A stretch of 64,000 nt of DNA, taken from positions 1 through 64,000 of the forward strand of contig JAKCPI010001754.1 in NCBI GenBank assembly GCA_023213315.1, given 5' to 3'. Source of the DNA: Euborellia annulipes (Eukaryota > Arthropoda > Insecta > Dermaptera > Anisolabididae). Of the stretch, positions 1 through 64,000 are shown in pieces. Position numbers and translations under genes: made by a program. Each line of letters starts with the position of its first letter. Positions within the stretch are counted from its first letter, which is position 1. Below the pieces are notes generated by a model, which worked only from the letters and a program-made list of their open reading frames with translations, had not been told where the DNA came from and made no database searches.

Positions 1-2352
1 ATATGTTTTCTACGCTAAAAGCCCCCCTTAAATGACCCCCCCCTCTAAAAGCAATTTCGGTGTTGTGTTTTGAAATCCGGCCGCTCGGTACCCTAATTGA
101 TCATTTTTGTGAAAAATGCATTTTTTTCCCAACTCTCCTTCTCTTCCCTATCTTCTCTTCTCTATATATATAAAGAGACTTGTGACTAACTGACTGACTA
201 AGTGATGACAACGCCCAGCCTAAACTATAATAGCTATAAGGCTGAAATTTGGCATGTGGAACCCTTATGTGCCCAAGGCGTCATTTAAGAAGCCATTTTT
301 CGAAATTCAAATTTTAAGGGCACCAAATGGGCTTTTATGGGTATTTTTTTGATTTTAAATAATTCTGAAACGAGATGAGATATCAATTTGCTCTCTTCGC
401 TAAAACTTTTCTTAGAAGAATATCTAAATTCGTTGTTTCAGGGTTTTTTGAAATTCGACCTCTAAGTACCCCAAATCGCAATTTTTCTAAAAAAATTCGG
501 ATTTTTCAACTTTTAACTGAAATGAGATTTCAATATGCTTTCTACGCTCAAAGTATCCTTAAATGAACCTCTAAAAAGTAATTTCGGGATTTTTTGAAAT
601 TCGACCTCTAAGTACCCCAAATTGTCATTTTTAGGAAAAATTCGAGTTTTATAACTTATAATTGAAATGAGAAAAAAATATGTTTTCTACGCTAAAAGCC
701 CCCCTTAAATGACCCCCCCCCCTCTAAAAGCAATTTCGGTGTTGTGTTTTGAAATCCGGCCGCTCGGTACCCTAATTGATCATTTTTGTGAAAAATGCAT
801 TTTTTTCCCAACTCTCCTTCTCTTCCCTATCTTCTCTTCTCTATATATATAAAGAGACTTGTGACTAACTGACTGACTAAGTGATGACAACGCCCAGCCT
901 AAACTATAATAGCTATAAGGCTGAAATTTGGCATGTGGAACCCTTATGTGCCCAAGGCGTCATTTAAGAAGCCATTTTTCGAAATTCAAATTTTAAGGGC
1001 ACCAAATGGGCTTTTATGGGTATTTTTTTGATTTTAAATAATTCTGAAACGAGATGAGATATCAATTTGCTCTCTTCGCTAAAACTTTTCTTAGAAGAAT
1101 ATCTAAATTCGTTGTTTCAGGGTTTTTTGAAATTCGACCTCTAAGTACCCCAAATCGCAATTTTTCTAAAAAAATTCGGATTTTTCAACTTTTAACTGAA
1201 ATGAGATTTCAATATGCTTTCTACGCTCAAAGTATCCTTAAATGAACCTCTAAAAAGTAATTTCGGGATTTTTTGAAATTCGACCTCTAAGTACCCCAAA
1301 TTGTCATTTTTAGGAAAAATTCGAGTTTTATAACTTATAATTGAAATGAGAAAAAAATATGTTTTCTACGCTAAAAGCCCCCCTTAAATGACCCCCCCCC
1401 TCTAAAAGCAATTTCGGTGTTGTGTTTTGAAATCCGGCCGCTCGGTACCCTAATTGATCATTTTTGTGAAAAATGCATTTTTTTCCCAACTCTCCTTCTC
1501 TTCCCTATCTTCTCTTCTCTATATATATAAAGAGACTTGTGACTAACTGACTGACTAAGTGATGACAACGCCCAGCCTAAACTATAATAGCTATAAGGCT
1601 GAAATTTGGCATGTGGAACCCTTATGTGCCCAAGGCGTCATTTAAGAAGCCATTTTTCGAAATTCAAATTTTAAGGGCACCAAATGGGCTTTTATGGGTA
1701 TTTTTTTGATTTTAAATAATTCTGAAACGAGATGAGATATCAATTTGCTCTCTTCGCTAAAACTTTTCTTAGAAGAATATCTAAATTCGTTGTTTCAGGG
1801 TTTTTTGAAATTCGACCTCTAAGTACCCCAAATCGCAATTTTTCTAAAAAAATTCGGATTTTTCAACTTTTAACTGAAATGAGATTTCAATATGCTTTCT
1901 ACGCTCAAAGTATCCTTAAATGAACCTCTAAAAAGTAATTTCGGGATTTTTTGAAATTCGACCTCTAAGTACCCCAAATTGTCATTTTTAGGAAAAATTC
2001 GAGTTTTATAACTTATAATTGAAATGAGAAAAAAATATGTTTTCTACGCTAAAAGCCCCCCTTAAATGACCCCCCCCCTCTAAAAGCAATTTCGGTGTTG
2101 TGTTTTGAAATCCGGCCGCTCGGTACCCTAATTGATCATTTTTGTGAAAAATGCATTTTTTTCCCAACTCTCCTTCTCTTCCCTATCTTCTCTTCTCTAT
2201 ATATATAAAGAGACTTGTGACTAACTGACTGACTAAGTGATGACAACGCCCAGCCTAAACTATAATAGCTATAAGGCTGAAATTTGGCATGTGGAACCCT
2301 TATGTGCCCAAGGCGTCATTTAAGAAGCCATTTTTCGAAATTCAAATTTTAA
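1..2352. repeat. Satellite-like tandem array, ~678-bp monomer, about 3.5 copies
   Basis: The same ~678-bp unit starts at 1, 678, 1357 and 2035, and the last copy stops near 2352. Copies are almost identical; the visible differences are in the length of a C-run (for example near 45 and 711). Each monomer contains about three diverged sub-units that each begin with TGAAATGAGA and continue into a CTACGCT segment, so it is a higher-order repeat. It also holds a (TA)n-AAGAGACTTGTG block followed by CTGACTGACTAAG. A 63-residue open frame recurs in each copy at the same place but looks like a by-product of the repeat. The array is cut by the window edge. Confidence 0.95.
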
Positions 2353-3242
2353 TTTATGGCCCCACCCCTATCCTCCCACCCGCCACAAAACGAAGTAAAA
2401 TCCCTCAATTTTTTAAATATTATTAGGTTTTATATAATTTTTATACACATAATCTATTTGTGAGATTTAACAAATTTTTTTGGAAAAATTTAAATTTTCC
2501 CTAGGATATTACTATTATAATTCCTTTAATATCTTTTAAACCATAGCTTCTCAACGTATCCGATGAGATCACCCTGTGGGAGTTTCAGACTTTCAGGGGG
2601 CGGTAGAAGACTGAGATATTTAGGGGCATTGAGGTTCCTTAGAAGGGGTGTGTGCAGATTAAAAAATTTAGTCGTACGTACTAAAGTAAAATAAAAATTA
2701 ATATCGTTTAATTTTTGTTATTAGAGGTTATTTCAAGTTTCTGAACGCGGCGACCTTCCGTTGTTTTTTAGTAAAATCTAGCCTGTTATTAACAAACTCC
2801 TTAAAATGCATAATATTCGTTCAATCTTCTAATTACTTATGTCTTAAATTTATGTCTTTTGAATTTTAATATTAATATTCCTCGATATAACTAAGTATGC
2901 GTTTTAATTTAATTGCCCCCTTGAATCATTCTTTCATTCTTTATTTTAAACTCATAAATAGGATAGGTGTCATATCCTATCTTACGACACTACTATAAAA
3001 TTAACGTGGCATTAGCTGTTTTAAATTCGCGAGAGGTGAATTAAGATAAGGGGGTGGGTGGGTGGAGGGCCCCCCCTCTAGAAAAGAACATATTCTTAAA
3101 GGGAGAGGTGAGCAAAATAAGGTTGGGAAACTATGTTTTAAACGATATTAGATAGCAATTTAAATAATACATCCACAAGATTTTTTGTATTTAGGTTTCT
3201 TAAATAAATATCTTTCAAGGGATATAAAGTTATTTAGTGTAC
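2353..3242. other. Non-coding stretch, nothing recognised
   Basis: AT-rich sequence directly right of the satellite. I see no exon-like open frame with splice signals and no repeat shared with the rest of the window. Confidence 0.5.
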
Positions 3243-3395
3243 TCGGACCTTGGTGTAGTGGTTAGTCATTTGTACCAAAGGCCGCATGTTCGTATCCAGT
3301 CAATTGAATTCGCTACCCATTCAATTGAAATAAATATAAACCGAGTCTTAATGCTTTCGATGCCTAAAAAAACTTGATTAAATTTAAAAAAAATA
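3243..3395 (+). repeat. tRNA-derived SINE (SINE1 type), decayed copy
   Basis: Begins with a tRNA-like head (CCTTGGTGTAGTGGTTAG, an A-box type sequence). This is followed by a CAATTGAAATAAAT segment and the tail typical of this family, in which a shortened TGCTTTCGATGCC motif precedes an A-rich end. Better copies lie at 13358-13545 and, reversed, at 54795-54955. Confidence 0.7.
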
Positions 3396-3943
3396 AGCTA
3401 TTTACTGTTTTTGATTCTAAGACCTCCCGCCCCTGAGCAGGGTGTTAACAAAAAAGACTTTTTTATATTTTGACCATGGTACTGGTCAAATGTGGTTAAA
3501 ATCATTCAAAATTGGTTTTAACCATAAAATTAATTTAAATTGTCTACCAATCAATTTGAATAAATAGGGACGGGGTAAATTTAAAAAAAAAATATATCCT
3601 AAACAAAAAATCTGCTGTAACCTGTTTTAACCACCCTGGTTTTAGCCGAACCACCCTACCCCCCCCCTCCATTTTTACGAAATTTTGTATTCTTTAATTT
3701 ATCTAAATATCAACATCTTTTTTTTTATTTATTCAAAAAAAGTTTTAATTTGGCAGGTACATTACGTTTATTGCCTTGACGATATTCACGAAGTCTTTTT
3801 CGAAATTCTAATTTTAAGAGCACTGAAACCTCATTTTGGAGTTTTTTTTTAAATTTTATAATGACCTTTATTAAGAAGGTTTATGCTCCGGGAAATTCAG
3901 GGTTTCAACGATGGTCGCACAAGAGACATGCCCGCAATCTCTA

Positions 3944-4054
3944 ACCTTGCTCGCCGAAGGCGAGCAAAAAAGCTCGCCGAAGGCGAGCTCGGGGTCCAGG
4001 GGGGCGAAGCCCCCTGGCTAGCGCAAGGTTCGCCGAAGGCGAACCTTGCCGCTA
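3944..4054. repeat. Cluster of GC-rich mini-hairpins
   Basis: Four perfect short palindromes sit in a row: GCTCGCCGAAGGCGAGC twice, GGGGGGCGAAGCCCCC, and GGTTCGCCGAAGGCGAACC. All have GAAG- or CGAA-type loops, in strong contrast to the AT-rich surroundings. Related pieces occur at 5277-5661, 12992-13040, 34808-34855, 36490-36620 and 42908-42935. Confidence 0.85.
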
Positions 4055-4335
4055 GTATTATTATATTTGTTGATGTAAAATTATCTAAATTTCTTTTTTC
4101 CTTTAGAATTTCTTATTATTTTAAAATATTTACTAATAATTATTTTAAATTATTTATTATAAAAGAAAATACTTTCATATGTCCTAATAATATTTTATAA
4201 CTATAATGCGAAAAATGGCTATAATCGTCCATCTCCGAAGATACGCCCTTGCCTTTGGTTAAAATCATCTTCCATTATAATTTCACCAATCCTATTTTTT
4301 TTTTGTTAATTATTTTTATTTCTCTTATTTTTTAG

Positions 4336-4603
4336 GAAACTTATGATATGAAGTCGTTCGATTTGTGGAGTTTCAAGAAAGCGATCTTCAGCACCCTATT
4401 CCAAGCTGTGAAGGCCCTTGGTGGCGGGATTATCGCCCTCAAGGGCCAACTTGTTAAAGCTAAAGGACATCTTCTATCTACCAAAGGCAAAGTGGTCTCA
4501 GCTAAAGGAGAAGCTATTTATAACTTTGGTAAAAGTATAGCAGCCAATGCAGTTATGACTGCAGTCAAACCTGCAACGGTCGTTTATACAGCTCCTTCAG
4601 CAG
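4336..4603 (+). CDS. Internal exon of an unrecognised protein with AKG repeats
   Basis: A TTTTTTTAG acceptor ends at 4335 and a CAG^GTATAT donor starts at 4604. The frame is open through the whole exon, and the ATG at 4348 may be internal, since the codons before it (E-T-Y-D) are also open. The encoded segment is lysine/alanine/glycine rich with a repeated pattern: LKGQLVKAKG, LLSTKG, VVSAKGEAI. A hydrophobic AIFSTLFQAVKALGGG stretch precedes it. The exon ends in phase 1, which matches the phase-1 acceptor at 6936, so the two join as ...PSAG-YYQHPG.... An upstream exon, perhaps with a signal peptide, is expected but not identified. I do not recognise the family. The composition resembles secreted or cuticle-associated insect proteins, which is inference only. 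Confidence 0.6.
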
Positions 4604-4934
4604 GTATATATTTCTTTAATTCATTTTTACTTATCAAAAAATAGATGAGAAGAACTGTATCGCAACAATAAATAAAAATATTTTTAAAATTAATTACAAG
4701 TCAATGGCTTAAAGAATCGAGGGCAATTTTTTTTTTTTTAATTTCCCTTTCGGCTGTTGATGCCATTTAGATGTATAAATAGTTATTTAAATTATTTGTA
4801 TCAAACGCACCCGGAGGACGACCAAAAGAAACCAAATTTAAATATAATAATTTTTTATGTAAATATTGAAGCAATATCCCCAAATTATAGCAACAATATT
4901 GGAGGTTTTTTTAATATAGCTGGTTAGTTGATGT

Positions 4935-5193
4935 AGTAGAAGGATAATAAAAAGAGAGAGCAGCTAGTTTTTGTTTTCTTTTATTAAACCCTCATTGCTG
5001 ACGTTTCGGTCCTGTACAGGTGAATATTCATCTAATTTATATAAATCTGTACGCATTTTCTTAATGACCATTGTATTGTTCTATATTAATAGCTCTGAGG
5101 ATGGCCCAAAACAGGACCGAAACGTTAGCAATGAGGGGTTTAATAAAAGAAAACAAAAACTAGCTACTCTCTTTTTATTATTATCTTTCTACT
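4935..5193. mobile_element. Foldback element with a hammerhead-like core
   Basis: The arms at 4935-5015 and 5112-5193 are near-perfect inverted repeats. The outer arms carry a purine/pyrimidine tract with ...AACTAGCT, and the inner ends carry the GACGTTTCGGTCCTGT motif. The right arm contains the hammerhead-like core at 5095-5126. There is no coding capacity. Confidence 0.8.
5091..5131 (+). ncRNA. Hammerhead ribozyme-like motif
   Basis: CTGAGGA at 5095-5101 fits the core CUGANGA. Stem II is GGCCC/GGACC with one C.A mismatch at its centre. GAAA is at 5119-5122, followed by CGTT, so the cleavage triplet would be GUU. A 3-bp stem I (GCU 5092-5094 with AGC 5127-5129) closes it. Stem I is weak, so activity is uncertain. 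Confidence 0.55.
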
Positions 5194-5276
5194 ATAGCAA
5201 CAATCAATCAAGTAAACCTTTAAATAATGAAATAGCTCTTAAACTTTTATCCAAATATTTTTTTTACTAGCCGCGC

Positions 5277-5661
5277 CGCCCGCCTTCGGCGGGCTCCGCG
5301 TCTAGCCAGGGGCTTCGCCCCTGGACCCCACCAGCTGGCTCGGGCCGCCTGCGGCGGACCCTCGCCTTTCTTATGAGAAACGGGCTGGCGTCTGAGACGG
5401 GGGCTACGCCCCCTGGACCCCCGCCAGCTGGCTCGGCCGCCTGCGGCGGACCCTCGCCTTTCTTAATTATGAGAAACGGGCTGGCGTCTAGACGGGGGCT
5501 ACGCCCCCTGGACCCCCGCCAGCTGGCTCGGGCCCGCCGCGGCGGACCCTCGCCTTTCTTAATTATGAGAAACGGGCTGGCGTCTAGACAGGGGCTACGC
5601 CCCTGGACCCCATCAGCTGGCTCGGGCCCGCCTGCGGCGGACCCTCGCCTTTTCTTAATTA
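5277..5661. repeat. GC-rich ~95-110 bp tandem repeat, about 4 units
   Basis: The units carry AGCTGGCTCGG, a CGCCTGCGGCGG palindrome, ACCCTCGCCTTTCTT and ATGAGAAACGGGCTGGCG. Each also has a CAGGGGCTTCGCCCCTG-type palindrome whose stem sequence varies while staying paired. The first unit starts with a GCCCGCCTTCGGCGGGC hairpin. The open frame running through it is a consequence of GC-rich codons and is not supported as a gene. Confidence 0.85.
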
Positions 5662-5719
5662 TGAAAAGAAAATTATTATTACTAACAACTAAGTATTCCA
5701 GTCCAGTGCCTGCTTGAGG

Positions 5720-6060
5720 ATTTGTTTACATTCAAAGAATACACAACTGTAAAGAATACTTAAATATTTCTTTATACATTTCCTATGGGAGAAATCGTAA
5801 CTTTAGCAATTAATAACTCAAAAAGTTATAGGAATTTCGGGACCCGAGTATTTTTCCGGGACTCTCCATAACGTCCTTTATAAGACTGCAAATTTCGTTT
5901 CAAAATTCCAACGGGAAGTAGGTCAAACAGAGCGTGACAGACGGACGGACAGACGGACACACCGCAATTATTATATATAGAAGATTATTTTAAAACCAAA
6001 TAAATTATTCCATTGGGCCATATCTCCAATTATTAAATTGGCCAAAATTAAAGGGCTTAT
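5720..6060. other. Non-coding, end of a decayed repeat
   Basis: Contains CAGACGGACGGACAGACGG near 5939-5957 followed by a (TA)n tract. This end-type resembles the CCGTCTGTCTGTCT near 36308. No gene signal is seen. Confidence 0.4.
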
Positions 6061-6066
6061 TGTGTA

Positions 6067-6285
6067 CAGTGAGTCCCATAATTAAGTCCCCACCTGATAG
6101 CTAGATCCTTAAGTATATGGTATAGTAAATGATGTATAGTGAAATAATTAATGACCGAAAAGGTAAAACGTAAAATCTGGTACAGATGATTTTATTTTAC
6201 CTTTTCAAATTTAAAATTATTTCACCATATACCATATACTTAAGGCTCTAGCTATCAGGTGGGGACTTAATTGTGGCGCTTTCTG
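6067..6285. mobile_element. Mariner-type MITE (CAGTGAGTCCC ends), foldback
   Basis: Ends are CAGTGAGTCCCATAATTAAG and, inverted, a diverged CTTAATTGTGGCG...TTCTG, with TA on each side (6065-6066 and 6286-6287). Arms of roughly 100 bp pair around a central loop; both arms include CCCCACCTGATAGCTAGA or its complement. TA target sites and a CAGTG-start are characteristic of Tc1/mariner elements. A relative is at 46015-46214. Confidence 0.7.
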
Positions 6286-6504
6286 TACAATAAACCCAAC
6301 CCCCCCGGTTGAGGCGCCCCCTCACCAAGGGTTGGCCGGCTTTTTTTTACTTTGAATGTAATAAAAAACCAAAAAGGGGGGGGGGGGGGGAAGGAAAAAA
6401 AAAAAAAAAAAAACTAACAACCGCTATGCCGAAGTTCTCCAATGGTCCACAGGTCAAAATTTGGAAATCCCTAGTGTAAGGAATAAAATAAAATAAAAAA
6501 CACT

Positions 6505-6610
6505 GCACTGTTTTAATCGTTGCGGTTAAGTGATGCCAAGCGCGGAGAAAAGCTCGGGTTGGTGACCCTGAGTAAGCAATGTGTGTAACGTCCTCCGGTA
6601 GCCAACAGTA
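6505..6610 (+). repeat. 5S rRNA-derived SINE-like fragment
   Basis: GGTTAAGTGATGCC followed by AAGCGCGG, AAAAGCTCGG and GTTGGTGACCCTGAG follows the order of the 3' half of 5S rRNA, where GTTAAGC, GCGCGG, a TACTTGGAT segment and GGGTGACC occur. It is too diverged and incomplete to be a working 5S gene, and a 5S-headed SINE is the best guess. Confidence 0.4.
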
Positions 6611-6935
6611 TAATTTATTTAAATATTTATATAGGACTAAATAAATTCAACCCCTAAATGGCACCTGGGGCCCTGAAATTCCAAAAAAAAATAAATAAAA
6701 ATATAAGGAGAAAAAATTTTAAAATTAAAATTTTAATCGTTATAAAATAAGTCATTTTTCCGGGGGGGGGGGGGGGGGGTCAATGGGATCTTTCAAACCC
6801 TAGTCTACTCGAAAACATTTTTTTGGATACGGCCTTTATAGATTATCATCCCGAATACTACAATTATAATTTCTATAGTAAAAGTCAAAAGCTTTTTTGT
6901 TCCTCAAATTACTTAGAAATGTTTTACTTTTCTAG

Positions 6936-7271
6936 GATATTACCAGCATCCGGGAGCCGGTCCATATCCATACAACGGTCCACATCCTGGTGCACCCACC
7001 GGACCTTCAGCACCATACGCCACAGGTCCAGCAGCGCCTTACTCTAACGCCCCCGTCAATTCCTACGGGGTACCCTATCCACCTTCTACAAATTACGGTG
7101 CACCTTCTTCAAATTATGGCGCACCTTCTACAAATTACGGCGCACCTTCAGCGAATTACGCCGGAAATTATGGGCCTTCTTCCGCTGCTAATTACGGCCC
7201 TTCAGCTTCCACCAATTATGGCTCATCAGCAGCGGATGATCGGCAACCCTCCGCATCAGAAGAACGACCAC
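6936..7271 (+). CDS. Second exon of the AKG-repeat gene: Pro/Gly/Tyr-rich repeats
   Basis: The acceptor TTTTCTAG ends at 6935, and the donor C^GTAAGAAT begins at 7272. Read in phase 1 it gives YYQHPGAGPYPYNGPHPGAP, then tandem NYGAPS/NYGPSS-type hexapeptides (about seven), and a more charged end, AADDRQPSASEERP. It again ends in phase 1, so at least one further exon is expected to the right; I could not identify it. Low-complexity Tyr/Pro/Gly repeats after a basic AKG domain suggest an extracellular structural protein, but I know no family to assign. The gene is antisense to MCTP and sits in its apparent intron. Confidence 0.6.
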
Positions 7272-7533
7272 GTAAGAATTTATTTATTTATTAATTTTGC
7301 AAAAATTAAAAAAAAAAAAACATGCTAGAAGAAATTAATATATAAGAGATTTATTTACTAACTTTCTCTCTAAGCAAAGAATCAAGATAATTATATTATC
7401 TGCTTTTACTAAATACTGTCAAACAAGTTTTTAAAATAATTTACTTTAAATATTTATTTATTTTGTTTCTACTGGAAATTCAATGAAATTTTATGAGTAA
7501 TTAATTGCAATAAGTAGATAGATGAATGAATAA

Positions 7534-7741
7534 TTAATAATGAAAAGAACAAACCAGCCGAAAACAATTAAAGAAAAAATATTTTCTTTTTCCGCTTTAT
7601 TTGATACAAATTTCGACGTTTCGACCGTTTCTTCCGGTCTTCATCAGGACATGTGCAATGTTTGCACATTGTATTAAATAAAGCTGAAAAGAAGAATATT
7701 TTTTCTTTATTTGCTTACGGCTGCCTTGTCCTTTTTATTAT
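7534..7741. mobile_element. Foldback element with a hammerhead-like core
   Basis: Arms at 7534-7610 and 7670-7741 are inverted repeats, with TTTATTTAATACAA-type inner ends and CAGCCG/CGGCTG near the outside. The loop region carries the minus-strand hammerhead-like core at 7615-7647. Confidence 0.75.
7608..7655 (-). ncRNA. Hammerhead ribozyme-like motif, clean core
   Basis: Read on the minus strand: CTGATGA (7647-7641), A, stem II GACCG (7639-7635), loop GAAGAAA, CGGTC (7627-7623), GAAACGTC (7622-7615). All conserved core positions of a minimal type I hammerhead are present, including a GUC triplet and the self-complementary ACGU that can form stem III in a dimer. Stem I is AUGUC/GAAAU with one mismatch. 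Confidence 0.65.
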
Positions 7742-7837
7742 TAAGAGAATTATTTAACCTATTATTAATTAATTAAACAAGGTATTTTTATTAATATACG
7801 ATCTAGGTACCAATTCGCCCCATAAATAAATTGATTT

Positions 7838-7995
7838 ATGAATTTTAACCAAAATCTTTTAAAGCCAATTTTGAGAAAATGGAAAAAAACTGAAAAAATA
7901 CATCAGTAAAGTACTAGTACTTTTTGGTCGTTTTATTTAAAAACTTATTTTCGCGCCTCAGAAGGGTACCTAACTTCAATATAAAATTTCAATCT
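7838..7995 (+). repeat. R1-family fragment (middle part)
   Basis: Matches the centre of R1: a GAAAAAAACTGAAAAA run, CATCAGTAAAGTACTAGTAC, then a GCCTAACTTCAATATAAAATTTCAA-type segment. Both ends are missing. Confidence 0.75.
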
Positions 7996-8211
7996 CGTTT
8001 CTCGTTTCCTTCATGCTTTATTTTAAATCACAGAGGCTCGGAGCCGGAGAAAAGAAAAAAATTTATGATAAATAAAGATATTATTATTATTATTATTATT
8101 ATTATTTAAATCACAGACATAGAGTTAGACAGCCCTTTTTGCTGCATCCACATTTTTGAACTTAGGGGGTCTCAAAACGTATATTTCCATCAAAATCTCA
8201 GCATTCTTATT

Positions 8212-8345
8212 CGGAGTTTTAGGTCTTAGATATCAAACTATGATCTGGGCTCTTATTTAATCATCATATGATTAGCCTAACTAGATGACGACTCGAAAGT
8301 AATAGTCGGTAAAGTAGCTTATCCGAGGTAGAGCTAGTTATGCTA
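8212..8345 (+). repeat. ~125-bp dispersed repeat
   Basis: Shares AGGTCTTAG, GATCTGGGCT, CATATGATTAGC and GACTCGAAAGT in order with 59120-59245, and inverted with 13130-13260. No coding capacity; class unknown. Confidence 0.6.
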
Positions 8346-8559
8346 ACTGTATCTGAAGAAACCGGAGTAATTTTTTTTTTTTGACGTGACAACGTCTTAC
8401 AAATCATGTGTCTATAGTGGCATGTTAGAGGGGCTTGCACGAAAAAGTTTATTGGCTTGAATAACTCCTCTGTCTTAAGAGGTATAATTATGAGAAATAT
8501 ACGGTTAGAAAGAATGAGTTTTCAGCTAAAGATTGCACCATTTATTTTTTTCCTATCAT

Positions 8560-9440
8560 TTTATTTTACCGCGCTGCGGTAAATTCCTAATTTGAAAGTT
8601 TAAACCCCTGTAGATTCCGAACAACTATTCAGATCAGACCAAATGAGATGTCATTTGGTGCAGAAAGAAAACCTATAATAGAATAAATAAAAAAATCCCG
8701 AGTAATTAACTCCAAAATTGGTTTTTTTCTCGAAAAACCTCATTTTTTAGGCAAAAAAATATCGAAAAATAGCCCTACTTGTGCAACGCATAGCTACTTG
8801 ACCATAAAAGCTACATTAAATCTAAATATAGTTTTAGAAAGAGTGGTCCAATGCCCAGAGGTTATTTTTTCATTTTTTTTTGATATGACGTCATTTTACC
8901 GCATGAGAGCACTCGGCGGGATTTCGTTTTTCGAAATTTTAAACCCCTGTAGATTCCGAACGGCTAATCAGATCAGACTAAATGAGATGTCATTTGGTGC
9001 AGAAAGATAACCTCTAAGAGAATAAATAAAAAAATCCCGAGTAATTAACTCAAAAATTGGTTTTTTTCTCGAAAAACCTCATTTTTTAGGCAAAAAAAAT
9101 ATCGAAAAATAGCCCTACTTGTGCAACGCCTAGCTACTTGACCATAAAAGCTACATTAAATCTAAATATAGTTTTAGAAAGAGTGGTTCAATACCCCCAG
9201 GGCTTTTTTTCTTTTTTTTGATATGAGGTCATTTTTCCGCATGAGAGCGCTCGGCGGGATTTCGTTTTTCGAAATTTTAAACCCCCGTAGATTCCGAACG
9301 GCTAATCAGATCAGACTAAATGAGATGTCATTTAGTGCAGAAAGATAACCTCTAATAGAATAAATAAAAAAATCCAGAGTACTTAACTCCAAAATTAATT
9401 TTTTTTTCGAAAAACCTCATTTTTTAAGCATATGTCGCCC
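8560..9440. repeat. Imperfect tandem repeat, ~338-bp period, about 2.6 copies
   Basis: The block AATAAATAAAAAAATCC(C/A)GAGTA recurs near 8683, 9022 and 9358. Between its copies, TAGCCCTACTTGTGCAACGC and GATCAGACTAAATGAGATG recur in the same order. Copies differ at several percent of positions, so this is older than the array at 1-2352. Confidence 0.85.
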
Positions 9441-9839
9441 ATTAATTGATAAAAGTTTGGCCACACCTGTTATATATTGTTTCAATGAAAATGTTTGAAC
9501 ATGTTTATTTATGAAAACAAACTACTAGTAAAAAAATATAAAAACAATACTTTCTCTCTTTATATTTAAATATAGGTAAGGAAAAAAAAATTTTTTTGAA
9601 ATCAAGCAAAAGACGTTGTCACGTTAAAAAGCCACCGGCTGTGTAGAAGACACAGCTAACACCTAATTTTTTAAACATTCAATATATTCGACAAATATTC
9701 ATTCGATAGATTTCGGATTTGAGAATCTCTATAAAAAAATTGATAACAGCATCTTTGGGCAAGCAACATTTTTTAAATAGGATAGTCAAGGAAGAGAAAG
9801 AATAGAAAACAACATTTTTAATATAATTGTAAATGTTTT

Positions 9840-10512
9840 TTTACTTTCTCTTACCTATGTATATATGTAATATATATATAGAGAGAAAGTATTGGATTCA
9901 TGTCAAAAATTCGATGTCGAGATTTTGATGGATCTTCACGTTTTGAGGTCCCCTGAATCCAAAAAAGTGGTTTTCGCGACATGGTCTGTCTGTGTGTCTG
10001 TGTGTGTGTCTGTGAACAAAATATCTCAAGAACGAAAAGAGCTAAGAGGTTGAAATTTTATATTTAAGTTAGGCACCCCCATGGGACGTGACACGAAGCT
10101 TTTGAACAAAATCGACCAAAAAGTACTAGTACTTTACTGATGCACTTTTTCAGTTTTTTTCGATTTTCTCAAAATTTGCTCCAACGATTTTTTTTAAAAT
10201 TCAAAAATCAATTATTTTTTTAGATTCTCTATAAAATGTATATTCTCATTTTGTGATTGAAATCTTCTGAAGACCACTTTACTCTTGTACTCCATAGAAA
10301 AGATAGGAGAAATGGTTGCCATGGTATCAAAATACAAATATTTTCCCATACTTATAAATTTTACATCTTGAATGCAATTGTACCCTACTGCCGGAAACTA
10401 AATACATGTCGACACAAAAAATCTGGTGTGACAAGCACAGTACACAACTTTCGATTACCGAAGGTAAGAGAAAGTTGTGTGCTGTGCGACAGTCACACCA
10501 GATTTTTTTAGC
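9840..10512 (-). mobile_element. R1-family element, nearly full length
   Basis: The minus-strand 3' end (plus-strand left end) is TACTTTCTCTTACCTATG, followed by the (TA)n hairpin and GAGAAAGTATTGGATTCATG. A CTGTCTGTGTG microsatellite lies in the middle. The minus-strand 5' end is the long hairpin AATCTGGTGTGAC...GTCACACCAGATT at about 10420-10505. No open frame of note. Confidence 0.85.
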
Positions 10513-10710
10513 TTTGAGGATGCACAAGATTATATAACTAATTAATGAATTTTGAAGTTTACTAGTATCAAGATTCAGATGAAATGAATGAATTACAATC
10601 AACAAATTTTGGGTATAGGAGACTTTGTAACCAAGGAATTTAATAAAAAACTTTTATGTAATTAATTAATCATATAAGTTTCGGTCGCGAATCACGACCT
10701 CTCCCAAAAC

Positions 10711-10766
10711 AATTAATTGTTCCTGAAGAAGGTCGTTATTTTCGACCGAAACTTCGACGGTTAATT
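10711..10766 (+). ncRNA. Hammerhead ribozyme-like motif with all three helices
   Basis: CTGAAGA at 10723-10729, stem II GGTCG/CGACC (10731-10735 with 10743-10747, loop TTATTTT), GAAA at 10748-10751, then CTTC (triplet UUC). Stem I pairs UC with GA (10721-10722/10756-10757) and, past an internal loop, AATTAA with TTAATT (10711-10716/10761-10766). An internal loop in stem I is the usual place for the contact with loop II in type I hammerheads. Confidence 0.65.
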
Positions 10767-10950
10767 CCTTGGCTGCAAAGTCTTCTATACCCAATTCAAA
10801 GTATACATCGACTTCTTATCACTAGTTAATTTTTTTTTTTTTTTTTATTTTTATTTTTCGAGAAATTTAACCTTGACGACTGGTTTGCGCAAATTACTCA
10901 GATTCGGTCACCATCTGAGACCATTATCAATGTATGTATCTTCATTTTCA

Positions 10951-10990
10951 GGCCTGATGATGGTCACAGATGGTGACCGAAACTGAGAAA
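10951..10990 (+). ncRNA. Hammerhead-like core, decayed cleavage end
   Basis: CTGATGA at 10954-10960, a perfect 6-bp stem II GGTCAC/GTGACC (10962-10967 with 10973-10978), then GAAA at 10979-10982. It continues CTGAG instead of CGUC, so no NUH triplet is in the expected place. Confidence 0.45.
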
Positions 10991-11320
10991 CATGCGGAAA
11001 CTAGTCGTCAAGATTAAATTTCTTGAAAAAAAAAAAAAAAATTATTGTAATTCATTCATTTCATCAGAATCTTGATTTAAGTAAACTTTAAAATTCATTT
11101 AGTAAGTAAATCATCTCTCAACAGAGATTAACTCCAATTACAGAGAGACGGAGGAGACATTGGCAATGTTTGAAAATTTTTCACGGCAAGTGGGATTTGA
11201 ATCCGATTTGTCAAAATACCAACTCAAAATTCGTAATCCGCAGCTTATCCGATTAGAGCCACGAGCTTCCTCTATTAACAATTATCAACTCTATATTAAC
11301 AATGTATAGTAAAATGTGGG

Positions 11321-11420
11321 TCAGTGGCGTAACCAGGGGGGGGCGAGGGGGGCTCGAGCCCCCCCCCCCGCCCCAGGCGCATCGAGCCCTTGGCGCCCCC
11401 CGGAACCGGCATAGGCGCCC
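11321..11420. repeat. Fragment of a G-run hAT-type MITE family
   Basis: CAGTGGCGTAACCAGGGGGG followed by a long C-run and GCGCCCCCCGG. It is like other short elements here with CAGNGGCG ends, but no right end or target duplication can be seen. Confidence 0.45.
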
Positions 11421-11689
11421 TACGGCCTCTAAGATATAGCCCAGCGTATCTGATTTTATCATATTATTTTCATCGGTTGTCTTAAAAATTGATTGTTTTC
11501 TTTTAAAATTATATTATAACTTGAATTCTACTATTTTAAATGAATTTAATTCCAAAAATAATAAATAACGTATATAGAGGCTTTATAATTAAAATTTTTT
11601 TTATTTTGCAATATATAAGCCTTAATTTGATGTTTTATGGCTGTGAGATTTGCTCAGGATTGCGTAGTAAGCCTTAATATTTAATTTTT

Positions 11690-11862
11690 TTGAAATTCAA
11701 AACTTTTGCATGAAGGAATTGAGCTATGAGACTGAAATGTTATATTTAAGTTAAACACCCCCGGGACCGTGAAAATAAGCTTTTAGTCAAAATCGGCCAA
11801 AAAGTACTAGTATTTTACTGATGTAGTTTTTCAGTTTTTTTCGATTTTCTCAAAATGAAAGG
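11690..11862 (-). repeat. R1-family fragment
   Basis: Carries GCATGAAGGAATTGAGCTA, a TATTTAAGTTAAACACCCCC segment and AAGTACTAGTATTTTACTGA in R1 order on the minus strand. It is cut on the right by the element at 11863. Confidence 0.75.
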
Positions 11863-12126
11863 GCTTTTACCATTCTTCAGGCCCGCCCGAGCCCGCCCGG
11901 GATTTTTCAAACCCGCCCATTCCCGGCCGAGATTTAGTGAATGAATGAACGAATGTCTAGCAATTTTTAAATACAATTTCATTTGCATGCCCGTCCGCCC
12001 GAACCCGTTTATTTAGACTTGCTACCCGCCCGTAATTTTTTCATGGCCTCCAAAGCCCGCCCGGCCTGGTCCGCGGGCCGGGCGGGTAACGGGCCTACGG
12101 CCCAACCCATACCCGTGCAGGGCTCT
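11863..12126. mobile_element. GCCCGCCCG-rich hAT-type element, left end missing
   Basis: Matches the element at 27784-28126 over most of its length (AGGCCCGCCCGA, GAGATTTAGTGAATGAATGA, CATTTGCATGCCCGTCCGCC). It ends in CCCGTGCAGGGCTCTA like that copy. The left terminal repeat is absent. Confidence 0.75.
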
Positions 12127-12535
12127 AATCGGGGGTTCGGATCCCAGGCAGTCCGATGATTTTATTTAAGCCATTTGGATACCAAATGTCAAAGTCAAAG
12201 TCTTATATGGCCTGGTTGCCGAAAAGACTGTGTGCATCAGGGGCGTATTTATGGGGGGGGGGCCGAGGGGGCCCGGGCCCCCCCCAGGAAATTTCAAACA
12301 CATATACATATATAGGGATATACAGACATCAGCGCAACAAATTTTTCCGCAGGATGGAAAACGGTTCCGCAATTGAAAAAAATGTTCCGCAAAAAATTTC
12401 GTGTGAAAAAAATATGGTTTCTTGAAAAAAAAAATTTTCCGCAGAAAAATTTTTGAGTTCGGGCCCCCCGAAAAAAATTTCTATACACCCCGTGTGTGTG
12501 ATGTGTGAGTGTGAATGGGAAAAAAGTGTGTGTTA
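12127..12535 (+). mobile_element. SINE2 fragment split by a G-run MITE
   Basis: SINE2 sequence (GGTTCGGATCCCAGGCAGTC, then GTTGCCGAAAAGACTGTGTG) runs to about 12236. It resumes at about 12490 with GTGTGAGTGTGAATGGG. The insert at 12237-12490 begins CAGGGGCGTATTTATGGGGG and ends with TTTCTATACACCCCG. It resembles the insert at 47901-48205. Confidence 0.6.
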
Positions 12536-13129
12536 AAAAAAAATACGGAGAATGACTTCCCCGAGACTTTCTCGTAAATTCTTTTGGAATTACGTCTGGG
12601 TGTGTGCGTGAACACGATTGGCTTAAAGACCAAAGCGGCTAGATCGATGAAATTTGGTATATGCTCCTTACACTAAAATTGTAGATTTCTATCAACTTTT
12701 GGAGTAAATACGTCACTTGGAAGTAGTACTTTACCTAATAAGTTTTTTCAGAAATTTCGAAATTTTCATTGTTATATTATGATAAAATACTCAATTTTAA
12801 AAAGTTTTTTATTCTTTGATATTTTTCCGAAAACTGAATAGTTTTTGAAATAATCACAGAAGAAAAACGACATCTTTTCGTAAAAGCAAAAGAAAAAATC
12901 AAAACAAAATCATACAGGTGTCATTAAAAAACATGTAAATAATTCATTTGTTTTACAAATTCGTTGAGGAAATTACAGGATGCAAGAAATTTGCTCGCCG
13001 AAGGCGGGCAAGAGGGTCCAGGGGCGGAGCTTGGAAAATCGGCGCCCTGGTTGAGCTTCGCCCCTCCCGCCTCAAAGGTTGGTTACGCCGCTGATGTGGG
13101 TTTATTTTCCCCATTTTAATCGTACATTA
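12536..13129. other. Non-coding stretch; short GC hairpin near 12992
   Basis: Mostly AT-rich without repeats I can match, apart from TGCTCGCCGAAGGCGGGCAAG, a mini-hairpin of the family at 3944, and GGTTACGCCGCTGA at its end, like the end of a G-run MITE. Confidence 0.45.
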
Positions 13130-13260
13130 AATAGATATAGTCTAATCCAGTTAATTATCCCTCGGATTAGTTAGTTGACTATGGCTTTCGAGTCTTTTCA
13201 CATCTAAATAGTTAAGCTAATCGTAATTAACTAGCTAAGACCTAAAATTCGGTATAAGGT
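13130..13260 (-). repeat. ~125-bp dispersed repeat, inverted copy
   Basis: The reverse complement contains the same ordered blocks as 8212-8345 and 59120-59245, including ACCGAATTTTAGGTCTTAGC. Confidence 0.55.
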
Positions 13261-13357
13261 TTTACTAAGGGGTGAAATGAGAAGCTTTGTGTATTAATTT
13301 TTTTGGAAATATTTCAACTTTTCTTAAAAAATTAATTAGAATTAAATAATTATTTTG

Positions 13358-13545
13358 CCCTCTGGCCTTGGTGTAGTGGTTAGCGTGTTGGCCTTCTGTA
13401 CCAGGGGTCGCGGATTCGCATCCGGTCTCATGCAACAAAAATTTATTTCAATTTAATTGGCTAGCAATAAATTGAAATAAATAGAGACGGGTCTAAATGG
13501 CCTCCGATGTCGAAAAAGACCCTAGATAAATAAAAAAAAAAAAAA
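13358..13545 (+). repeat. tRNA-derived SINE1, best copy
   Basis: The head GGCCTTGGTGTAGTGGTTAG carries an A-box-like segment, and GCGGATTCGCATCC lies where a B box is expected. The body has ATTTCAATTTAATTGGCTAG and AAATAGAGACGGGTCTAAAT, and the tail GGCCTCCGATGTCGAAAAAG ends in an A-rich run. Confidence 0.8.
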
Positions 13546-13774
13546 TTATTATTTCAATTTTTATTTAATTTTTGTAAATTATGGCATTATTAAGTTTCCT
13601 AACTTCACAAAACTCATTTCTCAAATAGCTAATTATATGAGAAAAAACTCATTTTTTAATCCGAAGGTTAAGCGTGTTCTTGTTTACTATATCGAATTGT
13701 TTACTATATCGATTATTTGCTATCGGTCGGATAAGTTTGCTAGTTGACTAGAAGTGAAGCAACCGGCTCTAAGA

Positions 13775-14038
13775 CAAGGGCGGATCCAGAGGTGTTTCTC
13801 GGGGGGGGGGGGGGGGTAATCTGGTGTGAGTGGTCGCACACCACACAATTTTTTCTTAATTTCGGTAATTTAAAGGCGCATTCTGTAATTATTTGCCAGA
13901 ATATAAATACAAATCAAATTTTTTAGTAATTTTTAAAATTTTACATTAAAAATAATTTTTTTTCGGAAAAAAATATTTTCTTCAAATCTCGGGGGGGGGG
14001 GGGGGGGGGGGAGTAATTACCCCCTGTATCCGCCCTTG
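13775..14038. mobile_element. hAT-type MITE with CAAGGGCGGATCC ends and 8-bp target duplication
   Basis: The ends are CAAGGGCGGATCCAG and, inverted, TATCCGCCCTTG. CTCTAAGA is duplicated exactly at 13767-13774 and 14039-14046. G-runs of about 16 and 20 lie near the two ends. A second intact copy is at 26086-26357, with fragments at 37673-37745 and 38895-39090. An 8-bp duplication fits hAT-like transposition. Confidence 0.85.
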
Positions 14039-14106
14039 CTCTAAGACTAGTAATCGAATCCAGGAATAACCAAAAGCTATATTATATGGAGTTAGGACTA
14101 TATGAG

Positions 14107-14270
14107 AAGAAGTCTATAAATTTAATAAATTCACATGCAATAAAAATATTAGTAACAAAACTAATAACTGGAAATAAAATGATTTACAAGAAGTCATGAA
14201 TTTATTAAATTCACATGGCAATAAAAATATTAGTAATAAAACTAATAACTGGAAATAAAATCCCTGTCTA
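14107..14270. repeat. Tandem duplication of ~83 bp
   Basis: Two adjacent copies share AAGAAGTC, AATTCACATG(G)CAATAAAAAT and ACTAATAACTGGAAATAAAA in order, with a few differences. Confidence 0.8.
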
Positions 14271-14438
14271 ATTTTACAAATTAAAATATCATTTTGTTAG
14301 TTTTAGAGATCCCCCATTTTTCATCCATCATTTTTCTTATTAGACAGACTGTAATTCTCGGCTCAAAAGAGATTAATATTGTTAAAAAATTAATGAATTA
14401 TTGTAGTTAATAATATATTAATTCGATCATGGCCATAC

Positions 14439-14615
14439 CTTACTTTTATATTTTTCGTGGCCTAACCGAAATTTGGCGTAAGGATCGCTAAGGCCATCAA
14501 TATCCATAGGAAGTAGATTTTTGCCTTCGACGAGAACAATTGTCACAACTGAAGACCAAATTTGACTCTTTAAACGTCGATTGACATCGCTGAGTTTGGT
14601 ATTTCGTTGAAAATA
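14439..14615 (-). CDS. Mctp: MCTP exon: linker and start of the second C2 domain
   Basis: This is the most 3' MCTP exon in the window. The acceptor TATGTTTCAG precedes 14615, and the donor AAG^GTATGG follows 14439. It holds 59 codons, phase 0 at both ends. It encodes YFQRNTKLSDVNRRLKSQIW, then the C2B start: VVTIVLVEGKNLLPMDIDGL, SDPYAKFRLG and HEKYKSK. The aspartates in MDIDG and SDPY are the first calcium-loop positions of C2 domains. MCTP proteins have three C2 domains and two C-terminal membrane spans and act in ER/vesicle and synaptic membranes. The rest of C2B, C2C and the membrane part are not in the window and must lie to the left, beyond position 1. Confidence 0.9.
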
Positions 14616-14694
14616 CTGAAACATAAAAAAATTGAAAAATATTATAATAGTTAGAAGAAAATTTAATGTGTAAAAATAATTAGCCTAAATACAC

Positions 14695-14871
14695 CCGCCG
14701 TGATGGGGCCCACTCTCATATCATTTTATTTTCCAAATTATAGATAGTATAAAAATAACTCTTACAGAATCTTGACATCGGATGATATTTTTTTGTAAAG
14801 AAGATGATGTCGGTCGAAATATTTACAAAATAATAAGATGTGAGAGTAGCTCGTGTTTTATTCTTCGGTTG
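14695..14871. mobile_element. Foldback, decayed relative of the hammerhead group
   Basis: CACTCTCATATCATTTTATT and CAAAATAATAAGATGTGAGA are inverted arms. The right arm contains GTAAAGAAGATGATGTCGGT followed by CGAAATATTTAC. The outer GTAAA/TTTAC pair and GAAA look like a degraded hammerhead core with the first CU lost. Confidence 0.45.
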
Positions 14872-14929
14872 TTACTTGCCTATTTTTAATAAATAGAACA
14901 TTGCTCGAACAAAATTAATTTATATTTTT

Positions 14930-14980
14930 GCCAACTACTGAAGAAGTCCTTCAGCAAGTGGACGAAACATTGTCAGGGAT
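14930..14980 (+). ncRNA. Hammerhead ribozyme-like motif
   Basis: CTGAAGA at 14938-14944, stem II GTCC/GGAC (14946-14949 with 14960-14963), GAAA at 14964-14967, then CATT (triplet AUU). I cannot find a convincing stem I. Confidence 0.45.
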
Positions 14981-14989
14981 CAAATAAAG

Positions 14990-17886
14990 TCTTGTTAAAA
15001 ATTTTTCGGATTTTAATGAATCCCTTGGTTCAAATCCTATTGAATATTGTGAAAAATCTTCCTGAGCTTCATTTAATTTAAAATTAATTCATTTTTCATT
15101 CAATTTTAATAAAATTTGAGATGAGCCTTACAATAAATACGTAAAAAATAACATTAAATTAAACTTGCGAGAAAGAATCCGACCTCATCCTCTAATAAAA
15201 TTTGAAATAATATTATTACTGGTATATACAGTATATTTCAGAGGGATGAAAAGGAAAAAAAAAGTTAGGGTAGAGAGGATGTGCATGGGTAGTAGGCGGA
15301 TTGAACAGCTAGTTTCTCTTTAAATTAATGTAATATTTTAAGGCGGAGGTTATTATATTTTGAATATGAAAAAAAAATGAAAAGAATCTAGGTCAAAAAA
15401 CTGATTGAATGTGATTGGGATTGGGATGGGGAAGACACTCCCATAATCCAAATGTCACAAAAAAAAGGATGCCAGTCTAATGTTAGATATGATAAAGGGT
15501 AAAAGAGAAAATAGAAATGGGGGAATAATAATTAATAAAAAAGACAAGACCTTTAAAAATTGGGATTAATAAAAAGAATATTTTTGGAAAAGGAAAATAT
15601 TATATGCCAGAAGAAAGACAATCCAACTCACTGATTTTTATTTAGAGGGGGACGTAGCATGCATACTCAGTTGTTAGTTATTAGGGAGATTTTGTACGGT
15701 GAGCTGGAGAAATTAATTGAAAATTAATTAGTAATTTAGTCTTCTAAAACTGGATCAGGCTTAGATAATAAATTTCGTTAGAAATTAACAATAGAGTATG
15801 ATTGGTTCTAGACGGGATTTGAAATAATTATTCGAAAACTTTATTTAAGTCTCCTATCTTATTGAAAACAAATTTATCCAACTAAATTGATGCATGATGG
15901 AAGATAAAACTTTAGCAATAGGGCTATTCAAAAATAAACTTATCAAGTATAAAGTAATCTATAAATTATCTAGAAAAAATAAATAAGTAATTTAAAAAAA
16001 AAAGCTATTCGATATTGGAGAAACGCACTTGGAATTTATTGATTATTTACTAATTGCACAAGTAGCCTATAAATTTAAAAAGCAAAAGAACTATTTTTAA
16101 AAATAATAGTAAATGACTCATGAAAAGATTTCGATATTAGCCAGCAACCAACTAGATTTCGTTATTTAGGAGTTTATAAAAGCCACAGAATGGTGAAAAA
16201 TTACGATTTGTTAAGAAAGGAAATAAAATAAAGCTGTGAGATTTGTTAAGAGGAAAATTTAGAAGACGAAGTTTTTGTATAATATATATTTGGGGCCATT
16301 TAATATAACGTATTTCGGGACCAAGACAATAAATTTAAAACGTGACCGAGGGAAAATTCATTCTGGTTCGTCTGAGGGAAAAGGACAAGGCTGGCATTAA
16401 AAAGAAATGCCAACCTTGGCTCGGGTAACTCATGGTCACCGACGTTAGCCCCTGAATGAGAGTTCTTATTCAATCAAAATTAATTAAATGATTCTATCTG
16501 AATCTGAGTTTTTCTTTCATTAATCTTAAGACAGAAGAGTTTGAAAAAAATTTTAAATTTTTTAAAAAATAATAAATAGTATTATAAATAGTTTGCCAAC
16601 AAACCCAGGGCCTAAAGTATATAAAAGAGTTAATATGACGAATATATATTCTTTTTTGTTTTGTTTATTAAATGGCCTCGGCCTGATCACCATTTGGCTC
16701 TGTTCTTTCTAAATATTGATGCTGTGTTTGCTTCCAATATTCCAAGAAAAAGAAATAAACTATAATTTTTTTGATGATGAGGATATGTTGTTGAAAATTA
16801 GTTGGCAACGGATTAACTTTTAATTCACGCTTATATTTATTTTTAAAATCCAGAAGAATAAATTACGCGCGCCTGATTGGTAGACGTCCGGGAATGCAGC
16901 TTTGTGTATTCGACAATCTACCACTAGGCGAAAAGAGAGAAAATAATTTCGGTGGTAATATATCTTGTATCTTGATATACTGGTATAACTGATTACTTGT
17001 TTGCAACAGTAGTTTTGATTTTAAACAATGAATTATGTGTGGGGAAGGCATTTAGAGGCATTAAAGTAACTCGTTCATCTATTCAGCAGTTGAGTCTTTA
17101 GATAAATCAAATATTTTTCTTTCTTTGGAGTTATTTAACTGTGGGGTGATATTCCATTCCTCAGGCGTTTAGTCAGCTTCGAAATGTTCTCTGGGGAGGG
17201 ATGAGTTTCCACTTTCTAACTCCAGGAGGTATAAAATCAGCGAAATTAAACTTCGAACCCACAGCGTTAATACATTTCGCTAAATGGGCTTCATCAATTT
17301 TTTTCCACATAAAGAAAGAGAGAGAGGAGCAATAAATGATTGGATTTAATGGAATCTCAAAAAATGAGATTGTAAATTATTTGCTAGAAATATAATTTAA
17401 TAAAAAATAATATCGAACTTGGATATTTAAAAAACAATAAGTCTTCGTTTAATGTCAAAATGAACCAAATGTTGGTGGCGTTCTGTTTAATTAAGTAATG
17501 TTATTAAATTTATATAAAAAAAGATTATATGCTTGATTATAAAATGCAAAGGATTTAAATTCAAGTTCAATTGCATAATATGGCAATTAATATTCAAATA
17601 TGTCCTTGTTTTAAAATCCTCCTTTCTTAGGGAATAATACAAATGGACGTATTTAATTAATTTTTCAAACTAATTAACAACTTTATTTAGAGTCTAATTG
17701 AGATTTCCAGCCAGATTTAGCTCAACAACGATGGCCCTTGGGTCAACAGAAAACCTCTTTAATATCTCTAATTATATGAAATTAAAGCATATAATGGCCT
17801 AAGGTGCGGTATACAAATTTCTATCTTTGAAGAGGCTGATAACAACTTTAATTTGTTTTCATTATTTAAATAGATAATTAAGTTTA
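14990..17886. other. MCTP intron sequence, almost featureless
   Basis: AT-rich with no exon signal I can support. Near 16370-16455 is a repeat fragment (CTCGGGTAACTCATGGTCAC, then CGACGTTAGCCCCTGA) whose pieces recur at 24225-24255, 30815-30850 and 60585-60630. An (AG)-type tract lies at 17314-17327. Confidence 0.5.
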
Positions 17887-19477
17887 TACCGGGTGGGCCA
17901 ATAGTGCGTGAGACGGAAGATTGTGGAGTTTATTAACGGACATTTTTAAAATTTGTTGATCGCACATAATGTGGGGCCGCTAGGGCTACAAATTAAAAAT
18001 ATTTTTGTTCCAATAGCACCTCAATACAGGGTGGTCCATATCAAAGTTATGTTTTTTTAAATGGAACGCCCTGTGTATTGTTAAATATTTGGATTCTACC
18101 GCCAATTTTAGTATGAGTTTATGTCATGCAATGTATTCCAAACCAAACCGTTTAGCACAAATCGGGCTTTAGTGAAAAAACTGCTGTCTGGAAAAAATTG
18201 AATATTTTGCGAACCATAAAACTTAGGGGACTGTTCTTTTGTGAGGTTACTAACCATGAAATGTGCTAATGTAGGCCAGATGGGGAACCCGGAATTATTC
18301 TTATGTTGGGAGATATGGCCATGCCAATTTGGAAAAATTCAATCATGGATAACTTCATTTTTTCAAATGGAACATGCCTACTTTTTTTATGCCATGGGAC
18401 GTGAAATTTAATTCTCCTTTCAGCTGATATAAGGTTGTTTATATCTATCTTTGGTAGTTTTCTTTTTATTCCAAAATATCTGATAACGAAAGAAAAAAAA
18501 AATTTTATTATAGAGGAATTAATTGAAAAAAAAATCCAAACGCAAAACAAAATCGTAATAAATGGACAAATTATGCTAAATATTCGAAAATGTCTTTAAA
18601 TTTCCCTTTAAAATCATTTATTTGAACTCCCCCCAAAGGAGTCCCGCTTGCTCAAATTCGGGTTATGATTTGTCAACAAGATGGCGCACCTCCTAACCTG
18701 AATATAACCATAATTTATTTTTCGAGAAGTTCAAATAAATAGATTTTAAAGGAAATTAAAAGACATTTTCGAATATTTAGCATATTTTTTCTATTTATTA
18801 CAATTTTAGTTTTGCGTTTGGATTTTTTTAAAATTATTTTGTCTGTAATAAGAAATTTTTTTTTTTTCGTTATCAGATATTTTGGAATAAAAGAAAACTA
18901 CCAAAGGAAGATATAGACGACCTTATATCAGCTATAAAAAAATTAAATTTCACGTCCCATGGCATATAAAAAAGTAGCATGATCCATTTGAAAAATGATG
19001 AAGTTATCCATGATTGAAATTTCCAAATTGGCATTGGCCATATCTCCCAACACTAGAATAATTCCGGATTACCCATCTGGCCTACATTAGGACATTTCAT
19101 GATTAATAACATCCCCAAAAGAGACAGTCCCCTAAGTTTATGGTTCGCGAGATATTCAATTTATTCCAGACAGCAATTTTTTCACTAAAGACCCGATTTT
19201 ACGGCTAAACGGTTTGGTTTGGAAATACATTGCATGACATAAACTCATACTAAAATTAGCCGTAGAATCCAAATATGCAATAATATTACAGGGCGTTCTA
19301 TTTTAAAAAACATAACTTTTTGATATGGATTACCCTATAATACGTGAAGTGTATTGGAAGAAAAATATTTTTTAATTTGTAGCCCTAAAGGGCCCCACAT
19401 TATGGTGCGATCAACAAATTTTAAAAATGTCCGTTAATAAGCCCACAATCTTCCGTCCCACTAAAGCCCACCCGGTA
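17887..19477. mobile_element. 1.6-kb inverted-repeat (foldback) transposon
   Basis: Left arm ~17887-18600 and right arm ~18730-19477 are inverted repeats. The ends read TACCGGGTGGGC and GCCCACCCGGTA with TA outside both. Arms share, inverted, GATTGTGG, GTCCGTTAATAA, TTTTAAAATTTGTTGATCGC and CCATATCAAAGTTATG. The ~130-bp centre (about 18600-18730) carries GGAGTCCCGCTTGCTCAAAT and AAGATGGCGCACC. No transposase frame is present. Confidence 0.85.
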
Positions 19478-19499
19478 TAATAAGATTTTTTTATTAAAA

Positions 19500-20141
19500 A
19501 AAAAATGGGGTAAAAAATGGGAAAAATTCTTCCAATAAATAAATAAATTTACAAAACATTGGAGTTGATGGACGAAGTCCAAGTCCCGAAAAGAACACAA
19601 ACAAAAAATTTCAACAAAAAAGAATATGATAGACGATCAAAACTTCGAAATGTTAAAATCCACAGTAACGTATAGCGCGGGCTAATATTAAAGCGCCCCT
19701 AAGCGTTTTCTCATTGTCAAAAAAAAAAAACTTCAAGACTCCCACCAATAAATAAATTTGACTGTTGAAAGTCTTGAAGTTTTTTTTGACTTCGCCTATA
19801 AAATATTAATCCTGTTTCAAATAGTCCGGATAATCAGTGGAACCGATTAGTGCAATTTCAAATAAAACCATGTGGACTCAAAATCTCAAATATAAACCGA
19901 AATGAATGTTTCTTCATAATAGATCATCAATAATCTTTTAATAACAAATATTTTGACTAAGTACTTCCGCAAAAATTTTATCTAAAAATATTATATTATT
20001 TCATTATATTTGTTTTTTGACAAGTTATGTAATTATCCTTATTAGCTTCTTAACTCTCAATGTATTATTACATGATCTATGTATAAGTAAATTTATCTAA
20101 TCGTAATAATTTATTTGGTTTTTTGTTTAAATAAATAATAT

Positions 20142-20172
<31 letters not shown>

Positions 20173-21520
20173 GTAATAACTAAAATTTCCAAAGGTAAAT
20201 ATTTACACAAATTTATATGTAAAAAAGATAAGAAACAGCGAAAAAAATTAATGCAATCATTTATCCTTGAAAGGCATGAGCGAAGTGGAATTTATTTGTT
20301 GCACTCAGATATTGATATTTTAGGGACACGCAAAATTTGAAAACGGGACAAAGGTCTCGAAGACTTCTATTGAACAAAAAAGAACACGTTGATTCAACGT
20401 ATGGTCGGTCACTATAGTAATAATGGCCTCGGGCACTTAAGATGAGAATGCTAAAATTCATTCAAAAGACCACCAAAAAAACAATATTCTTATTTTATTA
20501 ATAAAAAAGGGGAAGGGGAGGCCGCCAGGTTTCGTTTCTCTCCCCTCTATTTTTTTTCTTCAATATGTATCATCAATGACGCACACTTGGTAGTTTCGTT
20601 ACTAGTTCAGCTGTTTTAATAATAATAAGCGAAAGTTTTCGAAATGAAACAATTCAAGGTCTAGGTTGATTTTTTTAATAAAAACAACGGGGATTTTCCT
20701 TCAAAATAGAGTTAAGGACGAGTTTCTGAATTATTGTATGATATTATAAGACCTTTGAAAAAATTTTGATTAAAGAATTACGAAATAGAAACAGTTTTCA
20801 GAGCTAATCTTGAAAAAACTATCTAAAAACAAATGGGGGATTCCATTAACTAGGTCTTTTTTTAATTTAATTTATGTAAATTATACTTAATAGTATGATA
20901 AAATTATTTTTTTTAATGCTTGCGTGTGTTTGAAAACAAACAAATATGACCTTTTTTTTGTAGTTCCATATGAAAAATTTTTTTGTCAAAGAAATCAATT
21001 GAATACTATTTGTAGCATTTCTCAATGGTTCGATAGAGACAGGTTATTGTGTGGTTGAATCTATAGATTCATTCGATTAGAATGGTAAGAGTAAAGCCCC
21101 TGGAGATGACAAAAAGATGCTTTTGAAAGGGCAATTAGGTAACTGCGTCCAGAGAGATCGTCTCTCAATGGCAGTCAAGGCAAACAATTATAATATAAAA
21201 AGAATTGACCTGAGTGAAGGCTAATGTGGGCGGGCGCTTTTATTGCGGGGTTATATAATACAACTAGCATGAGGTGCTCCACTTAGGAAGATTCGAAAAT
21301 GTTTTATACTACAGGATGGAAAAGGGAGCTCTGTTAAATTATATTTGGTTCGATTTAATTAAATCCAATTTGCCACTGTCCTTTAGAGAAGGTAATCCAT
21401 GATCTAAGGGTTAAGTGGTATTGAACGATAAAAGTAATTAATTGGTAGACAATATTATTCAAATCTAAATGGTTTTTTTATTTCCTCTTATTTATATATG
21501 TTAATATTGCGATCGTGCCG
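19500..21520. other. Intron sequence, nothing recognised except a short hairpin
   Basis: AAAAACTTCAAGACT and its complement form a hairpin at 19728-19792, and a ~23-bp T-run lies at 20150-20172. I see no coding exon or repeat shared with other parts of the window. Confidence 0.5.
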
Positions 21521-21539
21521 AAATGCCAATAGAAATATT

Positions 21540-21895
21540 CGTTTTATGGGTCACTGAGCAAAATGGTATGGTAAAAAAAATCACAAGAGCTCTGAGGTTG
21601 AAATTTTATATATCCCTCGTAAAACGAGCTTTTGAATAAAAGCAAGCGTATATTTTTTTTTTTCGTTTTTTTAAATTTTCAATTTTGATCAAAATTCATT
21701 TTGGATGTTGTTTAAAATGTATATTCTCATATTTTCCCCCAAGCATACTTTCTATGATTAGGCTATAAATTTTGGGTTTTAATATAGGTCTAAATAATTA
21801 TATATTGGGACAGGAGTGATAACACAATACACAATTTTTGAATACCGAAGGAAAGAGAAAGTTGTATGCTGTGCTGTCAATCACACCAATCTTTT
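21540..21895 (-). repeat. R1-family element, badly decayed
   Basis: GAGGTTGAAATTTTATAT, then a shortened middle, then AACACAATACACAA...ACCGAAGGAAAGAGAAAGTT and CAATCACACCA, i.e. one arm and loop of the R1 hairpin with mutations. Confidence 0.6.
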
Positions 21896-21904
21896 TATTT
21901 ATTT

Positions 21905-22640
21905 TCCCTATGTCACTATTTTATCTACTTAAAAATAATCCTAGATATGTTTGAAAAACATTACACTAATGTTCTGTATGTATGGATTAAAAATTTTTAT
22001 TTAAAAGTATGATAAATTTTTTGTATTGAATATCAATCAATAAATATAAATAACATTGGAAAGAATAAATCAAAATAAATTAATCCATAATATAGACGAA
22101 TTAGAGAACGCCAGTCAATTCGTAAATGTATTTATAATTTTTATTTATGACATTGGAAAATTAAGATTGACTTAACTTATTGTTAGATTTAAAAAAAAAT
22201 GAGAATTTTATAAAATTAACAGGAAATCTTTTCATTAGATTATTTTATAAATGGATCCATTAGTTTAACGAATCCATGCCTAATGAAATCCACGGGGTCA
22301 AAGAACTAGTTAAGTAAAAGCAGACTTTCTTTGGAGAAAAGAGCTAAGAATTATTTTATTGCTGTTAACAACTTCTCTATGTTAAAGGAATTTCTTAATC
22401 ACTCTTTAACAATAAAGTAGGCCTTTGATTAACACGGAAGTTGCGTATATAGAGTATTATAAATTTTGTAAAAATGAAATAGACAGATTATACTAGACGC
22501 AACGCCCGCCTAAGGTAGGCATGACTTGTTCCCCAAAGTATGTGGTAATATCTCGGTTAAAAGTATAAAAAATTGAAAAATCCATATTTTATCCGAAAAT
22601 TTTCAAAAATCCCTTCTTAGTGTGTGTCCTACATTATAAA
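21905..22640. other. Intron sequence, nothing recognised
   Basis: AT-rich. No splice-bounded open frame and no match to the repeat families of this window. Confidence 0.45.
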
Positions 22641-22649
22641 CGTAAACTA

Positions 22650-22843
22650 CCCGAATAAAAATGATTAAAAATGATCGAGGGATCCACACCCCCGCAGCAG
22701 GTCTGCATAGGAACCTTTAGGGACACACAGGGATACACATGCCCGCACCAGGGACACACATTTTTCTTCTGGTCACTTTCGATCTACCGTGTATGTCCCT
22801 GGTGCGGGCGTGTGTATCCCTCGATCGTTTTTAATCAGATACA
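22650..22843. mobile_element. Foldback element F1, copy 1
   Basis: Starts CCCGAATAAAAATGATT. Paired segments are GATCGAGGGAT with ATCCCTCGATC and GGGATACACATGCCCGCACC with GGTGCGGGCGTGTGTATCCC. The unpaired centre reads TTCTTCTGGTCACTTTCGAT. The same centre is present in opposite orientation in the copy at 43954-44198. Confidence 0.75.
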
Positions 22844-22867
22844 TTATAGGATCTCGAGCCTTGTGAT

Positions 22868-23125
22868 TCAATCTTGAGTTAATCACATAATCCAGGCTGG
22901 AGAGGATGAATTTCTCAGTTTATACAAATAAGGAAACGGAAATTTTCTCTTATTTTTTTTTTTTTTTATTAAAATAGGTCGAAACTTAAGTTGCGCATAA
23001 AGTTGGCCAAAAAATTTTAATAAAAAACAAGAGAAAATTTGCGTTTCCTTATTTGTATATATTTATAAACTGAGAAATTCATCCTCTCCAGCATGTAATC
23101 TGTGATTAACTTAAAACGTAATCTA
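22868..23125. mobile_element. Foldback element, arms ~90 bp
   Basis: CTGGAGAGGATGAATTTCTC, CAGTTTATA, CAAATAAGGAAACG and AAATTTTCTCTT recur inverted on the right as far as GGATGAATTTCTC's complement at about 23085-23098. Outer ATTGAATCTTGAGTTAATCAC pairs with GTGATTAACTTAAAA. The centre contains GGTCGAAACTTAAG but no CUGANGA partner. Confidence 0.75.
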
Positions 23126-23507
23126 CATGTCAATTTTAGCTTTCTGAGTTCTATAGCTGTGCGTTGGTCATCGTCAGTCAGTCATTAAGTCACCTTCTCT
23201 TTTTATGTCACTTATATATATAGAAAATAGAGATAATGAAGGTATTAATAGCACACATTTAAAAAAAATTAAATAATTGTTCTTTGAAGTAATGTTCAAA
23301 AACTTTCAATATTTATCAACAACATAAATACCTCTCTGTTTATTAAGTTCAAGAAAAATAATAGAAAATTTTTTTCTATTATTTAAATTCTATTAAATTT
23401 GCATAAGCCTAATAATTATAATTTATTTTCATAATGAGCGATTAAATAGAAATTATTTGCTAACCATTAAAAAATATTTGACTGGGAAATTAGAATTCAC
23501 AAATAAA

Positions 23508-23995
23508 AAAGATCTGGTGTGACTGGTCGCACAGCACACAACTTTCTCTTGCCTTCAGAAGTTGTGTACTGTGCTTGTCACACCAGATTATTTTGTGTCG
23601 AGATATATCTAGTTGCCCTTAGTAACTAAGTTCCAAACTTGACCACGCTGAGCTACGAAAACTTCCACATCAGTAAAGTATGCTTCAAACAATTTTCACG
23701 AAAAATTTCACTGATATGCTTTTTAAAGAGCATGTGAAAAATAATTGATTTATGAATTTCAAACAAAATTGTTGGTGCGAATTTTGAAAAAGTACATCAA
23801 TAAAGTTGTATACATTTTGGCCAATTTTGTTCAAAAGCTTATTTTCACCTTAGGGGGACTAACTCAAATATAAAATTTCAACCTCCTAGCTCTTTTCGTT
23901 CCTGAAATATTTTGTTCACAGACAGACCACTTTATTGGACTCAGGGGACATCAAAATCTCGATATCGATTTTTGATATGATCGCAATATTTCCTC
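23508..23995 (+). repeat. R1-family element, internally shortened
   Basis: The hairpin GATCTGGTGTGAC...GTCACACCAGATTATTTTGTG at 23512-23597 is followed by TTGATTTATGAATTTCAAAC, then the ATTTTGTTCACAGACAGACC segment and a degraded CTCTCTATATACATG end. Confidence 0.7.
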
Positions 23996-24004
23996 TCTAT
24001 ATAC

Positions 24005-25340
24005 ATGTAGTTCATTATGACCCTTTTAATGTATTAAAACCAAAAATTTAAAATTGGGTTAAAAGGAAAATTTTTAAATTTTAATTAAAATTTTTTTTTA
24101 AATTAAAAAAATTTTTTTTTATTTAAAAAAAATTAAAAAAAAAAAAAACCCTAAGGGGGATATAGGGTAAGAGAAAGTAAAAATTAATGAGTTAGAAAAG
24201 ATTCGGATAAATTTATAAAGATCTTAGTTCGGGTAACTCGTGGTCGCCTACTCATTAGATGTGATTGATAATTTCAAAAAAATAAAATACATTATCGTGA
24301 ATCTTAGAAATTTTATTCGCAATTAAGACGATCAAAAGATAATCCCTAAACGCCACTTGAAATCAATCACAACCCACAAAAATCCTTTGAATACTAAACA
24401 TTTCTTGATGGATTTATAGCAGTGTAAAAACAGACTGGGAATGTTTCTTTAATAAATATTTAAAAATCATAAAATTCCTTCTGTTTAATTATATTAGCCA
24501 TCTATTTATACCTTTTAGTCTGTTTTAATTTTGAAATTTTGATTTATCAATTCCCCCAGGTATTTTTTTTTTTTACTTCTAATTCAAGAGTTGCTAAAAA
24601 TAATCCAAGTAATAATAAAGGGAATGAATGCAAATCAATTCGATTTGCTAAAGCCAGTTTGTTGATTAAAACCCAAGCTGAGAGAGGTTTTTATCCCAAA
24701 GGCAAGCAATTTGACATCTTGTTTCACATTAATTAATTTACAGACACCCAAGCAAAGGTTCATTATTCTTTAATAATTTCCGGTCGACCTCCTCTTGCGA
24801 GGGAAAATTTTCGAAGGGGTTAATTGAGTTTTTAAAGAGAAAGAGTAAAATGAGAAAAACTTGGGAGTGGAGTCGTTTAAAAAATCCGATATCAAATCTA
24901 AACCAAATATTTTACAAAAAAAAAAAAATTGTCAATAAATATTAAATAGATAAAAAATATCATAATTCAAATAAAAATGAATGAATGATGATAAAAAATA
25001 CACTTTCGTTTGTTTTAAAATAGATTATTTTGCAGATAAATAGAAATAAAAACTTATTATCGTTTTTGCACAACTTTAAAGACGGATGAGTAGAAATAGA
25101 AGTTAACTAGGTAGAGGCTTTGTTTGAAAAAAGCTGGAATCAACGCTCAAATAGCTTAATAAAACTAATTATAGTTATATTAAGAAATATTTTTACTAAA
25201 TTTAAAGTAAAAATATTTCTTAGGCCTAATTGATATATTTTATTAATTTAAAAAATTTGTTTGTTTTGACTTATCATATGGACCGGTTATTTTGAAAGTG
25301 GTGTAAGTCCATTTTCTATTCGAGAAAATGAAAGGTTAAA
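24005..25340. other. Intron sequence, nothing recognised
   Basis: A/T homopolymer-rich. Includes a small piece of the CGGGTAACTCGTGGTCGCC repeat at about 24230. The open frame at 24539-24736 has no splice borders or recognisable content. Confidence 0.45.
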
Positions 25341-25351
25341 GTATCTGTTTA

Positions 25352-26010
25352 TTAAAAATCTGGTGTGACTGGCGGACAGCACACAACTTTCTCTTACCTT
25401 CGGTAATCGAAAGTTGTGTACTGTGCTTGTCACACCAGATTTTTTGTGTCGACATATATTTAGTTTCCGACAGTACGGAACATTTGAATGCAGATGTAAA
25501 ATTTATAAGTATGGGAAAATATTTATATTTTGTTACCATGGCAACCATTTCTCCTATCTTCCCTATGAAGTACAAGAGTAAAGTGGTCTTCAGAAGATTT
25601 CAATTGCAAAATGAGAATATACATTTTAAAGAGAATCTAAAACATAATTGATTTTTGAATTTTAATCAAAATCGTTAGAGTGAATTTTGAGAAAATCGAA
25701 ATAAAGTGAAAAAGTGCATCAGTAAAGTATTAGTACTCTTTGGCCGATTTTGATTAAAAGCTTATTTTTCCGGTCCCGGGGGGTGTTTAACTTAAATATA
25801 AAATTTCAACCTCCTAGCTCAATTCCTTCATGCTTAAAATTGAAACACACACACACGCACAGACAGACCATGTCGCGAAAACCACTTTTTTGGATTCAGG
25901 GGACCTCAAAACGTGAAGATCCATCAAAATCTCGACATCGAATTTTTGACATGAATCCAATACTTTCTCTCTGTATATATATTACATATATACATAGGTA
26001 AGAGAAAGTA
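25352..26010 (+). mobile_element. R1-family element, full length
   Basis: The 5' hairpin at 25356-25441 has inverted arms AATCTGGTGTGAC/GTCACACCAGATT, and a nested ACAACTTTC...GAAAGTTGT with TTACCTTCGGTAA at the tip. The 3' end has TACTTTCTCTCTGTATATAT and then GGTAAGAGAAAGTA at about 25997-26010. An (AC)n stretch lies near 25846-25862. Confidence 0.88.
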
Positions 26011-26085
26011 AAAAATCTATTTACCGACCAATTTTAAATTGTAGAAAACATGGGAATTTTTCAAGAAATTTACCACTAGCTAGTT

Positions 26086-26357
26086 CAAGGGCGGATCCAG
26101 AGGTGTTTCTGGGGGGGGGGGGGTAATTTGGAGTGACTTGTCGCACAGCACACTATTTTTTTCTTAATTTCAGTAATTTAAAGGCGCATTCTGTACTTGT
26201 TTGCCAGAATATAAATACAAATCAAATTTTTAAGTATTAATTTTTAAAATTTTACGTGAAAAATAAATTTTTTTGCAAAAAAAAAGGTATTTTTTCAAAT
26301 CTTGGGGGGGATAAAGGGGGGTAATTACCCCCTTTATCCCCCTTGTATCCGCCCTTG
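26086..26357. mobile_element. hAT-type MITE, CAAGGGCGG family, copy 2
   Basis: Ends CAAGGGCGGATCCAG and TATCCGCCCTTG. AGCTAGTT is duplicated exactly at 26078-26085 and 26358-26365. The interior matches 13775-14038 (CATTCTGTACTTGTTTGCCA and AATATAAATACAAATCAAAT). Confidence 0.88.
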
Positions 26358-26569
26358 AGCTAGTTATACAATTTACCCCCTCTCTTTATAAAGATATTTT
26401 AAAATTATATAATATTTTATTCAATGGACAATGCTTTATGAAAAGTTTTAAAATATATATGAATTTTTATTTTTACACGAGCCCCATAGCGACATTTTGA
26501 ACATTTCGGGGAGGGGGCCTCGAAATTTTCACAGCCTAAGGGCTTGTTTAATCCGGCACTGATTATATC

Positions 26570-27010
26570 TCAGTAAAGTAATGGTACTCGAAGTATCCCA
26601 AAGACGTCATCACATTATATTGAAACATGGTTTAATTTCATTCATATTGGTATTCAAAATTTGAAATAAATGAGCAAATTTTGAGAAAATTAAAAAAAAC
26701 TAAAAAAGGAACTTCAGTAAAGTACTTATACTCAGAAAAAAACTAAAAAAGTAAAGTACTAGTACTCGAAGTTTCCCAAAGACGAGATCAATCGTAGTTT
26801 GATATTAAGCTTAATATTTAAAATTTGATAGAAATCGTTAAAGGAAATTTCGAGAAAAATGAAAAAACTAAACAAGTACATCAGTGAAGCACTAGTACTC
26901 GAATTTTCCCAAGATGAGACCTAGTGCAATTTCATATTCTTGCCGAAAATTGTAGTCTATATATTTTAAATTTGGAAAAAATCGTTAGAGCCGTTTTTGA
27001 GAACTGATGT
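26570..27010. repeat. R1-like middle segment repeated about three times
   Basis: The pattern CAGTAAAGTAnTnGTACTCGAAGT(A/T)TCCCAAAGACG recurs near 26573, 26750 and 26880, each followed by a GAAAATnAAAAAACTAAA segment. It looks like a diverged R1 relative duplicated in tandem. Confidence 0.5.
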
Positions 27011-27208
27011 GCTTACAAACAAATCTCATTAATAATAATTAAAATCTCATTAATTTGATAGATAAATAGATAGAAATACTAGTTAGATTGTCCTTAGATT
27101 GTCTATAGAAAAACGGCCACTGACTTCACTGATTCCCAATTATTTCACTCATAATAACAAATTCCGCAAAAGAAAATAATCTACAGTATAGGCCTATTAA
27201 TTTATGCA

Positions 27209-28338
27209 CAGGGATGGGCGTTAATCAGTTACATGTATTTGAAATACAAGATACCAAATACAATATTAATTGGTATCTTGTATTTCGTTACATTTTAGTA
27301 ATTGGTATCTGAAATTCGAGATACCAAATACTTTTTTTTTAATTTGCCGCAGTATAAGAATCTTGCAGAGGGAGCTGAAATCGTTTTAATTTATTTAATA
27401 TTACTGTATGTAATCGTCGTGTGGGTTCTCTGCTCTGAATCTTAATAAAAACCAGTAAAGAGAAGTCAATCAATCCGCCAAATTTTCACTCTTCGTTAAA
27501 AAACTTTTTTGCTTTTTTCTTTCAACCAGCTCTCAACGACTAAATCTTTGTTCTTCTGTCCCAGTTGAAGATGTTTTCATTTGCGGGTTTATTCATTCTC
27601 CATCAAGTTCCAGATTATCCCACAAAACTTTTGAAAACTTGGTTTTTTTGGAAACCTTTTCATATTTTTATAAATAAATTTTTTTAGTGTCATGAATAAT
27701 TTTATTGTTTTCGATTTTCCAAGGTATTCTCCAATATAAGTTTAGCTGCCACTTTCCTAAACTAAATTTATTTAGGGTTCAGATAGAGCCCTGCACGGGC
27801 AGATTTTTTTGGCCCGGACCGGCCCGTCCTATTTTTTTGACTTCCCTCCGTACCCGGCCCGTAATTTTTTACCATTCTTCAGGCCCGCCCGATTTCGCCC
27901 GGAATTTTTTCAAACCCGCCCATACCCGCCCGAGATTTAGTGAATGAATGAACAAATGTCTAGCAATTTTTAAATAAAATTTCATTTGCATGCCCGTCCG
28001 CCCGAACCCGTTTATTTAGACTTGCTACCCTTCCGTATCCGCCCGTAATTTTTTCATGGCCTCCAAAGCCCGCGGGCCGGGCGGGTAACGGGCCTACGGG
28101 CCAACCCGTACCCGTGCAGGGCTCTAGTTCCAGATTTACCCCACCAAAAAGTATTTTAAAATCAAGGAAAAATTTGTTTGTGAATTGGTATTTTCAATGT
28201 ATTTGAAATACGTAATTGGTATTTTGTATCTCGTTACACAAACCCGTGAATAATTGGTATCTTGTATTTCGTTACAAAAATCTGAAGTAATTGGTATTTT
28301 GTATCTCGTTATAAAAATTGAGTAACTGCCCATCCCTG
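27209..28338. mobile_element. hAT-type element with perfect 8-bp target duplication
   Basis: Ends CAGGGATGGGCGTTAA and AGTAACTGCCCATCCCTG. TTTATGCA is duplicated exactly at 27201-27208 and 28339-28346. Both ends are packed with inverted and direct copies of ATTGGTAT(C/T)T(T)GTAT and GATACCAAATAC. It is interrupted by the element at 27784-28126. No transposase frame is seen. Confidence 0.88.
27784..28126. mobile_element. Nested hAT-type element rich in GCCCGCCCG
   Basis: Inverted ends TAGAGCCCTGCACGGG / CCCGTGCAGGGCTCTA. Flanks GGTTCAGA and GTTCCAGA agree at six of eight positions, so the duplication is either old or not exact. The interior is strikingly GC-rich, with alternating GGCCCG/GCCCGCCC words. 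A left-truncated copy is at 11863-12126. Confidence 0.8.
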
Positions 28339-28349
28339 TTTATGCATAA

Positions 28350-29540
28350 GTATAGGTCGAAAAACATCTCAAATATTCTAAACGTCAAAAATAACAAACA
28401 AACATAAGTTTAATGATTTAAGAAGATATCCGACAATTATTAGATAATAGACCTAGTAAAAAAAAAAACGCTTGAGTTTATTAAGTTTTCTTTAGAAATA
28501 AAATTAAAAAATTTAATAAAACATTTTTGACTTTCCCGGTTTATAATAATAAGGGGAAAGTATTAGCCTAATATCAAATATTATAGTAATAAAAATTTTA
28601 TTTAAAAAAAAAAGGTTATTTCGCATCTAGAGTATAATTTTTTATTATCTAATAAACAGGTAATGAAAAAAATTTATTTTTTAAGTCTTCCTTGACATCT
28701 GAGGCTATTTAGATTTTATACTGTATTTAAGGATACTGTAACCCTTTAAACGTCACTGAGAGCTCTCCCCCCTGGATCCCAAAAGGAACGCCGATGGGGT
28801 TTCTATTTATTATTTTTTCCAAAGTCGAATTTTGCCTACTCTAACGTTAACATAAGAAATAGCGGGTTTTTTTTATCATCCAGACAATTTCTATATTCAT
28901 GAATTTAGTCAATTTTAAATTTTGAACCTGCACTATTTATTTACCAAACTAATGTTTATAATTAGGCCTATTTGACCTTGCACTGTTTCTTATCGCCTGA
29001 TTTATTATGAATTAATATTTTATAATAGAGGTAAGAATTATTTGTTTTTAAAGATTAGAAAATAAAATAGGTCAATGTTTTAAGTAAGGATAAATTCCTT
29101 TAAAAAGAGAATAAATTTATTTTTAAGCAAACCTGAACGAAAACTTTTAAAATTACATTAAATATTTATATACACATTATCTAATAAAAAAAAAGAGATA
29201 AATTAGTTAGAGGAGAGCAACGTTGTGGATTAATAAATAATTAATAAGATAATATGCCCATTTTGAGATTAGAAATTATAATTATGATGAAATATTTACT
29301 AATAATTTATAAGAAATTATCTAATTTCGGGCGTTTTACTTCTATTGGATCCTAAATTAAATCAAAGCAATAACCCTTTTAGGGGTGCCTATTCGAGCCA
29401 TCAAGTTTTAAATAATATGCTATATTTATGTAAACGATATGTAGAAATTATAAATCAGCGAGTAATATTCTAAGATGTCAATTGGAAGAAAATTTTTCTT
29501 ACTAAAATTCTAATTTCGGATTAGCGGGTCTGTCCATAGA
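28350..29540. other. Intron sequence, nothing recognised
   Basis: AT-rich. No exon or repeat that I can support. Confidence 0.45.
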
Positions 29541-29544
29541 AAAG

Positions 29545-29932
29545 AGGATTGAACTGGGTTCAATTTAAAGCATGAAGGAATTGAGCTAGGAGGTTGAAAT
29601 TTTATATTTATGTTAGGCACCCCCCTAAGGCGTGAAAATAAGCTTTTAATCAAAATCGGCCAAAGAGTACTAGTACTCTACTGATGTACTTTTTCAGTTT
29701 TTATTTTTTTATTTTCTCAAAATTTGCTCTAACGATTTTTATTAAAATTCAAAAATCAATTAATTTTTCGATGCTTATAAAATTTACATTTTGAAAATCG
29801 AATGTACCGTACTGTCGGAAACTAAATTCATGTCGACACGAAAAATCTGGTGTGACAAGCACAGAACACAACTTTCGATTGCCGAAGGTAAGAGAAAGTT
29901 GTGTGCTGTGCGCCAGTCACACCAGATTTTTG
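29545..29932 (-). repeat. R1-family element lacking its 3' end
   Basis: Runs from AAAGCATGAAGGAATTGAGC through AGAGTACTAGTACTCTACTG to the hairpin AATCTGGTGTGAC...GTCACACCAGATT at 29844-29928. Confidence 0.8.
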
Positions 29933-29999
29933 AAATTTTTGATCCCAAAAAGTTTAATAATGATCAAATTTTAGAAAAAACTTATTAATCCAAAACGAT

Positions 30000-30956
30000 C
30001 CTGGGCCACAAATTTTGATAACATTTTCTATATATTCTTCAAAAATTTTATTCTAAAGACGTCTTTAAAAAAAAAAAAAAAAATCCATCCAAACGAGGAT
30101 TAATGAAAAAAGCGATCACAGGGCGGAACCTCTTTATTTTAAAAAGAAATCATCTAAAGAAGATTGATAGATTTTTTTATCAATCGTAGTCGTAAAATGG
30201 TCGTTTTATTCAATAATTTAAAATACAGATCATTCCATTTTCCTCAATTTCAATTTTAAATGATTTTTTTAAGATTTTCCTTAATAACAAAAGTAATTCA
30301 ATTTATACTTTCGTGAATAAGAAGCTTAAGTTCTATTCATTTAAAAACAATTTATTCCGTTTGAAAATGTAACAAAAAAAATGGAAAAAAGTAAAATGTT
30401 CTCGCGTTTCTGGCATCAAGCCATAATCTAGAATTCCATTTGGGAATGTATAGCCTACATGAGCACATGTGCGCTCGGCAAATTATTACTTTTTTTTATA
30501 ATTAAAAAAAAATAATTAATAACTAAGCAAAAGTATTGGTTTGTTAATGACAATTTGAAACGAAAGAGAGAGAGAGAGAGAGAGGGTGAGTTGTGATATT
30601 CGGATATCGTGTGACATGATCATACTGGAGACAACCAAACGCAATCGAAGAAACAAAATTAAAGACAGAATAGACAGAAATTTTTACGGAAAACTCGTAA
30701 AAATTTGAGACTCATCTCAGCCATTTTACTAATTCGGAAAATAAAGCAACTTTTGCTGGATTCCGGTAACTTTTTCAAGCGAATTTATTTAATTTAATGA
30801 CCTAAGAGCTTGGTAATAGCCAGACTTGGCTCGTGTAACTCGTGTTCCCCATCCAAGTATAGAGTATTTTAAAAAGTTGATAGAAATATAATGTATCCTA
30901 TTATTTATAATAATAGTGAGGTGATGGCTGTACAATTGACAAATATGGCAACCAGG
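30000..30956. other. Intron sequence with (GA)n tract
   Basis: A (GA)n run lies at about 30565-30583. CTTGGCTCGTGTAACTCGTG at about 30825 is a piece of the repeat also seen at 16415. No exon is seen. Confidence 0.45.
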
Positions 30957-31009
30957 AAAGAAATTAGACAAAAATTTAATTAATCTTTATCCAATTTTTT
31001 ATTTTTAAT

Positions 31010-31050
31010 TGCCGACGTTTCGAACGCAAGTCGCGCCCTTCCTCAAGAAA
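31010..31050 (-). ncRNA. Hammerhead-like motif, one core base changed
   Basis: Minus strand: TTGAGGA (first core base C changed to U), stem II GGGCGC (31038-31033) with GCGTTC (31027-31022) using two G.U pairs, then GAAACGTC (31021-31014) with a GUC triplet. Confidence 0.5.
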
Positions 31051-31222
31051 ATTGGTAGTCAATAAAATACAGATGGGCGTATTTTTATTTTAAATTAATA
31101 ATATAAAAACACAATTCATGATCAAATATATACAGTCAAAAACAATGCATCACACACCCATGAATTGTGTTTTTATATTGTTAATAAAAAAAAAATACGC
31201 CCAACTGTATTTTATTGATTAC

Positions 31223-31271
31223 CGATTGTCCTGAGGAAGGGTTAAACTTGCGTCCGAAACGGCGGCAATCG
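31223..31271 (+). ncRNA. Hammerhead-like motif with 8-bp stem I
   Basis: CTGAGGA at 31231-31237, a weakened stem II (GGG with UCC around TTAAACTTGCG), GAAA at 31256-31259, then CGGC. Stem I CGATTGTC (31223-31230) pairs over all 8 positions with GGCAATCG (31264-31271), allowing one G.U pair. The triplet position reads GGC instead of NUH, so this copy is probably inactive. Confidence 0.5.
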
Positions 31272-31369
31272 AAATAAAAAAATTGTATAAGATTAATTAA
31301 ATTTTTGTCTGATTTCTTTACTCATAGAATGTATTTATCTTTTTTTATTCATAAAGATAAATAATATTT

Positions 31370-31545
31370 CACCTCACCCTTGGGCATAACTCACTTGTCA
31401 GTGGTAGAGTTTCTGCCTCTTGTGCTAAGGGTCAAAAATTCGATTCATGTGAAAAAATTCAATTGAATTGGCTAGCAATCCAATTGGTGGTTTAAATAGC
31501 CTTTGATGCCAAAAAAAATATCTTAAATGAAATTTAAAAAATATT
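31370..31545 (+). repeat. tRNA-derived SINE (SINE1-like, second head type)
   Basis: Head ACTTGTCAGTGGTAGAGTTT, then GGTCAAAAATTCGATTC at the B-box place. The body has CAATTGAATTGGCTAGCAAT and the tail is GATGCCAAAAAAAATATCTT. A better copy is at 55590-55730. Confidence 0.65.
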
Positions 31546-32976
31546 CTCGTTTTTTGAATATGAAAGCATATTTTGTCGAGAGGGGTGTCTTAGGAATTAA
31601 ATCTAAGGAAAAGAAAACTATTAATGAGGTATCCTATTAGATATCAAATTTTACAAAATTTACTTCAATCGCCTCCCCCCTCCCCCTCCCACCCGAAAAT
31701 ATTAAATTTTTATTCTAGAATCTATATTCCCTAAGGCGAACATTGCACCTAGTTATTTATAATGGATTATACTCATATTTTAATTTGAATAAAAGTAGTA
31801 AGATGGTTTAGGAAAGAAATACGGACGATATTTAAGTAAAATCCACTTTCTATGTGACCGAGCGAAACAAAATAAAAATAAATTTTATTCTCAAAAGATA
31901 ATCTAAACTCACTTGGATGTCTAACTACCGGGGGTTAAAAAAATAATAATAGTATTATTGCCTTTGAAGGTTATTTTTTATCTTTTAACAAGTAGCTATC
32001 TAATAAGCATTAAAAATATTTTTTGTTTTTTTTGTTTTCGGCATGTATTCTTAAACGACATATAATATTAATTACGATACATATCAGATATATTTTTTGG
32101 TATTAAAATGATTTAAATACATCTAACAAAGGTGTGTCAATTTCGGACTGTCTGACATCCGAACCCACACCCCTTGACTTTTTGGCCTCGTCTCTAACCC
32201 ATGGGGGAGGGGGGAAGGAGTTAAAGTGAGACAACTCGTTATGGTGGCTACCGGCCTGCTTTTTATCCCAAACATCAAAGTCTAGACGCGTGTTTAATAA
32301 AAGCTCTATTGTAGTTTGTACTTAAGATATTAAATTATTTTTTAAGCCCCAGTTTTTATTATTTTATATATAAAATATGGCACGTAAAAAAAAAAAACTA
32401 GGACAGGGTGTAGCAGTTCGATTGACCCAAAAACCTTTAACAAAATGTGAATAAGGTGAAAAAGGGATGAGTTTTTTTTTAAATTATAATTCACCGTTCA
32501 TGTTTCTAATAATTGAAAATATTTGAATGATTTATGATACCCCCAGGCACCTTCGTGCAAAACTCGGAAAACATTTTCAATTCTAAATGTCAAAATTCAA
32601 TTTAATTGTTTGTCATTTCGATGACGGGATAAGATCTAGAGCGTTTATTGATATGTATAGAAAAAATAGAAAAAAAAAGTTTAGAAATAAAATCAAATTT
32701 CAGAAAGCCTATTAAGGCACATATACATGGAATTATGCTTCCAATTTTTCTTTAATGACAATAATTTTTAATAATATGGGCATGTTAACAAGTAATATCG
32801 GAATTTGAAGTAAAATAAATTAGATGGCTAAAATTTTCCCGCCGAAAGAAGTGTGAATGGTTAACTTGTTTAAATAAACTCAGTAAATAAATATAACGTA
32901 ATAAGAATGATTCATTAAACTTGTGAATTTTTTAAAGGTCAAAAATTGACTTTTAAATTAATTTTATTTAGAGAAA
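31546..32976. other. MCTP intron sequence, nothing recognised
   Basis: AT-rich. No exon or family repeat is seen between the SINE and the alternative MCTP exon. Confidence 0.45.
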
Positions 32977-32985
32977 TTAAATCAC

Positions 32986-33360
32986 CTTTTGAACACGATC
33001 ACTCCTTTCTTTAAATTTATGCCCAAGACGATCCAACAAACCGACAGAATCCTCAATTGGAGGACATTCAGCAAGTGTAATTGAACGCAAGGTTAACGGC
33101 GGCGGTTTATTCGAAACAATCCTTTCTTGGGGATCTTCAAGCGACGAGGACATGCTAATCAGCGTTGTTTGTACAGGGGGTGGTGGAGGTGGCGGTGGTG
33201 GAGCTTGTGGAGGTGACCAGGAGCCTGACGTGATGTCTAATGATGCCGTTTCTAGAAGACGAGTCAATTTGGCTTTAACTCGATGAACTCGGGATACTGA
33301 GGAGGAAGATCCACCAGTACCACCGCCGCCGCCGCCATCGTGTGATGTTGGTTGTTCCAT
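32986..33360 (-). CDS. Mctp: Probable alternative first coding exon of MCTP
   Basis: An ATG at 33360 (GCGAATGG context) opens 125 codons ending in a AAG^GTGATT donor at 32986, in phase 0. That is the phase of the C2B exon acceptor at 14615, the only recognised minus-strand exon downstream. The protein part has a glycine run (about residues 9-14) and serines, then VSRVHRVKAKLTRLLETASL, a run of nine or more prolines (about 52-62) and a C-terminal part DSVGLLDRLGHKFKERSDRV. I do not recognise a domain; the ends look helical and basic. If spliced to 14615 it gives an MCTP form without C2A. It could also belong to another minus-strand gene. Codon use and local CpG content are clearly exon-like. 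Confidence 0.6.
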
Positions 33361-33720
33361 TCGCTCACCGTTTTATCCAATTCAATAGTACAAAACCAAA
33401 CATGATATGATAATAAAGTTTGTGATTAGTAATCACCGCAACACACAAATAACATCACACGAATTAACCGAATCAGAACTCAAACAACAAGTGACAAGTC
33501 AGCTGACTGCCAAAACACTGACGGGTTCGAAGGCAAAGCCGGCGACTGAGTTACATTCGCCGCGCCTGCGTTCTACGTATACGAATCGATCCAACGTCAT
33601 CAAATTCCCCTCCGAAGACCCTTCTCTCTCTCTCTTTTCTTTCCTCTTCCTTTCGGCTAAAATTTTTTTTTTTTTTTTTGCAAAGAATTAGAATTGCTCC
33701 CATGGGAGGCATGGCCCGGG
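33361..33720 (-). promoter_or_regulatory. CpG-rich presumptive promoter and 5' UTR of the alternative exon
   Basis: Base composition becomes CpG-rich between 33520 and 33610. A minus-strand TCAGTC at 33549-33544 matches the arthropod initiator TCAKTY; no TATA box stands at -30. The 5' UTR to the ATG would be about 190 bases and contains short upstream frames, for example an ATG after TGTG near 33450. Confidence 0.4.
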
Positions 33721-34260
33721 TAAACTCACGTGGTCTAAACGTCATATGTTAGAACATGACCTTTAATTCTTCCGGAATTAAAAAAAAAAAAACAACATTA
33801 AACGCATTGCATTTTACTTATTCATTCTTGTTGGGAATAAAATAAATTGGACTTCTTTTATGGATTAAGGAAAAGAAAGAAAAAGAAATTACATTAATTG
33901 GGGGAAATCAATATTTAATGAAATTAAAGAGGAAGTTATTCTAAAAAAAAGTGATTTAAGAAGACGAAACTTTGAATCAGATTTAGGGATTCCAAAAAAA
34001 AATTTGTAAATTTAACAAGAACAAACTGAAATGTGGTCCGCGATCAAATAAATTCTATCTAGGAAATATCTAATTAAGTAATCTGGCCCGAAAGTAACCT
34101 TTTTGTTAATTTTCTCATAAATCTTAGATTCCCTATCACATATTTTTTTTCTTTGAGAAACACTTATTTAAGGAAAACAGAAACGCATAATTAAATTTAC
34201 ACAATTTATGGGGAAGGGAAGGATTAGAAAGAAAATAATTTCAAATGACCCTATTTTAGA
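33721..34260. other. Non-coding stretch, nothing recognised
   Basis: AT-rich sequence between the alternative promoter and the hAT-type element. No gene or shared repeat is seen. Confidence 0.4.
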
Positions 34261-34397
34261 ATGGAATAGAGCAGGGGTGACCAACCCGCGGTCCACCTTG
34301 CGACCCGCGGGGCTCATCACACTTTTACAAAATATATTTATTTTATAATCAGCCAAAGGAAAATAAAGAAAAATATTTTTTTTTGCTTTATTGAACA

Positions 34398-34450
34398 ACA
34401 ATGTCGATGTTTCGGTCGATTCCTCCGACCTTCATCAGGACATGTGTTTT
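34398..34450 (-). ncRNA. Hammerhead ribozyme-like motif with stems I and II intact
   Basis: Minus strand: CTGATGA (34438-34432), stem II GGTCG (34430-34426) with CGACC (34418-34414), GAAACATC (34413-34406; triplet AUC). Stem I AUGUC/GACAU is five perfect pairs (34443-34439 with 34405-34401). The ACGU of stem III is changed to ACAU. Confidence 0.6.
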
Positions 34451-34587
34451 GTTTGCCTTGAGCTTAGAGATGCGCTTTTGACAGCTCCTGACATAGGTGC
34501 GAACATTCGTTAGTTGACCTGACTTCTGGTTCAAGAATGATCATCATTCAGCCAAAAGCACCTCTTAGCTCGAGGCAAATAAAACAC

Positions 34588-34632
34588 CTGTCATGATGAA
34601 GGTCGGAAGAATCGGCTGAAACGTCGATATTG
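34588..34632 (+). ncRNA. Hammerhead-like motif, one core base changed
   Basis: ATGATGA at 34593-34599 (first C of the core is A). Stem II GGTCG/CGGCT pairs using G.U, then GAAACGTC at 34618-34625. This is the inverted partner of 34398-34450. Confidence 0.5.
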
Positions 34633-35078
34633 TTGTTCAATAAAGCAAAAAAAATTATTTTTTTACTTTGGTTTGGGTAGCTTTATATCTTCATTATAAA
34701 TTATAGCAACATTCAGCCAATATTCCTAGCAATATATTTATTTTAATTTTTTTACCCTAAAGAATGTCTATAGTGGGTCTAAAACTAATATGGAGATACA
34801 AGTGGGAAAGCCCGCCTTCGCCCCCTGGACCCCCTTGCTCGCCTTTTTAAATTTCCCTCTCTGACTTAAAGTATTTAAATTTCCTTCACTAACTCCACTT
34901 CCCCTGTCTCTGGCCAATCAGCGAGAGAGAGTGGTAAACAGGAACAAAAAACGCAAGTCAGTGGCTAGCGGTTTATATTATATATCATGATATAATTTTT
35001 ATATGGGGCCCGCGGAGTTATGGTGCATTTTCAAAGTTGCCCGCAAGATCATTTGGGTTGGTCACCCCTGGAATAGAG

Positions 35079-35875
35079 AAACTACAAAAAATTCAAATTT
35101 TTTAATTAACGATGTTTTGTGAGCGAAAGTGGAAAAAGATACAAAATTGAATGAATAGTTGAGACAAAAAATTGTGCTCTACTAATCTACAATTTGCTTT
35201 TCATAGTTCAGAGAAAAATTATAGATCCATTGTATATAAAAAAAAATTGATTTGATGATAAAATGATGATTAGAAAAAAAAAATATAAATGATTAGATAA
35301 GAAGAAAAAAATTTACTTATATAATAAAGTAAATGATTAAAATTTAGATAGGATTGTATTTTAATAATATGCATTTTTAATTATGCAGATATGTATACCA
35401 ATAAATGATATACAAATAATAATAAAAAATTTCAAATTCCGGAATTTCTTTCCCAAAACAAATTAACTACAACAGTCATGAAGAAAAAAAAACCCACATA
35501 AAAACTTAATATAAGTTACTGTTTAATGGAATTTTAAAAATAAAAATATATAGGCAAGTTAGAGTTGGTAGAGTCATCTCCCTTCAGCAAAGGATTATGA
35601 AATACTAAACAAAATAATTTGTGATGGGACATGGGATTTCTGACGACGTGTCAAGAAAAAGATGAATTAACAATTTATTTATCAGTACTTTTAGCTGATG
35701 CAAAAAGATGATTTTAATAAATGTCAAATAAAGAAGCCTGGTAATTTTAAATGAAAAATTAATTAATATTGAAGAATAATATTAACTGAAATAAATAAAG
35801 CTAAATATTTTTCGATTTGAATAAGATAATAGTATTCAAAATACCTCGATTCGGACTTTAACTGAGTCATAGATA
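35079..35875. other. Non-coding, nothing recognised
   Basis: AT-rich intron sequence between the hAT element and the tRNA-like palindrome. Confidence 0.4.
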
Positions 35876-35876
35876 T

Positions 35877-36092
35877 ATTTAACAAGACATGTGAGTGTTT
35901 TTTATTGATGAGGCCAAACATCCCATGGCCCCGGGAATCGAACCCAGGATCTCCGCCTTTCCGGGGCATAGCGGCCTGGTGCAATGGATAGCACGCCTAT
36001 GCCCCGGAAAGGCGGAGATCCTGGGTTCGATTCCCGGGGGCCATGGGATGTTTGGCCTCATCAATAAAAAACACTCACATGTCTTGTTAAAT
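35877..36092. repeat. Near-perfect 94-bp palindrome enclosing a tRNA-like sequence
   Basis: Arms 35877-35970 and 35998-36092 are inverted with a single-base length difference. The 27-nt loop is the 5' part of a tRNA-like sequence with an A-box (TGGTGCAATGG at 35977-35987). The right arm gives the B-box GGTTCGATTCC (36024-36034), so the tRNA-like sequence reads 35971-36045 on the plus strand. The left arm holds the inverted copy of its 3' half. The anticodon region would have an oversized loop, so a working tRNA is unlikely. Confidence 0.88.
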
Positions 36093-36334
36093 TAGAAATA
36101 AATAAAATCAACAAATGAACTAGCCTAATCAAAATACTCGTAATAAATACAAGTCAGGCAGCCTCCCTCGAAAAAACTATATATTCATTTTTGCAATAAA
36201 AAAATAGCGCTAAAACATTTTTGCGCTGCTCATGGGTTTAAAAGCAAGCAATTTGGGCATGTTTTATTATGATGCATGTACAAATCTATTTATATAATTC
36301 GCTAATGTCCGTCTGTCTGTCTTTCACGCTCACA

Positions 36335-36480
36335 AATCCTCAAGTTAAACCATTTGGATACCAAATGGCTTAAATAAGAATGCCTGGACCTCCTAATTGT
36401 ATCATATTAAATGAGTATCGTTAATGTCTTATATGGCCTGAGTTGCCAAGAAGTGTGAATGGGAAAAAAGTGTGTTAAAA
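36335..36480 (+). repeat. SINE2 fragment
   Basis: AAACCATTTGGATACCAAATGG and CTTATATGGCCTGAGTTGCC, then GTGTGAATGGGAAAAAAGTG, in the order seen in 45627-45850. Confidence 0.65.
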
Positions 36481-36484
36481 GAAA

Positions 36485-36800
36485 AGAAGAGGCGAGGGGG
36501 TCCAGGGGGGCATACCCGCCCTGTCTAGGCCTGAAGCTTCTCATAATTAAGAAAAAACGAGGATCCTCCGCAGGCGGACTCGAGGCAGGTGAAGGGGGAT
36601 CCAGGGGCAGGGGCGGATCTAGGGGGGGGCAGTGGGTGCATGTGCCTCGGGCGGCAGATATTAGGGGGCAGCAATTAAAGAAAGATTTACTAAAAAAAAG
36701 GTAAAATGATATGAATTTTGTACAGAAAATTTTAAGAAGGGGGGCGGCAAATTAAATTTTGCCCCCCCTTAAAAATTCTCGTAGTTCCGGCCAGCCAGGG
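36485..36800. repeat. GC-rich hairpin pieces and a G-run MITE fragment
   Basis: GAGGCGAGGGGGTCCAGGGG and CCTCCGCAGGCGGACTC belong to the GC mini-hairpin group. From about 36603, GGGGCGGATCTAGGGGGGGG and then GGGCGGCAGATATTAGGGGG look like a MITE with a C-run counterpart at 36760-36770. Confidence 0.5.
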
Positions 36801-37670
36801 GGACATAGCCCCCTTTTTTGAGCCTCACCTTTTGGGGATTTGGGATACCAGATTCAAAAAGTTGCCTTCCCCCTTTTGTTTTGAGCTGGATACGTCCATG
36901 ATACACAATATTTTGCAATGCAAGCTTCTCTACTCTCTAGCCTCCCCTTTTATAGGACCTATTGATATTTTACCACCCTTCGAAATAAATATTTAATCAG
37001 AGCAGTAAGAATAAACTCAAGGCAATATGGTGTAAGAACACAGGGTAAAAGAAAATAAAAGAATAGCAAGGTGAGGAATGGCTCAAACCCAGAGTACGCC
37101 CTAAATGTAAGCCTATATAGAGAGTATTTCAAAGTACTATAGAGTCATCTACAATATCAATAATTAGAGAATATTTAAAAACAAATCATTTCTAAGACTA
37201 TACTTATGGATCCTGCAATTTCACTCTAACAATTTCAAACAGAAAATGATTCTTTCATCAGAATTTTTAAAAATGACTAAACATATTTGTTTATCAATTC
37301 AAGAAGAAACATATAATATTCGAGAAATAATTAAAGGAAATATTTTCAGAATATATTCAAGGGTTATCCAAAGACGAGTAAGGCCATTGAATGACCAAGA
37401 ATAAATAAAACAGTAGCCCAATTAGTCTACTTTTCGTGACTGTAAATACAAAGGTCATAGATAAAAGTTAATTGCTAATAGAATTTGTTTTAAATTGGAT
37501 ATAGGGCTATTAGCCCTACACAAAAGTATCTAATTTATAGTCTTTCCATATTCACTATGGAAGAAATCGTTACTTCAACAATTAATAATTACAGAAAGCT
37601 ACAAGAATATTAGACGAATTAGGGGTCTAGTTGAGAAAACTAGACAGTCTCGAACAGTATTTGCCTTTGG
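36801..37670. other. Non-coding, nothing recognised
   Basis: AT-rich with no exon or family repeat that I can support. Confidence 0.4.
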
Positions 37671-37672
37671 GC

Positions 37673-37745
37673 AAGGACGGATAGAAGGGGGAAGGGGGTA
37701 AAGGGGGTAATTACCCCCCTGAGATTTGAAAAAAATACTTTTTTT
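37673..37745 (-). repeat. Fragment of the CAAGGGCGG MITE family
   Basis: CAAGGACGGATAGAAGGGGG followed by GGTAATTACCCCCCTGAGAT, the right end of the 13775-14038 element read inverted. Confidence 0.6.
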
Positions 37746-37970
37746 TTTAAAGTGAAACTTTATTTTGATCGTCACAAATTTTTTCGTTTCTCTATCAGCA
37801 TGTCGCGTTACAAGCCGTGACGTCAAGGGCCGTGACGCTACAAGTTAGGACGTCACAAGCCGAGACAACAAAAATAAGAAAGTTGAAATTTCATATATAT
37901 GACGAATTATAAAAAAATAATTGTGAAATTTAATTATTGAATTTTAAAATGATAAAATATAATTTTTAAA

Positions 37971-38677
37971 AAAATCTGGTGTGACTGGCGCACAGCACAC
38001 AACTTTCTCTTACCTTCGGTAATCGAAAGTTGTGTACTGTGCTTGTCACACCAGATTTTTTGTGTCTACATATATTTAGTTCCCGACAGTACGGAACATA
38101 TGAATTCAGATGTAAAATTTATAAGTATGAGAAAATATTTATATTTTGTTACTATGGCAACCATTTCTCCTATCTTCCCTATGAAATACAAGAGTAAAGT
38201 GGTCTTCAGAAGATTTCAATTGCAAAATGAGAATATACATTTTAAAGAGCATCTGAAAAATAATTGATTTTTGAATTTTAAAAAAAATCGTTGGAGCAAA
38301 TTTTGAGAAAATCGAAAAAAACTGAAAAAGTGCATCAGTAAAGTACTAGTAATCTTTGGCCGATTTTGATTAAAAGCTTATTTTTCCGGTCCCGGGGGGT
38401 GTTTAACTTAAATATAAAATTTCAACCTCATAGCTCAATTCCTTCATGCTTAAAATTGAACACACACACACACACCCACACACCCACACACACACCCACA
38501 CACCCACACACCCACACACCCACACACAGACAGACCATGTCGCGAAAACCACTTTTTTGGATTCAGGGGACCTCAAAACGTGAAGATCCATCAAAATCTC
38601 GACATCGAATTTTTGACATGAATCCAATACTTTCTCTCTCTATATATATTACATATATACATAGGTAAGAGAAAGTA
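37971..38677 (+). mobile_element. R1-family element, full length
   Basis: 5' hairpin at 37973-38058, the CAGTAAAGTACTAGTA block at about 38335, a long (CACACC)n microsatellite at 38459-38527, and the 3' hairpin TACTTTCTC...GAGAAAGTA ending at 38677. A shared ATAATTT(TT)AAAA on both sides hints at a target duplication of about 12 bp. Confidence 0.88.
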
Positions 38678-38894
38678 ATAATTTAAAATGATTCAAATAC
38701 TAAATAAATATTTTTCTCAATCTTTAACATGCCTCTATTGATTTCCCATTATCATTCCCATTTTCCAATTATTAAGTTAAGATTAAAAACGCGATTTTAA
38801 TACCCTTAATTGAATAATTTTCTGAAAATTTTCAGTTAAGCGCATACGATCCGAAAAAGTTTCACTTGCATCGTGGTTTCATAAAACCACACAA

Positions 38895-39090
38895 TGTTTT
38901 TTTTTTTTAAATGTATTTTTAATGTAAAATTTTAAAAATTACTACTTAAAAATTTGATTTGTATTTATATTCTGGCAAACAAGTACAGAATGCGCCTTTA
39001 AATTACCGAATTTAAGAAAAAAATGTGTGCTGTACGACCAGTCACTCCAGATTACCCCCCCCCGAGAAACACCTCTGGATCCGCCACTGC
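38895..39090 (-). repeat. Fragment of the CAAGGGCGG MITE family
   Basis: Contains TTTGATTTGTATTTATATTC, GAATGCGCCTTTAAATTACC and ACCTCTGGATCCGCCACTG. The end reads CAGTGGCGGATCCAG rather than CAAGGGCGG. Confidence 0.65.
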
Positions 39091-39143
39091 CTCTGGGGGG
39101 AGAAAGAAAGGGGAGGGTGAGTGGAGAAGAAAAGGGGTTTTGT

Positions 39144-39697
39144 TAGGGCTGGACGGTAATGGATTTTCATTACCGACCTCGATAATGAAAAAAAAACCGG
39201 TTTTTCTCGAAAGTCGGTAAAAATTTTTTACCGCCCGCGGAACCAAAGTTTGCCGCCGCGCGGAACATTTTTTTTGCGGAACCAAAATTTTTCCCAGGGC
39301 CGAAAAAAATATTTTACCTTTTTTTTAGAGAGCCAATTTTTTGCCGAAACATTTTTTTTCCCCACGGAACCAAAATTTTTTCCCGGCCGGGGAAATATTT
39401 GCCGAAACATTTTTTTCCCCCGTGGGACCAAAAAATTTTTCCTCGGCCGGAAAAATATTTTACCTTTTTTTTAGAGAACCAATTTTTTGCCGAAACATTT
39501 TTTTTCCCGCCGCGGAACCAAAATTTTTCCTCGTTTTTTTTTCTCGCAGGACCAAAATTTTTTGCCGACCGAAAAAATAGGTTTTTACCGACTTTCGAAA
39601 AAAACCGGTTTTTATCGAATTAGAGGTTCGTTACCGCGTTTTCGGTAAAAGATTTTTACCGGTTTTTACCGGTAAACCGGTTTACCGTCCAGCCCTA
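39144..39697. mobile_element. hAT-type element with internal 60-130 bp repeats
   Basis: Ends TAGGGCTGGACGGTAA / TTACCGTCCAGCCCTA. GGTTTTGT is duplicated at 39136-39143 and 39698-39705. The interior repeats GCCGAAACATTTTTTT, CGCGGAACCAAAATTTTT and a TTTTACCTTTTTTTTAGAGA block several times. Multiple open frames here follow from these repeats and are not genes. Confidence 0.9.
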
Positions 39698-40003
39698 GGT
39701 TTTGTATTTGGCATCATGCCTTCGACGTTAATAATATATATTTTAAAAGAAGAGACAATTAAGTTTTGAAGAGCAAAAAAGACTAGTTTTTCTCTTTCAC
39801 GAGGAGGGTTTCATCCCTCAATCACTTCCCCCTGCGACATTGATTGGTAGATTAAAATATTCTAACTATAGGTAGAGCTTTGTTTGAAAAAGATAAAAAA
39901 TTTTTATTCAACGCTCAAATATATTGTTCATTAGCCAGTCAATATATCGTTTTAAGATCGCAAATTTGCTAGATAAGTTTGTGTTTATGAATATGCGAAA
40001 GTG

Positions 40004-40130
40004 CGCCCCCTTGACTCGAACCAGGACGTCCATGCTTTCGCGACGGGCTGAGTACCTTTATCCTAGATCGACCTAGGAAAGAGAAAGCCTAGAGGTTCTG
40101 GTTCGAGACCAGGAGAGTGCAATTTTGCCC
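40004..40130. repeat. Inverted pair of tRNA-like 3' halves
   Basis: TTGACTCGAACCAGGACG on the left and GGTTCTGGTTCGAGACCAGG on the right are inverted B-box-type sequences. They lie either side of a centre with GATCGACCTAGG. It recalls the palindromes at 35877 and 61893 but is more diverged. Confidence 0.5.
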
Positions 40131-40139
40131 AAACCCAAA

Positions 40140-41410
40140 TAATCTCAATAATTTGTTATCTTAGAAAATATTCTGGACTAAAAATTTTGTCTAATTTATT
40201 TATTGTAAAAAAATTATAAGTTCTAATTGATTGAGTGTTCATCAATTTATATAAACTATTGTGATCTGAATATTATTAATAAGATTAATATACAAATAAA
40301 TAAAGTATATCAAAACAAATATGATAAAATAGATTTTATCTAATTATTTATTTTGATTTTCATATTTGTAGCCTAGATATTGAATAATTTACGTAAATAA
40401 TGTATCATTCCTTTAAAGCTATCTCTCTTCTAGAACGTCAATAGCGCAAAAGGTAATGGACTCTCTGTACCTTGCACTAAATGGCAAAATCCATTTATAG
40501 GATAGATGTGTTTGTGTTCTATTAAATTTTTAAAATAGATTTTTGATTAAAATCTTTGATTTATTAAATTATTTCAAAGAAATGAGGTATACGGATATTT
40601 CAAATTGACGTATATAGACTATTTCTTTATTATTTGTTTTAGATATTCATTTAGAAAATATCCTTGCTTCAAAAAAAAAAAAAAAACGTCAGAGATAAAA
40701 AAATGAAATCATCTTTTAAATAATATAATTACCAAAGAGAAGATAAATAGCGAATATTATTATTAGAATTGAATGAAAAATAACTGGAGAAAATTGAAAC
40801 TTTTAGCTGGAAAACCACCGCCCCAGGCTATAAATGATTTAAGATCAAATTTTCTCTCTCAGGATCAAAATTATATTAAAAAAAATTTTATAAAACAATC
40901 GGTGTTTTGCTCCCCAACCTCCCTTTAAAAAAATAATCGTTCCTCCTCAAGTTAATTTAATATTTGTGAATGGATGTAAGAACAAAGTTATTTTTATCAT
41001 CCCGTAAAACTAATTAAATTTTCCTTAAATAATTAACTAAGTAGGTCGGGCCTTTCTTTCTATTCATTGATTGAACTATAAAATAAGTTTATGTCTCTAT
41101 TTTCAAAAGTTTTCGGTCTTTGTTTTTGTCTATCTACATGAATTCAAAAGGGTTTTTAGCTTTAAGGTTGTTACCAAGTTTTACTATTTGGTAAAAGGAA
41201 TTTAAAAATTGCATTATATATCAAAAGAGTTCAAATTGTTTTCCCTAAGTTTTTATAAATTTAATTTGGCTTGTCCATCTTTCTGATAAGAAAGATTTTA
41301 GACAATAATCAATTTGCACTTGATTGTATTTTAATTATTTTTGTCCATTCCATGAAGATTAGTTTAAACTAGAGAAGAAAATATTACTATTTAAGTAAAT
41401 AAAATCGTTG
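40140..41410. other. MCTP intron, nothing recognised
   Basis: AT-rich sequence up to the C2A exon. No repeat of the families seen elsewhere. Confidence 0.45.
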
Positions 41411-41416
41411 AAGTAC

Positions 41417-41581
41417 CTGATCTTTGTCTTCCTGTGACCTAGGCCAGAGTGTTGTCGTCAGATGTATTTCGCCTAAGTATTCTGCAGGCTTGGCAGGATC
41501 TCGAAGAGCCAACGTGATCTCTGTGGGTTTGCTCAACTCTAATTTGGTCAGATCTAGGAACGCTGAACCCATGAAATCATC
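41417..41581 (-). CDS. Mctp: MCTP exon: C-terminal half of the first C2 domain
   Basis: 55 codons, phase 0 at both ends: acceptor TTTTTTGCAG before 41581 and donor CAG^GTACTT after 41417. It encodes DDFMGSAFLDLTKLELSKPT, EITLALRDPAKPAEYLGEIH and LTTTLWPRSQEDKDQ. The DDFMGSAFLDL segment directly follows the DYDWGLQ end of the upstream exon. Together they form the third calcium-binding loop and last beta strands of C2A, one of the most conserved stretches of MCTP proteins. The next recognised coding exon downstream is 26.8 kb away at 14615. Confidence 0.95.
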
Positions 41582-42578
41582 CTGCAAAAAACAAAGAAAT
41601 TGTAAATTAGCAGAAAATTAGAAAAATTTTTTATTCATAGGGCCTAGTTTGAATTATTTTTGTTTTTTCCATTTATAAATATATAATGTAATTAATAATA
41701 TCAAAAAGGTTAGCTATATATTATATTTATTCAAATGATTATGAAATTATATTGGAGAAGATTAGAGACTAAGGGGAAAGATTTTTCACCCTCATCCCCA
41801 AAGAATAGCTTAGCCTCCCAAAGTGAATATATTAATTAAAATTGATGCTAATGGAATCACAATAAATTTTAACTCAAACGACTGCACTTTTATTTTTTAG
41901 TAAGAGTATTAAAAAACATTAATATCTTTGTGCATTATAGGGGATGGGGCATTAACCCCCCTGGTTTATGCCTTCATACCTCCACCCCCCTCCCCTTTAA
42001 GGAAATGCGAGCCTCCACAAAATCACTCTCAAAATAATTTGAATACATTTATAAATAATTTTTTTTTTTTTTAATTTTAATTTGAAATTATTTTATTACT
42101 TTTTTTTTAATTTTTTAAAATCCACCCCTGTGTAAGGAAGAGGGAGGGATAGTATATTAAGGGAATTTGATTAAGAAAAATATAGGCCATGTGAATGTGT
42201 GTGTGAGTGTGAATGAGAAAAAAAAGGTGTTTAAAAAAAAAAGATAAAAAATAAAAAACTAATTTTTTTCAATGACACCTACACTCCCCCTCCCCCTTTC
42301 AACAGTTTATATTCTCCCTCTGCCCTTAGTGAAATACAAAATATTTAATTTCATATTCAAAAGAATCGTTTTTCGCAGTCAAATTATTTGTTTCTATCAT
42401 TTTGTTTTCAACGATAAAATGAATAATAATTACCTTTAATAAAACACTCAGGAGGGTGTGCTGGTTGACTGCGAGGTCAGGGTGGGTTACACTATATTAA
42501 TTATTCACTTTAAACACAATAAAAAAAAAAAAAAAACAGAGCAGGTCCGCGCCTGCCTGCCGGCAACGCACTCGACTC

Positions 42579-42612
42579 GACTGAATGAGAAACTTGTCTC
42601 TCTCTTTTTATA
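42579..42612 (-). promoter_or_regulatory. Candidate TATA + Inr core promoter inside the MCTP gene
   Basis: The minus strand has TATAAAAA at 42612-42605 and TCAGTC at 42584-42579. The A of the initiator is at 42582, placing the T of TATA at -30. TCAGTC fits TCAKTY, and the following ~40 bases are GC-rich. A minus-strand TTATTAAAG^GTAATT donor near 42435 could end a short leader exon of about 150 bases spliced to 41581. Translation would then have to start within C2A (ATG in DDFMG), unless another exon intervenes. Confidence 0.45.
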
Positions 42613-43026
42613 GGAATAAAATAGATGAAAATAACAATTCCCTTTTTATTAAAAGTAAAAAAATACCTTTTACTCTAATCTAACTATATTTAGAGCCGGA
42701 AAAGAATGTCAACAAGTGATTTGGAATATTCCAAGGCCTTTCTTAAATAATCAACCCTTCATCCCCTAAGCAAAATAATAATCAACTCTATTTTTTGAAT
42801 GTTTTCTATTTATTTGTCTTCGATTTAGTTAAAATAAATTTAAAAAACATTTTTTCCAATTTTTCAACCCGTTATCCAATCCTAATAAATAAAATAATTA
42901 ACAATGCTATCGCCTTCGGCGAGCTTCGCGTCTAGTCAAAAAAAAATTAAAACCCTGAAAAACTTCCCTGAATCGGCCTTTGGGTTTTACACATAGTATA
43001 ATTTTCTAGAATGAGTCTTACTTTAG

Positions 43027-43180
43027 GCCAGTGGTTTCCAAACTTTATGTTGTAACGCCTCCTTTAAAAATATTTAATCGTATGACGCCACCCCCCTACA
43101 CATTTAATAAAATAATACAAAAACAAAAATTTTTAATACTAAAAAATATAAATTTATACAATATATTATAAAAATATTTT
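43027..43180. repeat. Left end of a hAT-type element
   Basis: CAGTGGTTTCCAAACTTTAT with AACGCCTCC and ATGACGCCACCCCCC just inside. This is the usual look of small hAT elements, but no right end can be found. Confidence 0.5.
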
Positions 43181-43788
43181 TACTTTCTCTTACCTCTATA
43201 TATATGTTAATATATAGAGCGAGAAAGTATTGGATTCATGTCAAAAATTCGATGTCGAAATTTTGATGGATATACACGTTTTGAGGTCCCCTGAATCCAA
43301 AAAAGTGGTTTTCGCGACATGGTGTCTGTCTATGTGTCTGTCGGTCTGGGTTAAATTTAAAGCATGAAGGAATTGAGCTAGGAGGTTGAAATTTTATATT
43401 TAAGTTAGGCACCCAACTGAGGCGTGAAAATAAGCTTTTAATCAAAATCGGCCAAAGAGTACTAGTACTTTACTGATGTACTTTTTCAGTTTTTTTTTTT
43501 TTCGATTTTCTCAAAATTTGCTCCGATTTTTTTTAAATTCATAAATCAATTATTTTGTAGATTCTCTTTAAAATGTATATTCTCATTTTGCCATTGAAAT
43601 CTTCTGAAGACCACTTTACTCTTGTACTCAATAGAAAAGATAGGAGAAATGGTTGCCATGGTAACAAAATATAAATATTTTCCCACACTTATAATTTTTA
43701 CATCTTGAAAATAGAATGTACCGTACTGTCGGAAACTAAATATATCTCTACACAAAAAATCTCGTGCGACCAGTCACACCAGATTTTT
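43178..43788 (-). mobile_element. R1-family element, nearly full length
   Basis: The left end is TTACTTTCTCTTACCTCTAT and the GAGAAAGTATTGGATTC hairpin partner is at about 43222. The body is typical. The right hairpin has lost much of one arm, since only CTCGTGCGACCAGTCACACC and AGATT remain. Confidence 0.8.
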
Positions 43789-43953
43789 TTTATTTATTCA
43801 TATTTATTATTTTAATTAAAAACTCCGTCCCAGAATCTTCTAAATTATTTTATTATTTTATTTATAAAACTAGCAATCATTTGAAAAATGAAAATATAAA
43901 ATTTCTAGTCATAGCTCCTTTCGCTCTTGAGATATTTTGTTCACAGACAGACA

Positions 43954-44198
43954 CCCGAGCAAAATTGATTAAAAATGATCGAGGGATCTACACGCCCGCA
44001 GCAGGTCTGCAGAGTGAACTTTTAGGGACACATAGGGATATACACGCCCACACCAGGGACACACACAGTAGATCGAAAGTGACCAGAAGAAAAATGTGTG
44101 TTCCTGGTGCGGGTGTGTATATCCATGTGTGTCCCTCAATGTTCACTATGCAGACCTGCTGCGGGTGTGTGGATCATATTTAATCATTTTTATTCGGG
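43954..44198. mobile_element. Foldback element F1, copy 2 (centre inverted relative to copy 1)
   Basis: Ends CCCGAGCAAAATTGATT and AATCATTTTTATTCGGG lie within an R1 copy. Arms carry ACGCCCGCAGCAGGTCTGCA and its complement, and the centre reads ATCGAAAGTGACCAGAAG. That is the reverse complement of the centre in 22650-22843. Confidence 0.85.
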
Positions 44199-44309
44199 CA
44201 CACAGACAGACCATATTGTGAAAACCACTCGAACGGGACCTCAAAAGTGAAGATCCATCAAAATCTGGACATCGAATTTTTGACATGAATCAAATACTTT
44301 CTGTCTATA

Positions 44310-44702
44310 CAGGGGCGCCGGAACGAATTTGAATCAGGGGGGCAAAAATTTTTTTTTTAGAAAATAATTTAATATGTTCAAATAGTATAAAACAAAAACA
44401 AATCTACTATAAAGCTTCAAAAATTTTAAATAAAATCACAATTTTAATAAAATTAAAATTTTAAAAATTTGCTAGTGATTTTATCAAAAATTTTTGGAAA
44501 AAATTTGTAAAAAAATGAATTTCTTACTCTTTTAATTTTTTTAATTTAGAAGATTTTATTTTTCAAAAGTAAAAATATATCATTTTTAAAAATAAATGAA
44601 ATAAAAGAAGAAATTTTGCCTCCCTCTGCCCCCCCTGTAGGACGCCAGGGGGGGGGGGGGGCAATGTACCCTTGCCCCCCCTCCCCAGTTCCGGCGCCTA
44701 TG
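44310..44702. mobile_element. G-run hAT-type MITE with 8-bp target duplication
   Basis: Ends CAGGGGCGCCGGAAC and GTTCCGGCGCCTATG. TGTCTATA is duplicated at 44302-44309 and 44703-44710 within R1 sequence. It has an AT-rich interior with a G/C block at 44630-44690. Confidence 0.88.
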
Positions 44703-44867
44703 TGTCTATATATTAACATATAAAGGTAAGAGAAAGTAAAAACCCATAAGAATGATATCATAGTTAAATTTCAGTAAAAATGTAGATAGGAGGTATTGTC
44801 AGATCACGGTCGATATTTCTTTTAAGGCCATAATCTCATACAACCTATTTAAAAAATTTTATATTAC

Positions 44868-45037
44868 CTGAAGACCCCAATCATAGTCGAAAACTTTTAT
44901 GTGAACAGGCGTAAAAGGATCTTCTACTGGTAATGTAAACATTTCGTCCCAAGTAGGATTCAGATCTCGATAGATTGTCTTCGATTTATAAAGTAGTCGA
45001 CTGCCAATCTTGAATTTCACATAAGGATCACTGGTAC
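44868..45037 (-). CDS. Mctp: MCTP exon: core of the first C2 domain
   Basis: Acceptor TTGTTCTCAG before 45037; donor CAG^GTAATA after 44868. It has 170 bases, entering in phase 1 (two bases finish the glycine codon of DKSG) and leaving in phase 0. It encodes TSDPYVKFKIGSRLLYKSKT, IYRDLNPTWDEMFTLPVEDP and FTPVHIKVFDYDWGLQ. SDPYVKF supplies the second calcium-loop aspartate, and FDYD supplies the loop-3 aspartates, so the domain should be able to bind calcium. NPTWDE is the usual C2 turn. The junctions to 45433 and 41581 read through without a break, giving a complete C2A. Confidence 0.96.
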
Positions 45038-45432
45038 CTGAGAACAAGTAAAATAAACTTTGTTTATAATATAGGTCTACATATATAGTATTTGGTAAAC
45101 CAACTACCCTTTAAAAAAAAAAAAACTAACTTAAATCTATCTTACTTGTTAGTTTCTATTCTGGAGGGTAGATAATAAACAAAACATGCTCATTATGATT
45201 AAAGATTTGAAAAACATTTTTTATAAATAATTTGAAAAACTGGATTTCTTAAAGTATGAGATTTTCAGAGTTTTTTGGATTTTTATTAAAAGGAGGGACA
45301 TTTTTTTTAGAAAATAACAATAGCTATGCATATATATTTTATTTATTACTAGTTTAAAATTCATTAAAAAATGACTTGAATTATTAAGAAAAGATTACGA
45401 ATTTATTTAAAAATATTGAATTATTTACTAAC

Positions 45433-45544
45433 CACTTTTATCTCGAGCGACGAGATCACTTCCACGTTTCAAATGTATTTTAAGTTGGAAGAACGAATGT
45501 TGTCGAAGCGAAGTTTCGCGTTGTCGTACGATATCATCTGGGCC
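45433..45544 (-). CDS. Mctp: MCTP exon: beginning of the first C2 domain
   Basis: Acceptor TTTTTTCCCAG before 45544; donor G^GTTAGT after 45433. Phase 0 in, phase 1 out. It encodes GPDDIVRQRETSLRQHSFFQ and LKIHLKRGSDLVARDKSG. The FFQLKIHLKRG strand and ARDKSG, the first calcium-loop aspartate, mark the start of C2A as known in MCTP proteins. The exon upstream (46895) ends in phase 0, as needed. Confidence 0.93.
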
Positions 45545-45626
45545 CTGGGAAAAAAAAAATTTATTTAGTACTTAATTATAAAAAATCTGCTGTGACTGGT
45601 CGCACAGCACACAACTTTCTATTACC

Positions 45627-45850
45627 AGACAGTCCGATGATTTTATTTAAGCTTTTTGGATACCAAATGGCTTAAATAAGAATTCCTGGACCCAAATATA
45701 TATATTGTACAAATTACGGTTATCGTCAAAGTCTTAAATGGCCTAAGTTGCCGAAAAGACTGTGTGTATGTGTGTGTGTGAAAGTGAGTGTGAATGGGAA
45801 AAAAAAGTGTGTGTTTTTTACATAAAAAAAAAGTACAAGAGTAGAGTGTG
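45627..45850 (-). repeat. SINE2 body inserted in R1
   Basis: CAGACAGTCCGATGATTTTA, GGATACCAAATGGCTTAAAT, CAAAGTCTTAAATGGCCTAA and GTTGCCGAAAAGACTGTGTG follow each other as in the fuller copy at 62850-63085, which reads on the other strand. The tRNA head is absent here. Strand is relative to that copy and not certain. Confidence 0.6.
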
Positions 45851-46014
45851 CATCAATTGTTCTTGTTTTAGTAAATGTGTCAATTTGAGAGCAAAATGAA
45901 AATATACATTTTAAAGAACTAAAAAATAATTTATTTATGAATTTTAATTAAAATCGTTAGATCAAAATTTTGAGAAAATTAAAAAAAAAACTGAAAAAGT
46001 ACATCAGAAAAGTA

Positions 46015-46214
46015 CAGTGAGGGATAATATTAAGTTCCACCCATGCCTTTTTCATTGTTTTTATTGTTTTTAAAAAATTATTATATATTTTTTAATGGAA
46101 ACTTTCATGGTTCAAACCTACACTCCAATAAAGATTTTCATTTTCTTTTAAAAAAACAATGAAATAATCACATGAAGAAAAGGCATGGGTGGGACTTAAT
46201 ATTGACCCTCACTG
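46015..46214. mobile_element. Mariner-type MITE (CAGTGAGGG ends) with TA target site
   Basis: CAGTGAGGGATAATATTAAG at the left and TTAATATTGACCCTCACTG at the right are inverted, and so are GGCATGGGTGGGACTTAA and its left partner. TA flanks at 46013-46014 and 46215-46216 split the R1 word AAGTACAAGTACTC. It has the general form of Tc1/mariner MITEs. Confidence 0.88.
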
Positions 46215-46578
46215 TACAAGTACTCTTTGCGCGATTTTGTTCAAAAGCTTCGTGTCAAATGCCCGGGGGATGCCTAACTTAAATATAAAATTTCAACCTC
46301 CTAGCTCTTTTCGCTCTTGAGATATTTTGTTCACAGACACACAGAGAGACACACAGACAGACAGACCAAGTCACGAATGCACTTTTTTGGATTCAGGGAA
46401 CCTCAAAACGTGTATATCCGTCAAACCTCGACATCGAATTTTTGACATGAATCCAATACTTTCTCTCTATATATAATAATAAGAGAAAGTAAAAAGGTAC
46501 TGTAACGAAAAATTCTTAGCAAATGAAGAAAATTTCTTTACAATTGAATAGTAGAACGTGGCTGTAGATGATATGTTT

Positions 46579-46757
46579 AATAGGAAAGAGGATGCAGCCA
46601 AATAATTGAGCCTCTATTCAGTAATGAACACTCTTTATTGGGACGTTTCGGCTGGGATTAATGCTGAAGATGGCAGGGTTGATCCCAGCCGAAACGTCCA
46701 AATAGTGTTCATTACTGAATAGAGGCTCAATTATTTGGCTGCATCCTCTTTCCTATT
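46579..46757. mobile_element. Foldback element with a hammerhead-like core, near-perfect arms
   Basis: Arms 46579-46658 and 46682-46757 pair over almost all positions (AATAGGAAAGAGGATGCAGC and its complement at the ends; ATTGAGCCTCTATTCAGTAA within). The right half of the same family, with the same outer sequence, is at 57731-57842 without the left arm. Confidence 0.88.
46660..46702 (+). ncRNA. Hammerhead ribozyme-like motif with GUC triplet
   Basis: CTGAAGA at 46664-46670, stem II GGC-A-GGG / CCC-A-GCC around TTGAT (46672-46690), GAAACGTC at 46691-46698. The core is complete, but the 5' strand of stem I is part of the foldback arm and pairs weakly with the 3' side (UG/CA only). Confidence 0.55.
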
Positions 46758-46894
46758 CAACAAATTTCTTTACAAACCATTTCCTACTAACTCAAGAGTA
46801 TCTTTTTATGGGCAAACAATCTGTTAACTAAAACATGTAGAATGATTGAGCATGTGAATAAAAAGAAGCAGAGTGTTAATAAAATGGAAATTAC

Positions 46895-47010
46895 CGGGAC
46901 GGACTCAGTGACCGGAACTGTGATGGGTGGACGGTGTTTAGGAGAATCAACAGCAGCATCTCCACCACTTGCTGAAGAACCTGGACGCCGAAGAGGAGAG
47001 CCACTGCCCT
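46895..47010 (-). CDS. Mctp: MCTP exon: Ser/Pro-rich N-terminal region
   Basis: Acceptor GTGTGCTGCAG before 47010; donor CCG^GTAATT after 46895. It enters in phase 1 and leaves in phase 0. It encodes (E)GSGSPLRRPGSSASGGDA and AVDSPKHRPPITVPVTESVP, disordered and proline/serine rich, as is usual before C2A in MCTP proteins. The SPLRR and SPKHR motifs are possible proline-directed phosphorylation sites (inference). Phases agree with both neighbours. Confidence 0.8.
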
Positions 47011-47059
47011 CTGCAGCACACAAACACATCATACAACCTAAAGATGTTTTAACACAATG

Positions 47060-47660
47060 ACTTACAAATCAATAAAATCATAGAAATATAAATAGCGATA
47101 TATAAACACTGTATAAACTCATAAGGAATCACAGCACCGAATAGAGAAAAACAACTCGTAAGCGGAAAAAATATATATAAAAAATACCAAATTTTATGAA
47201 TACCAGTAGGAAATTGATTTCCGAAAGGAAATTGGTGAGTTTGATAAATTAACAAGCAATTAATCCTTTGATGATCCCCGATTAGTGATTTATTTTGAGG
47301 TTTAACCCTTTGGTAATCACATGTGCTACTGTTAATGAGTCAATAGAGGCTTAATCGTTCAAAAATACGAGATAGATGAAGTAAAATAATCAATCCTCTT
47401 GAAATGTTTCGAATGTGTTTATTAGTCAGTGTTGTATTTGTTTTTAAAGTTTTATCCTCTGCCTCTTATCAGCTAAGAGTCTAGAATTGTAAATAGCACC
47501 AGACTCACTTTTAATCGAATTTATTTGAAAAAGGCTTATTTATTAAGTTTATATAAAATTACGGTATATACGTAGAAATGCACTTAAAGTTTGTTTAAAT
47601 TAAATAACAAATCTACACTGAAATATTGTATTAAATTTTATTAATTTTGGAATTTTTAGG
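47060..47660. other. MCTP intron; 35-bp segment repeated at 48231
   Basis: 47121-47155 (ATAAGGAATCACAGCACCGA and on to AACAAC) recurs exactly at 48231-48265. No other feature is seen. Confidence 0.6.
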
Positions 47661-47664
47661 ATTA

Positions 47665-48229
47665 CATTGGAACCTCGCTTAACGAGCATAATTTGTTCTA
47701 GAATCATACTCGCAAAGTGAAACACTCCTTATGCGAAACAATGACATTCTCCCCAAAGAAATGTCTCCCCCATGACACAGACTGATGTAACATGCGCACT
47801 AAACAGGACTTCCCCTCTCCTTGCCACTCGTTATGCTCATTAAGCAAGTAATTATTTTACAATTTGTTTTGCTCGTTATGTGAATTACTCGTTATGAGAG
47901 GCAGAGGCGTAAATAAGATAGGGGCCTTGGTAGGCCGCCACCCCCCGAAATTTTTCAAATCTATATACATTGGATAAAAAAAAAAATTAATGAAAATTTG
48001 TCTTTGAGAGGAAGGCCCGGACCCCTCGGGACTCAGATATATCCGGTATTTTAAAAATATTTTTAAAAGAGAACTGGATTTGTACGAGAAATTGATTAAT
48101 CGACTTCCAAATCGATTAAAAATATTTTTGTGTATGGGGTGGTGAAGGTATTTAAAAATGAGTTCGGGTCCCCCCGAAAAAATATTTCTATATACGCCCC
48201 TGAGAGGTGCTCGCTAAGCTAGGTTCTAC
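47665..48229. mobile_element. Pogo/Tigger-like MITE with a nested G-run MITE
   Basis: CATTGGAACCTCGCTTAACG at the left and TGCTCGCTAAGCTAGGTTCT at the right are diverged inverted ends. ACTCGTTATG words recur within. A second element (about 47901-48205; starts CAGAGGCGTAAATAAG, ends TATATACGCCCCTG) interrupts it, flanked by AGAGG on both sides. Confidence 0.7.
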
Positions 48230-48265
48230 TATAAGGAATCACAGCACCGAATAGAGAAAAACAAC

Positions 48266-48850
48266 CTTTATTTTACGAATTTGAAGTTAGTTCATAAAAA
48301 AAGTACAATTTTAATTTAAAAGTATTTAAAAATACTCTACCATTTGTAATTTTATATATCAAATAGGCCTTTTTCAACTAAATTATTTCGACTAAGAATG
48401 AGTACTTATTCATTTTTTTAATAAATAGAAGTTTCAGAATGGTAAAATGAATTTGATGTGAGCGATGTAGACTGCCAAAATATTAATTTAAAAAAAAAAA
48501 AATTGAAAAGATAAATGTTCTGGCAAATGTGAATATTTATTATACATACTGCATATACACGATATTCATTTGCCAAACATCTCATTTCGTTCTTAAAATA
48601 AACATTTAGATTATAAATCGTGAAGTTTATTTTGGCGTGAAGAGAATATGATTTGTTTAAAGGTCATTTAAATTCCCTCCTGGTCCTCCAGTCATGGAAT
48701 TTCACGAGAGTCAAATTAAAGAATAGATAGTAAAAAAAAAATGTCAAATGAAAAATGATTAATCAAAATACTATCCTCTCATCGAGAGTAAATTGGCTTT
48801 TACTCGGGTGAATTAGATTATGTGGGATAAAAGGTTTTTGTGGAGACGAG
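48266..48850. other. MCTP intron, nothing recognised
   Basis: AT-rich. No repeat or exon apart from the adjacent MCTP exon. Confidence 0.4.
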
Positions 48851-48853
48851 CAC

Positions 48854-49055
48854 CTTGTTGTAATGCGAGAAGCCGATGCCTAGGACTTTGTGTCTGTGGG
48901 GTGGCGTTGCTTGAATGTTCACTTGAATTATCCGCCGCGTAATCCGTTGAGTCTCGTCTTCCTCCGGCAGCAGCTTCTCCGGAATCCGCAGCGACAACCT
49001 TTCGACTCCAGGGACCACGACGTTCCCGGCTCCGGGACCTCGCAGCCCACCGGAT
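48854..49055 (-). CDS. Mctp: MCTP exon: N-terminal disordered region
   Basis: The acceptor ATGTTGTAG precedes 49055, and the rather weak donor AAG^GTGCTC follows 48854. The exon has 202 bases. Two frames are open. The frame that fits the phase-0 exon before it and the phase-1 exon after it reads IRWAARSRSRERRGPWSRKV, then GEAAAGGRRDSTDYAADNSS and EHSSNATPPQTQSPRHRLLA. This is disordered and Ser/Arg/Ala-rich, ending in an SPRHR motif that resembles SPKHR of the next exon. The competing frame (VVVPGVERLSLRIPEKLLPE...) would break the phase at both junctions. The exon is well supported by base composition, its frame less so. Confidence 0.65.
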
Positions 49056-49571
49056 CTACAACATATTAATAAAATATAATTAGAGTCATTTATAAGAAAA
49101 ATAATTTTTAGTTGTTATTTAATAGTCCTATATTAATACTCATGACGACTGTTGAAATGGCAACCGAAAAGTTGTAATTTCTTGAATTTAATTTGAATTA
49201 TTAATTATTAACTTAAAAAACCACGATTAATACCCAAAATGTCTTTGATTATTAACAAATAATTAAACTAATTTATAAAAGCGGTCAACAGTCAAGAATA
49301 AATAGAAAAAAAAAATAATAAAGGTGACTAGAGCCGTAGTCAGCGGAGGAGGAATGGAAGTTCAATCTCCACCTCCACCACCCTCCCGAAAACTCAAAAA
49401 ATAAATATTAATGGAAAATGGATAGCTGAGGATAACTTGTAGTAAAGGTTGATGAAAGACCGAACTTGAAGTGTCAATAATGAAAGAAATACACCTAGCT
49501 GAAATTGCTCTTTTTTCAACGTTTAGTATAAAAAATAAATAAATAAAAACGAAAAAATAGACTTGCTAGAG

Positions 49572-49860
49572 CAGTAGGTCTCAACCGGTGTGCCCCGGCA
49601 CCCAAGGGTGCCGGGCGATTGGCTAATGCTTAAGCTTACAACAAAACTATTGAAGTATTTTTACTCAGTGACTGTAGTAAATTTTACTATAATATGTTAT
49701 TGTGTACGTTACTTATTATATAATATTTCAAAAAATTCACATATTAAACTTAATTTTTTTTTTTTTAATTCAAGAAAGGGTGGGGCTAGTGTGCAATGTT
49801 ATTCACAACGCTATAAAGAGGTACCGTGAAGAGGTACCTTTAAAAGGTTGGGAAACTCTG
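49572..49860. mobile_element. hAT-type MITE (CAGTAGGTCTCAACC ends)
   Basis: Ends CAGTAGGTCTCAACCGG and AGGTTGGGAAACTCTG, with flanks TGCTAGAG (49564-49571) and TGCTATAG (49861-49868), seven of eight equal. It sits in an MCTP intron between the exons at 49055 and 49983. Confidence 0.85.
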
Positions 49861-49982
49861 TGCTATAGAGAGAAATAAAGGATTAAAAGATTTTAAAAAA
49901 ATGTTTTATATTCTTTAACTCGAAAAAATTTTTCTCTCTACAGCCCTAGAAGTAAGTAATTAGAGAGAATGAAAAGATTAAC

Positions 49983-50272
49983 CTTGAGCGTGCTGAAAAA
50001 GCTTTGCTTAGGCTGCGAGGATGTGGTCGTTCCGACTTGTGCTACTGAACCAGCTGACTGCGCCTGGATGGGTCGGCCACCCCCAGAGGTTGAGCTGGTC
50101 CCTGCACTCGAAGCTCGACCATTTCCTTCAGACGGTCCCGATGAAGTTCCAATTGATGGTCTGGTAGAGAGATCCGAGGCACTTTTCGAGAGATGTCGAA
50201 TATGTCCTGCTTTTAGAGTCCTAGTGTTCTTCTCTCCCGACGGGGCCATGTTAAGCCGGGACCGGTCGCCCC
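49983..50272 (-). CDS. Mctp: MCTP exon: N-terminal region with MAPSGEK
   Basis: A T-run acceptor ending TTTTTAG precedes 50272, and the donor AAG^GTTAAT follows 49983. The frame is open from the acceptor onward: GDRSRLN comes before MAPSGEKNTRTLKAGHIRHL. So the ATG at 50249 is either the start or an internal methionine of a longer exon chain. The product continues SKSASDLSTRPSIGTSSGPS and a Gly/Ser/Gln-rich part to SQPKQSFFSTLK. No domain is recognised; basic and serine-rich N-termini of this kind precede C2A in MCTP proteins. It leaves in phase 0, which fits 49055. Confidence 0.8.
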
Positions 50273-50299
50273 CTAAAAAAAAAAAAAAAAAAAAAAAAA

Positions 50300-51080
50300 A
50301 TTAGTAAAGAATAATTTCTTAGATATTTATGGGCCAATTTGTTATTGAACCGTATGAGGATTATCAAGAATGAAGTGTTTTTTTAATATACTAATAATCG
50401 TAGTAATTTTGAAAGGATGTATGAATCCTTTGCCGTAGATAGGTGAAAGAGAAAGCTCTACACACAAACACATGAAGAAGGTATAAACTCCATATTTAAA
50501 AAGATTGAATAAAATAATTACACAGGAGGTTGCTAAATATTAACTTCATTTCTAAATGATAACATTTTATCTTCAAATGTTAATTGAATATCAAGCAAGC
50601 ATGTACATGGACAGGTATGAACATGTAAACATATATAGGACTAATAAGGATCAGAATAATCCATTAAGATTAGGAAAATAATATATTGAAAATTCCTTTT
50701 CTTAAGGCTAATATTCTTTAGTTTTATGCAAAATAATAATATTCACTTATGATGATCGGTTAATAATTAAGGTTAAAATGACCAAACGTCACATAATAAT
50801 AAAATTTAATTATCCAATATCAACATTTTAATAAGATTTTGGTTTTAAGAACTGGGTTAAATACACTTTGCAGATCAATTGCCCCTTATGCTCGAGAGCA
50901 AAAAACAAGAGATTAACTGATTACATGTAATCATATAAGGTTCAACACTAAAATTGAAAAATTCTTAAATTTTAATATTAATTAAAAATATTTGACCACT
51001 AAAGAGAATAATAAATGAATAAGTGGTAATTTAGAATTGAAATACCTAGTCAAAAACATTAGGGATTGAGGAGAGAGAGA
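50300..51080. other. MCTP intron, nothing recognised
   Basis: AT-rich, no repeat seen. A 25-base A-run at 50275-50298 on the plus strand serves as the polypyrimidine tract of the 50272 acceptor. Confidence 0.5.
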
Positions 51081-51090
51081 GCGAAGTGAC

Positions 51091-51103
51091 CGGCTTCCAT
51101 CAT
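51091..51103 (-). CDS. Mctp: Possible first coding exon of MCTP (MMEA)
   Basis: Minus-strand CCATGATGGAAGCCG at the 3' edge of a GC-rich block starts with a good initiation context. Reading 13 bases to 51091 gives M-M-E-A and one extra base, exactly the phase-1 end needed by the acceptor at 50272 (joined: MMEAGGDRSRLNMAPSGEK). The donor would be G^GTCACT, which is poor, so this remains a proposal. MAPSGEK initiation in the next exon is the alternative. Confidence 0.35.
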
Positions 51104-51330
51104 GGCTGGCTAGCAACTAAGAAAGCGTCGGTTTTCTTGCGAAGAGTGGCACAGATTGTCTCTAGACAAGCGTCTCCCCTCCAATGAGGTGGCAAGGCAT
51201 CTCTCCTGCCCTTCAGAGCAGGCGCATCATGGCGCCAAGCATTTCCTCCCTTCTGATTGGCTAGTTAATAAAGAGGAGAAAGTGTGTCTAGAGAGGGGGC
51301 AAGAGAGAGAGAAGGGAGAGAAGGAGAAGT
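51104..51330 (-). promoter_or_regulatory. Presumptive MCTP promoter / 5' UTR block
   Basis: A GC-richer block in AT-rich surroundings directly upstream of the proposed first exon. Minus strand shows AGCCAATCAG (CCAAT box type, about 51262-51253), GGCGCCATGATGCGCC (an upstream short frame that stops after a few codons) and a (CT)n tract at about 51300-51320. No TATA box stands out. Confidence 0.4.
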
Positions 51331-51719
51331 GATTAATTACGTATTTTTTAAAAATAAGAAAAGGGATGGAGGGACAGGCTCCCAACTTAGCTTCTCTTAT
51401 TCTGTTTAAAATTCTTAATGGGATGAGGACAATTTTATTTAATTTTTTTAATAAAAGGAAGACAAATATTTAAAATAGATACGTCATTTTTTCCGATTTA
51501 AATAAAAAAGTTCAATTTTAAGTCCCAAAAGGGAGGCCTATAATTTAAATTATTATTATTATTTTTAAGTCAGGATTTTAATGTGGATTAGTTGATTAAT
51601 CGGAGCGTCATTATTATTAAAATAAATGAATTGAATAAATAACGAATTAACATTAATTTTTAACTTTACCCGTAGGTTGGGCAGGTAAAGTTAATATAAA
51701 AGTTTAAAAAAAAATCGAA

Positions 51720-52620
51720 ATTTTTCTGAAGCTGCCAAAATGCGTTTTGAGGTCCCCTGAATCCATTTAAGTAGTTTTTGGAATGATGTCTGTGTGTGTG
51801 GGTCTGTATGTATGTCTGTGGTAATTTATTTAAGAATAAAAAATTTAAAATATATCAGAGTCGTTGGGGGGGGGGGGGGTGGCAAATGCTCTACCCTACC
51901 AAATGACTGTATAGGTTGTCTAGTAAAAAAAAAAATTGTGTCCAATTTATTTTGAAAAGGATAATATATTGAAGAAGTCTGACCCCTGGCGCGAGGACTA
52001 GTATTCGATTCCCGGGCTCAAGGAATGTGATACCAGCCTACATAAAGGTTGAGAAGACACGTTAAAAAATTAACAAATACCTATTCACCTTTCAATTATT
52101 ATTTTTTTTATTTTTATCCCTTCATAATCAATGTAAACAAACACTTGTGTTATCTTTTGTTAGTTGACGTATATTTTGTTTAAACATTTGTCGCCCTCTA
52201 TGTATGAAAAGAGTGATTAGATTACAAGTTTATCCGTAATTTAAATATTTTGTTTTCTCTCGCTGCTTTTTAATTAATATCCTTTTTATAAACTTTAATG
52301 TTGTTAATGATATAATTATGACACCGGAAGAATTTACATTTCTAACGAAAATGAAATCGATAAATTATGTTTTGAGAGAAGAACAAACTTTTTTTACTTT
52401 CTCTTACCTACATGTGTTAATAAATAAAGAGTAAGTATTGCAGCCATGTTAATAATTCAATGTCTAGATTTTAATGGAAATACACGTTTTGAGGCTCCAT
52501 GATGAGGAAAGAAGGAAATTTGATATTTGTTTGGTATCTCTCTGGAACGTATCACAGCTTTTAATAGTCTAAAGAGTACTAGTACTTTCACTAGCGGTCC
52601 CAGGGGGGGCCCAGGGGGCC
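51720..52620 (-). repeat. Two decayed R1 fragments
   Basis: 51735-51820 has TGCGTTTTGAGGTCCCCTGA and a GTCTGTGTG run. 52390-52590 has TTACTTTCTCTTACC, TATTGCAGCCATG and CACGTTTTGAGG, then AAAGAGTACTAGTACTTTCA. A G-run MITE fragment (GGGGGGCCCAGGGGGCCCGG) follows at about 52600-52632. Confidence 0.55.
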
Positions 52621-52814
52621 CGGGCCCCCCCCATTGGACCGACAAAAATTCAAAAGTTTTATTTAATATTTTAAAACTAAACAAAAAATTATAAATTTGC
52701 CAGAATAGATAGCTAAAAACGCAGATTTTAGTGCCTAATTTTCAAAAATTTTTCCAAGCCCCCTAGACCTCCGGAAGTAGTCTGTCAAGGTCTGGCCTCA
52801 ATAAATCATGGTAA

Positions 52815-54575
52815 CCCTAGGTATGATTACACTGTGCTACAAAATGAAACTTTTTTCTGGCCCCGAGAAAATTCCTTCAGATTCTTAAGTAAAATTACCT
52901 CCTGAATCCAAATATGACCTTCGTTTACCCCCAGCACGTACCGTTTTCGGGGGGTAGCCCCCTACTTAGTTCCACCCCTTTTCGTTAATTATAGGGCCAC
53001 GAAAAAAATTTGGAGGGATGACGCCTTAACATTTCTTCAGAAGGTCTAGAGAAGTGAAAATAAATAAATAAAAGTTAAAAAACATTAACATTTGGATCTA
53101 AGGAGGGGATGCGGGGGAGGATTTTGTCCCTTAAAATGCAAAAAATCATTAAATATCTGGTGTGACTGGCGCACAGCACACAACTTTCTCTTACCTTCGG
53201 TAATCGAAAGTTGTGTTCTGTGCTTGTCACACCAGATTTTTTGTGTCGACATATATTTAGTTCCCGACAGTACGGAACATATGAATTCAAGATGTAAAAT
53301 TTATAAGTATGGGAAAATATTTATATTTTGTTGCCATGGCAACCATTTCTCCTATCTTCCCTATGAAATACAGGAGCAAAGTGATCTTCAGAAGATTTCA
53401 ATCGCAAAATGAGAATATACCTTTTAAAGAGCATCTAAAAAATAATTGATTTTTGAATTTAAAAAAAAATCGTTGGAGCAAATTTTGAGAAAATCGAAAA
53501 AAAAAAATGAAAAAGTGCATCAGTAAAGTACTAGTACTCTTTGGCCAATTTTGTTCAAAAGCTTATTTTCCCGGTCCCGGGGGGTGTTTAACTTAAATAT
53601 AAAATTTCAACCTCATAGCTCAATTCCTTCATGCTTAAAATTGAACACACACACACACACCCACCCACCCACCCACCCACACACACACAGACAGACCATG
53701 TCGCGAAAACCACTTTTTTGGGACCTCAAAACGTGAAGATCCATCAAAATCTCGACATCTAATTTTTGACATGAATCCAATACTTTCTCTCTATATATAT
53801 ATTACATATATACATAGGTAAGAGAAAGTAAAAATTAACAATTTTCTGATTTTTCACAATTTTTTCACTGATTTTCTACATATTCAGGCGGACAGACCCA
53901 CCTCACCCTTCCTTAAACATCCCTTAACTAAAAAAAAATATATAGGATAAAGCAGGTGGGGTGTGAGCGATTCCGAAGCCCTTGCAAGAAGAATTTTTTT
54001 CAAACTTTGACAAGAAATAATTTCAACCCCTTTAGATAAAATATGGCAATATTGAAGGACTTAGAAGAATCCGTAAATATAACTTTAAATTTGTGGAGAT
54101 CAGCCCAAAAAAATGAAAGTAATAGCTGCTGCATATTTGCCAATTTGACCAACTGAGCTGTGAATCTTCCATCTTCTTGCAAGCGCTTCGGAATCATTTG
54201 AAAATGATTTTAATGATTATTTTTAATGATTTTTTTGCATTTTAAGGGACAAAATCCTCCCCCGCATCCTCCCCTTAGATTCAAATGTTAATGTTTTTTA
54301 ACTTTTATTTATTTATTTTCACTTCTCTAGACCTTCTGAAGAAATGTTAGGGCTAAAATATTCCTTTTCATCCCTCCAAATTTTTTTCGTGGCCCTATAA
54401 TTAACGAAAAGGGGTGGAAATAAGTAGAGGGCTCCCCCCCCCCGAAAACGGTACGTGGTGAAGGAAAACGGAGGTCATATTTGGATTCAGGAGATCATTT
54501 GACTTAAGAATCTGAAGGAATTTTCTGGGGGCTTTTTTTCTTGTAGCACAGTGTTATTAATCATGATATTTCAGT
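52815..54575. mobile_element. 1.76-kb foldback with ~330-bp arms and an R1 element in the loop
   Basis: Left arm 52815-53146 and right arm 54225-54575 are inverted. Shared words include CACTGTGCTAC, AAATTCCTTCAGATTCTTAA, GAATCCAAATATGACCT, CCTTTTCGTTAATTATAGGG and GGAGGATTTTGTCCCTTAAA. The loop contains R1 copy 53153-53830 and about 390 bp with no other match. Confidence 0.85.
53153..53830 (+). mobile_element. R1-family element, full length
   Basis: Hairpin ATCTGGTGTGAC...GTCACACCAGAT at 53155-53238, the CATCAGTAAAGTACTAGTAC block at about 53518, (CACC)n and (AC)n at 53645-53690, and the 3' end GGTAAGAGAAAGTA at 53817-53830. Confidence 0.88.
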
Positions 54576-54794
54576 AAACTTGGTAATTTTTTTACAATTG
54601 ATCAATTTTTGACTTGCTCATGTTTTCGTGTATGTTAACGGTTACAGAAATATAGCTCTACATTGTTTAAGGGTTAAAAGGTTGCTATTAAAACTTTTTG
54701 AAGATGGCTACTAAGCGAGAGTGACGTATCATTTTGATATTATTCAAATTAGACAATACAATTGTTTAAATGATTTTCGGACAATTTTCTTTTT

Positions 54795-54955
54795 TTTAAT
54801 TTCATTTAAGATCTTTTTCGGCATCGAAGGCCATTTATTTCAATTGGATTGGTAGCCGATCTAATTGAAATAAATTGTCGCATGAGACGGGATGCGAACC
54901 CGCGGTACAAATGGCCAGCACGCTACCTATTACACCAAGGCCCGAGGGCATCTTC
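54795..54955 (-). repeat. tRNA-derived SINE1
   Basis: Minus strand: CCTTGGTGTAATAGGTAGCG, GGTTCGCATCCCGTCTCATG, AATTGAAATAAATGGCCTTC and GATGCCGAAAAAGATCTTAA. Confidence 0.78.
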
Positions 54956-55159
54956 GGTACTCAATGACGAGCGAAATATGTTCTGACACGAAGTTTCAAA
55001 ATTGTACCGTTTTGTTTTAGCATATTATAAAATTTGTAAACGAATACAGTTCTTTATCAATGTTAATTTGAATCCGGAACTAAATAAATATCACCCCTAT
55101 TACCCACTACTCTTCTGGCGTGCGCCACTGCCTCTTCACCTTCTCTTCATAAATTTTGG

Positions 55160-55300
55160 ACCATTGGCTAACAATCCCGGTGAAATAAATAGAGACGGGG
55201 TTTAAATGGCTTTCGCTGCCGAAAAAAGCTTAAATGAATAAAAAAAAAAAAAAAAAAAAATTTGGGCCCCCCCCTTGACCAAATCCTGGGACCGCCACTG
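55160..55300. repeat. SINE1 tail joined to a G/C-run fragment
   Basis: GAAATAAATAGAGACGGGGT and GCTGCCGAAAAAAGCTTAAA with a long A-run to 55260, then GGGCCCCCCCCTTGACCAAA and GGACCGCCACTG. Confidence 0.55.
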
Positions 55301-55572
55301 AGTACTTTTCTGATGTACTTTTTCAATTCTTTTTTTTTTTTCCAAAATTCGTTAGAACGATTTTGATTAAATTTCACCAATCAATTATTTTTTAGATCCT
55401 TTTTAAAATATATATTTTCATTTTGCCCTTGAAATCTTTTGAAGCACATTTTACTCTTGTACTTCATAGGAAAGATAGTAGAAACAGAATATATAATTAT
55501 TTTTCTATGTTTATAGATTTTACATCTTGATATTTTAATATATTGGCCGAAACTAAACATATGCCGACATTT
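55298..55572 (-). repeat. R1-family fragment
   Basis: GTACTTTTCTGATGTACTTT through TATATTTTCATTTTGCCCTT to CATCTTGATATTTTAATATA, in R1 minus order. Both ends are missing. Confidence 0.65.
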
Positions 55573-55589
55573 TTATACACAATTTTATA

Positions 55590-55730
55590 TTGGCCTTGAG
55601 CCATGGCTCAGTGGTAGAGTTTCTGCCTTTTGTGCTAGGAGTCAAGGATTCGTATCTAGTCTAATGCGACAAACATGAGATGAGGTCTAAATGGCCTCCG
55701 ATGTCCAAAAATACCATAAACAAATAATAA
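55590..55730 (+). repeat. tRNA-derived SINE with second head type
   Basis: CATGGCTCAGTGGTAGAGTT (A-box type), then GTCAAGGATTCGTATC, TGAGGTCTAAATGGCCTCCG and ATGTCCAAAAATACC with an A-rich tail. Confidence 0.7.
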
Positions 55731-55734
55731 AAAA

Positions 55735-56300
55735 GAATGTTGCCGGGGGGCAACGGAGAGGAGCAACGAACCCCAAATCGTTCCCGTGAAGCCAAGCGAT
55801 CAGCAATCAGCGTGTGGACCGGACCGTACCCCGGTAGCCATCGATACTATGTGCCATCTATTGCAATAGTATTGAGATTATAGTCAGGTAATTAGGCAGC
55901 TCAAATGGCATACGTAACAAAAAAAAAAGTTTAAAAAGGGTCGTTCGATCTATTGCCTGCTTTGAAAAAGCTTTAGTGTGGGCTGCCTAACTACCGGGCT
56001 TTAGCCTCAATACTATTGCAATAGATATGTTAAATTTAAATTCAAATCCCTAAATGACCTCAGTAGCCGAAAAGGATTTTTTCAAAAAAAAAAATATATT
56101 TTTTAATTATCTCCCTCTCGGCTACTAAAGCCATATAAGAATTTAATATATTAATGATATTTTTATTATTTATTTCATCGATGGGATACCAGAGGACGTT
56201 CCACACGGCGATTCTTTGTGATCACCAAGCTGAGTTTTCGCCATTGGCATTGCTCAACTCCAACGATTGTGGTGACTATTGCTCAAATCCGGTGCCAGGC
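55735..56300. repeat. Composite: foldback and possible 5S-like pieces
   Basis: TATTGCAATAGTATTGAGAT at about 55858 and ATCTCAATACTATTGCAATA-type sequence at about 56005 are inverted, as are GGTAATTAGGCAGC and GCTGCCTAACTACC. The GC-rich blocks at 55740-55850 and 56195-56300 contain GAAGCCAAGCGATC and GTGATCACCAAGC, faintly like 5S rRNA. Origin unclear. Confidence 0.4.
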
Positions 56301-56439
56301 TCGCCGGCAAAAAAATTTTACATTTTGAATTGAACATTTTTTGAATTTGTACATTTTAATGTATTGGTAGAAACTAAATATATGTCGACATAGGAAATAT
56401 GGTGTGACAAACACAGAACACAACTTTCTATAGTCGAAG

Positions 56440-57630
56440 AGACTTTTTTTTTGATAGAATATTAATATTTTAATGAGAGAAAGATAGTAAATGCCAGAGA
56501 TTATAATTAATCCGTTTATTATTTTTTATATCGACGTTAAACAAACAAATAAAAAGATATCTTTATATTAAATCGGGCGAGGAGCCTTGCGCCTATCTCG
56601 AGGCCATCTCGCACTTTTATTATTAATAACGATTCCTGTGTGATTTTATAATAATTTCATTTTGTTACAAATAAAAATAAGCTTTTATGTTCGCTTGAAT
56701 GGCGTAGTCCCATGCTGATTTATATTTGAATTATGAATTACGATTCACTTGCTTTTACTAATTTCTTTAAAAAATTTGTGCCGACTCAAAAAAAATTAAA
56801 ATTTAATTTTAACATTATGTAAAGCTTAATTATTTATTCCTTTTATTAATCCATTTAAGAAATTCATTTTTATTAAAATGAATATTCATTTAAAGAATAA
56901 AGAAGACGATCCATAAACAAATATTTAACTTGAGTAACTTATTAAAAAAGATGAAGGTGAGTTCTTGATAAGATCTCTCTCGGGGGCATTCTTGCATTAA
57001 AGCTCGTCAATTTTTTATATCCTATAGAGACAGCCTTTTATCCTTACTCTTGTCTAAATTGATATCATCTTTGGTCAGATAAAATATTAATTTAAAAGAA
57101 TTTTTGATGTAGAAGTTATCCAAAAGGAAAAAAAAAGTTAAAAGAAAGTATTTTCATTTTCGTTATTATTTAATTAACTATTACGTTCACAATTGAACTG
57201 TTTTAGAACATCCGGGTCAGCGGGGAATTTTTATTAAGTATCATTTGAATCTTAACATTTTATTAAGAAATTACTTCCTAAGTTCAAAGGAAATGTGGCA
57301 TCTAAAAAACAAGTAATTTTATCTAAAATCTTTAACGAACGATCTAGGTGGATGTAAAGATACTGATAAGGAATCAAAAACAGCAGAAGCAGACGAAAAA
57401 GTCTCAGATGGTTAAAAGATTATTTGAAAATCCCATTTTCAGAAACATAAGATAAAATTAATTTAATATTTAAATAGCCAATGTGTTTCGCACAAAAACA
57501 TAGCCAAGAAGATGCAAAAAATAGAAAAATATAGAGCTAAAATGTTAAATGCTGTTTTAAGGAGAGAGTTACAAAATTAGTTAGATACAAAATTTGAAAA
57601 TTAGCTATCAAAATTGTTATTGAAACTTGA
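56440..57630. other. Non-coding, nothing recognised
   Basis: AT-rich. No exon or family repeat except a decayed R1 piece ending at about 56435. Confidence 0.45.
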
Positions 57631-57635
57631 ATAGT

Positions 57636-57728
57636 ATTTACATTTTATATACATAAATAGAGTTGTCATTTTGTTAATACAAGTTATTTGCAAACGACAA
57701 CTCTATTTATGTATATAAAATGTAAATA
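57636..57728. repeat. Short foldback, arms ~35 bp
   Basis: CATTTTATATACATAAATAG and AGAGTTGTC pair with GACAACTCT and CTATTTATGTATATAAAATG around a ~20-nt centre. It abuts the hammerhead-like motif at 57731. Confidence 0.8.
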
Positions 57729-57730
57729 TG

Positions 57731-57787
57731 CTCTTTGAAGGCTGAAGATGCCAGGGTTGATCCCGGCCGAAACGTTCCAATAAAGAG
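57731..57787 (+). ncRNA. Hammerhead ribozyme-like motif, most complete copy
   Basis: CTGAAGA at 57742-57748. Stem II GCCAGGG/CCCGGCC (57750-57756 with 57762-57768, loop TTGAT) has two mismatches. GAAACGTT is at 57769-57776 (triplet GUU). Stem I pairs GG/CC next to the core (57740-57741 with 57777-57778), then after a GAA/AAT internal loop six further pairs CTCTTT/AAAGAG (57731-57736 with 57782-57787). All three elements of a minimal type I hammerhead are present; stem III is the self-complementary ACGU, so it would act best as a dimer. Confidence 0.7.
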
Positions 57788-57849
57788 AGTTTATTACCAA
57801 ATAGAGGCTCAATTATTTGGCTGCATCCTCTTTCCTATTCAATATGTTA

Positions 57850-60055
57850 TTGAAAATGAAATTCGAATATAACATTAATGTTTGTCGTATTGTAAAATTG
57901 GAAATTAGGCTTTTGGGAATCCCCACCGAGGAGCATATTCCCTCTGGATGAGAGATAATCTTGGAAAAAAAGTTATAAAACAACATCTCGCACGTCTCTT
58001 GGGAAGCATTTCTCTCTCTCTCTCTCTCGTTATGCTGAACAACGAGGCGAGATTGTGCTTTTCAAATTTATAAATATTTTCATTTCTACTTGAAAAAGGG
58101 ACTTTTATGACCGACTTTTTTCAAATTTTTTAATATAATATGCTTTTTTATTTTATTTTTTTATTTTGGCCATTGAGTTTTTTTTCTTTTTTTAAATTTA
58201 TTTATGGACTTTTTCGGCATCGAGGCTATTTAGACTCGCTCCCTATTTATTCCAATTGATTTGTATCCAAATCAATTAATATATAAGGTTTTCGAAGAAA
58301 AATACACCAGCGGTTGCTTTCCACATTAAAATAATTTATTTTGCAATTCATACTTTTAATACGCACTCCCAAGCAGCTCTGGAGTGAACATTTCCCTACC
58401 TTCATAAAAATAAAATTAAATAATACAATCGTTTATTGCAAAATAAAATATTTAAAAAAATCAATTAATTTTTACTTTCTCTTATCTTAATATGCATATT
58501 AGGGAGGTCCTTATCCAGAGAGGTCATATTTTTTCCATTGCCTTTGAACTTTCACAATTTTTAAGATTTTCCTAAAACTTAAGCATTCCATTGTTTTCGT
58601 CCACAAGGGACTAAATTAATTTGAAATTATATTAAAACTGGAAATTTATTATTTAGAATCTTTTATTGCTTAGAATTACCTCAAATAATACATAATTAAT
58701 AGAACTAATAGAGATAGATTAAATTGTTTCATCTGTCAAAGTTCCTCAGCATAAATCTGTTCATATTTCTTTTTCATTTCATAATTATTTGTCAATCGTA
58801 TTTTTCAGTTCGATTATATAAAATTATATTTAACAGATATGTGAGTAGTTTAGTAGTTTAGTCAAATTCGAATTGAGCAATTCATGAATATCAATATCTT
58901 TTTCAAATGAATAGGTCTCGAAAATTATTGTCCGAGTTATCAAAAGATATTGTACAGTGCTTCAAGGCTGTATTTATTTTACTTTTTCATTTATTAATTC
59001 TTAAACTTGACAGCGACTTTTTAGAGACTTTTTTTACCAAAAAATTCAAATTCAAAAATATCAAAAAATAAATAAATAATCAGCCTTTTGGTCCAAATTT
59101 CACCTTTTAATTAAACATTATACCGAACTTTAGGTCTTGGCTAGTTAACTAAGATCTGGGCTGTTATTTAAGCATATGATTAGCTTAACTCGATGTAAAA
59201 GGACTCGAAAGTCATTGTCAACTAGTTTATCAGAGGGATAGCTAGATAGCTATATAATAAGAAGTGAAGCAACCGTCCCTAACACTTCTAGATATTTGTA
59301 ATTTCCATTCCAAGGGTTACAGAGCAACTTTTGGGCAAGAATCGACCTAAAGAAACAAACTCTCATTGCAAGTTGAAACAATTCTACATGAATACATTTA
59401 CTGTTAGGCGAAAACAAAACTTTTCTATTCATCAGTAGAGAGAATTTTGTTGAATTTCCTTAACATGATTATTTATTTCGTGAAGTCTTTCTTATTTACG
59501 CCAGGAGAGCAAACAACTTATTTAGTAAAAGAAAGTCTCGAAACACTCTTTGTTCTTATTTAATTATTTAATAAAAGATTGATTCAAATCCCATTAATTT
59601 GAAATTAAAATTTATTTTAAATAATTATGTTGGCATTAGTCGACCGGTAAGTGAAGCTGAATTGGCAACGGCACCGAGAGAGGATTTAACTTTTAATTGA
59701 ATTAACTCTCTAAATTTGCTCATCCATCAAAATTGCATTGCTCTATCTACAATATTTGCTCGAAGATTTCAGGGATCTTTTTCCGAGGTTCTCCCTTATA
59801 TAGGTTAATGGAGTGGAAGAAAGGAAATGAAACAGAGTTATCGTCGCAGGCCAAGAAAGTCATTTCGTCCCCTCATCAGACAATATTGGAAATTATTTGA
59901 CCCATTTCATTAAATTTGATTGAAACACATTAAAAATAATAATGTAAAGATCAAATCATATATTTTTCCAATTTGGAAAAATAGTTTGAAAATCAGTGAT
60001 GAAAAAATGAATAAAAATACTGTAATATATTCTAAGGAGTGTTTCGTGGTTGAAA
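57850..60055. other. Mostly featureless, a SINE1 tail and a (TC)n tract
   Basis: A (TC)n run lies at 58011-58028. A SINE1 tail (minus; CTTTTTCGGCATCGAGGCTA) lies at about 58207-58285. No gene is seen. Confidence 0.5.
59120..59245 (+). repeat. ~125-bp dispersed repeat
   Basis: ACCGAACTTTAGGTCTTGGC, AAGATCTGGGCTGTTATTTA, CATATGATTAGCTTAACT and GGACTCGAAAGTCATTGTC align with 8212-8345. Confidence 0.65.
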
Positions 60056-60061
60056 TTTTCA

Positions 60062-60560
60062 CAAAAAAAATCTGGTGTGATTAAACCATAGCTCACAACC
60101 TTCTCTTGCCTTTGATAATTGAAAGTTGTGCTCTGTGTTTGTCACACAAAGTTTTTGTGTCGACATATATTTATATACGGTACATTTGAATTCAAGATAT
60201 AAAATTTATAAACACGGGATAATATTTATATTCTGTTACCATGGCAACCAATTTTCCTATTTTTCCTATGAATATCAAGAGAAAAGTGTGCTTCAAAAGA
60301 TATCAAGGGCCGAATGAGAATATACATTTTAAAGAGCCATCTAAAAATTAATTGATTTAAGAATTTTTGTCAAAATCGTTGAAGCGAATTTTGAGAAAAT
60401 CGAAAAAGAAACTGAAAAAGTACATCAGTACTTTCTGGTCGATTTTGTCTAAAAGCTTCTTGTAACGTCTCAGAAAGTTAAATATAAATTTTCAACCTCC
60501 TAGCTCTTTCTTGAGATATTTTGTTCACAGACATACCCACACCACTATGTTACGGGAACT
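60062..60560 (+). repeat. R1-family element lacking its 3' end
   Basis: The hairpin is mutated on the left arm (TCTGGTGTGATTAAACCATA) and the right arm is GTCACACAAAG. The body follows to TTGTTCACAGACATACCC, then unrelated sequence. Confidence 0.7.
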
Positions 60561-60584
60561 ACTTTTGAAAAAAAACCCCCGGTA

Positions 60585-60735
60585 AATCATGGTCACCAAT
60601 CGAAATGTTAGCCCCTGAGGTTTCGTCGTATAAAAAGTTCAGAAATAAAATTTGACGAAATTCAGCCGAGCGCCTTGACGATAGGCAACCGATTTGCTAA
60701 GCTGTTTAAATGATAGCCTACTGGCAGGCTCATTT
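60585..60735 (+). repeat. Repeat fragment (GGTCACC...GTTAGCCCCTGA type)
   Basis: AAATCATGGTCACCAATCG and AAATGTTAGCCCCTGAGG match the repeat at 16415-16455. Confidence 0.4.
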
Positions 60736-60759
60736 ATAATAGATGAAGATTATGCATTT

Positions 60760-61240
60760 ATTTTTACTTTATGTTAATATATAGAGAGATCAAGTATTGG
60801 ATTCATATAAAAAATTCGATGTCGAGTTTTTGACGGATATACACGTTTTTGAGTTTCCTTGAATCCAAAAAAGTGGATTTCGCGACATGGTCTGTCGGGG
60901 TGTGTGTCTGTCTGTGTTCAAATTTAAACATGAAGGAATTGAGCTAAGAAGTTGAAATTTTATATTTAAGTTAGGCACCCACCTGAGGTGTGAAAATAAG
61001 CTTTTAATCAAGATCGGCCAAAGAGTACTAGTACTTTACTGATGTACTTTTTCAGTTTTTTTCGATTTTCTCAAAATTCACTCTAACGATTTTGATGAAA
61101 ATTCAAAAATCAATTATTTTTTAGATGCTTTTTCAAATGTATATTCTTATTTTGCTCTCAAAATTGTTTGAAATACTCTTTACTCTTGTCTTCATAGGAA
61201 AGATAGGTAAGAGAAATGGTTGCCATGGTAACAAAATACA
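60760..61240 (-). repeat. R1-family element lacking its hairpin end
   Basis: Starts with TTTACTTTATGTTAATATAT and GATCAAGTATTGGATTCATA (3' hairpin partly decayed) and runs to GGTTGCCATGGTAACAAAAT. Confidence 0.7.
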
Positions 61241-61249
61241 TTATATCGC

Positions 61250-61890
61250 AATGGACGAACAAATTTAAACAAAAATATAAGAATTTTAAACCCCTTTGAA
61301 ACCTAAAAATATTTCAAATCAATGCTCCACTTATATTTTATATCTAAAAATTAATATAAACTAAGCCACAATTATTATTATATTAAATTATTCGTAAAAA
61401 AATGTATAAGTAATTTTTTGTTTGTATTGAGCTTTGACATGATATTGTTAAAAGAAGAAAAGCGCGCCATTAATCACTAGACCTATTATAAAGACCAATT
61501 CAATTTGCAAAAATGAATTGAACAGGTCGCATGCATGCTCTATGGGGAAATTTAAAATTAAATAAAAATGTACGGGTAAATAAAGATCGATATTAAGTCA
61601 ACTCAATCTAATATGTGTGGGTGTGGATATAAATGTGTGTGGGTGGTTGTGTTTATTGAGGCTGGAAATTATAATAGGCGTCGGCTGGCGCCCACGAAAA
61701 TTTCTCGTCAGGAAATTAATCGTTACGGGTCACTCCTGGGAGTGATCGACGTTAAACGACAGGCTTTAGTATGTAATACTAATACATTTTATGGAAATGA
61801 AAAACTTTTATAGGAAACAAAAAATCTGAATAAAAAAGAAATTACATATACAATTTTTAAGAAATTATATATATGTGAGCCGCGAGGGAA
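61250..61890. other. Non-coding, nothing recognised
   Basis: AT-rich between two R1 copies. TGTGTGGGTGTGG near 61613 is low complexity. No exon signal. Confidence 0.4.
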
Positions 61891-61929
61891 ATTTATATAA
61901 TTAAATATTTATTAATTCATATACACGAA

Positions 61930-62596
61930 AAAAAAATCTGGTGTGACTGGCGCACAGCACACAACTTTCTCTTACCTTCGGTAATCGAAAGTTGTGTTCT
62001 GTGCTTGTCACACCAGATTTTTTGTGTCGACATGTATTTAGTTTCCGACAGTAGGGTACATTGGATTTTAAGATGTAAAATTTATAAGTATGGGAAAATA
62101 TTTATATTTTGTTACCATGGCAACCATTTCTCCTATCTTTCCTATGAAGCACAAGAGTAAAGTGGTCTTCAGAAGATTTCAATGACAAAATGAGAATATA
62201 CATTTTATAAGAAATCTAAAAAATAATTGATTTTTGAATTTAAAAAAAAATCGTTGGAGCAAATTTTGAGAAAATCGAAAAAAACTGAAAAATTGCATCA
62301 GTAAAGTACTAGTACTTTTTGGCCAATTTTGTTGAAAAGCTTCGTGTCACGTCCCATGGGGGGTGCCTAACTTAAATATAAAATTTCAACTTCGTAGCTC
62401 TTTTCATTCTTGAGATATTTTGTTCACAGACAGACACACAGACAGACAGACCATGTCGCGAAAACCACTTTTTTGGATTCAGGGGACCTCAAAACGTGAA
62501 GATCCATCAAAATCTCGACATCGAATTTTTGACATGAAACCAATACTTTCTCTCTCTATATATATTAACATATATATAGAGGTAAGAGAAAGTAAT
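61930..62596 (+). mobile_element. R1-family element, full length, flanked by a 15-bp direct repeat
   Basis: 5' hairpin AATCTGGTGTGAC...GTCACACCAGATT at 61936-62021; 3' hairpin TACTTTCTC...GGTAAGAGAAAGTA ending 62594. The direct repeat AATTCATATAC(A/C)CGA on each side differs at one position. Confidence 0.88.
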
Positions 62597-62616
62597 AAGT
62601 GAATTCATATACCCGA

Positions 62617-62696
62617 ATGCCGTGCTGTGGTCTAGTGGTAAGGGCACATCGACAAATGGATTCGTGGTTCAAATCCCGGCGGTACACCCTTATTTT
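62617..62696 (+). repeat. tRNA-like sequence in a palindrome loop
   Basis: GCTGTGGTCTAGTGGTAAGG carries an A-box, and GGTTCAAATCC a good B-box 30 bases on. No plausible full cloverleaf is visible, so it is taken as a tRNA-derived repeat and not as a gene. Confidence 0.55.
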
Positions 62697-62736
62697 TCGG
62701 GTATATGAATTAATAAATATTTAATTATATAAAAAA

Positions 62737-63362
62737 ATATCTGGTGTGACACGAGCACAGAACACAACTTTCTCTTACCTTCGGTAATCAAAAGTTGTGT
62801 TCTGTGCTTGTCACACCAGATATTTTTTGTGTCGAGATATATTTATTTTCCACCGATACATTCACTCTTTTTCTCATTCACACAGTCTTTTCGGCAACTT
62901 AGGCCATATAAGACTTTGACGATAACCGTTATTTATGAATTTATCTATATTGGGGTTCAGGCATTCTTATTTGAGCCATTTGGTATCCAAATGGCTTAAA
63001 TAAAATCATCGGACTGCCTGGGGTCCGAACCCGACCGGCGACGTTTGGTATAGCACGCTAACCTCTACACCAGGCTCCGAGGGCAGAATTCAAGATTAAA
63101 ATTTATAAGCATGGGAAAATATGTATATTTTGTTACCATGGCAACTATTTCTCTTATCTTTCCTATGAAACACAAGAGTAAAGTGTGCTTCAAATAATTT
63201 TCAGGGCAAAATGAGAATATACATTTTAAAGAGAATCTTAAAAAATAATTGATTTTTGAATTTTAATCAAACTCGTTAGAGCGAATTTTGAAAAAATCGA
63301 AAAAACTGAAAAAGTGCATAAGTAAAATATTAGTACTTTTTGGCCGATTTTGTTTAAAAGCC
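62737..63362 (+). mobile_element. R1-family element interrupted by SINE2, 3' end missing
   Basis: Hairpin ATCTGGTGTGAC...GTCACACCAGAT at 62739-62822. It is interrupted at about 62850, resumes at 63088 (AATTCAAGATTAAAATTTAT) and stops at about 63362. Confidence 0.75.
62850..63087 (-). repeat. SINE2, fullest copy, inserted in R1
   Basis: Minus strand: TGCCCTCGGAGCCTGGTGTA (A-box region TGGTGTAGAGGTTAGCGTG), GGGTTCGGACCCC (B-box), CAGGCAGTCCGATGATTTTA, CATTTGGATACCAAATGGC, then GTTGCCGAAAAGACTGTGTG and AATGAGAAAAAGAGTG at the tail. Confidence 0.75.
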
Positions 63363-64000
63363 AGTCCCCCAGTTTACAAGAATATACAATTTTGTCGAAG
63401 CTATTATTAATTGGAATTAGCAAGTTTTGGAAATGACTTAATGAAAATCGCCATCTTTATGTTAACAAGCAAGTAGTTTTGGAAGAGTAATGTTTGTTTG
63501 CAACAAGACACTTTTGGAAATGCAATGGTATGCAACTAGGCCCGGTTTGAATTTGTACTCGATTTTCAGAATATGTATTAAATAGGATTTACCAACACTT
63601 TTCAATGGAAAACTATTTTCAAATGTGCATTTCAGTTATGCAAGCAACATGCAATTAAAATCTCAACTTTTCAAATTTTGTCAACTGGTCGGTGTGCCTT
63701 TTATCTCTTGGCCCCTTGAAAGAAAAATTAACGCCATAAAGATAATATACTTAATTATTTCGGTCTATTATTAATCCCTCAATTTACTCGTAATAAACCT
63801 CTTCCTCCAAGATCTGTCTCTAAATATTATTTACTCTGTACCTTGTAACAATAGTAAATATTACCCAGATTTAAATGCAATTAACCTCGGGGGAAATCTC
63901 AAGCTTTAAGACAACCCCCTCGAATCAATATCAAGGCTAAGCACTAAGATAATATCTTGAAGATTGGCGGATGTTATTGACTTTGTTCTCAACTCCTCCA
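63363..64000. other. Non-coding, nothing recognised
   Basis: AT-rich to the window edge. No exon, repeat or promoter that I can support. Confidence 0.4.

Follow-up and report, generated by a model that had tools for sequence, protein, structure and literature searches.

Decayed minimal hammerhead motifs in foldback insertions of probable Penelope-like origin

The window analysed here, a stretch of DNA of 64 kb, contains a dispersed set of motifs with the appearance of genuine minimal hammerhead ribozymes that have decayed. The insertions that carry them are very probably old, decayed, 5'-truncated Penelope-like insertions of several subfamilies, reduced to pseudo-LTRs and without coding sequence in the window. 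Their inverted repeats match the head-to-head terminal repeats known from Penelope-like retrotransposons, which makes them a good example of an already described type of element rather than a novel one.

Hammerhead cores and stems

A hammerhead core is recognisable at all 11 sites of a preliminary description, although the wording that all of them read CUGANGA, stem II, GAAA and (C)GUH was too generous. The literal CUGANGA is found at nine of the 11 (the exceptions are 31046-, TTGAGGA, and 34593+, ATGATGA), literal GAAAC at all 11 and literal GAAA(C)GUH at six (5095, 7647, 31046, 34593, 46664 and 57742); the U before the cleavage position is absent at 10954 (GAAACTGA) and 31231 (GAAACGGC). Three further full-length relatives are located in opposite arms (10667-10715-, 10890-10938- and 4992-5039-), and a 3' half copy, H_L at 46649-, brings the set to 15 copies. 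Four of the 14 full-length copies have every core letter together with an unbroken stem II and the UH site, another three have an interrupted stem II, and seven are broken; part of CUGANGA is gone in five.

The window was scanned for exact cores, defined as CUGANGA, at least four contiguous stem II pairs and GAAA or GAAAC, with 200 dinucleotide shuffles as the null. Six sites were found against a shuffle mean of 0.22 (GAAA required) or 0.03 (GAAAC required). One of 600 letter-permuted control motifs also reached six sites, but these all belong to one repeat, CATGAAG-GAATTGAGCTA..., which hardly differs between its copies and shows no variation of stems.

Stem II, which had been described as varied yet largely paired, is indeed paired in 85.3% of cells among the 14 copies and in 89.7% of cells in a set of eight copies, one per insertion, from which H was dropped as a close relative of I. 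This level of pairing was matched by none of 500 shuffles with either set, and the same holds for the stem II cells changed on both sides (nine with 14 copies, seven with eight), so the covariation test that had been proposed gave both-side changes beyond the shuffles; the count of stem II pairs with both-side change, three in either set, was by itself matched by 30 of 500 shuffles with 14 copies and 40 of 500 with eight. The exact cores and the covariation of stem II thus support the identification of hammerheads and of a family of diverged stem II sequences. The signal of stem I is weaker than that of stem II: 60% of its cells are paired, as matched by 9 of 500 shuffles, and its covarying-pair count was matched by 436 of 500 (14 copies), the corresponding numbers with eight copies being 13 and 229 of 500. 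Stem I is strong in F_R and poor in E. The word ACGU, corresponding to a two-pair, zero-loop stem III, occurs in eight of the 15 copies, including H_L, always followed by C or U, and is missing in seven.

The search with covariance models, also proposed earlier, was negative: no hammerhead was reported by Rfam in the whole window, whether the limit was the gathering score or E up to 10, nor in the 281 bases around insertion G. This search was run without a known hammerhead as positive control and is not taken as a refutation, because stem III of these copies, with two pairs at most and no loop, is not what the standard hammerhead models were made for. Rfam likewise reported nothing for a bacterial sequence (L002) in which all three hammerhead stems can be formed by eye, which suggests that a negative result from Rfam carries little weight. 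A covariance model made from the 14 copies necessarily finds every one of them; its next match (37221-37269-, 18.2 bits, E 0.059) was not counted, as it lacks the GU cleavage site and has no AATAAA in the stretch viewed. A narrow pattern had no matches in viral_contigs. A wider one had six in the 257 billion bases of genome_contigs, both strands, where about six are expected by chance at equal base frequencies; none of the six is followed by AATAAA within 45 nt, and Rfam at E up to 0.1 found nothing at these loci. They are not all called chance, given that L002, which contains one of the six, forms three stems by eye.

Structure of the insertions

The copies fall into nine insertions, seven foldbacks and two single copies, in agreement with the preliminary description, which had placed them mostly in foldbacks. 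All seven foldbacks are head-to-head, with the 3' side of the ribozyme outward. Insertion A (4898..5192), delimited by arm alignment, has a left arm extension of about 38 nt (hand count) and lies between copies of the direct repeat TATAGCAACAAT (4886-4897 and 5193-5204). Its hammerhead A_R (5087..5134, +) has an intact core, one stem II mismatch and ACGU-U, and the relic A_L (4992..5039, -) is without CUGANGA and keeps GAAACGUC. The foldback B (7534..7744) has a ribozyme on its left arm only (B_L, 7607..7655, -; intact core, 5-bp stem II, ACGU-C), and the right arm picks up again immediately 3' of the position of cleavage. The idea that B starts exactly at the cleavage site as a record of cleavage was rejected as unproven, since the junction could as well have come from slippage between the two ACAT words seen by eye on either side of stem I.

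Foldback C (10527..11116) has the junction palindrome AACAATTAATTGTT, and its right arm is split by insertion D. It carries hammerhead C_R (10715..10763, +), with an intact core, a 5-bp stem II and ACUU-C, and a relic that lost its core (C_L, 10667..10715, -). The nested foldback D (10843..11041), both arms of which have an A-rich outer end, carries two relics: D_R (10946..10994, +), which keeps the core and a 6-bp stem II without the UH cleavage site, and D_L (10890..10938, -), which reads TTGATAA and GAATC. Insertion E is a single copy with undefined ends (14930..14979, +), with an intact core, a 4-bp stem II, ACAU-U and poor stem I pairing.

Foldback F (30971..31306) also carries two relics: in F_L (31006..31054, -; ACGU-C) C3 is changed to U, and F_R (31223..31271, +) keeps the core and pairs stem I at eight of eight positions, with U16.1 lost. 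The right arm of foldback G (34346..34730) reaches beyond the left one, with a longer and less defined tail, and the insertion is flanked by AATATATTTATTTTA (34331-34345 and 34731-34745). Hammerhead G_L (34398..34446, -) has an intact core, a 6-bp stem II, ACAU-C and a 5-bp stem I, and in the relic G_R (34585..34633, +; ACGU-C) C3 is changed to A. Foldback H (46544..46761), flanked by AAATTTCTTTACAA (46530-46543 and 46762-46775), has a left arm extension of 31 nt (hand count, 46544-46574), the hammerhead H_R (46656..46706, +; intact core, one A-A stem II mismatch, ACGU-C) and, in the left arm, the half copy with GAAA at 46649 (-). The second single copy, insertion I of about 219 bp (57626..57844, +), consists of a palindromic 5' end, the ribozyme I_R (57734..57784, +; intact core, two stem II mismatches, ACGU-U) and a 3' part as in H, between copies of TGTTATTGAAA (57615-57625 and 57845-57855).

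Insertion ends, shared 3' part and folding

With insertion boundaries picked after a first look, the direct repeats at the ends measure 12, 15, 14 and 11 nt in A, G, H and I, four of the eight insertions tested, and 2.7% of 1500 random placements gave at least 11 nt. The repeats are only 6-7 nt in B, C, D and F (6-9 nt with wider flanks); wider flanks also give E a repeat of 10 nt, against 11 nt for the 95% point of random placements, and the 11-nt repeat of I is then no more than that point. Where the ends are defined, the insertions are 218-385 bp long. Several copies have a 3' part in common, of which C and D have less. In 10 of the 15 copies, from seven of the nine insertions, AATAAA lies no more than 50 nt away from GAAA, where about 0.14 per copy would be expected in 45 nt; GGCTG is found within the next 100 nt in six copies and five insertions (0.045 expected per copy).

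The seven foldbacks, C only as 10527-10800, fold as long hairpins with minimum free energies of -81 to -181 kcal/mol, and in hairpins predicted in this way the ribozyme would be locked up. No ACGU contact is seen by eye in the predicted homodimers; as modelled, folding neither supports nor excludes action as a dimer.

Relationship to Penelope-like elements

Minimal type I hammerheads of Penelope-like elements were reportedly described by Cervera and de la Pena in 2014 and by Lunse, Weinberg and Breaker in 2017. The copies found here resemble them in CUGANGA, stem II, GAAAC, the loopless reduced stem III and the ACGU of 8/15 copies, as well as in lying within short repeats, in a genome of eukaryotic character. 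They differ in that half of the copies, whose ribozymes are putative, are broken and that no Penelope reverse transcriptase was found in the window. The latter agrees with the earlier statement that no reverse transcriptase lies nearby, and nothing contradicted it: [YF][VIAMLCSG]DD and GIY-YIG-like patterns were absent from the six frames of the window, and the 20 of 72 ORFs searched against Pfam had no match that passed the curated cut-off. Since Penelope coding sequence was not found by these means, the probable assignment is based on anatomy. Among the ORFs of the window, 32980-33360- matched only itself and 4336-4641+ matched six proteins without informative names. The repeats and the low coding density of the window suggest a eukaryotic host.

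The link to Penelope-like elements, suggested earlier, gains support from the published anatomy of pseudo-LTRs. Excerpts of PMC3846280 and PMC8969392 describe inverted head-to-head copies, palindromic junctions, 5' truncation and solo pseudo-LTRs, so the placement in foldbacks without a reverse transcriptase, which the preliminary description had held to be unusual, was already known. Minimal type I hammerheads are reported from Penelope pseudo-LTRs (PMC7761336, PMC6155905) and as dispersed copies in non-coding DNA (PMC7761336); forms without helix III are among those published (PMC7761336). For Adineta vaga, portions of PMC3846280 mention a target duplication of 8-10 bp in several Penelope copies and a 31-bp tail on one inverted copy. 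The insertions of the window are similar in the head-to-head arrangement, the palindromic junctions and the absence of coding sequence. They may also be similar in the tail on one arm (by hand count 31 nt for H and some 38 nt for A) and in the target-site-like direct repeats, although these are longer (11-15 nt) and occur in four of eight insertions tested. The word hammerhead does not occur in the Adineta vaga paper. A literature search pairing hammerhead ribozymes with foldbacks, with few terms and in part of the journals, returned no title on such elements.

By analogy with published work on relatives, the insertions might have formed as follows. Each pseudo-LTR would carry a minimal type I hammerhead, and RNA transcribed through the tandem pseudo-LTRs of an active element would hold more than one ribozyme, two of which could pair through ACGU, complete stem III and cleave the RNA. 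The RNA would then be copied by target-primed reverse transcription, often stopping early, and a palindrome close to the 5' end may have allowed self-priming or template switching, which would add a second, opposite copy and produce a head-to-head foldback. What hammerheads do in Penelope-like elements is, according to PMC7761336, still a mystery. Nine insertions of several subfamilies in 64 kb form a dense record of truncation points relative to the ribozyme, and a whole genome would make it possible to ask directly whether the 5' ends and inverted junctions of new copies are determined by cleavage sites or by stem I hairpins.

Alternative explanations

The insertions might instead constitute a separate non-autonomous family, retrozyme- or SINE-like, of short palindromic units borrowing the Penelope machinery. 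Their shortness and the lack of a coding motif found in the window would fit, and type I hammerheads are also known from the short non-coding repeats of animal retrozymes (excerpts of PMC7229834). This is nevertheless improbable, as stem II, the spacer and the cut point of the second copy differ between insertions, as independent truncations would, and because retrozymes, according to the same excerpts, are tandem, with RNAs of about 170-400 nt and canonical hammerheads of typical helix sizes, whereas the copies here are inverted and have a zero-loop stem III. Inverted repeats are common in the window (46 pairs with a length of 40 nt or more and a spacing below 3 kb), which might point to foldback or MITE-type DNA transposons with arms serving as terminal inverted repeats and a hammerhead resemblance incidental to the hairpin. 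Such an origin is very unlikely: the arms carry retroelement-like AATAAA, A-rich stretches and uneven ends, E and I have a ribozyme without a second ribozyme-bearing arm, and a plain inverted repeat leaves the conservation of CUGANGA and GAAAC and the covarying stem II unexplained.

That the cores are not hammerheads, being chance matches and one repeat family, is the least likely explanation. The silence of Rfam even at E up to 10, the seven visibly broken copies and the one control motif reaching six sites could be cited for it, but the six exact cores far exceed the shuffle expectation, the control sites come from one repeat with hardly any changes, pairing is maintained in several different versions of stem II, and minimal type I hammerheads without helix III are published (excerpts of PMC7761336). 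Also improbable is the idea that the head-to-head foldbacks propagate as independent units, as a palindromic parasite of Penelope-like elements that consists of RNA only, in which just one of the two arms keeps the core and transcription from either side would give exactly one sense hammerhead. Against this, the core-keeping arm has lost its cleavage site in D and F, so that neither arm of these two foldbacks could cleave.

Hammerhead cores and their state

The preliminary description had listed eleven sites as hammerhead-like cores reading CUGANGA, stem II and GAAA(C)GUH. Core-like sequence is present at every site, but the copies are in differing states: GAAAC is exact at all eleven, CUGANGA at nine and GAAA(C)GUH at six. 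When the window was scanned for an exact CUGANGA followed by a stem II of four or more contiguous pairs and then GAAA, 6 sites were returned, while 200 dinucleotide shuffles gave a mean of 0.22 (0.03 with GAAAC), and the only one of 600 control motifs of the same letters that equalled 6 sites did so through one nearly unchanged repeat. The cores are therefore not due to chance. Three additional full-length relatives (4992-5039, 10667-10715 and 10890-10938, all on the reverse strand) were found in opposite foldback arms, as was one 3' half of a hammerhead in the opposite arm of insertion H, with GAAA at 46649 of the reverse strand. The copies, 14 of full length and 15 with this half, lie in nine insertions, lettered A to I by their position in the window, and the suffixes _L and _R denote the left and right arm.

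In 4/14 copies (B_L, C_R, E and G_L) all core letters match, stem II is unbroken over at least 4 bp and the cleavage site reads UH. A_R, H_R and I_R keep the core and the site, and in stem II they have one mismatch or two. Of the remaining seven copies, A_L, C_L, D_L, F_L and G_R lack letters of CUGANGA, and D_R and F_R the U before the cleavage position; D_L lacks both. Five foldbacks of the window carry a ribozyme in each arm (A, 4992-5134; C, 10667-10763; D, 10890-10994; F, 31006-31271; G, 34398-34633), and in all five CUGANGA is kept in exactly one arm, which could reflect chance together with the choice of sites by an intact core.

Pairing of the stems

Stem II of the ribozyme fold is backed by covariation, and stem I weakly. 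As had been proposed, stem II varies yet remains largely paired: in the 14 copies 85.3% of cells are paired and 9 are changed on both sides, neither value being reached in 500 shuffles, and slid versions are 13-53% paired. A set of 8 copies, in which each insertion is represented once and H, a close relative of I, is omitted, gave 89.7% paired and 7 cells changed on both sides (0/500 shuffles). Three stem II pairs covary in both sets, a number reached by 30/500 and 40/500 shuffles for 14 and 8 copies, respectively. For stem I, 60% of cells are paired in the 14 copies (reached by 9/500 shuffles), from 8/8 positions in F_R to 2/8 in E, and its number of covarying pairs was reached by 436/500; with 8 copies, shuffles reached the pairing in 13/500, the covarying pairs in 229/500 and the covariation score in 0/500. 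Where ACGU is present (8/15 copies, including the half copy), stem III consists of A-U and C-G with no loop. Judging from this sequence, two ribozymes might pair through ACGU as a dimer in about half of the copies; such pairing did not appear in the predicted homodimers.

Covariance-model searches

The Rfam search reported no hammerhead, whether at the gathering score or with E relaxed to 10, and a 281-base piece at insertion G (34346..34730) likewise gave none. The preliminary description had named a covariance search giving no significant hits as grounds for refutation, and by that wording the silence of Rfam would count against hammerheads. The Rfam hammerhead models expect a longer stem III. 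A model built from the 14 copies recovers these copies and nothing else convincing in the window, which is circular and offers no independent support.

Outside the window, an intergenic stretch of a Paenibacillus zanthoxyli contig (L002:2451-2522), between one reading frame that ends at 2434 and another that starts at 2671, can by eye be arranged as a three-stem hammerhead. The parts of this hammerhead are stem I (CCUGC/GCGGG), CUGAUGA, stem II (GGCCGG/CCGGCC), GAAA, a singly bulged stem III and GUC. No hammerhead was reported by Rfam in this stretch either, and its predicted minimum-energy fold contains stem II, the remainder being paired otherwise than in a hammerhead.

Foldbacks and the origin of the insertions

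The placement of the ribozymes mostly in foldbacks was borne out: A (4898..5192), B (7534..7744), C (10527..11116), D (10843..11041), F (30971..31306), G and H (46544..46761) are foldbacks, and E (14930..14979) and I (57626..57844) carry one ribozyme each, and the 5' end of I is itself palindromic. The ribozymes point outward in 7/7 foldbacks, so that the two copies join at their 5' ends. AATAAA lies within 50 nt of GAAA in 10/15 copies (about 0.14 expected for each in 45 nt, the copies being related and not independent), and GGCTG within 100 nt in 5/9 insertions (0.045 expected per copy). H and I have their entire 3' part in common, and a related 3' part occurs in both B and G. Extensions confined to the left arm measure 31 nt in H and about 38 nt in A, as counted by hand on the sequence. 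Insertion B (7640-7680) has no ribozyme in its right arm, where the sequence continues from an ACAT word also found beside stem I, as though the hairpin of the ribozyme had been passed over.

The outer ends carry direct repeats of 12 nt in A, 15 in G, 14 in H and 11 in I; under the same test, which did not include E, those of B, C, D and F are 6-7 nt. Random placements in the window (n=1500) gave at least 11 nt in 2.7% and at least 12 nt in 1.9%. A first look with wider flanks had given 6-9 nt for B, C, D and F and 10 nt for E, against a 95% point of 11 in 300 random placements. Since the boundaries were fixed after that look, with the repeat itself defining those of I, the end repeats of the four insertions are suggestive of retrotransposition, by which the insertions may have arisen.

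The copies are genuine minimal hammerheads in a state of decay, and the loci that host them are most likely Penelope-type pseudo-LTR remnants. PMC8969392 describes the Penelope-like order as having copies truncated at the 5' end, pseudo-LTRs in inverted arrangement and short extensions at the 3' end. The insertions fit that description, and likewise those of inverted Penelope pseudo-LTRs in PMC3846280 and of minimal type I hammerheads dispersed in non-coding DNA in PMC7761336. They are nothing new in kind, such ribozyme-bearing remnants having already been explained. The foldbacks may have formed by self-priming or template switching, as suggested by junction palindromes seen by eye in B, C and I and by the published relatives. 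According to PMC11167929, one Penelope hammerhead cleaved only after addition of the element's protein, and cleavage was not needed for insertion in vitro; this calls for caution in assuming that the present copies cleave alone. A transcript of a foldback is predicted to fold into a long hairpin that hides the ribozyme, so cleavage in the present copies, if any, would have to precede pairing of the second arm.

Coding sequence and other repeats

The proposal that no reverse transcriptase lies nearby was not contradicted: no Penelope protein was detected in the window, whose six frames contain neither a [YF][VIAMLCSG]DD nor a GIY-YIG-like pattern. Of its 72 ORFs with 75 residues or more, the 20 searched gave no Pfam match above the curated cut-off, and three weak matches below it (E 0.006 to 0.09) were to unrelated families. 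A reading frame at 4336-4641 has 6 relatives in public data (57-80% identity), none informatively named.

A repeat with a common reading frame (..IWCDWRTAHNFLLPSVIESCVLCLSHQIFCV..) occurs at 25340-25648, 37956-38264, 53089-53409 and 61879-62157; its frames at 25340, 53089 and 61879 had no Pfam match. Long inverted repeats with larger spacers, in which none of the hammerhead copies was found, are located at 18076-19285 and 52860-54532 and are probably other mobile elements. Three blocks with one tandem-repeat consensus lie about 679 bp apart at 375-2069 and contain a further tandem repeat of 145 bp apiece, and a tandem repeat of 338 bp (2.5 copies, 93% alike) occupies 8594-9430.
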